From contig JAFCMP010000446.1 in NCBI GenBank assembly GCA_017506865.1, positions 248,001 to 312,000 on the forward strand: DNA of 64,000 bases, written 5' to 3'. This stretch comes from Tribonema minus. Taxonomy: Eukaryota; Sar; Xanthophyceae; Tribonematales; Tribonemataceae. The notes under the pieces were generated by a model. The model made no database searches. It saw only the letters and a program-made list of their open reading frames with translations, and was not told the DNA's origin. Each line of letters opens with the position of its first letter. The stretch's first letter is position 1. The translations under genes were made by a program, and so were the position numbers. Below are positions 1 through 64,000 of this stretch, one piece after another.

Positions 1-554
1 CTGTGTTTTCTCCATCGCGCTCCACGATTTCACTGATTCTGCCAACTGCCTGTCAGTCTTGTTTTTTGGCCACTTGCTGATGTTCTGAGGTCTATGTCGC
101 TGCTGGTGTCATGCTCTTCTGAGTTGTCTTCTCTGCTCGGACTGCTGTTGCTGTATACAAATTACATGACCAGACTATCTTCTCTTCGGTTTCATTCAGC
201 GGCATTTCAATGCGGGTGGGAGTTGCACCTTTGCAATGCTGCGCACAATTGGGGAGAAAGCTGCGTCGGCACTTCGTTCTGAAGCAGGTTGGAAGAATTG
301 CTCTTCGGGCATGATTTTGAAATGCATGACCTCATTGTGAACTATATATCATAGAGTACAATCGTGTGTGTGATCAGCAGGCTCTTCTGAATGTGCACGC
401 AATGCATAAGTGGCCACATTCAAGTTGTGATTACATCACCATCGCCGGCATGAAGGACAGCTTGGCAAGCTGCAGGCACAAGAGCACACCAACTCTGATG
501 CATTGCAGGCAACATGATGTTGAGGTGTGAATGCTTGCCAAAGTTTTGAAACTC
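1..554. other. No gene recognised (left edge)
   Basis: I see only short, unconvincing open frames on both strands. The minus-strand small gene starting at 908 ends at 555, so this stretch is at least partly its 3' flank. No RNA gene or repeat stands out. Confidence 0.5.
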
Positions 555-908
555 TCATTGTTGTTGCTGGCTCTTCAGCGCTGCCTGAAGCTTCCTCTTG
601 AAATGCCTGAGCACGGCCTTCGACTCCTCACGACTGATCTCAACCTCTGTGGTCATCCCGAACAACGTCTTGGTTGATGGTGGCGGTGCCCCCTCCAGAC
701 ACTCGTTGATCAATGCCTGCGCGCGAGAGAAAGGTTGCCAGCGTGCAAGTGGCAGTGGCAGTGGCAGTGGTGGCGTTCAGTAATCGATGAGCAGGAGAGT
801 CACTATCTTTCAAAGTTGTGCTGATCCTGCCCTCACCATTGACGCCAGCAGCTTCTTCTGCTTAGCTTCCTCCTGTTCCGGAGAAACCTCATGTTGCCCT
901 GCATCCAT
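555..908 (-). CDS. Small two-exon protein, 77 aa, unknown function
   Basis: Two exons on the minus strand join in frame. Exon 1 runs 908 to 837 (24 codons, from an ATG) and ends at ATG|GTGAGG. Exon 2 runs 716 to 555 (53 codons plus TGA) and follows a good acceptor, CTCGCGCGCAG. The predicted protein is acidic then basic: residues 1-20 are Glu/Lys/Gln rich, a middle segment reads LINECLEGAPPPSTKTLFGM, and the C-terminus is a Lys/Arg-rich amphipathic helix ending in four Gln. There is no signal peptide or membrane segment. I do not recognise the family. The gene lies head-to-head with the 1054-1761 gene, 145 bp away. Support is the clean intron, the open frame and coding-like composition. It was too short and split to appear as one open frame, and needs transcript support. 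Confidence 0.5.
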
Positions 909-1053
909 TCGGTGCGCGCGATGCTGCTGCTCGTACAACGGGCTTTCACACTTTTGCTTTGACGACTTCAGGTTGCAGTTGCACTAGACAAACGGAAGTT
1001 TGTTGAAGCTTGTGCTCGAGTAGTAAGCTTTCAAGCAGCAGCACCTAGTCACG
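909..1053. promoter_or_regulatory. Putative bidirectional promoter, 145 bp
   Basis: This short gap separates the ATG of the minus-strand small gene (908) from the ATG of the plus-strand membrane protein (1054). Any core promoter and both 5' UTRs must fit here, unless untranslated exons lie further away. I see no clear TATA element. The role is inferred from the divergent arrangement only. Confidence 0.35.
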
Positions 1054-1761
1054 ATGATTTCATTTCTATCAGAGTGGTGGCGGCAGGTGCAGCAGGGCCC
1101 ACTGGCGCAGTGCCTGCAAGATCAGGGGATACTAGGCTGCATTGAATCCAAGATAGCAGCAATCGATGTGAGGGAGGACACGGTTCAATCGCTCTGCTTT
1201 GGTGCGGTGCTGGGACTTGTACTGCTTCTGCTGCTAGCCAAGTACCCAGGCCAGCCAATCGATTACGGCACCATGGCGGATGGCTCACAGGTCCCAGAGC
1301 AGCTTCGATTTGAGCCCACGGAGCAACCACAACGGCCAGAAAGTGCTGGGGAGGGCTCGTCGATGGACCCAACGAGCACCCTACGCAGGAGACGATCCAA
1401 GGGGACGAGTGATGGCGAGGATGCTACGGCGCCCAGCAATGGGCAAAATGCGGATGCAGTGGCCCAAAACATCAGGGCCAGCAAGCTGTCCAAAATGCTG
1501 GGGTTATCGGAGGAGCAGGTGCAGGAGGCTATCAGAGAAGCACAGAAGGAGGCAGAACAGGGGGTTAACTATGCACCGCCTCGGAGCAAGCAGGGGGTAT
1601 CGCTGACCCTAGGAGCTGATGTCATCTTCTACTCTTGTCTCATTGGAGCCTTCCTCTACTATCTTCAGCACGACTCCGAGGGGGGCGCCACACGCTTCCT
1701 CACAAGTTTGTTTCCCAGGGAGATGGCGGTATTTGGGTATGGACGGCAAGATGGACGGTGA
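1054..1761 (+). CDS. Two-TM membrane protein, 235 aa, unknown family
   Basis: This is a single-exon frame starting with a true ATG, preceded by CACG. Residues about 44-62 form a strongly hydrophobic helix (GAVLGLVLLLLLAKY). A second hydrophobic stretch lies at about 185-205 (VIFYSCLIGAFLYYL). Between them is a hydrophilic, Ser/Glu/Arg-rich loop (about 70-140), followed by a helical Glu/Lys-rich segment with the pattern SKMLGLSEEQVQEAIREAQK, which resembles a short coiled coil or UBA-like helix. I do not recognise the family. It may be an endomembrane or organelle-membrane protein with the loop on one side. The divergent neighbour at 555-908 may share its promoter. Confidence 0.6.
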   Translation: MISFLSEWWRQVQQGPLAQCLQDQGILGCIESKIAAIDVREDTVQSLCFGAVLGLVLLLLLAKYPGQPIDYGTMADGSQVPEQLRFEPTEQPQRPESAGEGSSMDPTSTLRRRRSKGTSDGEDATAPSNGQNADAVAQNIRASKLSKMLGLSEEQVQEAIREAQKEAEQGVNYAPPRSKQGVSLTLGADVIFYSCLIGAFLYYLQHDSEGGATRFLTSLFPREMAVFGYGRQDGR

Positions 1762-3094
1762 CTGTTTTGTTAAATTGCCAGAAAATGTAACTGTCATTAT
1801 GCAGCAACTATCGCATTGTATTGTCGTGGCTTTTCTGCAGCACCCTGATGCTGCTGATGCACGAATGTGGGAACTGCAGACTGCAGTTCATGCGCATCTA
1901 GATTGCCAATGGCAAAGGCTTTGCATCACTCTGCGCAGCGCTTTCAAGGCGCTTGCCATGCCGCGCTGACCCTGCGTCATATTGTAGCACTTGACTCATT
2001 CCTATGGCTGCACCGAATTGCAACATGTTTCTTCAACTGCTTTCATTGTACATAGGCGGAGGCAGTTGTCCGGCTGTGAAAACGTACTCAGCAACAAAAT
2101 CTAGCATGCAGTGGAGCTGGCAGAAATTGCACGCACTTGTCTGATATGCCCCACAAGATGTGGCAAGGAGCACATGAGAAATTGATGTATTGCACAAATT
2201 GTGAGGCCAACTAGATGCAGATGCTAGATGCAGATGCTGAAGCGACAACAGCATGCAACGCAGCAAAGAAGTGAGGCTGGCTGGGGGACACAACGGTTGA
2301 AGATGCACGTTGCCGTAGATTAGGGCTTTTTAAGTGACCCTGTCGGGACACGCAGGGGGCGGTTCTGTGTTGCAGAAACCAAAGCCCTGTCGCGTGCCTA
2401 CCACAACTGTAGGAGTGTGCGCCCTTACAATAAGCACAGACACAAAGTGGTGCCGATGGGACCCACGCGATGGCGGCAGTCGCCAGTTCATCTGCCATGA
2501 CAGAAATGGCAAACGCCCACGAAATGCTGCTGACGATCACGCGCAAAACACTCGCCTCTAGCAACTTCACACCTCCTCACGCACGCTACTCACTGCTAAC
2601 AGAACAGATTGACACTACAGATGCCTCACAGACACGCACACGACAGCTGTCTTCGACGCCAGGCTGGGCTGCACCTCTAAGTGGAGAGGACCCGAGCAAA
2701 GGTGTCCAAGCTCCTTGCGGTGCTGACAGTACGATGCTGCGGTGGGCAACACATGATGCGCCAATGGCAGCCACCCCCGGCCGTTGCAGTGTCCGTCCTT
2801 CTACCCCCTCCACCCCCCGCCAAACGTGCTCCCATGTTCCCATCACCCGCGAGCCTCACGCCCCTCCTGTGTGGCTGCGAGCAGCGCCGGTGCATCGCCA
2901 CGGCCGTGACAGCAGCGAGCAGCAGCGCCAGGATGAGCACTGCCGCTTCTTCACTGTTGCTGCCATAAGCGGCCGGCGCGGCCCAACACAGAAGCCCTTG
3001 TGTGCTCTGCCGCCGCTGCCGCCGCTGCTGCTGCCAGGGGACAAGGCAACCCAACACTCCTAGCGCGGCGCTAATGGCCGTCGTGCCATGCTGC
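1762..3094. other. Intergenic, no convincing gene
   Basis: This lies between the 3' end of the two-TM protein gene and the stop codon of the YHS-domain gene. Several overlapping open frames exist on both strands at 2200-3060 but none shows family motifs, a good start and coding-like composition together. The Pro/Arg/Gly-rich GC-rich part at 2690-3060 opens frames by composition alone. Confidence 0.5.
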
Positions 3095-4897
3095 TCAAGC
3101 GGTGGCGGAAGACGCGGAGTTGGGTACGTGCCGGTTGCCGCACGCCTCGCCGTGTGGCGGGCACGTGCACAGGCTCAGGTCGGGGCCGTTGTCGCAGGAG
3201 CACAGCGTGTTGAAGCACGCCGCGCAGTCGCCGGTGACGCGCTGCCAGAAGGCGTCACCGCGCGCGATGGCGCGCGTCTCGTTCGCCGTGAAGTGGCTGA
3301 CGACCTTGATCTCCTTGAAGATGTAGAGCCTGCCGTCGCTGGCGATGTGCCACGCGTCGGGGTCAAAGGGGGGGCCGAGGCGGTTGGAGGGGTTGCCCCA
3401 CGTTGCCTGCGAGGCCACAACGCACAGCATGCGGTAGGTATGCTTAGGTCATTGCCACAACGTAGAGCACGCAGTACGCTTTGGTGATTGTAGACTTGCG
3501 TTGCCCCCACGTCGCCTGCGAGGCCACAACGTTAGAGCATTCAGCACGCTTAGGCCATTGCCACAACGTAGCGCATGCAGTACGCTTAGGTAATTACTAA
3601 TTGTAGAATTGCGCATCTCGTGACAGGAGTGATGCTATGGGGGGCGAGCACAAATTGCTGACCTCCCTGGAGTCGTAAACAGTCAAGAAGAGCATGTTGA
3701 GACCAGATCATTGAGGAGCCTGTGACAGGGTGGGGGTTGAGACAAGCAAGCACTGTGCATGCAGGTTGTGGGCGATTCGTCATTGACATGCAACGCACTG
3801 TATCATGTCGACATGGGGTTAGTGTTACGCTGCTGCCTTAAATGCAGCTTGTAAGACACTGCAGCTCGGCGCATTCTGTCAACATACTGCAAGGAACTAC
3901 TGCGGCGAGCAACACCAGGGACAACACATTTGCCGCTTGCATCAAGTGTCTTGGGGCAGCGTCAGAGGTAACTGAACAGTTGACTGTTCCTGAAGCAGTG
4001 ACGACCGATGTTTGCTCCACGTATGCGTCACGATGCCATGCATGCTCAACAGGGGAAGCCTGTGCGTCACGCCAGACCCCGGGCCAAACAAGTACTTTCG
4101 TGAACTGCAAGGTTCGCCGCTTGGTGTTGAGGGCAGCAATCTATTTGTTTGGTCAAGCCTGCCTGGCGCGCATGCGAGCAGTAGGCTGCATGGCAATGCC
4201 TAGACGAATAGACGGTTGTGACGGTCACAAACCAAGAATTGGGGGCAGTCTTGGTCACAGGTCAAAGAGCACCTTCAGCAACGCGGAGCACTTCTAAGTA
4301 TATAGTTGCGCGACACAATTCACGTACCTGCTCATAGGCAATGCCGTAGGCGCAGAAGTTGCCCCACTTGGGAGCATACTTGGCAGGACTGGCCTCGAAT
4401 AGAGCTTTGTTGCTTCGCGTCGCAAAGTAAAAGGTAAACCCCTGGTACAGGCAGCTGATGCGGCTGTCGCCCTTCACAGCCGAAGACCCTTTCTCCAGAC
4501 TGAAGTACGCCACCACATCCACGCCTCCCAGCACTGGCAGAGAGCTGTCTATACATGCTGTATCGGTCAATATGTCGCTGTAAGCATCCAGCTGCAAGGC
4601 AGGCTGAGAAAGAGCCGTTGCCTCGGCAGCTGCAACTCGAGAAGCTGAAGATCCGGGGAGCGTGTTGGCGCCGTTCATCACGGTAGCCAGCTGTATCCTT
4701 GGGTCTCTGCCTGTGCTCCCAGTGGTCAGCAGAAGGAACAGCACCGCTGCGGCGCCAAGTCCCACAATCGCTCCTCGTGCTTTGAGTGAAGTCTGAGGAC
4801 GATTGGGCCACGTGCGCTCAGCACTGCTGCTTGAGCTGCGAGCAGAGTCTATCGCGCAAGCGCCATAAGACGCCAGCAGAGGCTGGCGCTCCCTCAT
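3095..4897 (-). CDS. Membrane-anchored YHS-domain protein, 293 aa
   Basis: Two exons: 4897-4328 (190 codons from an ATG) and 3406-3095 (103 codons plus stop). The junction is CAG|GTACGTG to CTCGCAG|GCA in phase 0. Residues about 42-60 form a transmembrane helix (GAIVGLGAAAVLFLLLTTG) after a short Ser-rich cytosolic tail, so a type II topology is likely. The YHS region spans about 125-255: GGVDVVAYF, a middle LYQGFTFYFATRSNKALF, then KYAPKWGNFCAYGIA. Across the intron it continues with DPDAWHIASDGRLYIF. In bacterial relatives this domain, the AYF/YxF/CA pattern, is linked to metal or redox functions. The role here is unknown. The C-terminus is Cys-rich (six Cys in about 25 residues), which fits a lumenal or extracellular position. 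A degenerate copy of the exon 2 acceptor edge lies in the intron near 3499-3530. Confidence 0.75.
3425..3600 (-). repeat. Degenerate copies of YHS exon-2 acceptor edge
   Basis: The words ACGTCGCCTGCGAGGCCACA and CATTGCCACAACGTA recur just upstream (coding sense) of the real exon 2 acceptor at 3406, at about 3440-3475, 3500-3530 and 3555-3595. They are imperfect tandem copies of the exon edge plus adjoining intron. Confidence 0.6.
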
Positions 4898-5459
4898 GGC
4901 GGGTGCACCCGGCTTCTTCGATCAAGTGGATCTAAGGATGAGGTGCATACATACCCCCTTGAAGTTCTTCATGTTGAAGCCCCTGGCAAGCAAGAACTGC
5001 GCTGTGCAAGCTGCAGTGCACCACACACCACCAAACTCATGCAAAGAGCAATCATTGTTCATGTGCAGGCAAGGCAGGTGACCTCCCACTTGTCACTCTC
5101 AGCAAGCCCTAGGTAGGGAACACGCATATCTACATATGTAGAGACAGAACCGTCACATAAGCATGGACACAGCCGCAATGCTGCTTATTATCATAATCAT
5201 TTCATTGACACAGCGCTTGCAGTAGGTTACAAGGTACACCCCCCCCCCCCCATTACACGAGCAATGTCGCTGGTTGCGCAATGCGCATCGGGCTTTTTTA
5301 AAAGAACAACTGAACTTGCAGCGCACGGATGTCGTTGGCAAATCAGCCATCAATCCCCGCCCTCCCCCAGATCATGTGTCCAGATCAGAGCGCCGGCCCT
5401 TTCTCCAAAGCCCTGAGCACTGGGCACAGGCTTATCACCTGCCCCCTTCCCCCTTCCCT
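4898..5459. other. Intergenic between YHS gene start and kinesin stop
   Basis: Both flanking genes are on the minus strand, so this must hold the 3' end of the kinesin-14 transcript and the promoter of the YHS gene. A C10 run lies at about 5239-5250. I see no additional gene. Confidence 0.5.
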
Positions 5460-8400
5460 CTACCGCGATGATGTCTTGCGGTGAATGGTGGAGCGTGGCG
5501 GCAGCGAGGCGACGCTGCTGCTGCTGCTGCACGTGCTGGCGCCGTCGTCTATGGTCGCGGAGGCGTCGCGGATGTTGCGCTTGGCGCGGCCGAGCTCGCA
5601 CTGGTTGACTTGACTCGCGAATCGCAGCGAGCACAGCGACTCGCTGTACGAGTCGTCGGTGGGGCTGCGGGAGACACGGAGGCGATGCGCGTGGCAGTAT
5701 GAGTGACAATTAGATTGGTCTCGAGCAGAAATTGCACAGCAAGCGTGCCCACAGAGAAACGGGCATCGTGGATGTTGGTGCTATATTGGGGAAACGGCAT
5801 CTGCTGCATGCGACAGAGCGGCGTGTACAGTATCACAAATGTGTCACAGTCATGCAACGGTGTGAATGTGAGAAGCCACATGCTTGTATCGCTGGTCACA
5901 GAGCAAGTGCACGCCGTTGTACGCAAATGCATGCTTGACAACCTGATGTTGTCTTTCATAGCAGGGTGCGCAAGCAGTTGGCATGAAGTCTGCGATACAT
6001 AGCAATCAAGACTTCAACAGGCCAGAGGGACGCGCGCTACGCGTAAGCGACAAGCGACAACGGATGCTGCCGCACACACTCCAACCCCAATTCTAACCCT
6101 ACTCATAGCAGATGAAATACCAGCGCAGACACGCCCCGCGCACAATCCATCACAGCAGACCCACTACCAGGATTGACAAACACACTCATACGTTCGCGAC
6201 ATAGGTATACCGCCCTCAGACGCCAAAATACACGCGCTGCGTCACCTGAGGTTGACCATCATGAGCGTCTTGCCCTCCCCGCTGAGCGCCGGCTGCAGCA
6301 GGTACGTCAGCTTGCTGTTGCGGAACGGCACGTGCGCGGTCTTGTTGGCCAGCGCCGTGAAGACATCGGTCAGCGCGCTCAGCGACTTGTTGATGGCCTG
6401 CGTCTCCTTGAGCCGCTGTCCCGTCGCTCCAGACCTGCAGCATTGCTCAGCGTCAGACACAAAGGAGGTTGGTCAGGATACGCAGAGGGTCCATCGTGAA
6501 GCCGCATGTGCTCAGCATCAGACACGGGGGGGGGGTTAGGACAGTCAGAGGGTTCATTGTGAAAGCGGACGTTGGCACTCTGGAAGTGGTATAGAGACGA
6601 TGACAGAATGCTGCATTTCCATGCGGTGCCAGTCAGCCCATCCTAGCCTTAGTGCGCGCAATTGAACTGTCGCTGTCGATGAACGTGCGCGAATTTGGTG
6701 CTCCGGATAGACACCGAGAGGCGTGCGCGAGTGCGTGCGATCGATGGATTGGCATGGACGCGGCCTGGCAGGATGACTCGCAACGCAGCTCCTTAGGTTT
6801 GGGGTACGAGTAAGTCGGGGTTAGGCGGCACCCCACGTAAACTGCAAAGCGGGTATCAGGCATTCATAATGCTGCATCGAAAGCTCTTCGCAAGGTTAGG
6901 GTTAGGGTTAGGGTTAGCCATGGAAGGCATCAGCATACGTCACAAACCCAGGTACTACATCCAAGGCTAGAGCTCACGACCAGTTTCAAGAGAAAAAAAG
7001 AGGTGCCAGATAAGCCCCTGGCATTGGGGCTCGCTGACCATGACAATTTGAACTTTGAGTACAAAGTGAAAAAGTGCCAAGTCCAGTCCCCCTAAGAAAA
7101 GGAAGGTATTCAAGCAGTGCGTGGCGGCGGCTGCGCCCGTTTGGAGCCGCTCGCTGCCTCTGTGTATTAATCAACACAGCAGAAGTTGAGCAACAACTCG
7201 GTAACAAAGCTGACCAGAATTATACGAAAATACAGCTGGCCGGTTGACTCAGCGCCACACTTGTCAAGCCGTGCGCCCAACACAACAGAATGAAGGTGGG
7301 ACAGTATGCAAGCACTTGAAGTTTGGTGGAGCGTGAATGCCACACTTGTCAAGCCGCGCGCCCAACACAACAGAATGGAGGTGGGACAGTATGCAAGCAC
7401 TTGAAGTTTGGTGGAGCGTGAACGCGCTTTACACGCAGTTTGCGCTTGTTTTGAATTGTCAATCACGTACGTACATACCTGTCGAGCCGCTCGCTGCCGG
7501 CGAGGTCCACGAGGTGCAGCGCGCCGCGCAGCGCGCTGCCCGCGGCGGCGTTGCTCGCGCGCATGTACAGCGTGAACACCTGAAGGAATGGGGGGCGAGC
7601 GACCCGGAACAGACAGCCTCTTTTGTAAGTTGCGCTTAAAGCAAGTCAGAGACCATCACCTCAGTATTTGCTTGAATCTGAAACATGTGCATCACCACCT
7701 CATGTTTTCTGTTGCATTGAGATCATGGTGTGCGGCATGCTGCGCAATTACATCTGCATTGCCAGTAAGCCGTGCTGCCACGCTTAGCACATCAACACCC
7801 ACCACGCTCTGGCGATCAGCGCCAAAGGGTTTCTGGCCCTCGCCCTAGGGTTAGGCCTGACCAGGAAGTGAAGTTGCGCGTAACGGCTTTGAAGTAGAGG
7901 TAGAACTTGAAAGTAGAGACTCTGAGCCCTCGAGAGCTCTGCAGGCCGCGAAGCGTGGCCGCAGGCTTGAGACTGCGATGCGATACATGCCAAGTGCCAA
8001 AACGCCGCATGCGGTCAGCGCCGCCTGTGCAGCAACACTTCGAGCCAGCGCCATAATCAGCTGGCAGCTTCCTGGATGTTGTCGGAGGGTGTTGCCGCTG
8101 GGAGCGGCAACTAGGCCCCAGAGCGCTGATTGGTGAACGGTTGTAGCAGTACGCACGTACGCATACCCATCTCGCAAAAAACAGCACGCCCAGATGCATC
8201 AGTAGTGCGGAGACTTGCGCGCGCCATGACTTAAGAAGGCTTGCGCCCTGAAGGGTCCCTCACGCTGTGGCTTCGTGACGATCTCGCGTTCATGGAGGTG
8301 CAGCCAACGGCGCGGTGGCGCGCTGCAAGCTCCAGGATGCGTTCCACCTCCCCCGTGTCGGTGGGGTCGAGGGGCAGCAGCGTGAGGTCCGTGACGGGCG

Positions 8401-11400
8401 ACATGCTGCCGCTGCGCGTGTCGTGCTTGATCTCGTGGCGCGCGTCGTAGGACGCGTCGTTGGCGGCGCCGGGCGCACGCTCGCGCAGGAGGTCGCGAAT
8501 CTGGCGCGTGCGGTGTGTGCGTATCGCGCAGGCGTAGGTACGTGTATGAGCATCGTTGTTGTGGCAGATACGTGTTGCGCAGGCGTATATACATATATCT
8601 TTGAGCATCGTCTTGTCACAGGTGCGTCGTAGGACGAGTCATCGGCGGCGCCGGGGGCGCGCTCGCGCAGAAGGTCGCGGATCTGGCGCGTGCGGTGAGT
8701 ACGTGTCGCGCAGGAGCATGCATGTGTATGAGCGAATACACACATGCGTATGAGCGAATACACGTTGCGCAGGCGTATATACATGTGTCTATGAGCATCG
8801 TCTTGTCGCAAGTGCGTCGTAGCACGAGCCGTTGGCGTATAGCGCAGGCGTAGGTACGTATTTGAGCATAGTTGTTGTGTGCAGGTGTGGCGCAGGCGTT
8901 TGCATGTCTATGAGCATCTGCTGTGTGGCAGGCGCGTATTGCTGACGCTGGCGCCGGGGGCGCGCTCGAGTCGGAGGCCGCGGATCTGTTGCGCATGGTG
9001 AGTACGTATCGCTGTATGTGTATACATGTGTCTATGAGCATCAGCGGGGGGGTGGGTAGCGCGCAGGCGAATGCGTGCATGTGGGTGACTGTGTTGTGGC
9101 GGGTACGAGTTGTGCAGACGTATACCGTTTGTCTATGAGCATTGTCTCGTGGCGCGCGTCGTATGCAGAGTCGTTCCTCGCGCCGGGGGCGCGCTCTCGC
9201 AGGAGGTCGCGGACCTGGCGCGCGTGTGTGTGTGTGGGGGGGGAGGTATGTACCATGCACAGGCTCATGTATGTGTGTGTGTGAGCATCTTTGTTGTGTG
9301 CAGGTGTGGCGCAGGCGCATGTATGTATGTATACCTGCATGTCCACAAGTACATGTCTGCTGTGTGGCACACGCGTGATGCTGCTGCTGGCACCGCAGGC
9401 GCGGACGCGCTCGCGCAGGAGGTCGCGGATGTGTCGCGTGCGGTGGGGGGTGGGTGGGGGGGGGGGGGGGGGGTATGTATCGCACGCAGGCATATACATG
9501 ATATTAGTGTAATCAACATGAAGATGTCGCCACAGAAGCTGCTGCGTCGGCCGAAGTGGTGCTGAGGCTATGTTTGCGACCCGCAAAAGGTGGACGTGGT
9601 GGACATGCTTGGGAGAGGAGCTGCAACAGCATTACAGGTTGAGGTTCAGTACAGACTTGGCACCTCAAAGAAAAGGAAAGCCTGGAGAAGGAAGGGGCTA
9701 CAAGCACCCTGGCGCTATCAGCAACCGCTATCACATACTTCAAAGACAAAGGCAGGCACGTTCAAGCAGGGAATCTCTGCGCCAGCTGCGCCATTCAACA
9801 CGAAGAACGCTGACTGTCAAATGCCGTGTGTCATGTGTGCATGCCGCGCAACCTCGCAGATGCGGGCAAAATTTGAGCACTGTCACGGCCCTGCACAGAG
9901 GAGCGTCACCGCGCACGGTGATTTTCACTCATGCAATAGGTACTTGGTGAGTCACCTGCTTGCAGTTGTTACGCTAGAGAAAGAGGTGTGTGGTGTCGCC
10001 GAGGCATGAGCGCACTCACGCCTGCATGCATGGCTGGGATCATCGCTCATCACCTGCTCAATTGCAGCAAGACCACGGACACGTTGTAAAGCACCCCACG
10101 CTGCTCGGCAGACAGGCCTACTTACACAAGACATGGTTTGCAGCATGGCTCGTCACCTGCTCGGTTACAGATCACACGGACATCTTGTAGGCCCACCCCT
10201 GCTTCTCGGCGGACATACCTAAAACATTGGGCATGCTTTGCAGCATCGTTCATCACCTGCTCATTGTAGATTTCAAGGAAACTCGCGCTCATCTTGTAGG
10301 CCCACCCCTGCTTCTCGAGGCTGCACTTGTAGCGGCCGACCTGCTCCATCGCACGCGGAATGATGCCGCGCATGGGCCCCGCGCCAGACCCTGACGCAGC
10401 AGGTGCGACAAAGGGTGTTGAACATGTACGAGCGCTGTACCAGCATGTTCCATGTATTACAAAGAGAACAAATTCGGGATGAAGCCGGGCTTGGGCCCCG
10501 TGCCGGACTCTGACGCAGCAGGTGCGCAGGTGTTGAGTTTGTGCGCAGTGGCCAATGCACGCGCTGAACGAGGCAGTTGGCATGATCATGTACATACATA
10601 CATGCCATGCACGACAGGTCCTGCGTCAGACCCTGACACGACAGGTGCGGCAGAGCGCGTTGCCGATGTGCTCGATGCGAGCGGTGGACGAGGCACTCTG
10701 CATAGCTCGTGTATATCACTACACGCATTCACATGTAGAAGACCATGCTGCACGAGGACATGCATACCTAACCCTAACCCTAACCCTAACCCTACATGCG
10801 CGTGTTGACCACATGTTGACGTCCGCATGCAGTTACGCATGTATGCGTGTATGCTCTACAAATCGTTGACACTCATGTGCAAAGTTGAAGAAAGCAGTGC
10901 TCATGCGAAAGACTTGCTTGCATGCAATACCGCACATGACGAGAATCATCAAAGCCGTGCCACGCAAGAAGAGCAGTGCCGGAGCAGTGATGCGCCGTGC
11001 AGCAACTGCAACAAGTGACTCACCTACAACAGTGTGCGTCTTGCCGGAGCCGGTCTGGCCGTAGCTGAACAGGCACACGTTGTAGCCATCCAGAGCGCTC
11101 TGGACGAACTGAAGAGAGGGGAAGAGACAGCACAATACGCAAGAGATGATGATGGGGGTGAGCCAATGCGCAGGCTGTCGCGAAAACGTTGACAAGCAAC
11201 CGTGCTGCGCCATTGCCACTGCTGTGGATGCACCTTGCAGTTCAAACATGGTGGAGTCAGCATGGCACAGCAAGTGCACATAGCAATCATGTATGCGGCT
11301 GTATGAGCAGCAGGTGTTGTTGCTTTTTGTGTTGCCAGTTTTTGCCCACCCCCAAATCAAAGATGGAGAGAGCCCCCCCACATCGCGCTGGCAAGGGTTA

Positions 11401-14400
11401 GACCAGCCCACGCTGAGCCAGCTGCATGCCGCATGAATGCCAAGTCTTGATGCATCACCTACACCGCAACTGCCATTGCTCAACCTGTGACGCCTCCGCA
11501 ATCACGGCCTTTCGCATGCTAGTCAGCAGACACGCACATGGCTTGACCTTTACCTACTTCAAGAACTACTCCAACCAACTTTAGGGAGTGACGCACCTCT
11601 GAAACCTCCGCGAACACGGCCTCCTGCCCCGCGCTCGGCGGAAACACCCTGTCAAACGCGAAAGTGTCCGTCTTGACCACCGCGCCGCTGCCGCCGTCGC
11701 CGCCGCGCTGCGCGTCGCGCTTCACGATGACGCAGCTGACGCCGTCGCCGCGAGCGCTGATGGCGGGGGCCGCGCCTGCGGGGGCCTGGTCGTCGGGCAG
11801 GAATGGGCGCACACGCGCGTACACTCGCACGTTGCCACGCAGCTGCAGTGCGACGGCAGCAGCGGTAGGGTTGACGTGGTGGGGTCAGGGTTAGGGCGGA
11901 ACACATGCGGGGGATTGGTCGTCGGGCAGAAATGGGCGCACACGTGCGTACACTCGCACATTCCCGTGCAGCTGCCAGGGGCGAATGAGGGTGAGGGTTG
12001 AAGTGGTTGGGTTAGGGCAGCGCACATGCGGGGTATGTCATAGCACGCGGCCTTGCAGTTGCAGGAAGCGGCATTGGGGTTTGAGGCAGCAAGTCAGGGT
12101 TAAGGTGAGAGCGGTGCAAAGTTAAGGTTGGGATGTGAGTGTGTAGATCAGCGGATGAGGCTTATCGTCAAAAATCTGCATAGTCAGGGCTTGGGTGAGA
12201 GCTGCGCGCGCTGCCGGGAAAAAAGCAGGGCTAGTGCTGCGTAGATGGGGTTAGGGGTAGTACAGCGCATATGGAGGGGGAGAGGAGTCACGGTTCGCCA
12301 CTGTTGTAGGCGTACAGGCGATGCTTGGCGAGGACTGTATGTCGTCAGGCTCGTGGATGTTTAGCGCGCTGCACAGCTGCGGGGGAGCGCATAGGTGGCG
12401 AGTGCGAGAGATTGCGATTTAGCACATGCATACGCTTGATGATGCTCGGCGAGTTCGCCGCCGTGCACGCTGCCGCTGCCGGCTGCGCGTCTGTTTCCAG
12501 AAGTACAAAAGCGCTGGATGCCGCATGCTCTGTGAAATGTGACACCAACGCTACAACGCGCGCGCTTCCCTTTGAAAGCATTGGGCGATTGTGCCTGAGA
12601 AACAAAGGGTCATCGACGAAGCTGATACTTCAATTTGAGGTTTGTACGACGCGCATCACACCAGGCGCTTGACCACAGCAGCGCTCCGCTCACCTTCTGC
12701 ACCAGGTTGCACAGCTTCCACCGGTGCACCTTGCAATCGCGCACTTGTGAGGTGCTACTTCAACTTGAGATTAGTAAGAGGGCAAGATAATTTCTACAAC
12801 AGCTTCTACTGCTTCAACTTGAGGTTAGCAAAACGTCACACTATCAGTCACACCAGGCGCTCAGCTCACCTCCTGCACCAGGTTGTGCAGCTTTCGCCGC
12901 TGCACCTCGCCATCGCGCACTTTTCCGTCCAACTCCGCGACAGCGGCCTCTAGGCGCTGGCGTTCGCTCAACCTGTCCGCCTCTAGCGCGGCCAGGCGCA
13001 CGCGGGCGATGTCCAAGTCGCCCTGCGCGCCGTAAGGGATAGGGGTGTGGGGTTGGGTTTAGGGTTAGCGCAAAGAAGTAGGGTTAGGGGCAGGGATGCC
13101 GAACGAAAGCTCTGCAGGGTCATGTGGCATCAACAACAACCCTAACAACAACATGAATAATGTCCAAGTCGCCCTGCGGCGCTGTGAGGAGTAGGAGTGT
13201 GGGGTTAGGTTTAGGGTCAGCTGGGAGCAGTGGGGATGGGATCAGGGTGACAACACGAGGGCAGGCTGCCAGACAATGGCTCAGCGGGGGCCAAGTGGCA
13301 TCAACAACAACGCTAATAATGTTTATGTCGCCCTGTGCGCTGAGAGGACGACACAACAAGGGCTAGGGTTGGGGTCAGGATGATCTAGTGGGGGTCATGC
13401 GGATAGTGCAGGGGCACTGACACCAGCGCTCAACCACTTCGGCTCACCTGCGCCCGCGTGAGCTCCTGCAGGTGCTCCTGCATGACAAAAGACGTCGCCG
13501 CCTGCACTGCCTCATCTCTAGCCCTAATCCTAGCCCCAACCCTAACCCTAGCTCAGCGCTCAACAGCGCTCAACCCCTCCTCCCTCACCTGCGCCCGCGT
13601 GAGCTCCTGCAAGCGCTCCTGCGTCACGGACGACGTCACCGACTGCAATGCCTCCTGTTCAACCCTAGCCCTAACCCTAACCTCAACACTAACCCTACGT
13701 ACAGCGCTCAACCCCACCTCCCTCACCTGCGCGCGCGTGAGCTCCTGCAGGTGCTCCTGCGTAACCAACGACGTCGCCGACTGCATGCCTCATGTTTCAC
13801 CCTAGATTATAGGTTTAACTTGTAGGTTAGGGCCCTAACCCTAACCCTAACGCAGCGCTCAACAGCGCTCAAGCACACGGCTCACCTGCGCGCGCGTGAG
13901 TTCCTGCAGATGCTCCTGCGTAACAGATGACGTCGCCGACTGCATCGCCTCGCGCAGCGTGCGCGCCTCCGCCTCCAGTTCCGTGGAACGCTCCTCCGCG
14001 GCTCGGAGACTGGTCCTGAGAACCTTCTGGGCCTGTTCCGCGGCCGCGGCGGTTTCGGCAGCGATGCGCTCCGCCTCCGCGCGCTGCGTGCGGCCGCGTT
14101 CAGCTTCCAGCGCCTGTGCAACTTCCATGGCCATGAGCTGAGCCGTAGCTGCAAAACAAGGAGTTGGGCGGCGACGGTGATGATGATGAGTGCGAAGGTC
14201 GCCAGGGGCATGGACCTCAGCAGCGGTGAACATTGCAGCGGGGATGCTGGTCTTGCCAGGGGTATGGCTGGCGGTGTGGGTCACGCGGTGCCTTAGGTTT
14301 TGGGTTGGTACTCCTAAGCTGGCGCCACAGCAGACAAATACTGGAAGAAGAAGCCGTCAGCACGTGTTGCCGTAACTCAACCCTAACCCTAACCCAGCCA

Positions 14401-17400
14401 GTGCCCGCCTCCACAACGTCGTTGGCCATGAGCTGAGCCGTAGCTGCAGGATGAGAGGGCAGCAGAGGCGCAACTGATGAGCGTGCTTTGTTTGATGAAT
14501 AAAAACAAAAGCTCTGTTTTGCGTTGTTGCATGGGGTTTGTGGGGGAGTCAGGGTCAGGGTTGGGCCATGGGCGACCTCCTGGCGCACAGTTCTGTGCAC
14601 GCCGTGACTCATTCATACTCATTCACTCAGACTCACCAGCAATGCAAACACGCCGCATCAGCTCCTCGCGCGCTTTTATGGACCGCAATACCTCACTCAT
14701 TCACTCACACTCAGACTCACCGGCGAGCGCTAATGCTGCTCCTGCTCCTTGCGCAGCTCCGTCCAGACAGTGTGAGCAACTCGTGTACTCAGACTCACAC
14801 TCAGACTCACCCGCGGTACGCTCGCAACGCTGCAATATCCGCCAAGCTCCGGCCAGTGACAGCTCACTCACCCACTCGCACTCAGCCTCACCAACCTGTG
14901 CTCGCGCCGCCTCACGCAGCTACGGCGACTCACTCATGCACTCAGACTCGCACACTCAGACTCACCGGCTATGCGCTCACAGCACTGCTCCTCGCAAAGC
15001 TCCGGCCAATGAGAGCTCACTCACCAACTCGCAGTCGACCTCACCAACCTCTGCGCTCGCGCCGCCTCGCGCAGCTCCGCACATGCACAGCGACTCACTC
15101 ACTCAGTCACTCAGACTCCCACTCAGACTCACCCCCGGTGCGCTTTCAACGCTGCAACTCCTCGCGCAGCTCCGGCCAATAACAGGCTGACAACTAACTC
15201 ACCCACTCACGGTCAGTCACTCACTGGCTGCGCTCTCGCGCCGCCTCGCAACTCCGTCAAGACAGACGGCGTCACTCACACACTCAGACTCGCACTTGTA
15301 CTCGCCCGCGGTGCGCTGGCGCCGCTGCGACTCCTTGCGAGCTCCGGCCAATAACAACTCACTCACCCACTCGCACTCAACCTCACCGGCAGTGCGCTCG
15401 CGCCGCCTCGCGTAGCTCCGCACGCCCACAGCAACGACTCACTGACTCACTCAGACTCGCACTCAGACTCGCCCACGGTGCACGCGTGGGCTACAACTCC
15501 TCGCGAAGCTCCAGCCAATGACAGCTCACTCAACCACTCGCACTCAGCCTCACCGGCTGTGCACTTGCACCGCCTCGCGCAGCTACAGCGACTCACTCAT
15601 CCACTCAGACTCGCACTCAGGCTCACCCGCGGTACGCTCGCGCCGCTCCGACTCCTCGCGCAGCTCGGCGCGATGACAAGTTGTCAACTCACTCACCCAC
15701 TCGCTGCCAGTCACTTGCCGAGTATGCAGTCGCGCTGCCTCACGCAGCTCCGCACACGCACGTCGACTCACTCATGCACCCCGACTCGCACCCAGACTCA
15801 CCCGCGGTGCGCTCCCGCCGCTCCGACTCCTCGCGCAGCTCCGCGCGCGCCCTCAGCTCACGCTCCACCGCCAGCCCCTCGCTGGCGCTGTTGGCCGAGC
15901 GCTGTGCTTCCGCCAGCGCCGCGCGCGCCTCCGCGCTGTCGCCGCGGCAGCGCTCAAGCACCTCGCGCAGGCTGCTGAGCTCCGCCGCCTGCGCCGCCGC
16001 CGTCGCCTTGTGCGCGGCCATCGCCTCCACCAGCCTGGGGTGTGTGTGAGAGGGGGGGTTAGGGGTGTGTGAGGGGGTGTGTGAGGTTGTGTTGTTCAAG
16101 GGTGTGTGTGTGTGAAGGTGTGTGGGAGGGGGGGGAGATGGTGCGCTTACGGCAAAAAGCGTTTGTGCATCGACTGGCGCTGTCCCTGGCCGTAGTCTAT
16201 GAGGGAGCGCGGCATCATGCTTGTGGTGATTGCTGATGACGTGTGCAACGGGCAGGGATCGCAACATCTCTACTGCACCATGTGCGGGGAAGAGCACGTA
16301 CACGCAGAACAACATAGGCTGCGGCATAAACACACCAACTCTGCGCTTCAGAAAAATCATCATGCATCTTCTTCACGGCATCGAGACCCCTTGTCTGCTG
16401 CAGCGTCACCGACTGCCCCTGCCCACATCGCCCACCACCGACCACCACGGCGCAACTCGCATCCAGGTGACATGCCAGAAGCACCACAGCGCCTCCACAC
16501 CACCTCCAACTCTGCACTCCCACTGACGCGAGCATGCACACGCACCTGCTGCGCTCGCTCTCCGCCGCCGCGGCGCGCCCCTCCGCGGCTCGCGCCGCCT
16601 CCCGCAGCTCCGCCTCCCGCCTCTCCCCCGCGCGCGCGCCCTCCGCCAGGCTCGCCAGCATCCCCGCCACCTCCGCGTTGCGCGCATCCAGCGTCGTCCT
16701 GCTGCGCGCAGCATCCTCGCTAGCGCGCACCAGCTCGCCTTCTAGGCGCGCGCGCTCCGCCGCGCCGCTCGCCGCGTCGGCAGCGGCGCCGCACGCAGTG
16801 GCGCGCGCCTCCTCCGCCGCCGCCGCCGCGGTGCGCTCCGCGGCGGCGAGGGCCTTGGCGGCGGCGGCGGCATCCGCGTCGCGCGTCGCGAGGGCGGCAC
16901 GCGCGCGGTCGAGGTCGGCGCGCAGCGCCACGGCGGCGGCGCGCTGGTCCGCCGCGGAGGCTTCGTAGCGCGCGGTGAGTTCCTGGAGAGAGTGGTGTTT
17001 GAGGTGGTGAGAGGGGGCGGCGGTAGTGTTAGAGTGGGCGCGCGGGGCAGAGTGCAGTGTTGCAGTTCGGCAAGCGTTTGTGCGCGCACGATCGTGGCGG
17101 CTGTTATGGGGCATCGCAAGAGCTCATGGGGTCACCAGCCTGCCAGCGCTGCGCAGCGGTGCTGATGAAGCTCGGAGCACCGTAGGAGCATGGTGTATCT
17201 GAAGTACAACTGTAATCAATGAGGTCGTGGACATGTGTGCCTATGCAGTAACATGCCCAGAGGCGCCGTTGCGAGCTTTATTACCTTATCCATGCACTGC
17301 TTGGGGCGTTCGTGATGGTGCGGCAAAGCATTAATCCATGGCACGTCAGCATGCATGATCGATGTGAACATGAAGTTGCCCAGCATCACTGCCTTCTCCA

Positions 17401-19017
17401 AGCGCTGTTTCAGCAGTCATTGAGCAGCGTTGCGCTGCTGCATCAAAACGCCACACATGAGCCTGCGCAAACAACAGAATGAACATGAAGCTGCTCAGCA
17501 CACTCACCTGCTCTATGCACGCAGCCCAACAGCACCCTGAGCAAATGCGAGATAAACATGAAGCCGCCCAGCACACTTTTGCTCACCTGCTCCACGTGCG
17601 CGGCGCGCGCTGCAGACTCCCGCTCCGCCGCCAGCAGCTTCTGCTGCGTCGCCGCCAAATCCTCCGTGGCGCGCAGCGCAGCCGCCTCCGCCGCCATGGC
17701 CCTCGCCCTCGCCTCCACCGCCTGCTGCTGGTTGCTGCGCGCCTCCTCCCGCGCCGCCGCTGCCGCCGCCTCCGCCGCCGCCGCCGCGGCCGCCGCTGCC
17801 TCCGCATCGCGCCGCGCTGTCGCCGCCTTCGCCACCGCGGCGCCCGTTTGCGCGTCCTGCGTCGCCGCTTTCTTTGTCAGCTCGTCGCACTCGCCGCGCG
17901 CCTTGGCGTGCTCACGCATCTCGTGCGAGAGCTCCTCGCGGAGCACTGCCTCCGTGCGCTCGCAGCGCGCGACGAAGTCGGTGCGCTGGCGCATGAGCTC
18001 CGCAAGCGCGGCGCGCACGCGCTGCAGCGCCTCCGCCTGCTGCGCGTGGCGCGCCTTGTAGTCCCACTTGCTCACCGCCGCGCCGCCGCCGACGCCGCCC
18101 CTGTGCTCGCGCAGCAGCGCGTTCAGCTCCTCGTCGCTCGTGGTGAACGCTTCGCGCTTGTGCACCGCGACGCTCTGGATGGTCCACATCAGCTCGTCCT
18201 CAGTGAGCACCACGGGCGCCGCAGCGGCGGCGGCGCGCGGCGCCGCGGCGGGCGGCAGCGGTAGCGCCTGCAAGAGCGCGTCCGTGGTGCTTACGATGCT
18301 GCTGCTGCCGTCGTCATCGACGGAGCTGGCTGCAGAACTGGCGCACGCCTCCTGAACGTGGCTGCGGGCGTTGCGAGCGCCGGCGATGCCGAAACGCGCC
18401 GTCGTGCGCACCTTAGGGTGCGGCGACAGCAGCTTGCTGGCGCCGCTTATACCTGCGTTTCCGCGGGTCGCTAGCGCTGCAGGGGCCCCCCTGCCTGATC
18501 TGGAGCGAGGAGACCCTGGCTTCGTGCTGCCCGCCTTGGAGGCCTTGCCTGCGGCTAAGGACAGTGATGGTGGCCTGTTCGGGATTGCGGCAGCAGATTG
18601 GCCCGTGGGCAGTGCTCCTACGGAAAGGCCGCGCTTAGGCGCAGACCTGACCTTGCTGTTCTCGTCACTCTCGGCTTGCTTCGAAACGCTGGCCCCTCGG
18701 CTGCTAATGGTCGACAGCTGTCGGCGGCCACGACTCTCTGTTTTCAGGACCTTGGCGGTGACTGTGGTAATGTTGGCGCCAGACTCCTGCTTCGGTACTG
18801 CAGCTGGTGCAGGGTCACCGTTGACACTGCTGCTTCTACTGCTGCGGCCGCTTGCCCCCTGCTCAGTGGGTGTGCAGGGCTGTGTAGGCGCCAGTGCGAC
18901 CACTTCGGGTTTGAAGCCAAATCTAGACTTAGCGCCAGGCTTATTGGCGGCAGTGGGCCCCAGTATTGCCCTGCGCTCCATTGTCGGCTCTGCACCAGCA
19001 CATTCGTTTTCCGTCAT
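5460..19017 (-). CDS. Kinesin-14 (C-terminal motor), 1,237 aa, 12 exons
   Basis: Minus-end-directed kinesin, inferred from a C-terminal motor after a long coiled coil. Exons: 19017-17587, 16982-16546, 16034-15802, 14148-13886, 13022-12870, 11842-11597, 11108-11024, 10390-10257, 8500-8264, 7579-7479, 6434-6246, 5664-5460. Lengths sum to 3,714 nt (exactly 1,238 codons) and all phases match. Residues 1-290 are a basic Ser/Ala/Pro-rich tail, likely microtubule-binding. About 380-835 is an Ala/Glu/Arg coiled coil. The neck [20 protein letters not shown] (about 828-847) is typical of kinesin-14. Motor motifs are complete: P-loop GQTGSGKT (about 935), switch [10 protein letters not shown] (about 1065-1073), switch [10 protein letters not shown], and [13 protein letters not shown]. 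After the motor come CELGRAKRN and a short Ser-rich tail. The start is the first true ATG in the open frame. Introns are unusually rich in copies of the exon edges. Confidence 0.9.
6894..6917 (+). repeat. Interstitial telomere-type repeat (TTAGGG)
   Basis: Nearly four uninterrupted TTAGGG units lie inside a kinesin-14 intron. Confidence 0.9.
7250..7424. repeat. 89-bp tandem duplication in kinesin intron
   Basis: Two head-to-tail copies run from GCCACACTTGTCAAGCC to TGGTGGAGCGTGAA and differ at a few sites. They lie in the intron between exons 10 and 11. Each contains GCACTTGAAGTTTGGTGG, an instance of the recurrent intron motif. Confidence 0.85.
8620..9440 (-). repeat. Copies of kinesin exon-9 acceptor edge in intron
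   Basis: At least four degenerate copies of the 5' edge of exon 9, encoding [12 protein letters not shown] with its acceptor, lie at about 8627-8697, 8932-8995, 9157-9217 and 9385-9440. They are separated by TATGTGTATGAGC/GTGCGCAGGCGTA spacers. The functional copy at 8430-8500 is the one that joins in frame to the rest of the motor. A poly-G run follows at 9453-9472. Confidence 0.8.
10035..10256 (-). repeat. Copies of kinesin exon-8 donor edge
   Basis: Two degenerate copies of the segment TGTAGGCCCACCCCTGCTTC with its flanking CACCTGCTC donor lie at about 10050-10115 and 10150-10215, immediately downstream (coding sense) of exon 8. On the other side of the exon its acceptor edge (CAGACCCTGACGCAGCAGGT) is copied at about 10492-10530 and 10617-10655. 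Both edges of one exon are therefore duplicated outward. Confidence 0.75.
10767..10794 (-). repeat. Interstitial telomere-type repeat (CCCTAA)
   Basis: Between four and five CCCTAA units lie within the intron between kinesin exons 7 and 8, next to the exon 8 edge copies. Confidence 0.9.
13445..13885 (-). repeat. Three exon-edge copies with telomeric spacers, kinesin exon 4
   Basis: Copies at about 13447-13500, 13585-13655 and 13723-13795 match the last 75 bp of exon 4 (13886-13960, encoding [18 protein letters not shown]) including the CTCACCTG donor. The repeat period is about 138 bp. Spacers are CCCTAA-rich plus GCGCTCAACAGCGCTCAA. The heptad-like coding sense stays open in several copies, so alternative donor use is conceivable. 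Confidence 0.85.
13833..13851 (-). repeat. Interstitial telomere-type repeat (CCCTAA)
   Basis: Three CCCTAA units serve as the spacer directly next to the functional donor of kinesin exon 4. Confidence 0.8.
14600..15801 (-). repeat. 1.2-kb minisatellite of exon-3 donor edge, 13 or more copies
   Basis: About 13 degenerate copies, each about 80 bp, of the last part of kinesin exon 3 fill the intron. The copied segment encodes [14 protein letters not shown] and carries the GGTGAG donor. Copies alternate between two types: one with CTCACCCGCGGTGCGC and one with CTCACCGGCxGTGCGCTCGC. This gives a higher-order unit of about 165 bp. The intron-side part is built from ACTCACACTCAGACTCAC, which on the coding strand is an iterated GTGAGTCTGAGT donor-like word. 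The functional donor is at 15802/15801. Confidence 0.85.
17500..17586 (-). repeat. Copy of kinesin exon-1 donor edge
   Basis: AACATGAAGCTGCTCAGCAC followed by a CTCACCTGCTC donor is repeated about 75 bp away from the functional donor at 17587. A weaker third copy lies near 17365-17400. Confidence 0.65.
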
Positions 19018-19815
19018 TTGCGGGCCAAATGTTGCTGCTCGAGCAGGCGAAAGTCTGATGGCACAGGTAGGCGGGCGACTGCAGGTAGAGGACACGCTTC
19101 TGTTGTCTGGCTTGTATCAAGTCGTATGCGGCCGTGTAGACTGAAAAAATGGCGGTTGGCTTTGCTGAAAATGACCCCGCATAATTGAGTTGAAGTTTCC
19201 GCCCGGACAATGTTCAGCATAAGATTCATCTTGTGTTCTGTGCAGTGAGCTGAGCATGGAGTGAGTACATCACTGTGCTACATACGTGAACACGGAGTAG
19301 CACATGACATGAGTGTGTGTTTGAGGTGTGCTGCAAGCAAGCGCACAACACTTCATGGCGTGCTCGCGCCATGCTTGATCAGCAACATGCGTGTACATGA
19401 GATCCATTGACAAACATGAGCTGCACACAAACACCGTGACGCCAACCAAGAGCCCGGCTGGGCAGGAATACCATGCAGACGCGATGCATAATCATTGGTC
19501 CCAAAGCAGCCGGAAAGCAGCACTGCATGTGGCGACACCCCGTGACCCCTTGCTTAAACCCCACCGACCGACTCCCTATCGTCCGCACTTAAATCACATA
19601 CACGCGCGCACGTACGCGCCTCATGCATGGGTACAAGTTAAAATACAACCACCTTACCACCATCAGCGCGTGCGCTGATCGCGAGTCATCAGCAGCAGCA
19701 ATACTCATCGTCAGCAGTGCTCGATCATCAGTGGCGGCGGGGGTGGTTGTAGCAACTCCGGGCGCACCGTCAGGAAGGATCAGCGCCAGCACGCATTTTT
19801 GGCGCAGTGCTGCTG
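19018..19815. other. Kinesin 5' flank and PAS-ankyrin 3' flank
   Basis: No gene is recognised. The open frame of kinesin exon 1 extends upstream to 19095 without an ATG, so an upstream 5' UTR or exon is possible. The rest is the promoter side of the kinesin and the 3' region of the PAS-ankyrin gene. Confidence 0.5.
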
Positions 19816-22800
19816 TCAGCAGTGCGCGCTCGTCATGAGGTCCTCCGTGCTGGAGTCCCCGCGCACACGGCGCGCGGCGTCGCGCACCGCGTCCGCGCAC
19901 GCCGCCGCCCCCAGCATCTCCACCAGCGCCGCGGGCGTGAGACCCTCTGTGTTGGCGGCGGCGACGCTCGCGCCCGCGCGCAGCAGCGCGCGCGCTATCG
20001 GCGCGTGGTCGAGCTCCACCGCGTAGTGCAGCGGCGTGCTGCCCTGCTGGTCGGCGCAGCGCACGTCCGCGCCCAGCTCGAGCAGCGCTATCACCATGTC
20101 CGTGTAGCCCTCCTTGGCGGCGATGGCGAGCGGCGTGGCGGTTTCGTCGGCGTCTAGGTGCGCGACGATGTCGAGATCCGCGCCGCCCGCGACTAGGAGC
20201 GCGAGGCAGTCCATGGAGTTGGACATGACGGCCATGTGTAGCGCGCCAAAGCCGACCTCGGGGGGGATGAGGTTGGGGTCCGCGCCCAGCGCCAGCAGGA
20301 GGCTGTGCAGGGGGTAGGGATGTGTGTGCAGGGGATAGGGGGTGAAGTGCAGGTTAGACAACAGTTTAATGACCTGAAAACAGACTGTGTGAAAACAGAC
20401 TTGTGCAGTGCATACACGCAACACAAATTTTGTTGCTGAGCAAGCGCTAGGCCTCCGGCCGGCACCTGCTTCGCAATGACTGGTGCAATGCTGCGTCCAC
20501 CTGTCAGTCATCCAGCAACGGCCTGACGTTTAGTGTTTGGTGAGTGGGTGTAGTCACTATCTGCAGCCCTTGTAAATCTTGCAACTTGCCACCGGCGTTG
20601 AGCTCACCGGAGCCTCCCTCCCTTGCAGACATTTCATTGCGCTACTTTGCTGATACTGAAGTCGGTTGACCTTAACAACAAGTCTGGCATAAACACCTGT
20701 ACGGCACCCGCGCACTCTGTGACATGTGATCTTTGAATGCTTTTCATGAGCTGGCGTCAATAACCCACGCGCTGGGAAACAAAGCAATACCTTGCAAGGC
20801 GAGCCCTAGCAAATTGCAGTGTCTTAGGTGAACCCTCATTATTGAGGCATAGTCAACAAGAGCAACTGCCCCTGCAACTGCTGTCGTGAAGGGGGGCAAG
20901 TAGCCCACGCTTCATGTGCTGTGCTGCCTCGGCAGCTGACAACGCTCACCTACGATGAGGGGTGCGCATCTGCCCGCACATGCACTTTAAGTTGAAGTTT
21001 ACTAAATGAGTCACCACCAATCAACAAAAGGCACGCACGCACCTCATCCTGAAGGCGTTGTTCTGAGCCGCCGCCACCACCAGCGGGTACCGCAGCTCCG
21101 GCATGCTCCCGCCCTCGTTAGGCGCATTCACGTCATCACCGCTCAGCCCCAGCGACCGCATCAGGAACCGCCGCCGCCGTGTCGGCAGCCGCAGCGGCAG
21201 TGCCTCCCCCCGCGCCGCCGCGGCCGCCGCCGCCGCCGCGCCCGCCGCCGCCGCCGCCGCCAGCGCGTCTGCCTCCGCCTCCTTGCGCCGCGGCCGCGCC
21301 GCTGCCTTGCTGCGCTTTTTCTTGACGCGGATGTGCGCGCCATCGGGGAAGACACCGCCGCCGCCGTCGCCGCCGCCGCCGCCATCGCTGGAAGCGCCGC
21401 CCCCCTCCGAGCGGCTGCAAGCATCCACGCCCCACGGAACCAGGCTATCTGTCGAGGAGTCGGTGACGGCGCACGCGCGGCGCGCGCTGTGGTGGCGTCG
21501 CAGTGGCGCGTGCGCCTGCGGCGGCGGCAGCGGCAGCGACTCGGCCGACCACGCGCACACGCGCGGCAGCGGCGGCGGCGGCGCTGCGCACTGCCGCCGC
21601 TGCTGCAGCTCGTCGTCACGCGCCAGCGCGTCGCTCACGTCGCGCTCCATGATGAGCATGCCGCGCAGCGCGGGCCGCGGCGGCGCCGCCGCCGCTGCTG
21701 CCGCAGCGGCGGTGGGCAGCAGCGAGAAGAGGCCGAAGTAGGTCGCCTCTACGGCGATGACGCGGCCGCTGCTGCACGTGCGGCTGTACGTGTGACGCAG
21801 GTTGGGGGCGCCGGCGTTGCCGCCGGCGGCGCGCATGCTCTGGAACAGCGCGGCGCGCGCCTCGCTGACCTGGAGCGGGGAGTCGGTGTGCAGCGCGACG
21901 CGGACTGTCCGGTCAGAGCGCGAATGAGGGCAGGCGCGGCAGTCTTGTTTCGGATGCATAAGCGCACTGGTGCCAGCCAGGGGCATATGGAGCAGCTCCA
22001 AGAGTAGTGCCGTGGCCTCAATGCCAGGCGCACAGCCTGCCAGTTGCAGTCATGGAGTGAAGTGCGGTACATCATGTTGAAGTTCGTTGCTCACCTGCAC
22101 GATCTGCTCCTCCGCGATGAAGTCCGTGTCGCTCCTGCCGATCACGTCCTCCTCGGCCAGGCCCAGCTTCGCCGCCGTGCGCGGACTAATGGCCGTCACC
22201 GTGCCCACGGGCACGTCAACTTCAACAACATCCGGGTCTAAACTGACAGTGTAGAGGTAGTCGCAGTTCCGGCTGGCCAGCAGGGCGAGTAGCCCCTCCG
22301 CTGACTGCGCCGTCTCCACGCACGGCTCCGGCTGGCGCGACGCTCTCCGCTGCAGCGCTGTGCCATACATCTGTTCATACATACATACCGTGGGCAGTGC
22401 ACGTGTGGGAGCGACGTGAGATTGCGAGATACGCTTGAAGCGCAGCATAAAGACAAATCTTTGTATAGGTTGCTGAAGCTAGTTGTTTTTTACTGTTCAC
22501 ATTGTGCTTCCGGTGGGAATTGAACTCGCGTTCAAGGCCGTATCAGCCCCACAAGTGCGCAGCTTAAAGCACTCAGCTGCAATAGTTACTTATCATAGAC
22601 ACATGTGATGCAACAAAGCACAGAGAACAAACACAGCCATTGCCTTGCAGGACTCACGTGCAAACGTGGACTTGAAGCACGTGGACTTGAAGCGGAGTGT
22701 CACCTGCATCCAGCGCTCGGTGACGTCCCGCTCGACGCACATGATGCAGCGCTTGCGGCCGAACGCGTCGCAGCACTCCTGAGGCGCCAGCGTCGCGGAG

Positions 22801-24053
22801 CACTCCACCACCACCGTGCTGCCGCCGCGGTGGCGCCGCTTGACCTCGACGAGAGCAGTCGCGCCTTGCTTCTCGAGGCTTTCCAGCACCTGCGAGACCT
22901 GCGAAGGGAGTCGAGATGGCGCGTGACAGGCGTTGGCAAACACTTTGAATGCAAGACGAGCGTAGCATAAGGCGTCATGCATATTGAGGCTCTCGAGCAC
23001 CTGCGAGATCTGTGAAGAAAGTCGAGACGCTGTGTGCCTTATGTTAGCAAAGAGTTGACATGCAGGATGTGGGCGCGCTCTGACGTGCTGCATGTGGTGC
23101 GCTGCAATGAAGATGCACTCATTGTACTCGGGTCACTGCCCGCGCAACACAAGTCTCAATCTGGTATAAACGCTAGAAACCAGAGAGACAACATATTGCA
23201 GCAGCGAACGCTCCAGCTTGCGCTCATTTTGACATGCTCCCGTTGAACTACTAAGTCTCGAATTGCTCCCAAGTGACAGTCGCCATAAAGTGTAACAAAG
23301 GCAGCATGGGGACAAAAACTCTGGCCGCTACTGATTCTAGCATGCTCATGTTGACCAACTAGCCACCTTCAACACATGCATGAGACTACGTACCTTCTGG
23401 TGGTATGCCAGGTCCATAAAGTCATAGTAATGCTGTCCAGTCATCTCAGCGGGCTTGTGGCCCAGCATTTTGTAGCAGGCAGCATTGACGCCAAGAATGG
23501 TACCGCCCTCTGCATCAATGCAGGTGATCATGTCGCTGCAGGCGTTCAGCTGCGCTGCCGCCAGGGCTTCGGCTGCTGACGGTGGCAACGCCGTCGCTTC
23601 CACAGGCGCTTCGCTGCACGTGTCGCTGCACATGTGCTGCAGAAGTCAGGATACGAGTCATGTAAGATCCAGATGCTGGATACTTTCATCGGCGTCGAGT
23701 TGTGACGCCATGAGTTTTGAAGCCGAGCATCAAAGTAGAGCAGTACAATGCCTGCTGCTGCGCCATATCTCGGCCATTTCCTGAGCAAGCCGACAGGGTT
23801 GAAATTTCAAGACGCAGCGATCACGCTGACACACGATGACACACGATGGATGCGCTCACGTGATGTCCTATGAACAAACTGGAGATGACGGTGGCGCAGC
23901 ACCTGAACAGCAAGCCGACGCTACACTGTCAGCGCTTACGCTTACCGTGAGCGTCGGTGTAGAGGCGTCATTGCTGTTGCAGTCATATGCGGATTCGCCG
24001 ATGTGGGGCCTTGACAGCGTAGGCCCGACGTCGAGAAGGCCAGAAAAGGTCAT
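19816..24053 (-). CDS. PAS-domain plus ankyrin-repeat protein, about 753 aa
   Basis: Six exons: 24053-23946, 23636-23394, 22898-22704, 22370-22095, 21995-21043, 20302-19816. Together they make 2,262 nt (754 codons) with consistent phases. PAS 1 (about residues 55-180) reads ACSDMITCIDAEGG, GVNAACYKMLGH, CIMCVERDVTERW. A second PAS-like unit (about 205-340) reads YLYTVSLDPD, TAISPRTAAKLGLAEEDVIG, TDFIAEEQIV. The middle (about 360-560) is low complexity, poly-Ala/Gly/Pro, with a Lys-rich cluster. The C-terminal 165 residues hold at least four ankyrin repeats (ALGADPNLIPP, GALHMAVMSN, TPLAIAAKEGYTDMVIALL, STPLHYAVELDHAPIARALL). No kinase or output domain is seen, so it is probably an intracellular ligand, redox or light sensor acting through protein contacts. 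The start of exon 5 (21995) is the least certain; 21904 is a stronger acceptor but the wrong phase. Confidence 0.75.
22980..23026 (-). repeat. Copy of PAS exon-3 acceptor edge
   Basis: CTCGAGCACCTGCGAGATCTGTGAAG resembles the real exon 3 start (22875-22905) and lies about 100 bp further upstream in the coding sense, followed by the same AGTCGAGA intron word. Confidence 0.65.
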
Positions 24054-24570
24054 GCCTTTAATGAATTGCGGTCGCTTGCGCTGGCGACCCGGCACAGAGT
24101 CAGTGTGCGTGCTCGCAGTCAGTGCTTGCACACTGTGTGTTGCCTCTGTTTGCCGTGCGCAACTACTTTGATAGACGAGGGCGAAGTGTGAGGCGGCTTC
24201 GCTTCGCTTGCCTGAGCTTGATATCGGAGTCTCAGGACAAGAGGCTCGTGCGTGGCGTCGTGCGTAGTGTGAGTGTCGGTCGCATGGCTTGGCTATCAAG
24301 CATGCTGGAGACGTTCAATGAACGCAAACGCAACGAACATGAAAAGAGTTCCGCTGCGTCACAGACGTACATTCTAGAACGCTCTAGACGAAAAAAAAAT
24401 GAAGTCAAATGAAACCATGAACATGAACATGAACAGCAGTAAGAAATGAGCCACTCGTCAATGGCATACAAGACAGAAATTCAGCACCAGCAGCGACCAG
24501 GCGTAATCTCAATGTTCATAGCTCTTGCCATCACGCTCGCCATGCACGGGCGCGCTGCGCGTCGAGTGCG
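24054..24570. other. PAS-ankyrin 5' flank up to transposon edge
   Basis: The open frame around exon 1 continues upstream without a confident alternative ATG. GAACATGAACATGAACA microrepeats occur at about 24414-24436. A 29-bp direct repeat partner of 33859-33887 lies at 24527-24555. No gene is recognised. Confidence 0.45.
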
Positions 24571-24778
24571 CGCGCGGCGAACCCCATATTTGGGCCACTT
24601 TGGCCCAAATATCTCGTGGGCCAGGTAGGCCACGTCATCCGCTGAGAACTGCGCTGCTGCCGCACCCCGAAGAGACACTCATTGTGCCCCAGCAAAGCGC
24701 CCCTGGTGGCGTACGACAGCTACTACACTAGCTGTTGCACCAGCAGAGCGTTGGCGGATGGGGCGAAGCCTACAGAGC
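24571..24778 (+). repeat. Left terminal inverted repeat of MULE
   Basis: It runs from GCGCGGCGAACCCCATATTT to GGGCGAAGCCTACAGAGC and is inverted relative to 33565-33758. It carries a 14-bp insertion (TAGCTGTTGCACCA type) near 24730 that the right TIR lacks. Confidence 0.85.
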
Positions 24779-27452
24779 ACGTTGGAGTCATCAGGTAATG
24801 CCTGGCAGTCGCTGCAGCTCTCCAGTTGCGTATCCTTCCCGTGCATCATGGCATTGCCTTGCATGTCGGTCTGTATCGCCTGTGCGAGCCTGGAGCAAGT
24901 CTTGTTAATCACAGTTGCCTCAGACGCAAGTAAGATGCAGGGCGCCAGTTGCCTCAGACGCAAGTAAGATGCAGGGCGCCAGCTTTCGCTGGCAGCCGAG
25001 GAGTCGAGGGCAGCACGGGAGTTTCACAAACTTCAATCGTTGGTCTTTCGCGTTTCTACTTTTGTTGTTTCTGCCTTTAGCGTGTCTTCTTGCTACATGA
25101 CCATGAGGTTTTAACTTATATTAACACTCGTTTTTCTTACATCATCGAAAATGTATGGGCTTTGGGTGGCTTGGGGCCTCTAATTCCTTAATGGCGACTG
25201 CTGCAGGACGCTTCCATAAGCATCATGATGGCGCTTATCCTGCGTGTGATGTGATTCATTGAGCATCTTGTTGGCAGTTGAAGGTGAAGCACTCAGCATT
25301 GTATACTGGTGCAGAAACTAGTTCGGGCTTACTACCAAGAAACCGCCAAAATACTTTGCTACTGCCCCCCCTGCTAGTTTGATGTGCCTCAAGTATCTAG
25401 ACGTTGAACAATTTCCTCGTGCCATGCAGTGTTAGATTACGACTGCCTGGAAACATCAGTGGTGTCCTTTGCCCACGCCTGAACGCATGGCGCCTTCATG
25501 TCTGAAGCCATCTGAATACCAACCCCTGACAGCGCCGGTGCCTCTATGCACGCATGCATGCGGCGATGCACCTGCCAACGACGCACTGCAGCCGCATTTT
25601 CAGCGCGCTGTGCGAGAGGGACGACAGGGACGTGCGCGACAACAGCAGCAGCTCAGCCGTGCTGTCAACGCTTTATGTGGCGGCGCTTTCAGGCGCGCAT
25701 GAGTCGGCAGCAGCGACACCACGTTCATGGTCTCAGCGCCAGCAGTGGCGGCGGTGCGCGCACGCGATGGGAGTGTGCATAACAGCCGTTGCGGTTCAGC
25801 CGCGTGCACAGCATAATGCCTTTTATGGCACTTGTATCGCATGGCGGTACCGGCGATACGTGCTTAGAAGGCAGCGGCGCCAGTGCAGCAAGCGCGGTGC
25901 GTCGCTCCAGCTCCTCCACGCACTCGCCGAGCAGCGCCATGCCTGAAAGGCGTCGGCGGCGGCGGCGTGCGGCGCGCTGCCGCCGCCGCCGCGCGCGAGC
26001 GCGTGCCAACGCCGCAGCATGCGCCACAGCTGCGGCGTGGCGTCGAGGCCCGGCGGGCGCAGTGCCGTGCAGCGCGGCGACCTTGCGCGCGATGGCTGCG
26101 CTCGTGCGCGGCTCGCGCATCTGCGCCGGCGTCAGCGTCTGCGCCTCCAGGAACTCCTGACGTCAAGCAGGCGGGCCGGGGGGGCGGGTGCTCTCGACGG
26201 CAGCAGAAGAGGCGGGGGCGCATACGCCTGAGGAGCAGCAGCGCCTGGCACGGCACAAGGTGCTGCTCACTTGATGTAATCAAGCGCGGACGGGCGTGGC
26301 GATGGCACGCAGCCGCCAGACACTTCAGCAGCAGGTGTTCCAAAGCTGCGCAACACTAGCGCAGCTGTTGTGACTCCCACCAGCGATCTGGCTGTGTGCA
26401 GCACATAGCAATGTGCATGAGGGGCATGCTGCAGCAGGTTTTGTCCGACAGGTGCATCATGAGCAGCTCGGCTCATGATGCACCCTCAGCTGCGTCAGTT
26501 GCAGATGGAAGCGCGTAGCATGCTGGACGCTTTCAACAATTGTGAGCATGCCTTGGTAAATGGTGGCACGTCAGCTGTGGCTGTGGCGACGTTTAATAAA
26601 TGTTCGAGGCTTTACTACCAACACCTACGCTATACTATGAAGTATAGTTGTCCAACATGTTTCGTCATCCACGTGTGACTCTGTCTTGTAGGCTCTTTTG
26701 ACTGTTGACGCTTGATGCATGATCATGATGCTTACACATGAGGTTTCTTGTGCATGATCATACCTTCCCTGTTGATGCTTGATGCATCATGCTTACACAT
26801 TAGATTTCTTGTGCATGCTGCACACCTTCCTGTTGGTTGCTTCATTTGAAACTCGAAAGGTTGGCGATATATATATGTATCACGCAAACATCATGAACTT
26901 GCGTGTTTCGCTTTGCAATGTACATGAATCAATGCAAATGGCCAACTCGGGTGCTGGTACACGGGTGTGTGTGCTCCCATCGCACATTGGACAAGCATCA
27001 AATTGAATGATCGCACATTGCTGCCCGTTTGATTGTGGCTGCTGGATTATTGAGCATACATGTGGTCTTGTTGCGCCAGCATCCATCCACACAACCTTAC
27101 CCTAAATCTTGACACAATCATCACCTGTGCTTTGGCGTGCAATGTCCCAAACAGCTGACGTGAACCACTTCATGCTACATGCATGTATACAAATGCCTCA
27201 GAGGGTCTCCAATGAGAGTGTAAAATGTGTGCACGCACACATTTGCAGAGCGAGCTCATATTCCTATCACATGCATCACATGCACACCCATGCATCTGAT
27301 GGAAAAAGCCGAGCGCAGCATTGACAAAGCTGTCTGCAAGACAGTTCAGATCATGCATGATCATCTTAAGGGCAAAAACACAATCTTGCAAGAAAGATGA
27401 ATGCATCAGAGATGGAATGCCAATGCAAGGAATATATTGCACATGCAAGCGT
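24779..27452. other. MULE left arm (non-transposase part)
   Basis: This is mostly non-coding. It contains the kinase-like exon at 25860-26156, a two-copy tandem duplication of about 75 bp at 26701-26835 (CTTGATGCAT, TTCTTGTGCATG) and a duplicated GTTGCCTCAGACGCAAGTAAGATGCAGGGCGCCAG-type word at 24914-24982. No second transposase-associated gene is evident. Confidence 0.6.
25860..26156 (-). pseudogene. Captured choline/ethanolamine-kinase-like exon
   Basis: This is a 297-bp segment flanked by an acceptor (TTGACGTCAG, coding sense) and a GTATCG donor, open throughout (99 codons). The first 36 residues fit the choline/ethanolamine kinase core: EFLEAQTLTPAQMREP then SAAIARKVAALHG, comparable to the family's FxxGxxLxxxxxxxPxxxxxIAxxxAxLH region. 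The middle third matches the family better in another frame (LDATPQLWRMLRRWHALAR). The last third returns to the first frame (GMALLGECVEELERR). This pattern points to two compensating indels, so I treat it as a decayed fragment. No ATP-site or catalytic HNDL exon is visible nearby. Its place between the two TIRs suggests transposon capture of a host exon. Confidence 0.5.
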
Positions 27453-30400
27453 TTAGGTTTTCTTCTTCTTACTGGGGCCAGCTGTGCTGCCCCGTGCCCG
27501 TTTCCCCAATACTTTCTGTGTACGCCTCTGCCTGACGAGTGGGTCATGGACATTGCCTGCTACTCTATCACGTGCTACTTGGCTAAGGTACTTCATCAGT
27601 TCCACCGCCTCCTGAGGTGGCAATGACTTAACATCCGCAATGAGATTCTTGGCAAGTCCCCAGATTTGTGCATGCGCTATGTCAACGCTCAGCTGTTGAG
27701 GCTCATCCACCCCCATTGCATCCCAGTCATCGCATGCTGCAGCCCCCACACCAGATGCGGCAGCTGCAAATTGCCTTGCAGCAAGCGCCACCACTTTTGC
27801 TAGTACTATCTCTTTACCTTCACCAGTGAGAATGCAGGCTGCCGCCTTCACACGGGAGGGGTGGAGCCACCTCGAGTGCGTGTTGCGGAAGATACACTCT
27901 GCAGCTGAGCGCTGCACGCGTGAGCATTGTGCGACAGTCGCCGTGGTCAGCACTGGGCTTGCCGCAGTCGCTGATGCTGCCGCCGCCGCCGTCGCTGGTG
28001 CTGTCGGCGGCGCCGCTGTCGCCGGCGCTGCGTCCATGCTGTGCACAAGCGGCGCTGCTGCCGCTGCTGCCGCTGCCGCTGTCGCCGGCGCTGCCGCCGC
28101 TGCTGTCGCCGGCGCTGCGTCCAAGCTGCGCACAAGCGGCGCTGCTGCCGCTGCCGCTGTCGCCGGCGCTGCCGCCGCTGCTGCTGCCGCCGCTGTCGCC
28201 GGCGCTGCGTCCAAGCTGCGCACAAGCGGCGCTGCTGCCGCTGCTGCCGCTGCCGCTGTCGCCGGCGCTGCCGCCGCTGCTGCCGCCGCCGCTGTCGCCG
28301 GCACTGCGTACATGCTGCGCACAAGCGGCGCTGCCGCCGCTACTGCCAGCGCTGCTGTCGCCGGCGCCGCGTCCATGGTGCGCCCAATGGCAGGCGGCGC
28401 CGCAGCAGCTCGCACCACTGATGCCGCCAGTGCCGGCGTCGAAGTCCGTCGCGAGCACACAGTCAAGATGTTTGTGCTGGGGCTTGCTTTGCGTGCACTG
28501 CTGAGCACCAGCTTTGCGTCCGCCGCCATGAGCCCTTGAAGCCTGCGCCCATCAATTGCGGTGACAGAGTCACCTACATGAATGCGCCGGCTCTCCTCCG
28601 CTGGCAGCAGAGCCCCTGTTGATTTGTTGCGAGTGAAGCTGAGCACTGTGACCGTGTTGTCCGTGAAGCCGAGCTCAACTCCAAGACTCTCTCCCACCAT
28701 CATGCGCAGTGATACATCATGCGTAGTGTACGCTTGAAGTTGAGTAGCACCGCCTGTGGCTGCCGCTGCGCTAGATGCTGCTGTTCTGCTGCCGCTGCTG
28801 CTGCTGCTGCGCTGCCGCTCCTCCGCGCCGCTGCTGCATTGCTCATCTTCCTCGCCGCCGCTGCTGCCATCGTCCGCGCCGCCGCTGCGCTGCCCCTCCT
28901 CCTCACCACTTCCGTTGCCCCCTTCACCAGGCAAAACTGTCACTCGCGGCAAGCACGCGAGGACATGGCGGCACAGCATGCCTGTCCGCATAGTCTCCAG
29001 GCAAGTGCACAGCGCAGCTCCTGAGGCAGTTATCACCACAGAATGGCACGAGCGGCCAAGAGTGGAAGCTACAGAAAACCATTCCTGTGCGCCAAACGCT
29101 GTGTAGTTGTCTGCGATGGCTTGCAGCATGCTGATGCTTGCTCTGTGATGATCATTCTCGTCCAGTGCTGCATCGGGCTCAGCCTCCACGGCCCACTCTG
29201 CAAGCAAAGAGCACATGCCATCATGCTTAGTCAGTGTGAAGTGGAACACAGTAACCCGTTGTGCTTGCTCCACTTTCACCACTTGGTGCGCGATAGTCGT
29301 CACTTAGTGTCTATTGAGCAGCAAGGATGCTGCTGTTGCCTGCCAGTAACAATAGTTTTGAACGACAGTGTCAGAAGTACGGCCAATGTAAATGTGATGA
29401 TATCAGAGATGACCACACATGTAACACATGCCTAAACTAGTTGCTAAGCTGGTCGCTGACACCAACAAATTTTGTGTTGTGCAGCCTTTCGTTTGACGAC
29501 ACACAAAAAGCATAGCAATCTAACTGAGCACTGATGTGGTAATGATCACTGGGGTCGATATATGCGCTCAAGCCGCTCTGGACACGCTGCTCCTTATGCA
29601 ATGAGGTTGCGAGACTGCCACTATTGAAGTGAAAAACTTTCTAGCTAGCCTAATGACCCGAACCGTTGATGTTGAAGTTAGGAGTTCATGTTACCTACTT
29701 GAACAGAAACTCAATTGGAACTTTTTGAAGCAAAAACAAGCTGCTGAACATCAATTCTTGGTAATTGTACAACTCCTGTTTGCATGTACCTGAGGTGTCG
29801 CAGTGATCCTGCCTCGCCAGCTCAACATGATAGCGCGCAGCAGCTCCAACTTCCTGAACGAGACACGTGAAGCAGTGCAGCGTCCCGTCCTGCTGAGCGA
29901 CGTCCAGAAGCGGCTGATAGATGTTGCGAAGCGCTGCATCCACGCCTTTGAGCGCTACGCCATATGCCCGATTTGTGGCCTTGTTGTAGAGCTGGTCTTC
30001 GGCGCTGTATCTGCTGGTGATGCGGTCAATGGTGGTCTTAAGGACGCAGAGGGTGCTGAGCTTGTGAAGCTCAGATTTGATCTTGGCGAAATATCCCTCA
30101 CACCGCTGGGTAGAGTTGATCCCCAAGGTGAGGACGCCGATGCGGAAGTAGAATGCCCACCGCTGCCGTATGGGGTAGATGGTCGTGTTCAGGTACTTGA
30201 CAACATCGGCATCGGCTTTGCCAGCACTCGCAAGTGCACGGTGAAGTGCGGTCCAGGCGCGCTCAAAGCAAACCTCCGTGGGTGCCCTGGATGCTCGATG
30301 CAGACACTTCTTGAAGACCTGCCAATGGCATCGAGGTGTAAGTGAACTTCAAGTTGATGAACACTGCAGCATTGAAGCTGTATCAGCCAGTGCGGCAGAT

Positions 30401-33290
30401 GCAAAGATAAGGCCTGCATGGGTGCATAAAATACTATTTTGTACATTATCGTGGCACAGCAGCAAAGGACAATCATGATGGTGGCGCCACACGCACATTC
30501 ATTTTGTGACATGTTATTTGACCGATGATGTTGCGCTGGCAATATCGCAACATGCGTGTTACTTGAATGGCCATTGCCATATTGGGTTCTGTGAATTGCT
30601 GCTGCAGCGGTCTGCTTGGTGTGGACCGAACATGCATGAGTGAATGAGCCTCCATAGCATTGCAATGTGTCCATGATGGCTTTCTGCTTTGCAGCACGCT
30701 CCAATCCAATGCTGTTGATGGTACTACCGCTGGCAGCAATTTAGAGCCGTGGATGTCAGGTTCATTCACGCTATCACATTTAAAACATTTGAGTATGATA
30801 TTTTACATACAGATAGCATGCGCGCAGTTTGCAAAGAATTTCTCTACGCCACGTTCACCAAGGTCAAATACCTCAATGCGCGCATCACCATTCCGGATTG
30901 GCAACTTCAGAGTAAACATTTGCCATACACTTGAGTATGTTGATTTTACATACAGATAGCAGGAGCGTAGTTTTCAACGTGTTTCCCTACGTCACGTTTA
31001 CCAAGGTGAAACACTTCAATGCGTGCATCACTTCCGGATCGGCAACTTCACCTTCAAGTTGAACATTTGCCATACGTCACACGGTTTTCAGCAGTATGTA
31101 GAAGAATAACCCCTCCCACGCAGTCAAAGACGGGGAAAATGAATATTATGAGCCCATGTTGCAATGCCTACGTGAACTTAAAATCATGCCCCAGCTATGC
31201 AGTAATGCAACATCAAGTCAAGCGGGCAAGCAAAATTTGCACTTGCCTGCCATGTTGAATCGCCCAGCTTCCCCTTGAGCTTCTCCTTCACATTCTTGAC
31301 GAAGTGCCACTCGCAGATGAGGTGCACTGTTCCTGGCCAGGAAAGCCCCATGGCAGCTTCCGCAGCAAAATCCCTGCAATGGAGGTGAAAAGCAGATGTT
31401 GCATGCGCATGTAAGACGGCTGTGCGCAAGGCGGGCTACTGGGCACACTGACAATGATATCATTGACATCCCCACCATAATTCGCACACCTGTCTGTGAA
31501 GCACACACGAGGGTGCTTGCCGTCCACCATTTTCACGTAGTGGTCAAAGAACCACATGAATGCCTCTGTGTCCTCCTTGTCCAAGACTGCCTGGCAGAAG
31601 AGTCGTGTCCTGTACACCAAGAGCGCCGCAGTGAGTCGCAGTGAGAAAATGAATGCATCGCTCAGCAACATGCAGTCAATTGTTAAGAACAGTGAAAAAG
31701 CAGTGTAGTCCATCAGCATTTGGCATTTGGCAGCTATACAGTATCGCTGACTGCCATGTCAATCACTGCAGTTTGGTGACGGCATGCATTCAGCATTATT
31801 ACATACTGCTCACTTGCTCTCGCCGTTCACTCCAACGATCACGCTCAGTGGCAGGCCATACTTGGTGGTGCCAAAAGTGCAGTCCTGCACAGGCGGCACA
31901 AAAGCATAGAAGTTGAGCGGAACATGATGTGTTGTCATTTCGTCATACAGCGATAATTTCCTATGAGCCGTTGATGACCACCTCCATCATGGTGTGCGAA
32001 TGTAGCTGAGCCAAATCATTTGGGCAAATATGAGTTTCAGTATGCACACTGTGACCGCATTGGTGCTGGGTTTTCCAGAGGCAGCTGTTGATCAAGTAGT
32101 AAGCGATGACAATGACACGGTGACACCAGTCAATTGCAGCGCACTGGCAATTACATACAGTACATCGTCAAAATATTCAGACCATGGGGTGGCAAGAGGG
32201 ACAAAGTATACTGCCTTAAGACTAGGTACGTCATGATGCTGCATGAGTTGAGTGCAGCAGCCATGGAAGCATCACCGGTGCAGTAACAGCAGCATACCTG
32301 TTGGACTACATCTAGGCCAAAGTCCTTAGCGGCTCGACCTGCTCCTGAGTAGCCCAAAAAGCGCGCCTGAACGTGCAGTCCTCCTGAAGGTCGTATGATG
32401 CGTATCCTCCGTTGGCCTTCACCTCGCAGAGCGCTGCGATGAACTCTTTGCTATCACCCTTGGTGAATGCAATGCGTGCTCTGACGTCAGCTTTTGTGTT
32501 GTTCAGCAGGGCGAGAGCTGATTGATCAAAAACTGCTATGAAGTCACCGCCGAAATGATGAGTCACGACAGTCTGCTGAAGCACCTTGCCACTCATAGTT
32601 GGTGCGGCACTCCAGTTCCTGACGTTCTGGATGATGTCATCTGTGAGGTCTTCCCTGGTGATGATGCGACCTGTATTACCAGGTGGCGCCACCGGTTCAG
32701 TCATGGCACTCAGCGCGTGATTGTGGCCCTCGTGGAATGATGTGAGTTGGGAAATTGCCCATGGTGGCTCGTGGCTGGCATTCTGGCATGAGTTCTCATC
32801 TGGTGCTATGTGCTGCTCCTTTGACACTGACTGTTGTCTGAGCTTTACAAGCCACTTGCACTCGCACTTGATGCATGTGCTTGCGACTGCACGACGCTGC
32901 GCTTCTGGGTGCGTCTCTGAGCGCTTGCGAGGTGGTTTGTCAGCACAATGGCAGATAATCCAGAACAGAGGAGGGCTGCGTTGTTTGCTCTTGCAGTATA
33001 CCTTGAAGCCAGCACTGGCAGCATACGTCTGCACCGCATCGATGGCATGCTGCCGGGTTGCAAACAGCCTGCTGTTGAGGTCAGCACAGACCTGAAAATG
33101 GCGAGGCAGAAAACAGCAGCTATCAGGCAGGGATGCTGTACAGATCAAGGCAAGTATTGCATTACAGACAGGTATATACACTCCTTAACAGAGGAACCAG
33201 ACACGTACCTCAGCGTCTGTCACGTTGTGGACCGCAGCAGTCTGTAACGAAGGCGCTGACAGCTCCTGGAGCTGTTCCGTCTCAGGATCT
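27453..33290 (-). CDS. FAR1/MULE transposase with SWIM and PDZ domains
   Basis: Exons: about 33290-33209 (start not resolved), 33091-32298, 31884-31814, 31609-31490, 31373-31247, 30318-29790, 29197-27453. The N-terminal part resembles the FAR1/WRKY-GCM1 zinc-binding domain (AVQTYAASAGFKVYCKSK, Cys/His ending FHEGHNHAL). The DDE core follows: DCTFGTTKYGLPL (first Asp), CFTDRDFA (second Asp), HLICEWHFVKNVKEK (C/WH motif), STQRCEGYFAKIKSELHKL (third acidic residue). Next come a SWIM zinc finger, CTCLETMRTGMLCRHVLACL, then a PDZ-like domain (GESLGVELGF ... RIHVGDSVTAIDGRRLQG), an Ala-rich minisatellite segment and a basic C-terminus, KKKK, that looks like a nuclear signal. The intron after 31247 uses a GC donor (CAG|GCAAGT). 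Exon 2 is 794 nt where phase needs a multiple of three, with a one-base frame shift near 32335, so this copy may be inactive. No ATG exon was found with confidence. Confidence 0.8.
27950..28390 (-). repeat. GCC/GCT minisatellite in transposase exon
   Basis: Repeats of about 65-120 bp encode units like APLVRSLDAAPATAAAAAA on the coding strand; four or five units are recognisable by the word CACAAGCGGCGCTGC. The array expands an Ala-rich linker downstream of the PDZ-like domain while keeping the frame. Confidence 0.85.
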
Positions 33291-33564
33291 GTGGCGCCAC
33301 AACAGGAACTGAATTCAGCAAAAGCGAATACGTTTTGTGCTCACGCAGGATCAAAGCGCATACTTATAAATGTACGTAACTTGATGCGTTGCTTGGTGCT
33401 GTGTGCTCCACTCAATGGTGCACAAGCAACTTGTCCAACGTGAACACACAGACAAGCAGTAGTGCGGCAACGACAGTTGGCGCAGTGAGAGGTGCATTTC
33501 GCGTGACGCCGCACTTGGAGAGCTGTGGCGGTCGCCAAGGCCTCAAAAGTTGTCAGTGTATCAA

Positions 33565-33758
33565 GCTCTGCAAGCCTCGCCCCATCCGCCAACGCTCTGC
33601 TGGTGTAGTAGCTGTCGTACGCCACCAGGGCGCTTTGCTGGGCACAATGAGTGTCTCTTCGGGTGCGACAGCAGCGCAGTTCTCAGCGGATGACGTGGCC
33701 TACCTGGCCCACGAGATATTTGGGCCAGGCTGGCCCAAATATGGGCTTCGGCGCGCGC
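33565..33758 (-). repeat. Right terminal inverted repeat of MULE
   Basis: This is the inverted partner of 24571-24778. It includes the same GTGTCTCTTCGGGTGCGACA-like core and ends in the ATATTTGGGCCA palindrome arms. It lies just upstream of the transposase 5' end, so it probably carries the promoter. Confidence 0.85.
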
Positions 33759-34846
33759 GGTGCCGCCAGCCAGCGCGCCGCCGCCGCTGCCGCAGCGGCC
33801 GCCGCAAGGCCCGCTCGCCAGCGGCGGCGGCGCTGCAGCGCTCACACACACAACAGGAGCCATCATGCTCGCCACGCACAGGCGCGCAAAGCCGAGGTGC
33901 CTGTACGTCAACAAGGACAACAAAGCTCTCATGGGGCGGCGGCGGCGGCGGGGCGGCCCAGCGCGGGGTCTCTACTCATACTCTCTACTCATCACACTCT
34001 CTACTCATCACAAGTGTGTGCAGTTCCAAAACACCACTTGCCAATCCACTGTTAAATGGATGCCTGGCAATGGATGCCCGCCCTCGCGATTTGTGTCACG
34101 TTGCCCTTGGACGGTGGATGCAGATCAATCATGACATGACAAATTCTAATGCAATCAGCATGAGTGATACATGAACAGATTGAGAGACGCCTGTGCCAGC
34201 CTGAGGTAAGCAGCGGCGTACACACAAAGCAGAGCTTTTCAATATATGAGACCTGTACAGTTCAACATATGCAGTGGCATGCAATGTAGTCCGCATCACT
34301 GTCCGTCGCATGTCACTGTGTGTGATGGCATGCGACAACACAAGCTGAATGCTATTGATTTATTTATAAAAGTGTGCTGAAAACGACCAAACGTCTGAGG
34401 CATTCATTCATTCATTCGTGATCATGATCGACCATGATTATCATCGCAGGCTAATGAGGTCCCCAGGACCTTCGTGATCAAACAAAAAAGTCAAAAGTCA
34501 AAGTCAAACGTAACACTCAAGTCCAAGTCAAAAGAAAGTTCAACAAGAAAGTCAATGTGTCTGAGCTTTGGGGGTAAGAATCCTCAAGGTTACTCCACAC
34601 CAGCAAGCTGGTCTAGGCATTCTGCCATCAGGGGGCGAAGCCATGTTCACATTGCAGTTGCACCAGTGTTGGCTGAAGTCACGTACAGCAAGCGACGCTT
34701 GAGCACGTAACAGTAGGCAAACGGGTGCAGAAGACAGGACACAGACTGACACGCGCCAGCGATGGAATGAAGTGTAAACATTGTGCATACCCTGGCCACG
34801 ATCAAGTACGCAAGTAGGATTGAGGCAACTCTGGCAAGGAACTGCG
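33759..34846. other. Intergenic with microsatellites
   Basis: No gene is recognised. A CTACTCATCACTCT-type microsatellite lies at about 33970-34015. GTCAAAAGTCAAAGTCAA is repeated at about 34486-34552. A 29-bp direct repeat at 33859-33887 matches 24527-24555 beyond the other transposon end. It should contain the 3' UTR of the fucosyltransferase gene. Confidence 0.5.
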
Positions 34847-37800
34847 TTAACGTGACGGGGAGGCTTCGTCAATGTCCTCCCAGCCTTGGTACCATTCTGC
34901 AGCCACGACGAAAGCAACAACAATCAGGCAGGCACCGCAGTGAGCACCGACGGAACGCAGGGTGGCGATGGTCCTGATGGTGATCGCCTTACAGCACTGT
35001 GTAAATTGTGCAGACGACATGGCGATAGTGGTTGCGTGTGTTGCTGCCAGACATCACAGCCAGCAGGAGTCCCACATGACGCAGCATGCGGGCGATCGAA
35101 TATGAACTGGAATCGTTGAGACTACGGTAAATGGACCACCAGGTGATGAAATGCGAATGCGCGCGAGCACTGCTGCGTGCACCCGCAGCCGCCATGACAC
35201 TGACGGCAGCTGCCAAGCTGCACCGCTCGCATTGCCTAGCATGCACAGCAGCAAAGAAGGGCGCATCCATATTTGCATTTCATTCCCCGAGCGCACTTGC
35301 CGTTGTCTGTGAGGCATAAGACTCATGGCATGCGGCGCTGCTATGAGACCACCCTTGCAGGCTTCCATGCTATGCAGCGCTGCTATGAGACCACCCTTGC
35401 AGGCTTCCATGCTTTCAATACGTGTCATGGCACCAAACCCCGGCAAGTGGAGCTCCCACCAGTTACACCAGAGATGCACTGTTGGCCAGGCTCCTGCACT
35501 CTGCTGTCGTGCCGCTGCAGCAGTCAATGAGCCCCGTCGCTCGGTACTGCGTGGCGATGACTATCTGCATGTTACATAAGCAACATCAACTTCAACCTGA
35601 ACTCAACGCGTCTGAACGCACTCACACGCACACACACGGGGGTCGGGTCCCGCCCCCTTCGCTCACCGAAGATCCAGTACGAGTCCTCAAGTCACTGATT
35701 GAGTCAATAGGTCACCGAGTGAGTCTTCGAGTCAACAAGTGAGTCGCACCTGAGATCCAGTACGGCGACTCCGGCGGCTTGTCGGCGTGCGCAAACTTGC
35801 GGCGCTCGCGGTACGTGTACCACACCGAGTCGCGCGGAAACCCCAGGTAGCCGTGCAGGCGCTGGATGTGCGCGGAGAACGTGGACCACCACGACCCCGT
35901 GAACGTGCGCCCGTACGCGGCGACGACGCTCTCCACCATGCCGACGAAATTGCCGTTGGAAAGTTCGTCGAGGCCCGCGCTCTTCCAGTAGTCGTCCAAA
36001 AAGCGCACCGTGTGGCGCTCCCAAAACGGCTCGAAGAGCGTCTTGTTGCGCTCGTCCGTCGCAATGTAGACCATCTCGCGCGGCTGCAGGTACTCCTCCG
36101 CGTCGCCCGCAATGTCGCCCATGGGGATCTTCGTCGACGCCTCGAACTGGAAGTCGCCGAGGCGCAGGTGGAACGAGCTCCAGCCGCCCGCGCCGGCGTC
36201 GCGCTTCACCTGCGTCACGACCTGCGTGCACGGGGGAGCGATGCATGCGCGGAACGTCACTTGAAGTTGTTCATGAAGTTATTGAAGCTGATGCGCGCGG
36301 CTCGTGACGACACGCGCGCTGGAGCTTGTGACGGTGAGGTGGTCGAAGTTTGATGTAGGGTGCTCACGTGTTGTAGTGACTGTGAGCTGACCGATGTGCG
36401 TCAGCATCGCAGTGACTGGCAACAGTGCTGATAGAGTGACCCTTGAAGTTGTGAACGTGAAGCTGTTGAAGTTAATGCGCGCGGCGCGTCACGACACGCG
36501 CGCTGGAGCTCGTGACGGTGATGTGGTTGAAGTTTGATGCAGGGCGCTCACGGCACCTGATGTTGTGACCGTGAGCCGTTTGATGCGTATCAGCATTGCA
36601 GTGACTGGCAACAGTGCTCAGCACGCCCATGCTGCGCTTAGGCTGCGCCGCAGTAGCGCATCCTGCTGCAAACAAGACAGCGTCACAAGGGTGAAGAAGC
36701 CGCGATGCTTCGCAGCCAACGCTGAGCACTGCTGACATGGCAAACCCGCTCGTCTGCGCAACTGCGCAGGCTCGCAGCGGGAGACTGTGTCAGTTTTGCG
36801 ACGCATCACGCCGCAGCGTGAGGTAGGTGTACATGTGAGGCAACTGGAAATCTGGTGACAATGAAGCAACTCACTATCCGGTGCACAAAGTCTGACATAC
36901 AGATAGTGCGCGCATGCCTTTTGGTGCAGTTGGAAGTGTCCCTGTGTTGACAGAAGACGAGGCTGGCACATCATCAGTACACCGGTCTATTCGCTGAGCA
37001 CTGCTGCATGATGGCAAAGCCGCCCTGTTTGCAAGCCTGCGGCACCTTACAGAGACCTGTTCGCAGCAGTGCATCAGGCTGCAGACGAGGCTTGCCCGAC
37101 TTTGACATTGACGCGGCCCTACACAGCCGACCGAGCGCTGCCACATAACGGCGGAAGCGCTGCGTGTTCACACACAGCTTTAACCTTGCAGAATGCATCG
37201 TCGTAAAAGTGCATCAGTGGTGCATGAGACGCCATCACATGTGTGCAAGTGATGCGTAACAGCCAACTCTGAGTGCTGCTGCATGAGGGCGATCCCCGCT
37301 GCGCTCGCGCACCTGCGAGGCCTTGCAGAAGACCTCATCGCAGTAGTGCATCATGTCGCGAAAGAGGCACACAAAACTCTAGACTACTGAGCACTGCTGC
37401 ATCAGCGCAAGACCGCTGCGCGCGCGCACCTGCGACGCTTTGCAGAAGACCTCTTTGCGGTAGCGCATCGGCTGTGCACGAGGCACCATTACATGTGTGC
37501 AAGTGATGCGTAACAGCCAGTTCTGAGCGCTGCTGCATCAAAACGATAACTACTCCAATCGCTCACCTGCGACGCCTTGCAGAAGACCTCGTCACGGCAG
37601 TGCATCGTGTCGCGCACGAGGCAACCGCGTCTGCGAGGTACACAAAATTTACTGAGCACTGTCGCATCAGAACAAACACTACTCCATCAACGCGCCTGCG
37701 ACGCCTTGCAGAAGACCTCGTCGCGGTGGTGTATCATGTTGCGCACGAGGCTACAGGTTGCGCACGAGGCTACAGTAGCGACCTCTGCGCGGTACACACA

Positions 37801-40800
37801 GTCTACTGAGCACTGCCGCATCGAAATGAAACGACTCCCCCCAATCACTCACCTGCGACGCCTTGCAGAAGACCTCGTCGCGGTAGTGCATCATGTCTCG
37901 GATCAGGCGCATCTGGTAGCGGTTCACGCTCGGGTCCATGTGGTACAGGAAAGTGTGGTAGATGGTGAGCAGGCGCGTGCGCGCGTTGCTCCAGTGTATC
38001 ACGCGCGCCTCCTGCCACCGGCTGTCGTACTGTATGATCTCACGCTCCGCGAGCCAGTCCGTGAAATCCTTGTTGCCGGAGTAGCTGTGAGGAGAAGGGG
38101 GGAAGGAGGGGGTGGTGGTACGGTGTGTTAAGCAAGCTGCTTGCAGCTTTTGCAGGATTGTATGAAGGGCTTATGTCAGCATGAGATTAGGTGAGGTGTA
38201 GCGACCGCGAATAGGATTAGGGTTCTAGTTGGTTTTGCATCGAAACAAGCGTGTGTGTGACGATGACAATGATTTCTTTGGACTCATGCGGCATTGCGAC
38301 CCGCCTGGCGCTTCCTGCAGTGACCCAACACAGAAGGTGCCGTCGCATCATCATCTGTCAGCCGCTGAGAGCTCACAGGCCAAGCATGCACACACACTAG
38401 TTGAAGCCTGACGCGCACCAATAAACAGTAAACGCTGCTCGAGGTCACAGCTGACCTGCAGACGGTAGAGCACGCAGAACAAGCCGTGACCTGATGCATG
38501 CTTCACGTAAACATGCCAAGCGACATGCCAAGCGCATCATCCCAGGCATCACCAGCTCATCACCGGTGCCCCCAGCTGACAGTGGAGCGTGACCCCAACC
38601 TTGACTGCAGCTGCGAGCTGATGCAGCATTATGCAGCATTACGTGCGCCCCGCGCCCAGGGGAGGGGCACATGCCCAAATGTACAAACACACTGTGCGTT
38701 ACAGTGCCCAGGCTGCTGTACTCAGAACAATGATATGGGGTAGGGTTGAGGTCAGCGACAGAGTCGGCCTACGCCGGATGCCAACCCCCCTGACCCTGTA
38801 GCCCTCCCGCGCACTGCGGTTAGGGTTAGGGTTAGGGTTAGATGATATCTCCCTAAGCAAATGGACATGCGATCCGTGATACGGTACTCAGGCTGCGTTT
38901 CAAGCGACCACCACCCCCTCTTGCTCGTGTCAGGGGCCGCCCCCGCGCATGCGCAACGCACTCTGCATCGCTGAATTCTAGGTCTCTGGACTTTGGCTGC
39001 TGCGTTTAGAATAGCAATGTGGGTCGGGGCTGGAACTAACGTTCGGGTTGGGGTTTTGCTAACTGTTGGAACAAGCGTGAGCCAAAATGAAGATGGCGCT
39101 AACGCTGAAGCCTAGCCCTGCTTAGCCCTTGTGCTACACCTGACCCTAACCCTAGATCCGCCCCGCGCGCCGCGGGGCGCTCATGTCGATGCTTTGCCCG
39201 CGCGTACGCTAACCCTAACCCTAACCCTAACCCCTAACCCTAACCCTAAGCACTCCGTATCATTGAACTTCGGCTGCTGTCTCCGCAGTGGCGACTTGCG
39301 CCAGGGTCAGAGCTGACGTTAAGACTGAGGCTCCGGTTAGCGTTGGGGCAAGGGTCGCCCCCAACCCTCAGGTTGCCCCCCCTAACCCCAATGCTAACCC
39401 TGATCCTAACCCCCATGCTAAATCTAACCCTAGATCCCTCCCCCACGCACCGGGGGTCGCCCATGTCGATAACCTCCCCCGCCTTGTCCGGGAACACAAT
39501 GGCCGTCTGCCCGCAGTTGAGCTCCGGCAGGCCCGCCGCGTACTGCCCCGCAACCTTCTCGTAAAACTTGTAGATATCATCATGGTCCATCTCCGCCGTG
39601 GGCTTGTCGGGCATAACCCCCAACCCCCCGTTGTCGGCGTCCATGCGAGCCAGGTACTCGTGCGTGGTGACCGTGGCGAGGCGGTTCGGGTAGTTGATGA
39701 GGTCGGGCGAGTAGTAGTCGGTGAGGGCCAGTGGTTCGCCGCCGTTCTGGAGGTACAGGCCGTGTACGGGGGGCAGAACCAGGGTGCGCCCCGTCATGCT
39801 GGCAAAGGCCACGACCGTCTCGACGCCCATCCTGCGACAGCACCGCGCGAGAGCGTTGGTGAGACAGGGGTATGAAGTCAATTGCAGGAGTAGGTACAGG
39901 GTGTACGGGCGGCAGCACGAGGGTGCGCCCCGTCATGTTGGCAAACGCGACGACCGTCTCCACGCCTATCATGTCAACACGCGAGACGACGGTGGTGAGA
40001 CGACAGGTAAAGTTCAACTTCAACTTCAAGGCAGATGTGCAGGAGCGGTAGCACCAGCGTGGGGCCTGTCATGCTGGATAGCGTCGAGCATGCGCGATGA
40101 CAGCAATGGCGAAGAAAACGCAAGGGGGGAGCATCAACTTTAACTTCAATGTGAAGACCGTGCACCTGCGGCGGCACAGCGTGTGCGCCACGCATCGTAC
40201 TGACGAATGCGACAACTGCCTAATTCCATATGGACCAGAGTTCCCACATTGAGATGTTGGATAGTCAATAGTGTGTCCGGCTATAGCCAACATGAATAGC
40301 AAAAAGTCGCCTGAGATTGTATGTGTGTCAACTGACGCCGCGTCACGTTGCATGTGCTCTGCGAGAAAGCAAAGGCCAAGAACACGAGGGCAGGCCGCAC
40401 GAGACTGCGCCTAGCTGGCGAAGCGTTTCGTGGTGAGCGATTGCTGCATGATGAGCGGTGACACCTTGCCCCCTGAGCGCTGCCAACAGACCAAGAGCGG
40501 CCGGCAATACTCACAAGTATGCCTTCAATCACTACATGCGCAGTGTACCGAAAGGAAAAAGGGCGCAATACACCAGTTTGAAACCGTACGTACCTTGAGC
40601 GGTGGACGATCACATGACTTGAAGTACACATTTGCGCTTGGTGGTGTCCACATATAACCTACTGCACTGAGGTAATGGCAGAGATGGGAACGGTGACAGC
40701 ACAGAACAATAGTCTGCAAAGCTGAGCGTGCAGGTGTCCCTATTCAATAATTTGCACAATCGTTGACAAAACTTCAAGAATGGACGTCCCGTCCACACCC

Positions 40801-43800
40801 TCTTTAACATGACTCAATCTCCTCTTCTGAATACAGAACCCCAAGCACACACAGCACCAGCACCGCACCGTCTCAACGCGTCTCGACCTCAACAACAACT
40901 CCAAGATGCGACGCACCTGATGTTGTTCCAGCCGCCCCAGTCCATCTCGAACGTCACGTACTGCTCCCTCGGACCGCCCAGCGCCTTGATCTCCTTGAGC
41001 TTGGGGTGCCCGTGCTCGTCCTTAGGGAGCTTCTTCCAGTACGCAATGTTCTCGATGGAATGCGCGCCGTCGCCCTGGTGCACGTCGCACTGCATGGTGC
41101 CGCCGGAGGCTTCGTCGATGCCCTCCCAGCCCTGGTACCACTCTGCGCGGGGGGGGGGGGGGGGGGGCAAGTTGCAGGCAGAGGGTGCGTAAACTGCGTC
41201 ATGAATCCGCGTGCTTGTATTTTGTGAGTGCGGTGTGTATTGCTCTGCATGTTTCAAGGAAAGGATGCCTTGCACCCAGAAGCAGGTAGTATACGTTGGT
41301 AGTGACAAAAGTAGGGCATGTGGGTATGCCCAGGCAAGGTAGGTAAGGTATGCAGCCAGGGTATGCATGTATATATAAAATATATCCTCCTCGATGCCCT
41401 CCCAGACGTGGTACCAACCTGCAAAGTGCATTGTGCAGGCGCAAGGCAAAGCATGCAGCGCGCCATGAAGCCTTGCACTTTATGCAAGTACTTGCATACT
41501 TGCATAAAAAGGCTTGAAAAAGCAAGCATTGCGGTGGCGGGTAAACGTGTGCTGCACTCACAGCAAGTCCGCCTACTGCGCACCCAGCGCGCGTTGCCTC
41601 ACGCACCGCACAAAACAGGTTTCCACGTCTATGGACCGCGCGGATTCTGTGTGCACAGCCTGCCGCAGACCACAACGCGTCCACGAGTCACCGAGTGTGA
41701 GTCACCGAGTCATACAGTGAGTCACCAAGTCAACAAGTGGGTCATGACGCACCAACAAGTTACTGAGTGATTTGACGAGTCAATGAGTGAGTCACCAAGT
41801 TAACAAGTGAGTCGCACCTGAGATCCAGTACGGCGACTCCGGCGGCCGGTAGCCGGAGAGTCACCCAGTGAGTCACTGAGTCATCAAGTGAGTCACGAGT
41901 CAACGAGTGAGCCGCACCTGAGATCCAGTACGGCGACTCCGGCGGCCGGTAGCCGTGCAGGAATTTGCAGAGGTCGCGGTACGCCGAGTGACTCACCAAG
42001 TCAACAAGTGAGTCAACAAGCGAGTCGCACCTGAGATCCAGTACGGCGGCTCGGGCGGGCGGTAGCCGTGGAGGAACTTGCGGCGGTCGCGGTACGTGTA
42101 GTACGCGGCCTCGTGTCAACGAGCTACTGAGTGAGTCACCGAGTCAATAAGTGAGTCGACGCGTCGCGCACCTGAGATCCAGTACGGCGACTCGGGCGGG
42201 CGGTACCCGTGGAGGAACTTGCGGCGGTCGCGGTACGTGTAGTACGCGGCCTCGTGCGGGCGCCCGATGTAGCCGCGGAAGCGCACTATGTGCGCAGTGA
42301 AGGTCGACCACCACGACCCCGTGAAGACGCGCCCGTGCGCGGCGACGGCGCTCTCGACCATGCCCACAAAGTTGCCGTTGGACAGCTCGTCGAGGCCCGC
42401 GCGCGCCCAGTAGTCGTCCAGGAAGCGCACGTCGTGGCCGCTGCTGCGGAACGGCTCGAAGACGCCGCGGTCCTTCTCGTCCGTCGCAATGTACAGGAGC
42501 TCGCGCGGCTCGAGGTACTCCGCGGCGTCCGCGACGATCTGCGGCATGGGGATCTTGGTCGACTCCTCAAACTGGAAGTCGCCGAGGCGCAGGTGGAACG
42601 AGCTCCAGCCGCGCGGCCCCGCGTCGGCGTTTACCAGCGCGATCACCTGCGTACGGAGCGTCGTGTAACTTGAAGTTGTGACGGTTGAAGTAATCCTAAA
42701 AACTCAGGGCACGTGACATGGTCAACAGTGTGCGGACAGTGTTTGACTGAACATCACAGCTCCAGCCGCGCGGCCCGGCGTCCACGTCGACCAGCACGAC
42801 CACCTGCGCGCGCGGAGCTGAGCGTCGCGGCATGGCACTTGAAGTTGGCTGCGATGCGGTTGAACTTTATGGCCAAGCACTCAGGCACGTTTAGCCTTGA
42901 AGCTTTAGCTGTGCGGCCTCGCATTGCGTCGACCTGCGCAATCTCCTGCGCGCGGAGCACGATACTTGAAGTTGTGATAACGAAGTAGAGGAACGTGAAG
43001 TGCAGTACATAGACTGATCACTGCTGCATCATGATGGGACCGCGTTCACTCACATGCCTGCGCAGCCTTGCAGGACCTCGAAAGACAGCAGTAGCGCAAC
43101 GCCGTCACGCACAAGGCCACTACCATCGTACGCAAGTACCATGAGTTGAGCGTTGCTGCATCAGGACGCCACCGTGCCGCGCAAACACCTGCGCCGCCTT
43201 GCGCGCAGTAGTTCCATCATGCTGCAGACGAGGCTAGCGCATGTTTGACGGTTACACGGCTCTGTACAGCCTGCTACTGAGCACTGCCGCATTGGGCTGA
43301 AACCGCCGCGCGCACGCACCTGCGACGCCTTGCAGAAGACCTCGTCGCGGTAGTGCATCATGTCCCGCACAAGGCTACCGCCTCTGTAAGATGCACAAAG
43401 TCTACTGAGCACTGCCGCATCAGAACAAACACTACTCCAATCACTCACCTGCGACGCCTTGCAGAAGACCTCGTCGCGGTAGTGCATCATGTCTCGGATC
43501 AGGCGCATGTGGTAGCGATTCACGCTGGGGTCCATGTGGTACATGAACGTGTGGAAGATGGTCAGCAGACGCGTCTTGGGGTTGCTCCAGTGGATCACGG
43601 GCGTGTCCTGCCAGACCTTGTCGTACTCTAAGAGCTCGCGCCCCGCGAGCCAGTCTTGGAGGTCCTTGTTGTCCGCGTAACTGCAAAGCAGGGGGGGATG
43701 GGGGGGGGGGGGGGGGGGGGGGCAACGGCGTAAGTCAGCAGAGCAGCCAAGGGGCTTGCACTGTACATACATACTCAGAAGTAGCAAATGAACCTGTAGC

Positions 43801-46800
43801 TGCGTCAGAGGTCAGGTTCTTGCCGGGGTGGGTGTTATTGTCTTCAATGTAGAGTGTGATGCAGCCCCTGGGGGTGCAAATGAAGAAGTGCACATTGCTT
43901 AGGTATGTAGAATGCTGAGATGTGCCACCACCAAAAAGTTGGATGTGCATGCTACAAAGTGAGTCTCCATGGTCCTCTGCCCACGAAATGTCAACGTGGG
44001 CAATGCGCAAATGGGCGTTTGTAATTGACTATTGCCGTACCCCTAGGGCCTGAAGCGGCTTGCCGTCAGCTGACTATCAACACAGGAAAACAGCGTGCCA
44101 GCATGCAAGAGGGAGCATGGACTGACCCTATACCTCTGATTCCACCTGTGACCCTGGCACTTGCCCATCATACATAAATGCACAGGAGGCTACGCTACCA
44201 CCCAGATGTACGAAGTACGCCAAGGCCATGTCAGATTTGCAGTCATGACCCTCACTGAAATGAGGATAGCGCACAGTACACATTGGCAAATGCCGCCGCG
44301 GGGGGGGGGGGGGGGGGGTCGCGCCCGTGACAGCATGCAAGGGGTACCTCTAACCCTGACCCTACCTTTCAACTGTTAATTCAGATGCACAGGAGGCTAC
44401 AGTATGGCAATGCTGCGGCACAAGCATCATGCAGCATACTGCCCCAGATCGCCGTGTCTGTACAGTTTGACAGCGAGCTGTCCAGCTCAGCTCTGCGCAC
44501 TACGATTGTTCGCCACGCGTCATGGCTCATACACATCCATCGGGGCGCAGGGGACACGCGCATACGCACTTCCTACCCCCCATTACCTTACGTAAACTAC
44601 TTGAGCCGCCTTGATGAGAGTGACACGTCGACCCCTCCCCCCCCCCACCCCCACCCCCGTTAAACTACTTGAACTGCCTTGAGGAGAGTGACACGTTATC
44701 CCCCCCTCCCCCCCCCCCTCCTCCCCCTGTCGGCCCCCACTCACCGCGGATCGCTGGCGTCAATCGCCTCCCCCGCCCTGTCCGGGAACACGAACGCCGT
44801 GTGACCGGGGTCCATCTCCGGCACTCCCACCACATACTGCTCCGCCACCTTGGCGTAGAACCTATAGATCTCATCGTGGCTCATCTCCGCCGTGGGCTTG
44901 TCGGGCATAACCCCCAACCCCCCATTGTCGGCGTCCTTTAGCGCAAGGTATTCGCGCGTGGTTATGATCTTGACACGGTCCGGGAAGGCCAGGAAGTCGG
45001 GCGTGTAGTAGTCGCTGAGGCCGAGCGGGTCGCCGTGGTGCTGCAGGTAGAGGCCGTGCAGCGGCGGCAGCACGAGGGTGCGCCCCGTCATGCTGGCGAA
45101 GGCCACGACCGTCTCCGCGCCCATCCTGCGACCCGGCGACATGCATACGTGATGGCAGTGGTGAAATGAGGGGGTTGAATATAAACTTCAAGTTCAGGGG
45201 GGGCAGGCCGTGCAGCGGCGGCAGCACAAGGGTGCGCCCCGTCATGCTGGCGAAGGCCACGACCGGCTCCGCGCCCATCCTGCGACTCAGTGACATACGT
45301 GATGGCAGTGGTAAGATAGGGCGGGGATCGAAGATGAGCTTCAGGTTCAGGGTACAGGCCGTGCAGGGGCGGTAGGACGAGGGATGCTGGCGCACGCGAC
45401 GACCGTCTCCGCGCCCATCCCGTATGACGGCAACGAGCGTAAACGTTGGTGAGACAGGGATGTGGAATCAACTTGAAGTTTAGGTGCGAGATGCAGGCCG
45501 TGCAGCGGCGACAGCACGAAGGCGTGCCCCGTTGTGCTGGCGAAGGCGATGGCTGTCTCCGCGCCCATTCGGCGACATCGACGCGCGATGATGGAGTCAG
45601 ATGCAAGACAGATTAACATCAACTTCAACTTCAAGTTGGACGCTCTGTCATGCAGCATACGTCACATCTGTCTCGGTGCCCGTCCTGTGACAGTGCGTGA
45701 TGACGGGCTCAACTTCAAGTTCAACAGTGGCAGCGACAGCACCAGCATGCGCCCCGTCTTGATGGCAAATGCCACGACAGTTTCCGCACTCTTGCTGCAC
45801 GACCCAGCCATGGGAGGTGACGATGACGGTGTGTAAGACGAGGGGCAACTGTCACCTTCAACTTCAAAGTAAGCCAGGCGGAACCCGCACAGCACAGTGC
45901 ACGGCGTCATTGATTACAGACAAGCGTGCGCCAGCGATGACCTCTGTGATGCAAGGCAGACGCGCCAGTTCTTTCTCTCTCTTCACTCATACACTTTCCC
46001 TCGACACTACTGCAGTCTCGGCAATTCAACTCTAGTCTAGTAGTAGGTAAATAGGCAAGCATCGGTCAGCCCGTATGCTCCAATGTGGCCGTGCGACACT
46101 GACGCGCAGAGCACTGTCGTGTGCAACAACAAAAACTGATGTGCACGCTGAATGTCAAGAACACGCACAATGGCTTGCGCTCGGCAGAGATCAAAGATGA
46201 CAGGAAACGCCGGAAACCAGTGCATGTCCCTGGTGCTGTTTGCATCTCTCTATTGATATGGTCAAAATGCGATATTTTGAAAGGTGCATGTTGGACAAGA
46301 CTCCAAAGCAAAGCAGCACTTGGGGCTGCCCACAACGTAAAAAATGATGTGTGCATGAGTAAACCACGATGCATTAGTGCTACGGTATGACTGCAAGGAA
46401 GGTCATGCAACACTCAACAGAAGCTGCGATACACCAACAAAGCAACTCAGTGTGACTTTCAAAAATGACCTATTGCTACCTTGCGGAGACACTCAGTCTG
46501 TGGCCAACATCGGGATGCCTCCTGTAGCTCTCAGCGCAATCAGGGCAGATTTAATCAGTCAAATGCTATTGCTCGGAGCCAGTAGATGTGATAAGCAGCT
46601 GGCACGTGCCACTCGCAACATAAGGCAAGCACAGTGACAATGAGCCACTTTTAACAACGCAATTCACCAATCACCCGCAATGGCATATCGCTGCTGTGCT
46701 CATTGACAGTGCCTGAAGTTGACGCCCCTGATGTTAAAGTTCAAACACCAACGAGTCGAGCATGCTGTGACAACAACGAACTTCATGTGCGGACGCACCT

Positions 46801-47949
46801 GATGTTGTTCCAGCCGCCCCAGTCCATCTCGAACGTCACGTACTTCTCCTCCGGGCCCAGCGCCCAGATCTCCTTGAGCTTGGGGTGCCCGTCAATGTCA
46901 TCGGCGACGTGCTTCCAGTACGCAATGTTCTTTATATTATCGCGCGCCTCCCCCTGATGCACGTCGCACTGCAGCTGGCCCGGCCTGACCCCCCCCTCCG
47001 CGGCCCACTCCTGCTGCCGCTGCAGCGCGCGCTCGCGCAGCGTCTGCGCGCGCTGCTGCAGGAGCTGCCGCACCTGCTCCGGCGTCTGCCGCTCCGCCTG
47101 CGCTGCGGGCTGCTGCTGCTGCTCCTCCTCCTCTCCCTGCTGCTGCTGCTGCTGCTCTGATTCGCGCTGCTCTCTCTCGTGTTGCTCTCTCTCCTCCTGT
47201 TCTTGCCTCTCGCGCTGCTCGCGCTCATCCCGCTCGCGCTCTTCTCGCTCCTTCTGCTCCCGTTCCTCACGCTCTTTCCGCTCCCTTTCCTGCTGCTCTC
47301 GCTGCCTCGCCTCCTCCTCAGCTCTTGCCTTCTGCTCCGCCTGCTCTCGCTCCTGCTGCTCATGGCGCTGCTGCTCCTCTTTCTCGCGCTGCAGCCGCTC
47401 CTCCTGCTCGCGCTGCTGCTGCTCTTGCCGCTCCCTGTCGCGCTGCTCTCGCTCTTTGGCTTCTCGCAACTGTTGCTCCTTCTCCTCTTTTTGCCGCTGC
47501 AGTTGCTGCTGCAGCTCTTTCTGCTGCTGCGCGTCCGCCGCCGCCGCTGCGACTGCCTTTGCATCGGGCTTCTGGGCCCCGAAGTCCTTGGGAACCTTTT
47601 CCAATAAGTCAGGGGACACTTTGGGGGGCAGCGTGTAGGCCGTGATGTCAGGCACGGGACGTTTGAGATCCGGGTCAACGTCCTGCTGCAGCTGTGACTT
47701 CTGCTGCTTCGACTGCTTGTGCTGCAGGGAATCATCTTCGACCCGCAGCAGCAGCCCATCATCTGGAGGTCCCTTCAGACTCAAGGCACGCCCCTGAAAC
47801 AGCGAGGACAGCGCCACCATGGTGCACACTGCTGCGAGGGCCATGACACCTCTCGCTCCCCATGACTGCCTGGGCCGCAGATGGCCGGTGTGTGCGGGCA
47901 GCTCATTGCTTTCGTGTTGGCGGTGCCTGCTGCCCCGCTGCCGGTACAT
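34847..47949 (-). CDS. Tandem O-fucosyltransferase-like protein, 1,199 aa
   Basis: Nine exons: 47949-46799, 45125-44745, 43680-43449, 42646-42172, 41142-40917, 39831-39451, 38084-37853, 36221-35750, 34896-34847. They sum to exactly 3,600 nt with matching phases. Residues 1-34 are basic, about 34-52 form a membrane anchor (VMALAAVCTMVALSSLFQ), and about 130-300 is a Glu/Gln/Arg-rich stem. This is the type II plan of Golgi glycosyltransferases. Two homologous catalytic units follow (about 320-746 and 747-1183). Each has GGWNNIRMGxETVVAFASMTGRTLVLPP, FHLRLGDFQFE (the HxRxGD type GDP-fucose motif), YIATDE, and FVGMVES with GSWWSTF. The linker EWYQGWEGIDEASGG recurs as the C-terminus EWYQGWEDIDEASPSR. 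Corresponding exons in the two halves are 381/381, 232/232 and 475/472 nt with the same intron positions, which indicates an internal gene duplication. The fucosyl donor role is inferred from motifs. Confidence 0.85.
35333..35411. repeat. 40-bp tandem duplication
   Basis: GCTGCTATGAGACCACCCTT followed by GCAGGCTTCCATGCT occurs twice head-to-tail with very few differences, in the last intron of the fucosyltransferase gene. Confidence 0.85.
36258..36618. repeat. 184-bp tandem duplication in intron
   Basis: Two diverged copies start at CTTGAAGTTGT, contain GACGACACGCGCGCTGGAGC, and end with GCAGTGACTGGCAACAGTGC. They lie upstream (coding sense) of exon 8 of the fucosyltransferase gene and include several instances of the AACTTGAAGTT-like intron motif. 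Confidence 0.85.
37300..37852 (-). repeat. Copies of exon-7 donor edge, fucosyltransferase gene
   Basis: CACCTGCGACGCCTTGCAGA with GACCTCGTCGCGGTAGTGCATC (encoding MHYRDEVFCKASQ and its donor) is functional at 37850-37900. Degenerate copies appear at about 37310-37350, 37425-37470, 37565-37610 and 37690-37730, with weaker ones at about 37035-37080. The spacing is about 120-135 bp. Spacers share TGAGCACTGCCGCATC. Confidence 0.85.
38818..38840 (+). repeat. Interstitial telomere-type repeat (TTAGGG)
   Basis: Three to four TTAGGG units lie in the intron between exons 6 and 7 of the fucosyltransferase gene. Confidence 0.85.
39210..39248 (-). repeat. Interstitial telomere-type repeat (CCCTAA)
   Basis: About six CCCTAA units with one extra C lie in the same intron as the 38818 run but in the opposite orientation. 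Confidence 0.9.
39890..40085 (-). repeat. Copies of exon-6 acceptor edge
   Basis: A copy of the segment around GTGCGCCCCGTCATGCTGGC and ACGACCGTCTC, with the acceptor region, lies at about 39897-39985. A shorter copy (AGCGTGGGGCCTGTCATGCTGG) lies at about 40055-40080. Both are upstream (coding sense) of the functional exon 6 acceptor at 39831. Confidence 0.75.
41815..42171 (-). repeat. Three copies of exon-4 donor edge
   Basis: GCACCTGAGATCCAGTACGG and GGCGGCCGGTAGCCG repeat at about 41815-41855, 41912-41982 and 42027-42116 beside the functional edge (42173-42260). The longest copy extends 95 bp into exon sequence. Between them the intron is a GAGTCACCAAGTCAACAAGT-type repeat, an iterated donor-like GTGACTC word in the coding sense. 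Confidence 0.9.
43046..43448 (-). repeat. Copies of exon-3 donor edge
   Basis: A clear copy of CACCTGCGACGCCTTGCAGA with CTCGTCGCGGTAGTGCATC lies at about 43317-43375, and more degenerate ones at about 43050-43095 and 43185-43225. These parallel the exon 7 array in the second half of the gene (37300-37852). Confidence 0.8.
45195..45790 (-). repeat. Four copies of exon-2 acceptor edge
   Basis: Around GTGCAGCGGCGGCAGCAC, GTGCGCCCCGTCATGCTGGC and CCACGACCGTCTCCGCGCCC, copies lie at about 45205-45290, 45355-45420, 45490-45575 and 45725-45790, upstream (coding sense) of the functional acceptor at 45125. Each is followed by an AACTTCAAGTT-like word. Copies become more degenerate with distance. Confidence 0.85.
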
Positions 47950-48602
47950 CGTGCCCGGCGCCTACCCCCCCATGCACCCCACGCAGTGCCAACTTTAACT
48001 GCAACGACTTGAAGTGGTGGTCAACCGCTGAAAACGATGTGGGATGCAACACTTGCAAAGCTGTACGTACATGAAAATGTAGAGGGGTCATGCGGTGCTT
48101 GGTTATTATGTGACCTGAGCAGCATTCAGCCACCGTACATTCAGCAAGGCGAGGTAACAGTCGCTGATGCGCAAAACTATAGAAGCGTCTCGAGGCTCAC
48201 ACTGGGGGAGCGAAATTGAGCTGAATGAATCGCGTTGATGAAGCACTGTCGCAGTTGCACAAACTTTGCAGACTTGTTACACAATGGCCTGGCCCCAGCT
48301 TCGGAGCACCAGTCAATGAAGCAGAGATGACAAGATGCCGTGGCGGCAAACATACAGCGCTTGGGCAACTCAGATTTCATCATTTTGCTGGACTCTAGGC
48401 ACGATTTGCTGCTTTCCGCAGCAGAAGCTGCTTGAACGCTCTTGCACCTTAAAAACCACCAGCAACATCTGGCAGGCACAAGAAATTACAGTGGCGGGTC
48501 AGCATGGTAGATTGCCACTTGCCCATGCCTACACCTCAGCTGTGTCACCAGCAACCTGCTTTTTTCTTTCAGAAGCCTTTAACTTTAACTTCAACTGTCG
48601 CT
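47950..48602. other. Fucosyltransferase promoter side, kinesin 3' flank
   Basis: No gene is recognised. AACTTTAACTTCAACTGTCG at about 48580-48600 is an instance of the recurrent motif right after the kinesin stop codon (48603). Confidence 0.5.
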
Positions 48603-51600
48603 TCAGGCGTGCCGCTTGTGCGTGCGCGCGGACCCGATCTCGCAGCTGTTGACCTTGTGCGCGAACCGCAGCGAGCACAGCGTCTCCGCCTGGTGCTGCG
48701 GCTCTGGTGATACATTCACCAGCATGAGGACCTTGCTGTCGCCGCCGAGGCTGTGCTGGAGCAGGTACGTCAGCTTGCTGTTCCTGTACGGGACTGCCGC
48801 GTGTGGAGCAGCAGCGAGCAGCGGGCAAGGGCAGATCAGAGCGCGTCAGCAATCGATGCACTGTGCGGCAGGCATGGCGCTGTCCGGAGTGGCATCGGCA
48901 ACACAGCGAGCTCACACCGTAGCCGTAGAGATGGCATGGCATTGCAACGTCCGCTTGTGATGCGTACGGCACCTGCTGCTTGCTCCCAGCGCAAAGGGCG
49001 CTGGGACACACGCTCACATCTTCTTGTGTTCACCACTCAGCACACCCAACATGCGCAGCGACTCTCCCCCACACAGCTCGCTTTTTTGAAAGCGACGGGG
49101 CTCACCGTGGCGCTCCCCATTGGCGAGCGCGAAGATGACGTCGCCGAGCGCGCTGAGGCTCTTGTTGATGGCCTGCGTCTCCTTCAAACGCCCGCCCTCC
49201 GCGCCGGACTTGTCGAGCCGCTCGCTGCCTGCGAGGTCCACCATGGTCAGGCAGCCGCGCCGCGACTCGCCGCGCGCGCTGTCGCATGGCACGTGTAGCT
49301 GGAAGACGCTGTGGCTCCGCGAGGAGTGCGCGTTGGAGTGGGTCGCGCCCGTGGCGCGCGCGCGCGCAGCACGCCTCAGCAGGCCTGGCGGGGCATGTAT
49401 GCGGCAACAGCGTCAGAAACTAGCCGTTTAGCAGTGCATGTGCATGTTGCAGCGGTGTGCGTGTGGAGAGCGGTGCTGCCTAGTGTGACATGGCGCTTTC
49501 GCGGCAACTGGTGCAATGTGATGAGTTGGCGGCGTGCGTGTGTGGCAGGCGTGCCGCACGCGCGTGCCGATCAGAGTGAACAAGAGACTCAGTGTTTCAC
49601 AAAGAGAACGACTCTGTTGTGCGGCGACGCACATCGAGCGCTGCAGGGAGTGCACTGACCGCATGCAAAATGTGCCATGGTGTCACCGCAGCGCCGCGGC
49701 GCTGCAATGAGTGGGCGGCACATGAGGCGGCTCATACTTGAAGGACGTGTGCAACAACCATCAGCAGAGAGGACAGAAGCGCTGCTGCACAAGGGGGGCA
49801 AAGTGTCACCATCAGCGCTGTGCGACACGGCTGCTCAACATGGACTGTCGTGCAGCGTTTATGCAGCGTTGCACTATCTACAATAACCGAGCACCTGTGT
49901 CATTGCGGTTACGCAGCCGGCACGCTCACCATTGACGTCTTGGACTGACCTGCTGAGAGGAGCTGCTAAACATGGACTATTGTGCAGATTTTATGCAACG
50001 CTGCCCAATCTAACCAAGCACCTACGTCCTTGCGCGCTACCAGCGAGCAGCAGGCAAGCTCACCATTGACGTCTTCAGCTGACGCTATCTCATGCTTGGA
50101 CAGTCCAGCGACAGTGGTGTTGCCCTCTCGTCCGTGCTTGATGTCCAGTGTGCGCGCGGTGCAATCGCCACTGCTGGACTCCGAGGCGAGCAAGTCGCGT
50201 AGCGTCTCATTGTAGACCTGCGCAGAGGCGGAGGCAACATCAAGAGTGTCATACTCAGGTTGCCAGCTGTGTGTCTTTGGATGACACTCAAAATGTGAAC
50301 AGCGAGCTCAAAATGTGTGAGGAACAAGCAAGGCGAGGCTGCCTGCAAGTGCTCCTATTGCGTGCTGCACGTTGTCCATGTATGTGCCATTGCCCTGCAA
50401 TGAGAGCCTCTACTCGTGACAACCACGGAAGATGCAGCATGAATGAGTGTTGCTACTGATGTATCATCAATACACCTTGTTGTGTGATTTGAACATGACA
50501 TTGCTAATGTATTGAAGAACACCTTGTTCTGTGATTAGCTGGCAGTTGCACAGGTATTAACCTGAGCCTGCTGCTTCAAGCTGTGACTCACCTCCAGACG
50601 GCTGACTCAAGCACTCTGAATGCCAAGCCAGCAAACTGCAAAGCAATATGAAATGCCATGCCAGCAAAACAGCAAAGCAAAGCAAGCTCGCCTCCAGGTG
50701 CGTCACGTGTGCGCCGTCAAACTTCCACCCCCCCTCCTTCATTGCCTCCATAGTCGCAAAGATCTGTGCCACGGCGCGCGGGATCATGCCCCTGTGCTCC
50801 TCCGCTTCCGGTGACCCTGTGCCCATTGTCCAGGTTTTGCCGCTGCCAGTCTGGCCGTATGCAAAGAGGCAGACCTGCGCATGGTGGCAGCAGCGCGTGC
50901 TTGGTGACATGAGCTCCAGCTGGACAGAAGTCAGCAAGTACTTCGAGGCAGCATTGGCATCGAAGATACGAGTGGGGAGTCGATGCAATGGCAAGGACAG
51001 ACCAAGCTGACCCTGGCATACTGTACAAGTTGAAATCGCATCCACCACCTGAATGCACCACTGAGTGCACAGTTGCTGGGCAGTTGCAATGTGTGGCATC
51101 ACGCCATGACATTGTGTTGGCAGCGACTTTATCAGCGAGCAAGAACCATGCACCCCCTCTGCTGATCAGTATGAGCATGGCTAAGAGGATAGGACCACAT
51201 CTTGAGCGATCGCAAGCGTCGGCAGCAGCAGAATGTAACATTGCTCACCTATGCATACCCCCCTCCCCTCGCTCGCCTTTCAGCCTGACGCTAACCCTAC
51301 CGCTGGCCTAGCCCTAACCCTAGCCCTCAAAACGCACGCACCTTGTAGCCGTCGAGCACTGATTGCACCAGCTGGCTGATGTCGCGGAAGACGTCCTCTT
51401 GAGACGCGTGCGGCCCGAACACACGGTCAAACTGCACAGGCCACAGGCACATGGCACGCAGGCTGATTGATGATGTCGTGATGTCATGCACAGGGCGATG
51501 CATCAGTATGGCTCACTGTACATTTGCAGGAAGCATCAGGCATCTCATGGCGGACATCGACCTGACACCGCGGTGCAGTCGTGCTGGTCAGATTTCATCA

Positions 51601-53685
51601 GGAGGAGGCAGGTGCTTGCATCAGTAAAAGCTTGCCATTCTGGCAGCATTGGGTGAGAATGTGCGTAATTCAAATTGCACTTTGGTGAATCAATTACCAC
51701 AGAGCGCATTCGTGATCGCGTTCAGTGGCGCAAGTGCTTGTGGCATCTGACACGAAGCTCATTGAAAACGGGCATAGCATGAACAATGTACATTCTTTGT
51801 GCAATGTTAAAGCACAGAATTGGGCACTGTAACCCTGTTACATACATATCAGCAAAATCCCAGTCAGTCATCGCAAGTGCAGGGTTAACATCTGCATCAA
51901 CATGCAGCCTCGACATATTGGCATGCTCGCCGCATGCAGAGACTCACCAATTGCAAGAGCAAAAGTACCGCACCTGAAAGTCACAGCTCTTAGCCTCCCC
52001 CCTGTTGCCGACCACCGTGTCCCTGCATGCCATGCAGTGCAGCACCTACATGTCGGCATGATCGATTGCCACATTCAGAGACTTGCTTATTGCAAAATCA
52101 CAACTACCGCACCTGAAAGTCCCAGCTCTTGGCCTCCCCCCTGTCCCCCACCACCGTATCCCGCGCTGGGCCCAGCAGCGTCAGGCGCCTGTGCTCGGGG
52201 TCATTGGACGGTATGGCTAGGGTGAGGCCACCAGTCGCCGCATAATCCGCATCTTCGGCCTCAGCAGTCGTGTCAGTGCTCGCCTCCAGCAGCGGGCGCA
52301 CGCGCGCGAACACCCTGATGTTGCCTTTGAGCTCCTGGATGGTGTTGTGCAGACGTCTGTTTACGAAGTGACAAACGGTTCATGAGGGAAGGAGGGGTGG
52401 GGGGGGGTAGATAACTGTTTCGTTTGCTGCCAGTCTCATGTTTTTGGCGCACCGAGCCCACGTGTATGGCAAACCAACACGGCATCTGCCTTGCCCTGAC
52501 CCTCAGCTGGCAGTGCATGTGCACCGCGGAAACGCACAAACCCGAGCAAGGGCACGAGTACGACAATCATTAGCAACTGGGAAAAATCTTGCCAATCCAA
52601 CAGGACATGACACGAAAGCCTAAGACGTCGTTCAAGAGCATGGTATACTGCACGAGGCCATGCACATGTGAGCCCAGCTCTGAGCGCAACTCCCCGTTGC
52701 AGACTGGGCCATACGACAACAGCATGTTGGCAGGTACTGAATTGGGCGGCTAGCAGCAACGCTGCAGGCCGCTCTGGAGTGTGCCCTACTTGCGGAATGC
52801 CAATCCTCCTGCTCACTTGTGGCACGCTAAGTCTCCCGCCAAATGTGCGTACCTGCGCTCCTCCTCATGGGCAATCTCAGTTCCCTCCAGCTCTGCGATC
52901 TTCGCACGGGCCGCAGTGACCAGCGTCCTCTCATGTGCCAGCTCCGCCTGCGATGTCTCCAGCGCCTCACGCGTCGTGCACAGCTGCGCTGCTGTGTCCT
53001 TTTCCATCTGCTGCGACGCTGCAAGCTGCTCAGCGGTAACACGCAGCTGCTCACGTGCTGCTGCCAAGTCATTCTCGGTGCACTTGAGACTCTCTTGCGT
53101 GGTCGCCAGTTCAGCCGAGAGTCTATCGGCGTTTGCCTGCTCCTCTGCAAGCCTCGTCTGTTGCAGCAACGCGACCGCTTTCTCCTCCGTCAGCAGCTGT
53201 TCAAGCCCTTCCTTCGCAGCCGCGAGCGCCGTCAGCTGCTCTTCCGCCTGCAAAAGCCGGTCTGCAGTAGCTTTCGCAGCAGACGCCCCTGCTGACGCCG
53301 ATGCGCCAGGCCTGCGAGCTGTAGCTCCTGCTGCTGGCTTTCCTGCTGCTGGCTTTTTGGGTCCGCTCCTCGCTGCTGCCTGCACATTGAGTCTGTTGGC
53401 AGCGGTGGTCGACAGGGCTGCGCGTGAGTTACTGGTTGCTTGCCGCTTGCTGGCAGGGCGATCTGCGCCTGCAGAAGCCTCGGCGGCTCTCTTGAGAGGC
53501 ACCCGTGCCGCTGTTGCAGGCCTGGCTGCTGCTGCTGCAGTCGAAGTGGACATCGCACCTAGCCTGCTAGCACTGGCGCTGCCCGCTGCCATGCGAGACT
53601 GAGGAGTTGGGGCTGTTGCAGCAGGCCGCTTCACCTGCGGCGTGGGCAGCCGGCTAGGCCTCGCAGCAGCAGCGGGAACTACCAT
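48603..53685 (-). CDS. Kinesin-14 (C-terminal motor), 657 aa, 7 exons
   Basis: Exons: 53685-52853, 52356-52113, 51431-51342, 50874-50692, 50217-50064, 49384-49106, 48793-48603. They sum to 1,974 nt (658 codons) with matching phases. Residues 1-130 are an Ala/Pro/Arg-rich basic tail with KR-rich patches (possible nuclear signal, PLKRAAE and ASKRQ). About 140-278 is a coiled coil. The neck and motor start at [20 protein letters not shown] (about 277-297). The motor has P-loop GQTGSGKT (about 396-403), switch [10 protein letters not shown], switch II DLAGSE and [16 protein letters not shown]. It ends [13 protein letters not shown], giving a compact KIFC1/Kar3-like plan. Intron 4 uses a GC donor (GGAG|GCGAGC). 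Intron positions differ from the first kinesin in this window, so the two are not a recent tandem duplicate. The start is a true ATG, 182 bp from the divergent homoserine kinase start. Confidence 0.9.
49915..50063 (-). repeat. Copy of kinesin #2 exon-5 donor edge
   Basis: GCTCACCATTGACGTCTT occurs at about 49925-49943 and again at the functional edge (50058-50078). The flanking TGTGCAG, TTTATGCA and GCAACGCTGC words are shared, giving a period of about 130 bp. Confidence 0.7.
51950..52112 (-). repeat. Copy of kinesin #2 exon-2 donor edge
   Basis: ACCGCACCTGAAAGTCACAG with CTCTTAGCCTCCCCCCTGTTG at about 51966-52008 copies the functional exon edge at 52107-52160, with the same flanking GACTCACCAATTGCAAGAGC-like intron words. 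Confidence 0.8.
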
Positions 53686-53867
53686 GGTGGTAGTGAAATA
53701 AGAGCGCTGTCGGAAAAAAAGGCCCAACTGCCACTTTTCGGCAGCACAGCATTTCTCATCCGATCTTCGTTTCACTCATGCGCACGTACGCAAAGTTTTG
53801 CAGTCCAAGTGGAGCGGGCGGCGCAGCGCGGTAGCGGCCGTATCGCGTGGCTTCCTCGGCTGCTGCC
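53686..53867. promoter_or_regulatory. Putative bidirectional promoter, kinesin-14 / homoserine kinase
   Basis: This 182-bp gap lies between two true ATG codons facing away from each other. It must supply promoters for both genes unless untranslated exons exist. I see no clear TATA box. The function is inferred from arrangement. Confidence 0.4.
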
Positions 53868-56800
53868 ATGAGAAACACCACATCGTCAGAGCAAGCAACC
53901 CTGTTCGCGATTGGGGCAATCACAGGAGCAGCACTAGCATCAGCAGCAGTAGCCCTACGTGCCGCAAAGCGACAAGAACGAGCCGCGTGCGATGGCGACG
54001 GCATAGGACAGAAGGTTGTCAGCTATGCCTCTCGAGTTGTACAGCAGAGTCCTGCAGTCACGAGGCTGCCTGGCGGTCTCAGGCCTCATCAACACGATGA
54101 GAAAATACTGCAGCGCGTTGACATCATTGAAGGTGGACGCATGGAACGGTCGGAGAGCACCGCGGCGTCTTCTCTTCGAGAAATGATCAGAGAAGAAGTG
54201 GTGAGTACATGACTGGCCGGTCACCATGGCCACCAGTTGTTTGTGTCGCTGATCGCTGGCCCAGACGTTTGGTTCAGCGAGCTGGAGTGCATGCAAGACG
54301 TGACAGCTGCTGATAGCTGTCGACACATATGGCAAGGCATGTCATCAACGCATTAGTACTTTGAGCTGCCACCACAGACGGAGTTATGATGCCGTTTCAG
54401 GTCTGAGTGTGTGGTGCTTGTTGGCAAGAGATCTGCAGTTACCCCCATACACACAACGTTGCCAGTCTTGACAGTAACATTTGTCTCTACACTGTACCAG
54501 TAAGCCCACCGCCTGCTTGACCTAGAATGGGATGAAATGTGCTTCATGGTGTTGCGGCTCAAAATTGCATTTGGGGTGTGGAGCAGGCACGCTAAGCTGG
54601 TGCAAAATGCTGTAGTTTTGCTCAGTCAAGTGCCTGGTGGCACTCACAACAACGACAAAAAACAGCGAGCGAGCAAATGCTTGTGCTGCACTGCACCTAC
54701 TTCAGGACTCGCGCGCTTTATGACTACCACACATCAAACGCAGACGGACCGCAACATGAAGTGCAAACATCAAGTGTGTAGCTGACGGAAGCATCAGAGC
54801 ATTACTTTTTGTAACGCATTTATTTTTGCGGAATGAAGTTTTGTGAACTTTCATTGGCTGTGTCAACAGGTCTCCCAGGCGCGCATTCATGGCCATATGT
54901 ATGTCGATCGTGTCATTTAAGTCGGGGTTTTCAAAAATAGAGCGTGTTGCCTGTTGTAACACCAGCCAGTTGTGCAAGGGTGCTGATCAGCAGGGGGGGG
55001 GGAGGGGGGCATCGTCTGTTGTCAAAGTTTCCTCTCCTGCTGCTGCTGCGGCAGTGAGTACTGCTGCTGCTGCTAAGTTGCCCGCACGGAACAGACTGGC
55101 ACGCACGTGCAGCAACAGCGATCAGCACGATCTCTCCCCCCTGCTGCCCTCGCACAACTGACGAGACAACCCTCCCCCCCCCCACCGGCGCAGATCTCTG
55201 AACACGCAAAGGAGCGCAGCAGCGTGACCGTGCGCGTCCCCGCCACCAGTGCCAATATGGGGCCCGGTTTCGACTGCCTGGGTATGGCGCTGAACATCTG
55301 GTCGGAGGTTACGATATCGCGGGCCGACAAGTTTGAGATTGAGTACGAGGGGGAGGGGGAGGAGCAGGTGCCGTGCGACGAGAGCAATCTGCTGGTGACT
55401 GGCGTGAAGGCGGCGTTCGCTGCGGCTGGCAAGCCATTGCCGCTGCTCAGGTGAGTCGGAGAGTCAAGAGTCGAGTCAGTTGGTAGTGTCAGCATTGATT
55501 ATCACGGTCATCAGTGGAAAACCATGCTACTGCTTGGTGGAGCAGTCCAAGTCGAATCAAGATAAAGTCATGATTATTTTTTTTGAAGAGGCAAGAGATC
55601 ATTAAAAGTCCATGGCTTGGCTCAGGCGCGCGGTCAACTCGACGCGAGTAGGTCGGTGGTGTGAATCATGATGTTCATCATTAGGTGAGCAGCGTCATAG
55701 AGAGAGTTTGGTCAGCAGTGTGGCTCATTCATTATTCATCATCATTCTCGTGAGCACATGCCACGCCTCAGATGAGCAGTGAAGTTGTTAGTATGAGCCA
55801 TGGTTGTCGATATCGTCATCAAAAGTCAGTGCCACGTCCCAGGTGAGCAGGCGGGTCGAGTCGAGTCGAGCCGGTGATGCAAATCACCACCATCGTTATT
55901 TGCTCAGGCAAGCAGTCAAGTCAATAGCAGCAGGCGTGCTGGAACAAGGTGAACTCGTGTGGTTTGTTGTGCATGTTTTCAGGGTGATGGAGTGACGGTG
56001 CGCGCCGGCAAGCTCGGGGATTGAGGCACATTGAGTGCCCTCTTGGCATGGCCAGAATTGTTCAAACGATGAGCAAATACAGGTGTCTGGCACGTGCTCG
56101 CAGCCTGCCTGGATGGTTTCTGCATGTGCATTCGCCAGTCCACAAGGTTACACACTCACACTTGAAGTTTCATCCGCGTGCACTTGCACTTGAAGTTATG
56201 ATGTGCAACCGCCCCCACCCCCCAACCACACTTGTCACCTCGGTACCTCAGCTACGTGATTCGTGTAAAGCGCGCAGCGTGTCACCGTCCCCTTCACTCC
56301 CAACCTCAACCCAAACCTCAACTTACCGAGCGCGTACATGCCCGGGCCTCCCGCTCCCCTCACTCCCCGCAGGTACCACTGCGTGAACCGCATCCCCTAC
56401 GCGCGCGGCATGGGCTCGTCCAGTGCTGCCATTGTGGCAGGGCTCATCGGCGGCCTGGTCCTGGCGGGCCACCGGCTGCCGTGCTGGGGGAGCGAGGCGC
56501 TGCTGCAGCTTGCGTGCTCTATCGAGGGGCACCCTGATAACGTGGCGCCGGTGATCTACGGGGGGTGCCAGCTGGGGATACACAACGGGGAGCGGTGGCA
56601 GTCGGAGCGCGTGCACCTGCCCTCGGGGATACAGGCGAGATAATACAAACGTGACTTGATCTTTTTGTGTGTGTTCGCGACAGTTTCGCGACAGTTGGTG
56701 GTGTCTGGACAGCTTCGTTGTAGGGCCCTTTGGTGGGGGGGGGGCTGGCAGGGTGCAATGTGAGATGGTCGCGGAGCGCGTGGGGGTAGGTGGTGTTACC

Positions 56801-58837
56801 CAACCAATAAGTGGTAGCAGCGCATGGCCGAGATGAGCTACCTTTCGAAACTGTTTGCCGCATTACCCATGAAAGAGGGAGTAGATCACTCAAGGTTGTG
56901 GCCATTTTGATACACTGGCTGAGCACTGCCGCCGCTCACTGCTCCCCATTCAGTTTGCCGTCATGTGCGGTCAGAGGGCAGATGGCCAGGTTGATGCTGC
57001 AAAACGAAAGGTGGTGGCAGAGTGTGCGCAGCTGCCTAGGAGCATACAGGAGATATGAATGGGTCATGCACTTTGACAGACCATGCCTCGGAAAGAGGCA
57101 TCAAGCACACATTGCCACATATGTTCCCCAAACGGAACTTTGTTACAGTGTTGAACAAACTCGTTGGTGCATCGTGTTTCGAGTGACTGGTGCTGTTTGT
57201 AACCGTAGCTGTGGATTTTGCCACACTCTTCTCGGTGCTCTGGGTTCAGAAGCACGCATCTATGCTCTTGGTGAATGGCGGTGCTGTTCAAGCACCAATT
57301 TGCAATTTCAATATGCATCAACTTCAACATCACTTCCTCCCCCAATAGTGTGTCAAACGCCGCAGCTCACAGCTTGCACGTCAGTGACGACATCGATACA
57401 TTGGATCATGTTGCGGGCACACAACGAGCTGTGTATCTATGCTAATGAAGCTCAGTTAGTACGCGCACTGCCTGGCGACCGCAGTGCGGCACTGGCGGCC
57501 CTGCTGAGCTAACCCCCCCCCTCTCCCCCCAGATTATGTTGTTCTGCCCCCAACATCACCAGCTTGACCGTGATCCCCTCGCCCCTCCCTCCCGCAGGTG
57601 GTGCTGTTCATCCCCGACTTCATCGGCAAGACGAGCGACGCGCGCGGCGTCCTCGCGCCGACCGTCACGCGCAAGGAGGCCGTCTTCAACATCGGCCGCG
57701 TCGCGTGGCTCATCAACGCGCTCACGCGCGGCAACCTCGACAACCTCAAGGCGGGCTGCCAGGACGCGCTGCACCAGCCGCAACGCGCGGCGACCGTGTA
57801 CAAGTACCTGGACCCCATGGTGGAGGCGGCGATAGGCGCGGGCGCGTGCGCGGCGTACCTCAGCGGCGCGGGCCCGACGGTCGCGGCGATCACGTCGGGC
57901 GCGAGCGGCGACATCTTCACGCAGCGCGAGGCGGAGCGCGTGGACAAGCAGGTGCGGCAGTTACGCAGTGGCGGTTACAGTGGCGTGTCGCGGTCGCGCC
58001 CGCGAGGGAAGGCTGCGGCGCGTTTTCTAGGGCGCTGCTGCGCGTAGTGCGGCCTAGGCTGAGCGCTGCTACAGTCTGTGTGTGTAAGGTGTGCTGCGGC
58101 ATTCTGTGCTGCGGTGCGCAGCCGCATGATTGGTCTACGTGTTTGCTTGCGGGGTACATTTCGCAAAGCAACCTCGTCTTGCATGTGTGCACATACTTCA
58201 AGTACTTGAGCGCTGTGTCAACGCTGCGCACCAGCAGCCGGGCGCGGAGCCTGGCGGCCTGCAGTAGAGCTGAGCGTTGCTGCGCTGTTGGTTACAGACA
58301 TGACATGGCTACACGGTAGCCACGCTGCGCACCAGCAGCCGGGCGCGGAGTCTGGCGGCCTGCAGTAGAGCTGAGCGTTGCAGCACTGTTAATTACAGAC
58401 ATGACATGGCTGCACGGTAGCCAGAGTATTGGCCCAACCCTTGTTACATATCAGCGCGAATCAACCTGGACGTAGCTTCGGTAGCACGGAGCTGCGAGAC
58501 GTTGTGACACATCGCCATACATAGCACCAACACACTAGATTCCCATGCAGTGCTGTCTCATAGGGCCCAGCACAATGAGGGCCATACGGTGCACATCACA
58601 CTTCACATGGCGCCATACTACACACACATACACACTTCAGTGATGCTGACTGAATATACTTGTGACATCCCGGCTGTTGCGGCGTCGCAGGTCGCGGAAG
58701 CCATGGTGGCGGAGGCCAAGCGGGCAGGAGTGAACGGCAAGGTGTACATTACGAACCCAGTGGAAAGCGGCGCATACGTGGTATCGGCGGAACCAGCCTT
58801 CAGCATGGGTATCATCAAGTACCAGGGGGCTGTATGA
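53868..58837 (+). CDS. Homoserine kinase (GHMP family), 450 aa, 5 exons
   Basis: It phosphorylates homoserine to O-phosphohomoserine in threonine synthesis, by family. Exons: 53868-54200, 55194-55450, 56373-56634, 57598-57951, 58691-58837 (1,353 nt, 451 codons, phases consistent). GHMP features: [20 protein letters not shown] (about 122-141); [20 protein letters not shown], the ATP-binding PxxxGxGSSSA motif (about 204-223); [12 protein letters not shown] (about 258-269); and [14 protein letters not shown] near the C-terminus. Length without exon 1 is 339 aa, close to bacterial ThrB. No ATG precedes the catalytic core in exon 2, so an upstream exon is required. Exon 1 joins in phase and adds 111 residues with a hydrophobic N-terminal segment ([19 protein letters not shown]), compatible with a plastid-targeting signal or membrane anchor. 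That join is inferred. Intron 3 has a GC donor (ACAG|GCGAGA). Confidence 0.85.
58216..58422. repeat. 105-bp tandem duplication in homoserine kinase intron
   Basis: Two copies begin at ACGCTGCGCACCAGCAGCCG and end at CATGACATGGCTxCACGGTAGCC, with only a few differences, in the intron before the last exon. Confidence 0.9.
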
Positions 58838-59975
58838 GGGGTTGCAGTGGCAGCGGGGGATCGGGGGGGGGGCTGGTACGTATCGGATGATGTAATGCAG
58901 TCATGGGGTGCACACGCTGGTTGCCGTGTGTTTTTTTTTCACTATGCCAATGGATCAGCGGCGAAGTGAGAGTACTGTAGTGCGAAGCGGGTGTGCTGTT
59001 GGTCACGTCACATGTGCGCGCGTGTGTGTGTGGACTATTGTCACGGCAATGCAGCTGCAACAGAGCATGCACACCATTGGCCCTGCGTGATCTGGCTTTC
59101 AGTAATGCTCTCCCTTCTCATGCACTACCTGCAATCATTGTTGGTGCGTGCGCTGTCATATTTCGGAAGTATGCTCATGTGCGGAGAGGGCCAGCTCATG
59201 ACATTGCGGAAATGGCATTGCACCAACTGCATTCAAGTTTGTACGGCGTAAGAGTTTTGTCGTGGCACTCATCTGTGCCAAATTAGATTAGCCTCGGAGC
59301 TATTGCCGCACTGTGTTTTGATGCCTCCGCTTGCGTAACCCTAACCCTAACCATCAGCAAGCTTGCCAAGCTCACAAAACACTTATTCAAAGATGCCGTT
59401 AGCAACATAAAGTATGTTTATTGCTGCGCCATTCAAACGGCCGTCCTTCAAAAGCATTGCTAACGCAAAGACACCAGCTGCACGTGCCTGCAATTGCCAA
59501 TTTGACGTCGCTGATCATTGGGGTATATGCTCCATCACAAGTACGAGAAGCTGTCATTATAGTGCAGTCTCGATTGCTGCATAGGATGTAAACCCGAGGT
59601 ACACAGCAACTGATGATGCGCAGGGAATTGGTGCCACTGATTGCAGCTGAACATTGTGAGAGATCACTTTTTGCACTGTGATGAAAACAGAGACTCAGGC
59701 ACGGCAAAAACATCAGCCACACAGCAGGAACCGCTGCCGGCTAGGTAGCAGCAGGCACATAATATGACTGACACGTTTCACTGAACCAAAAAACATGTTT
59801 GTGAACATTAATAACACTCAGCGCAAGGCTGACTTGTGCAGCAACTACACGTGTGCCAAAGGCAGCTCACGTGCGCATGCAGTAATGAAATGCGTGATCT
59901 GCAACTGCACTCACCACTACTACAAACAACCGCGCCACCGCCCCGCTGCGCGACACAATAAACAAGCCTGCCCCC
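58838..59975. other. Convergent intergenic region
   Basis: This holds the 3' ends of the homoserine kinase (plus) and SNARE (minus) genes. A telomere-type run lies at 59335-59353. No further gene is recognised; the open frames at 58900-59300 and 59400-59720 lack family signal. Confidence 0.5.
59335..59353 (-). repeat. Interstitial telomere-type repeat (CCCTAA)
   Basis: Three CCCTAA units lie in the convergent intergenic region. Confidence 0.8.
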
Positions 59976-60855
59976 CTACTTGAGCTTGAACCGCCGTGCC
60001 ATGTCCCTCGACTGCTTCTTGGCCTTCTCATCGACCTTGTGCACGTCATTGCCCACCTTATCCAGGTCCTCCGCCTGCGCCTTCAGCTCGCTATGGAGAC
60101 CATTCGCCGTCACCGCCATGTTGTCAATGAGCTTGTCGATGGCATCGAGCTTGGTGTCGAAGTCCGCGTCCGTCAAGTCGGCTCCGCTAGCTGGGGCCGC
60201 GTCGCCTTCCTTGCGGTCAACGGCTCTGGGCTTCCGGCTGGGAATGTACGCAGGGGTGTCGTCCAAGACGGGGACTCTCGCTTTGTGGCTCGTGAACCAT
60301 CCCCTCAACCCGAAACCGTGCTTCAGCTTCTTGTGCGTAGAGTTGAGTACGGCGTCAGTCTTGTCGACCTCCCTGTTGATGGACTTGATTCTGTCGCCCT
60401 GCTCGAGCAGCTGAGCTTGAGTGTTTGCGCCTATGTCGTTGGCATGGCCTGCTGTTGTAATGATCCGGTCCAAGGCACTGTTGGTCTCGCCCTTCACCCT
60501 CTCGATCTCGGCACGTTTGTCCACGCTCATGGTCTCTCTGCGCGTATTGCGTGCAAGCTCGGTGTCGTCGCCCCGCTGAGCTTGCTCAATGAAACCTTCT
60601 TGTGCACGATAGACGCACGCCGGTCAACGACACCTCCGCGATGTCCACCGAGCCCGGAGTTGGGACACACAGGAAAGTCCGCAGACCTCTGGAAGTTTTC
60701 TTTGAAGTTCCTTCGCCGAAAGTGGTCTGAAACTCGTCCTGGAACTCGTCAGGGTTCGGAGGGGGCAAGACTTTGGCTGGAGCATAGTCAAAACCCGCCA
60801 CGGGGCAGAGGCGCGATAGGGTGCATGCCGTGTTATGGTTGTAAGTCCCTGACAC
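59976..60855 (-). CDS. SNAP-25-like Qb/Qc SNARE (N-terminus unresolved)
   Basis: It has two SNARE helices in one soluble chain, as in SNAP-25/SNAP-33 proteins that drive membrane fusion with a syntaxin and a VAMP. The main exon is about 60599-59976. The first helix runs from ALDRIITTAGHANDIGANTQ through QLLEQGDRI, with a Gln at the zero layer. The second is FDTKLDAIDKLIDNM through LHSELKAQAEDLDKV, also Gln at the centre. There is no C-terminal membrane anchor, and the chain ends in KKQSRDMARRFKLK. The frame continues upstream of the first ATG (60530) with GFIEQAQRGDDTELARNTRR. A phase-compatible exon at about 60695-60850 (PPPNPDEFQDEFQTTF ending TSR|GTCTGC) would add an NPDEF-like N-terminal motif. 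The true start is unclear; a duplicated segment further upstream offers an ATG at 61041. Confidence 0.75.
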
Positions 60856-61050
60856 TGAAAGTTTTGAAGTTTACTTCCAGTTCTGTCGCCGGGGGTTCGC
60901 CTCGGTGTGTGCGACGAGCTGATGAAGGCGCGGAGGGGAAAGCCCAGTGGACAACAAGCGGTCTGGAGCTCGTCCTGGACTCGTCATCTGGGTCCGGAAG
61001 GGGGCAAGGGTTTTGGCTGGAGCGGAGTCAGCACCCGCCATGGCAGAGGC
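60640..61050 (-). repeat. Duplicated SNARE 5' segment
   Basis: The block at about 60690-60810 (coding sense GGCGGGTTTTGACTATGCTC, CCAGCCAAAGTCTTGCCCCC) recurs at about 60930-61045 (GGCGGGTGCTGACTCCGCTC, CCAGCCAAAACCCTTGCCCC). The distal copy has ATG where the proximal copy has GTG, so it may hold the real or an alternative start. Confidence 0.7.
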
Positions 61051-62635
61051 GACAGCACCCGTGGTGTTAATGATTGCACTGATGAAACTGCAGTTGTGAC
61101 TGGGCAGTGCGCTCCTGCATTGCTATGCCCTCGCAGTTGGGGTATCTATGCGTGCCATCATGTGCGGCAATCATCACTCGACACTCTCCAGCATCTGGCA
61201 TTCGCTCATCTGATTGAACCCGGAGAGCCGTGCCTCTCTTTGTGGGGCCAAGGTGATCCGTGGCCTTGGACCTCCGCCATGATACTCTTGAACCACTCGT
61301 TACTGTACGAACAAGGCGGGCATGAGAGCCGTTCTTGCAGCACTGCACAAACTACCGCTGTAGGTGCACCATCATTATCATTGAAGCCCAAGATTGCAGC
61401 GACTGCCTGAAAATGATGATGAGGCCCTAATGGATGAAGCGCGGCTGGGTAGCTACAGCCAGTGTTTGTCTAGGCACCAGGATCTCAGCTCAGGGCGTGG
61501 CGCTGCGGTCGGCTGGCTACCTCAGTGCGTACAGGCGGACAGGTTGTACTGCAGAACAGTTGGCATTGGCAAACAGCAAACCGCTGCGGGGCTACCGTCT
61601 GGTTGCGTTCTTGAAGCCATCTTGCCAAAGTCAGCTTGCATGAGCGTAGAACCGCAGGATTGCCGTCATGGCATTATAGACTGCATCTGTGGCGCTGCAC
61701 TGGCAGCAGCTTGGCAGCGCACACATGCCATCACTGACGCTGGAAAGCAGCTGCAACCAAGAGCTCTGGATGTTCTGTCAAGAAGTGCCTGTCAGTGGTG
61801 GCAAGACAGCCACCAGTATGTCCAGTAATCTATCAGTTGCCTGAAACAACCAACTCCCAAATACTCTGAATAGTTACATGTTGCTCTGAAGACAAAGCCA
61901 TGATCATTCATCCCTCTTGTCAATGCTCGATGGCACCAATTAGTCTCGTTGTCTGTGCCCATGCACAGCCTGCACAGCGCATCAATCAGGAAACAAAGAG
62001 CAGCACTCTCGCGTCTCAGCAAAAAAAGACTTGTATATTTGTTGAGAGGAAAGGATCAGAACCTCTGTGTACCAGCAGGCAAACACAAAAAAAGGCCTGC
62101 CTCATGCACAGCATGATTGCAAGTAACTGCGAGCACCAACGCCTACTCTGCGTATGCACACACAAACCACACCCTTGAGCCAAGCCTCTTGTGCTCCAGC
62201 TCACTGAGCCAAAGCACAGTCAGGTCATCAAGACGCCATCGTTGTGACGCCCGACAAGCCCCAACTTCAAGACCTCTGCACTAAGTGCAACATTGGTCAA
62301 CCCACGTTGCTACGCCATGACCTTCAACAGCTAGGCGCCGCACATACCCCCCCCCCCATTCTGCTCCGAGAAAGTCCATACCCCCCCCCCCCCCCGTTTG
62401 TCCCTCACATGAGCGGCCGCGACTCAGCCCATCAGCATGTAGCATGCCTCAGCTGGCACGAAGCACTGCTCAGCCTGCGGGCGGGCAGCACCGCTCACCC
62501 CCCCCCCCCCCCCCCCCCACCCCCCTGCATCGCAGTGGCTCAGTTGGTGAACCGCATCACAGTGGCTCAGTTGGTGACCCCCCCCAACCCGCCTCCATCG
62601 CTGTGGCTCAGTTAGTGTCGCACCGCAGCGGCAGC
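61051..62635. other. Intergenic, homopolymer-rich at right
   Basis: No gene can be supported. The frames at 61067-61390 (minus) and 61394-61828 (plus) show no family motif. The 62340-62600 part has several long poly-C runs (up to about 20) and four copies of a GTGGCTCAGTTGGTGA-like word at about 62534-62645. This word is a degenerate repeat of the sequence at the epimerase stop codon. Confidence 0.45.
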
Positions 62636-62645
62636 TCAGTTGGTG
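62534..62645 (+). repeat. Short repeat at the epimerase 3' end
   Basis: GTGGCTCAGTTGGTGA occurs at 62536-62551 and about 62561-62577. Variants occur at about 62601-62617 and 62633-62645, the last containing the stop codon of GDP-mannose 3,5-epimerase. The 3' exon edge again seems to be the seed of tandem copying. Confidence 0.6.
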
Positions 62646-63835
62646 AGCAGCTCGAGCGAGTCCACCGTTTGCACGACGACGTGCGACTGCGAGTACCCCC
62701 CCGCGTCGCCCCCGTCCTTCTCCATCTGCTCCTTGATCCACGCGATGGTGCGCGTCATGCCGTCGCGGATGCTGATCAGCGGCTCCCAGCCGAGCTCTGC
62801 GCGGATCATGGTGTTGTCGCTGTTGCGCCCGCGCACGCCCTGCGGGCCGGGGATGTGGCGGATTGGCAGGTCCTTGCCCGCGAGCGACATGGCCAGCTTG
62901 CCAAACTGGAGGGGAGAGGGGGGGAGAGGGGGGAGGGGGGGGAGGGGGTCGTCAGTATGTGTGTGAAGTGCTTTGGTCAGTTGTGATGCCAGTACTTCAA
63001 CAACGGCACATACTTCGTCAGAGTGGGAGCTGTAAGAATAGTGTTGTTTCATGTGGTGTTGGACTCTCAATCGGTACTGAGGTACAAGGTCGCGCGCGCT
63101 ACGCTGTCAACAGAAACGTCCTTGAAACGCGCGAGTTCAGAAATAACACCAACAGACATCCATGATGCCAACACATACCCTGCTAAGTGATTAAAAGCGG
63201 CCACGTGCATCTGGCGGCAGTTGCCGGGAATGGCGTACGCTACAGCAAAATCTGCTACGTCAAATATAAGGGCACAGTGTCACAGTCCCAACAAAAAGCG
63301 GCACAAAACCATAACATGGTGCTACGAGGTCTACAGCAACAGCTCAGTTCAGAAGGGCACTGCGAGCAGTACACTGCGAGTACACCCGACAGCTCACCTC
63401 GTTCATGCTGATCATCTCCTCCGTGCCCAGGTTCAGCGGCTTGTCGCAGTCGCCGTTCAGGATGCGCAAGTAGAAAGTACACTGCGGTACACTGCGAGTA
63501 CACCCTATACCTCACCTCGTTCATGCTGATCATCTCCTCTGTGCCCAGATTCAGCGGCTTGTCGCAGTCCCCATTCATGATGCGCAAGAAGTAGCACACT
63601 GCGGATACACTGCAAGTACACCCTAGTACCTCACCTCGTTCATGCTGATCATCTCCTCTGTGCCCAGGTTCAGCGGCTTGTCGCACTCGCCATTCATGAT
63701 GCGCAGGCACCCCTCCACGCAGTCCTCAATGAACATGAACGAGCGCGTCTGCTCGCCGTCGCCCCACATCTCAAAGTCCACCGTAGACGCCAGCGCCTTG
63801 CGGCAGAAGGCCGCGGGGGCCTTCTCGCGGCCGCC
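62636..63835 (-). CDS. GME: GDP-mannose 3,5-epimerase, C-terminal half (gene runs off right edge)
   Basis: It converts GDP-D-mannose to GDP-L-galactose (extended SDR family), an early step of plant-type ascorbate synthesis and a source of cell-wall sugars. Two exons are visible: 63835-63635 (67 codons) and 62905-62636 (89 codons plus stop), joined in phase 0. Family landmarks are GGREKAPAAFCRKAL, FEMWGDGEQTRSFMFIEDCV, LNLGTEEMISMNE, LPIRHIPGPQGVRGRNSDNT, LGWEPLISIRDGMTRTIAWI. These match the plant enzyme closely in order and spacing, including the substrate-site GPxGVRGRNSDN. The N-terminal NAD-binding half and the catalytic Cys/Tyr/Lys exons lie beyond 64000. The C-terminal tail after KEQMEKDGG is about 20 residues longer than I expect. 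The intron between the two exons holds two donor-edge copies of the upstream exon. Confidence 0.9.
63394..63634 (-). repeat. Two copies of epimerase exon donor edge
   Basis: CTCACCTCGTTCATGCTGAT through CGGCTTGTCGCA to ATGATGCGCA is functional at 63631-63705. It is copied at about 63395-63470 and 63513-63588, with a 119-bp period. Coding sense IMNGxCDKPLNLGTEEMISMNE stays intact in both copies, with only a few base changes, so the duplications look recent. Confidence 0.9.
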
Positions 63836-63960
63836 CTGCAGAATGAAATTACGCAATGAATAAATCATGAATGAATGAATGAAACCGTAGACGCCAGCGC
63901 CTTGCGGCAGAACGCCGCGGGGGCCTTCTCGCGGCCACCCTGCGGGAGAATGAATTCATG
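63836..63960 (-). repeat. Copy of epimerase exon acceptor edge
   Basis: CCGTAGACGCCAGCGCCTTG through TTCTCGCGGCCACCCTGC at about 63885-63943 copies the 5' edge of the exon starting at 63835, including its acceptor. It is followed by AATGAATGAATGAAT microsatellite. This lies in the intron that continues off the window. Confidence 0.85.
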
Positions 63961-64000
63961 AATGAATTAATGCCACGGTTTGTACGATCGTTCATGAATA

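Follow-up and report, generated by a model that had tools for sequence, protein, structure and literature searches.

Tandem copies of exon edges, with their splice sites, in the introns of a Tribonema minus genomic window

Genes and duplicated exon edges in the window

The window, the whole 64,000-nucleotide stretch of Tribonema minus DNA analysed here, contains several multi-exon genes: a YHS gene, two kinesins (K1, which including its coiled coil spans ~19.0 to 5.5 kb, and K2), a PAS-ankyrin gene, HSK, a GDP-mannose 3,5-epimerase (GME) and a fucosyltransferase locus. The last had been taken as one gene in an earlier sequence-only reading; copies are indeed present there, but the locus actually holds two tandem paralogues, O-fucosyltransferase-like A (FA) and B (FB). 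Splice sites were assigned manually, guided by GT/AG, reading frames and matches to protein families, yielding predicted gene models for this one window with 33 introns and 63 exon edges, after omission of three sides without a usable exon. To locate copies, junction queries of up to 120 nt of exon and 80 nt of intron were compared with the adjoining intron, and a match counted as spanning if, at E<1e-3, it extended from exon through the splice site into intron. The accepted duplicated edges (e, exon) and one comparison case are as follows; offsets are in bp.

63780..63971, minus strand: GME, acceptor edge of exon 63835-63635; a single copy upstream, comprising the acceptor AG and ~56 exon nt, offset ~104-106
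63366..63705, minus strand: GME exon, donor edge; two further intronic copies, offsets 119 and 237
51903..52162, minus strand: K2 e1 donor edge (exon end 52113); one copy, offset ~139
49830..50083, minus strand: K2 e4 donor edge (exon end 50064); one copy, offset ~134
45046..45798, minus strand: FB e2 acceptor edge (45125); four upstream copies
43013..43504, minus strand: FB e3 donor edge (43449); three copies
42601..42977, minus strand: FB e4 acceptor edge (42646); two copies, classed as exon-only in the automated clustering
41675..42256, minus strand: FB e4 donor edge (42172); three copies, exon parts 85, 66 and 43 nt
39751..40077, minus strand: FA e2 acceptor edge (39831); two copies
36994..37908, minus strand: FA e3 donor edge (37853); six copies
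22861..23067, minus strand: PAS-ankyrin exon b acceptor edge (~22898); one copy, offset 111
14577..15847, minus strand: K1 e3 donor edge (15802); long array, eight copies aligned
14111..14448, minus strand: K1 e4 acceptor edge (uncertain position, 14137); a single weak 43-bp copy at offset 295
13421..13951, minus strand: K1 e4 donor edge (13886); three copies, telomere-type repeats inside the units
13009..13393, minus strand: K1 e5 acceptor edge (13022); copy at offset ~152-158, telomere-type repeats inside the units
12681..12922, minus strand: K1 e5 donor edge (12870); one copy, offset 176
11777..12017, minus strand: K1 e6 acceptor edge (11842); one copy, offset ~127
10356..10726, minus strand: K1 e8 acceptor edge (10390); two copies
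10028..10317, minus strand: K1 e8 donor edge (10257); copy at offset ~109
8442..9462, minus strand: K1 e9 acceptor edge (8500); upstream array, four copies aligned
3396..3595, minus strand: YHS gene e2 acceptor edge (3406); one copy at offset 106, composed mainly of intron sequence
7254..7425, minus strand: comparison case, an intron-internal 85-bp tandem duplication, 97% identical, without exon sequence

Spanning matches were found at 23 of the 63 edges, and 21 remained after two weak ones had been discarded, namely the FA e2 donor (a telomere-type repeat) and the HSK e1 donor (47 bp, offset 392). The accepted edges are distributed over K1 (9), FB (4), FA, K2 and GME (2 each), and YHS and PAS-ankyrin (1 each), and the K1 e4 acceptor match is weak. 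No accepted copy was present at the other 42 edges, including 7/8 in PAS, 8/10 in K2 and 4/4 in HSK. Donor and acceptor sides are affected equally, with 10 families each (FA e2 donor omitted). These counts bear out the sequence-only reading, which had reported at least a dozen edges copied together with their splice sites on both sides of exons. Its gene list holds for YHS, both kinesins, PAS-ankyrin, fucosyltransferase and epimerase; in the SNARE 5' segment, 60720-60813 and 60956-61051 are duplicated (offset 236) over a possible acceptor of a putative exon, and a protein-family search gave no SNARE family match. In GME, alignment to a solved epimerase assigns exon 1 to 215-281 and exon 2 to 284-361, a seamless fit that leaves no room for the intronic copies in the protein.

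Nature and origin of the copies

Copying of exon edges with their splice sites into adjoining introns is confirmed by sequence comparison within the window. The terminal 40 nt of the exon matched its own intron at 16/63 edges (local score >=36), as against 12 of 1193 exon-internal 40-mers from the same exons, all twelve from exons in which the edge reaches that score too. When edges were compared with introns of other genes, only 5/1683 comparisons matched, and all five involve edges of the paralogues FA and FB. Thus edge hits exceed exon-internal hits in this window, a comparison that cannot separate seeding at edges from uniform duplication, because a tandem exon copy can enter an intron only via the edge.

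By their arrangement, the edge copies are small tandem duplications. They lie adjacent to one another in the same orientation with no unrelated insert, forming head-to-tail arrays that are clearest at the GME donor and in the 85-bp and a 101-bp case, and the two best-preserved duplication junctions show little microhomology. The unit length is ~138 bp (SD 25, 19 values; the list lacks the K1 e4 and FB e4 acceptors), with an overall range of roughly 100-190 bp. Since the copies contain intron sequence beside the splice site, their source was DNA or unspliced RNA and not mature mRNA.

Two origins that would leave repetitive introns fit these data poorly. Insertion of introners or transposons beside splice sites could in principle account for repeats that concentrate in introns, as could an artefact of assembly, and a pair of inverted repeats and a region resembling a transposase do occur elsewhere in the window. 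Nevertheless, self-BLAST of the window revealed no intron family common to unrelated genes, the few other-gene matches all concern FA and FB, and the copies, 62-100% identical to the exon part, are too diverged for a collapsed-read artefact; both introners and artefact were rejected, and this origin is barely credible. The earlier view that the pattern matches no named element class holds as well. Rfam at gathering thresholds gave 0 matches, and relatives of FB e4 and of one K2 exon, sought in viral_contigs, were not confirmed.

The second origin is intron birth under the Rogers model, whereby tandem duplication of a stretch of exon creates each intron and the present copies are its relics. 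Much of the sequence in introns with edge copies derives from exons: footprints of edge or exon-only families make up 8933 of 27114 intron bp (33%; 8 genes). The model would have each donor junction resemble its own acceptor junction, yet 0/30 introns exceed the cross-intron range (best score 20; cross-intron maximum 34), and the copies include pre-existing intron sequence. Birth by whole-intron duplication was accordingly rejected, and we regard relics of it as highly improbable.

Decay and order of the copies

Differences between copy and exon amount to 127/882, 101/880 and 207/885 at codon positions 1, 2 and 3 (0.144, 0.115 and 0.234), and identity between copy and original is 0.836 in the exon part and 0.768 in the intron part, these identities being upper estimates because the compared stretches were chosen for aligning (the K1 e4 acceptor was omitted). 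Splice dinucleotides are kept in 38/48 copies, against a neutral expectation of 36.5. Both the codon-position rates and the dinucleotide retention are as expected if the exon is constrained and its copy is not, so the copies look like neutral relics. Among nearest copies only, a hand tally of 25:16:63 is more skewed to the third position than a simple neutral model.

These data bear on whether the copies are retained for function, be it as reserve or decoy splice sites, as alternative ends of exons or as gene-conversion templates. Intact splice dinucleotides and the third-position bias would suit such a role, as would the patchy first copy at the FB e3 donor, where the exon copy and the first copy disagree over the 30 nt past the donor but match on both flanks, as though units exchange sequence. 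The dinucleotide retention is nevertheless what neutrality predicts, and the exon's own constrained change accounts for the third-position excess. Moreover, only 4/19 unit lengths are divisible by three, on which ground frame-preserving duplication was rejected, and donor-edge copies lack an acceptor while acceptor-edge copies lack a donor. With one splice-site type per copy a cassette exon is impossible, and alternative (tandem) exons were rejected on this ground together with the codon-position differences. Retention for function thus appears very unlikely.

The sequence-only reading had also described copies that extend outward and decay with distance. The exon-nearest copy is indeed the most similar or tied in 11/11 multi-copy arrays, but the fall in similarity is non-monotonic in four of them (K1 e3, K1 e4, K1 e9 and FA e3). 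In a tree of the e2 acceptor copies of FA and FB, the FB exon pairs with its own first copy (0.966), and the FA exon with the second intronic copy of FB (0.869). The three exon lengths among the FB e4 donor copies indicate separate exon-side breakpoints; together with the tree, they support serial displacement of copies. Neither outward growth nor decay needs a special process, as any junction-crossing tandem duplication combined with selection keeping the exon intact would produce both, and the decay-with-distance test is therefore uninformative about mechanism.

Placement at exon edges and a probable route of intron growth

Automated clustering, which superseded a hand count of 21 edge and 10 internal families, left out low-complexity pairs (trinucleotide entropy <3.6), pairs <25 bases, pairs whose offset fell outside 40-320 and families confined to exon sequence; it returned 29 families, 21 at edges, 6 internal and 2 exon-only. 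Edge-spanning families are therefore 21/27, compared with 6.5-14.2 expected under uniform placement (P <5e-6 to 0.0037). A conservative count of 18/24 gives P = 0.0012, which rises to 0.021 in the strictest version, with doubled detectability of edge copies; for the hand count, a threefold detection bias gives P = 0.059 and would abolish the excess. In a pseudo-edge control, a duplication spans 34/491 intron positions outside arrays and 30/570 non-genic positions, versus 21/63 true edges; with edge arrays included, 187/699 intron positions are spanned, near the proportion at edges. Within exons, self-similarity was found in 49/173 tests (58-79% identity, mostly repetitive coding sequence), and in-frame exonic duplication may thus contribute. 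The earlier proposal that copying is seeded at exon-intron borders therefore stands in its central count and loses strength under the stricter tests: an excess of duplications at exon edges over uniform placement is partly supported, in one window with hand-made gene models.

The competing account is uniform small tandem duplication with no edge preference. Units of ~140 bp in introns of ~820 bp on average would often cross an edge by chance, duplications inside exons would be eliminated, and copies of exon sequence would remain identifiable longer. Geometry alone would put 24-53% of families at edges, simulated edge copies are 1.22-fold easier to detect, and intron-internal and non-genic duplications do exist. 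Against these points, the observed edge share departs from uniform placement even in the conservative count, and we consider this account rather unlikely.

We favour, as probable, a model in which recurrent small tandem duplications across splice junctions, likelier near edges, lengthen introns. Duplications of roughly 100-190 bp would recur across the junctions, each duplicated stretch taking in the exon end along with its splice site and part of the intron. The unit that remains joined to the exon body would stay in use, and the other would be spliced out with the intron; with every further duplication of the used unit, older copies would come to lie farther out and would decay while the intron lengthens. 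The pattern has the appearance of a repair- or replication-type process, as had been suggested. The visible duplications are old, fixed products; we infer that they may come from DNA break repair, with staggered breaks or nicks filled in and then end-joined, and that breaks may be commoner near exon-intron borders.

The same introns carry telomere-type repeats pointing away from the exon, with sense TTAGGG after donors and sense CCCTAA before acceptors. One could read the borders as recurrent break sites healed by telomere-type machinery, fill-in giving the duplications and telomerase the TTAGGG tracts, so that introns are largely outward-grown scar tissue; we hold this to be quite unlikely. 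The repeat orientation could instead reflect splicing signals, namely G-runs after donors and CTAAC branch-site-like sequence before acceptors.

Intron lengthening, and the long, repeat-rich introns of some lineages, are usually ascribed to transposons. In the window, one third of the intron sequence in eight genes lies in arrays traceable to adjacent exon edges. Under the favoured model this is a concrete, countable route of intron growth, driven by ordinary tandem duplication and moulded by selection acting on exons. The copies have the look of unused leftovers, and if duplicated exon ends are such decaying leftovers, exons here would slowly build their adjoining introns. Should the edge excess hold genome-wide, splice junctions would stand out as places where DNA is repeatedly damaged or replication goes wrong. 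For annotation, decayed exon copies with intact splice sites are a hazard, as they can be mistaken for exons.

Among known systems, intronic minisatellites likewise consist of tandem units of 100-180 bp in introns, with variable copy number; here, by contrast, the unit includes a splice site as well as coding sequence, and on one side the array terminates in the live exon. Internal gene duplication, reportedly treated by Gao and Lynch in 2009, is similar in that duplications within genes can include splice sites. A literature search at title level, covering few subscription journals, found no description of serial exon-edge copies. According to PMC8355091, small tandem duplications account for more short insertions (<100 bp) in the human genome than any other kind, and CST/Pol alpha-primase fill-in followed by end joining produces small tandem duplications at breaks. 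The adjacent direct duplication of a short stretch is shared with our case, in which microhomology is also scarce; the duplications in that account are <100 bp, whereas those here have a mean length of 138 bp, arise repeatedly at given positions and are concentrated at splice junctions. The introners of Amoebophrya (PMC7789003) also link repetitive sequence to protist introns, yet their families are dispersed and bear inverted as well as short direct repeats, while the copies here are local and derived from the neighbouring exon. Finally, PMC4974935, which cites Hellsten 2011, presents a potato RdRp case of tandem duplication of an intron-exon junction and mentions an 83-bp duplication within an intron. 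As here, the tandemly duplicated stretch contains splice signals; in potato a new intron was created, whereas in the Tribonema minus window existing introns would lengthen and the copies would be spliced out.

Genes of the window and duplication of their exon edges

The window, eukaryotic and roughly 57% G+C, carries intron-containing genes mainly on the minus strand. Kinesin motors (K1 and K2) were recognised by family matches (best E 1.2e-28), GHMP kinase domains were matched in the HSK gene and PAS and ankyrin families in the PAS-ankyrin gene, and GDP-mannose 3,5-epimerase (GME) was identified; the YHS match lies below its family cut-off, and an O-fucosyltransferase family match lies above cut-off for gene FB and below it for gene FA. 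The names kinesin-14, SNARE and homoserine kinase (for HSK) are presumptive labels, some of them taken over from the sequence-only reading, and the family search returned no SNARE family at 59979-60623. Other gene features are:

1027-1758, plus strand: weak presenilin match, under the family cut-off
34.9-41.1 kb and 41.1-47.9 kb: FA and FB, a tandem paralogous O-fucosyltransferase-like pair, about 5.2-6.4 kb apart, with arrays (several copies at one edge) at the same edges in both paralogues
56634-56635: second curated donor of the GHMP kinase gene, apparently GC, not GT

Splice sites were placed by hand; this curation yielded 33 introns with 63 usable edges, i.e., exon ends at a donor or acceptor. 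The sequence-only reading held that exon edges are copied into the flanking intron together with their splice site, and junction queries bear this out, with spanning copies at 23 of the 63 edges, 21 of them accepted. The terminal 40 nt of the exon matched its own intron at 16/63 edges, against 12/1193 exon-internal 40-mers, so edge matches are far commoner, as the sequence-only reading requires, yet this comparison is unfair for seeding because a tandem copy of an exon reaches the intron solely via an edge. Against introns of other genes, 5/1683 edge comparisons matched, every one an FA or FB edge. Both splice sides are affected, as claimed, and equally (10 donor, 10 acceptor). Since the copies contain exon nucleotides, splice site and intron nucleotides, they derive from DNA or unspliced RNA.

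Edge excess and geometry

Pseudo-edges at other positions were run through the same spanning-hit test as the true edges. Spanning hits were found at 34/491 intron positions outside arrays, 153/208 inside arrays, 30/570 non-genic or unannotated positions and 49/173 exon-internal positions, the last matching at 58-79% identity, mainly in repetitive coiled-coil or alanine-rich coding sequence. Automated clustering of every exon-intron-exon stretch yielded 29 families of tandem duplications: 21 edge-spanning, 6 intron-internal and 2 exon-only. Uniform placement expects 6.5/27 edge families, rising to 10.2/27 with array-free intron lengths, 11.4/27 when a simulated detection bias of 1.22 is added and 14.2/27 with a bias of 2; across versions, P for the 21 observed ranges from <5e-6 up to 0.0037. 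With the telomere-type family removed and FA/FB arrays counted once, 18/24 are edge families (P = 0.0012; 0.021 at a bias of 2). Seeding at exon-intron borders, as originally suggested, is thus supported in part: geometry explains much of the edge pattern, but after these corrections edge families are still about 1.5- to 3-fold more numerous than expected.

Edge and exon-only family footprints occupy 8933 of 27114 intron bp. Unit length to the nearest copy is 106-190 bp (mean 138, SD 25; 19 values), and in the six intron-internal families the best pairs are offset by 63, 68, 73, 85, 189 and 217.

Outward layout and decay of the arrays

When a duplication crosses a junction, the protein would stay intact solely through the unit that remains joined to the body of the exon, so that the other unit would always land in the intron. 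In GME, exon 1 corresponds to residues 215-281 of a solved epimerase and exon 2 starts at residue 284 (query position 3), a seamless protein joint with two donor-edge copies sitting in between. Array neighbours are on average closer kin than distant units, which predicts the greatest similarity for the copy next to the exon. This was the case, ties included, in 11/11 multi-copy arrays, although the drop in similarity was not monotonic in four of them; the reported decay with distance holds for the nearest copy, with those four arrays departing from a strict gradient.

At the FB exon 4 donor, the exon parts of three copies (85, 66 and 43 nt) start at different exon points and hence represent separate events. 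In the FA/FB exon 2 acceptor tree, rough because the alignment is short, the FB exon is sister to its own first copy (0.966) and the FA exon groups with the second intronic copy of FB (0.869), groupings as expected if fresh duplications push older units outward. In the exon 3 donor tree, rough for the same reason, a variant after the donor is common to FA_3, FA_4 and FB_1, so part of this array seems to predate the FA/FB split. FB exon 3 and its first intronic copy (43274-43504) are closely similar in exon and deeper intron, but the 30 nt just past the donor diverge between the two and look more like older units; our reading is that sequence may have been exchanged between units.

Divergence was counted in 48 copies at 20 edges. 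Copy-exon differences at codon positions 1, 2 and 3 are 127/882, 101/880 and 207/885, and identity is 0.836 in the exon part and 0.768 over the first 30 intron nt. Both results fit the prediction for a copy free to change beside an exon whose own changes fall mostly on third positions. Splice dinucleotides are intact in 38/48 copies, with 36.5 expected without constraint. Nearest copies alone give 25:16:63 (hand tally), which is somewhat more third-position-biased than the free-copy model would give.

Telomere-type repeats, a proposed repair origin and known duplications

TTAGGG/CCCTAA repeat words number 312, against 71.8 expected under a first-order model, with seven in curated exons; curated introns contain 23 of the 24 tracts. 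Examples from introns of K1, FA, FB, K2 and YHS are:

10766-10795: telomere-type (TTAGGG)n tract
13661-13697: telomere-type tract
38817-38842: telomere-type tract
39206-39251: telomere-type tract
51307-51327: telomere-type tract

Sense TTAGGG follows donors (144:17 words in donor versus acceptor intron halves) and sense CCCTAA precedes acceptors (30:84). The tracts are directed away from the nearer exon in 21/23 cases (P = 6.6e-5), several being non-independent copies in one array. Telomerase healing of breaks could explain this orientation, as could splicing signals (G-runs, CTAAC).

Two internal duplications, at 7254-7425 and 58221-58423, are preserved best; their units sit head-to-tail and align over 1-2 bases more than the offset, indicating little microhomology. 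Repeats and related features are:

58221-58423: tandem duplication of 101 bp with 94% identity, located downstream of the exons for the GHMP kinase and linked to no known edge
30785-31050: 142-bp duplication
24549-24830 and 33510-33779: inverted repeat pair of about 280 bp with 81% identity, its members separated by 9 kb
29.6-33.3 kb, minus strand: interrupted reading frames reminiscent of Mutator-like transposases; two of these frames matched no Pfam family

We favour a mechanism in which break or nick repair would yield small tandem duplications whose copies then decay neutrally, the repair step being drawn by analogy. In mammalian cells, CST and Pol alpha-primase fill in 3' overhangs, and end joining then produces small tandem duplications (PMC8355091). 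Tandem duplication is already known both inside genes and as a source of new introns (PMC4974935). The literature searched yielded no account of the pattern seen in this one window, in which a third of exon edges carry decaying copies in series and edges are hit in excess.
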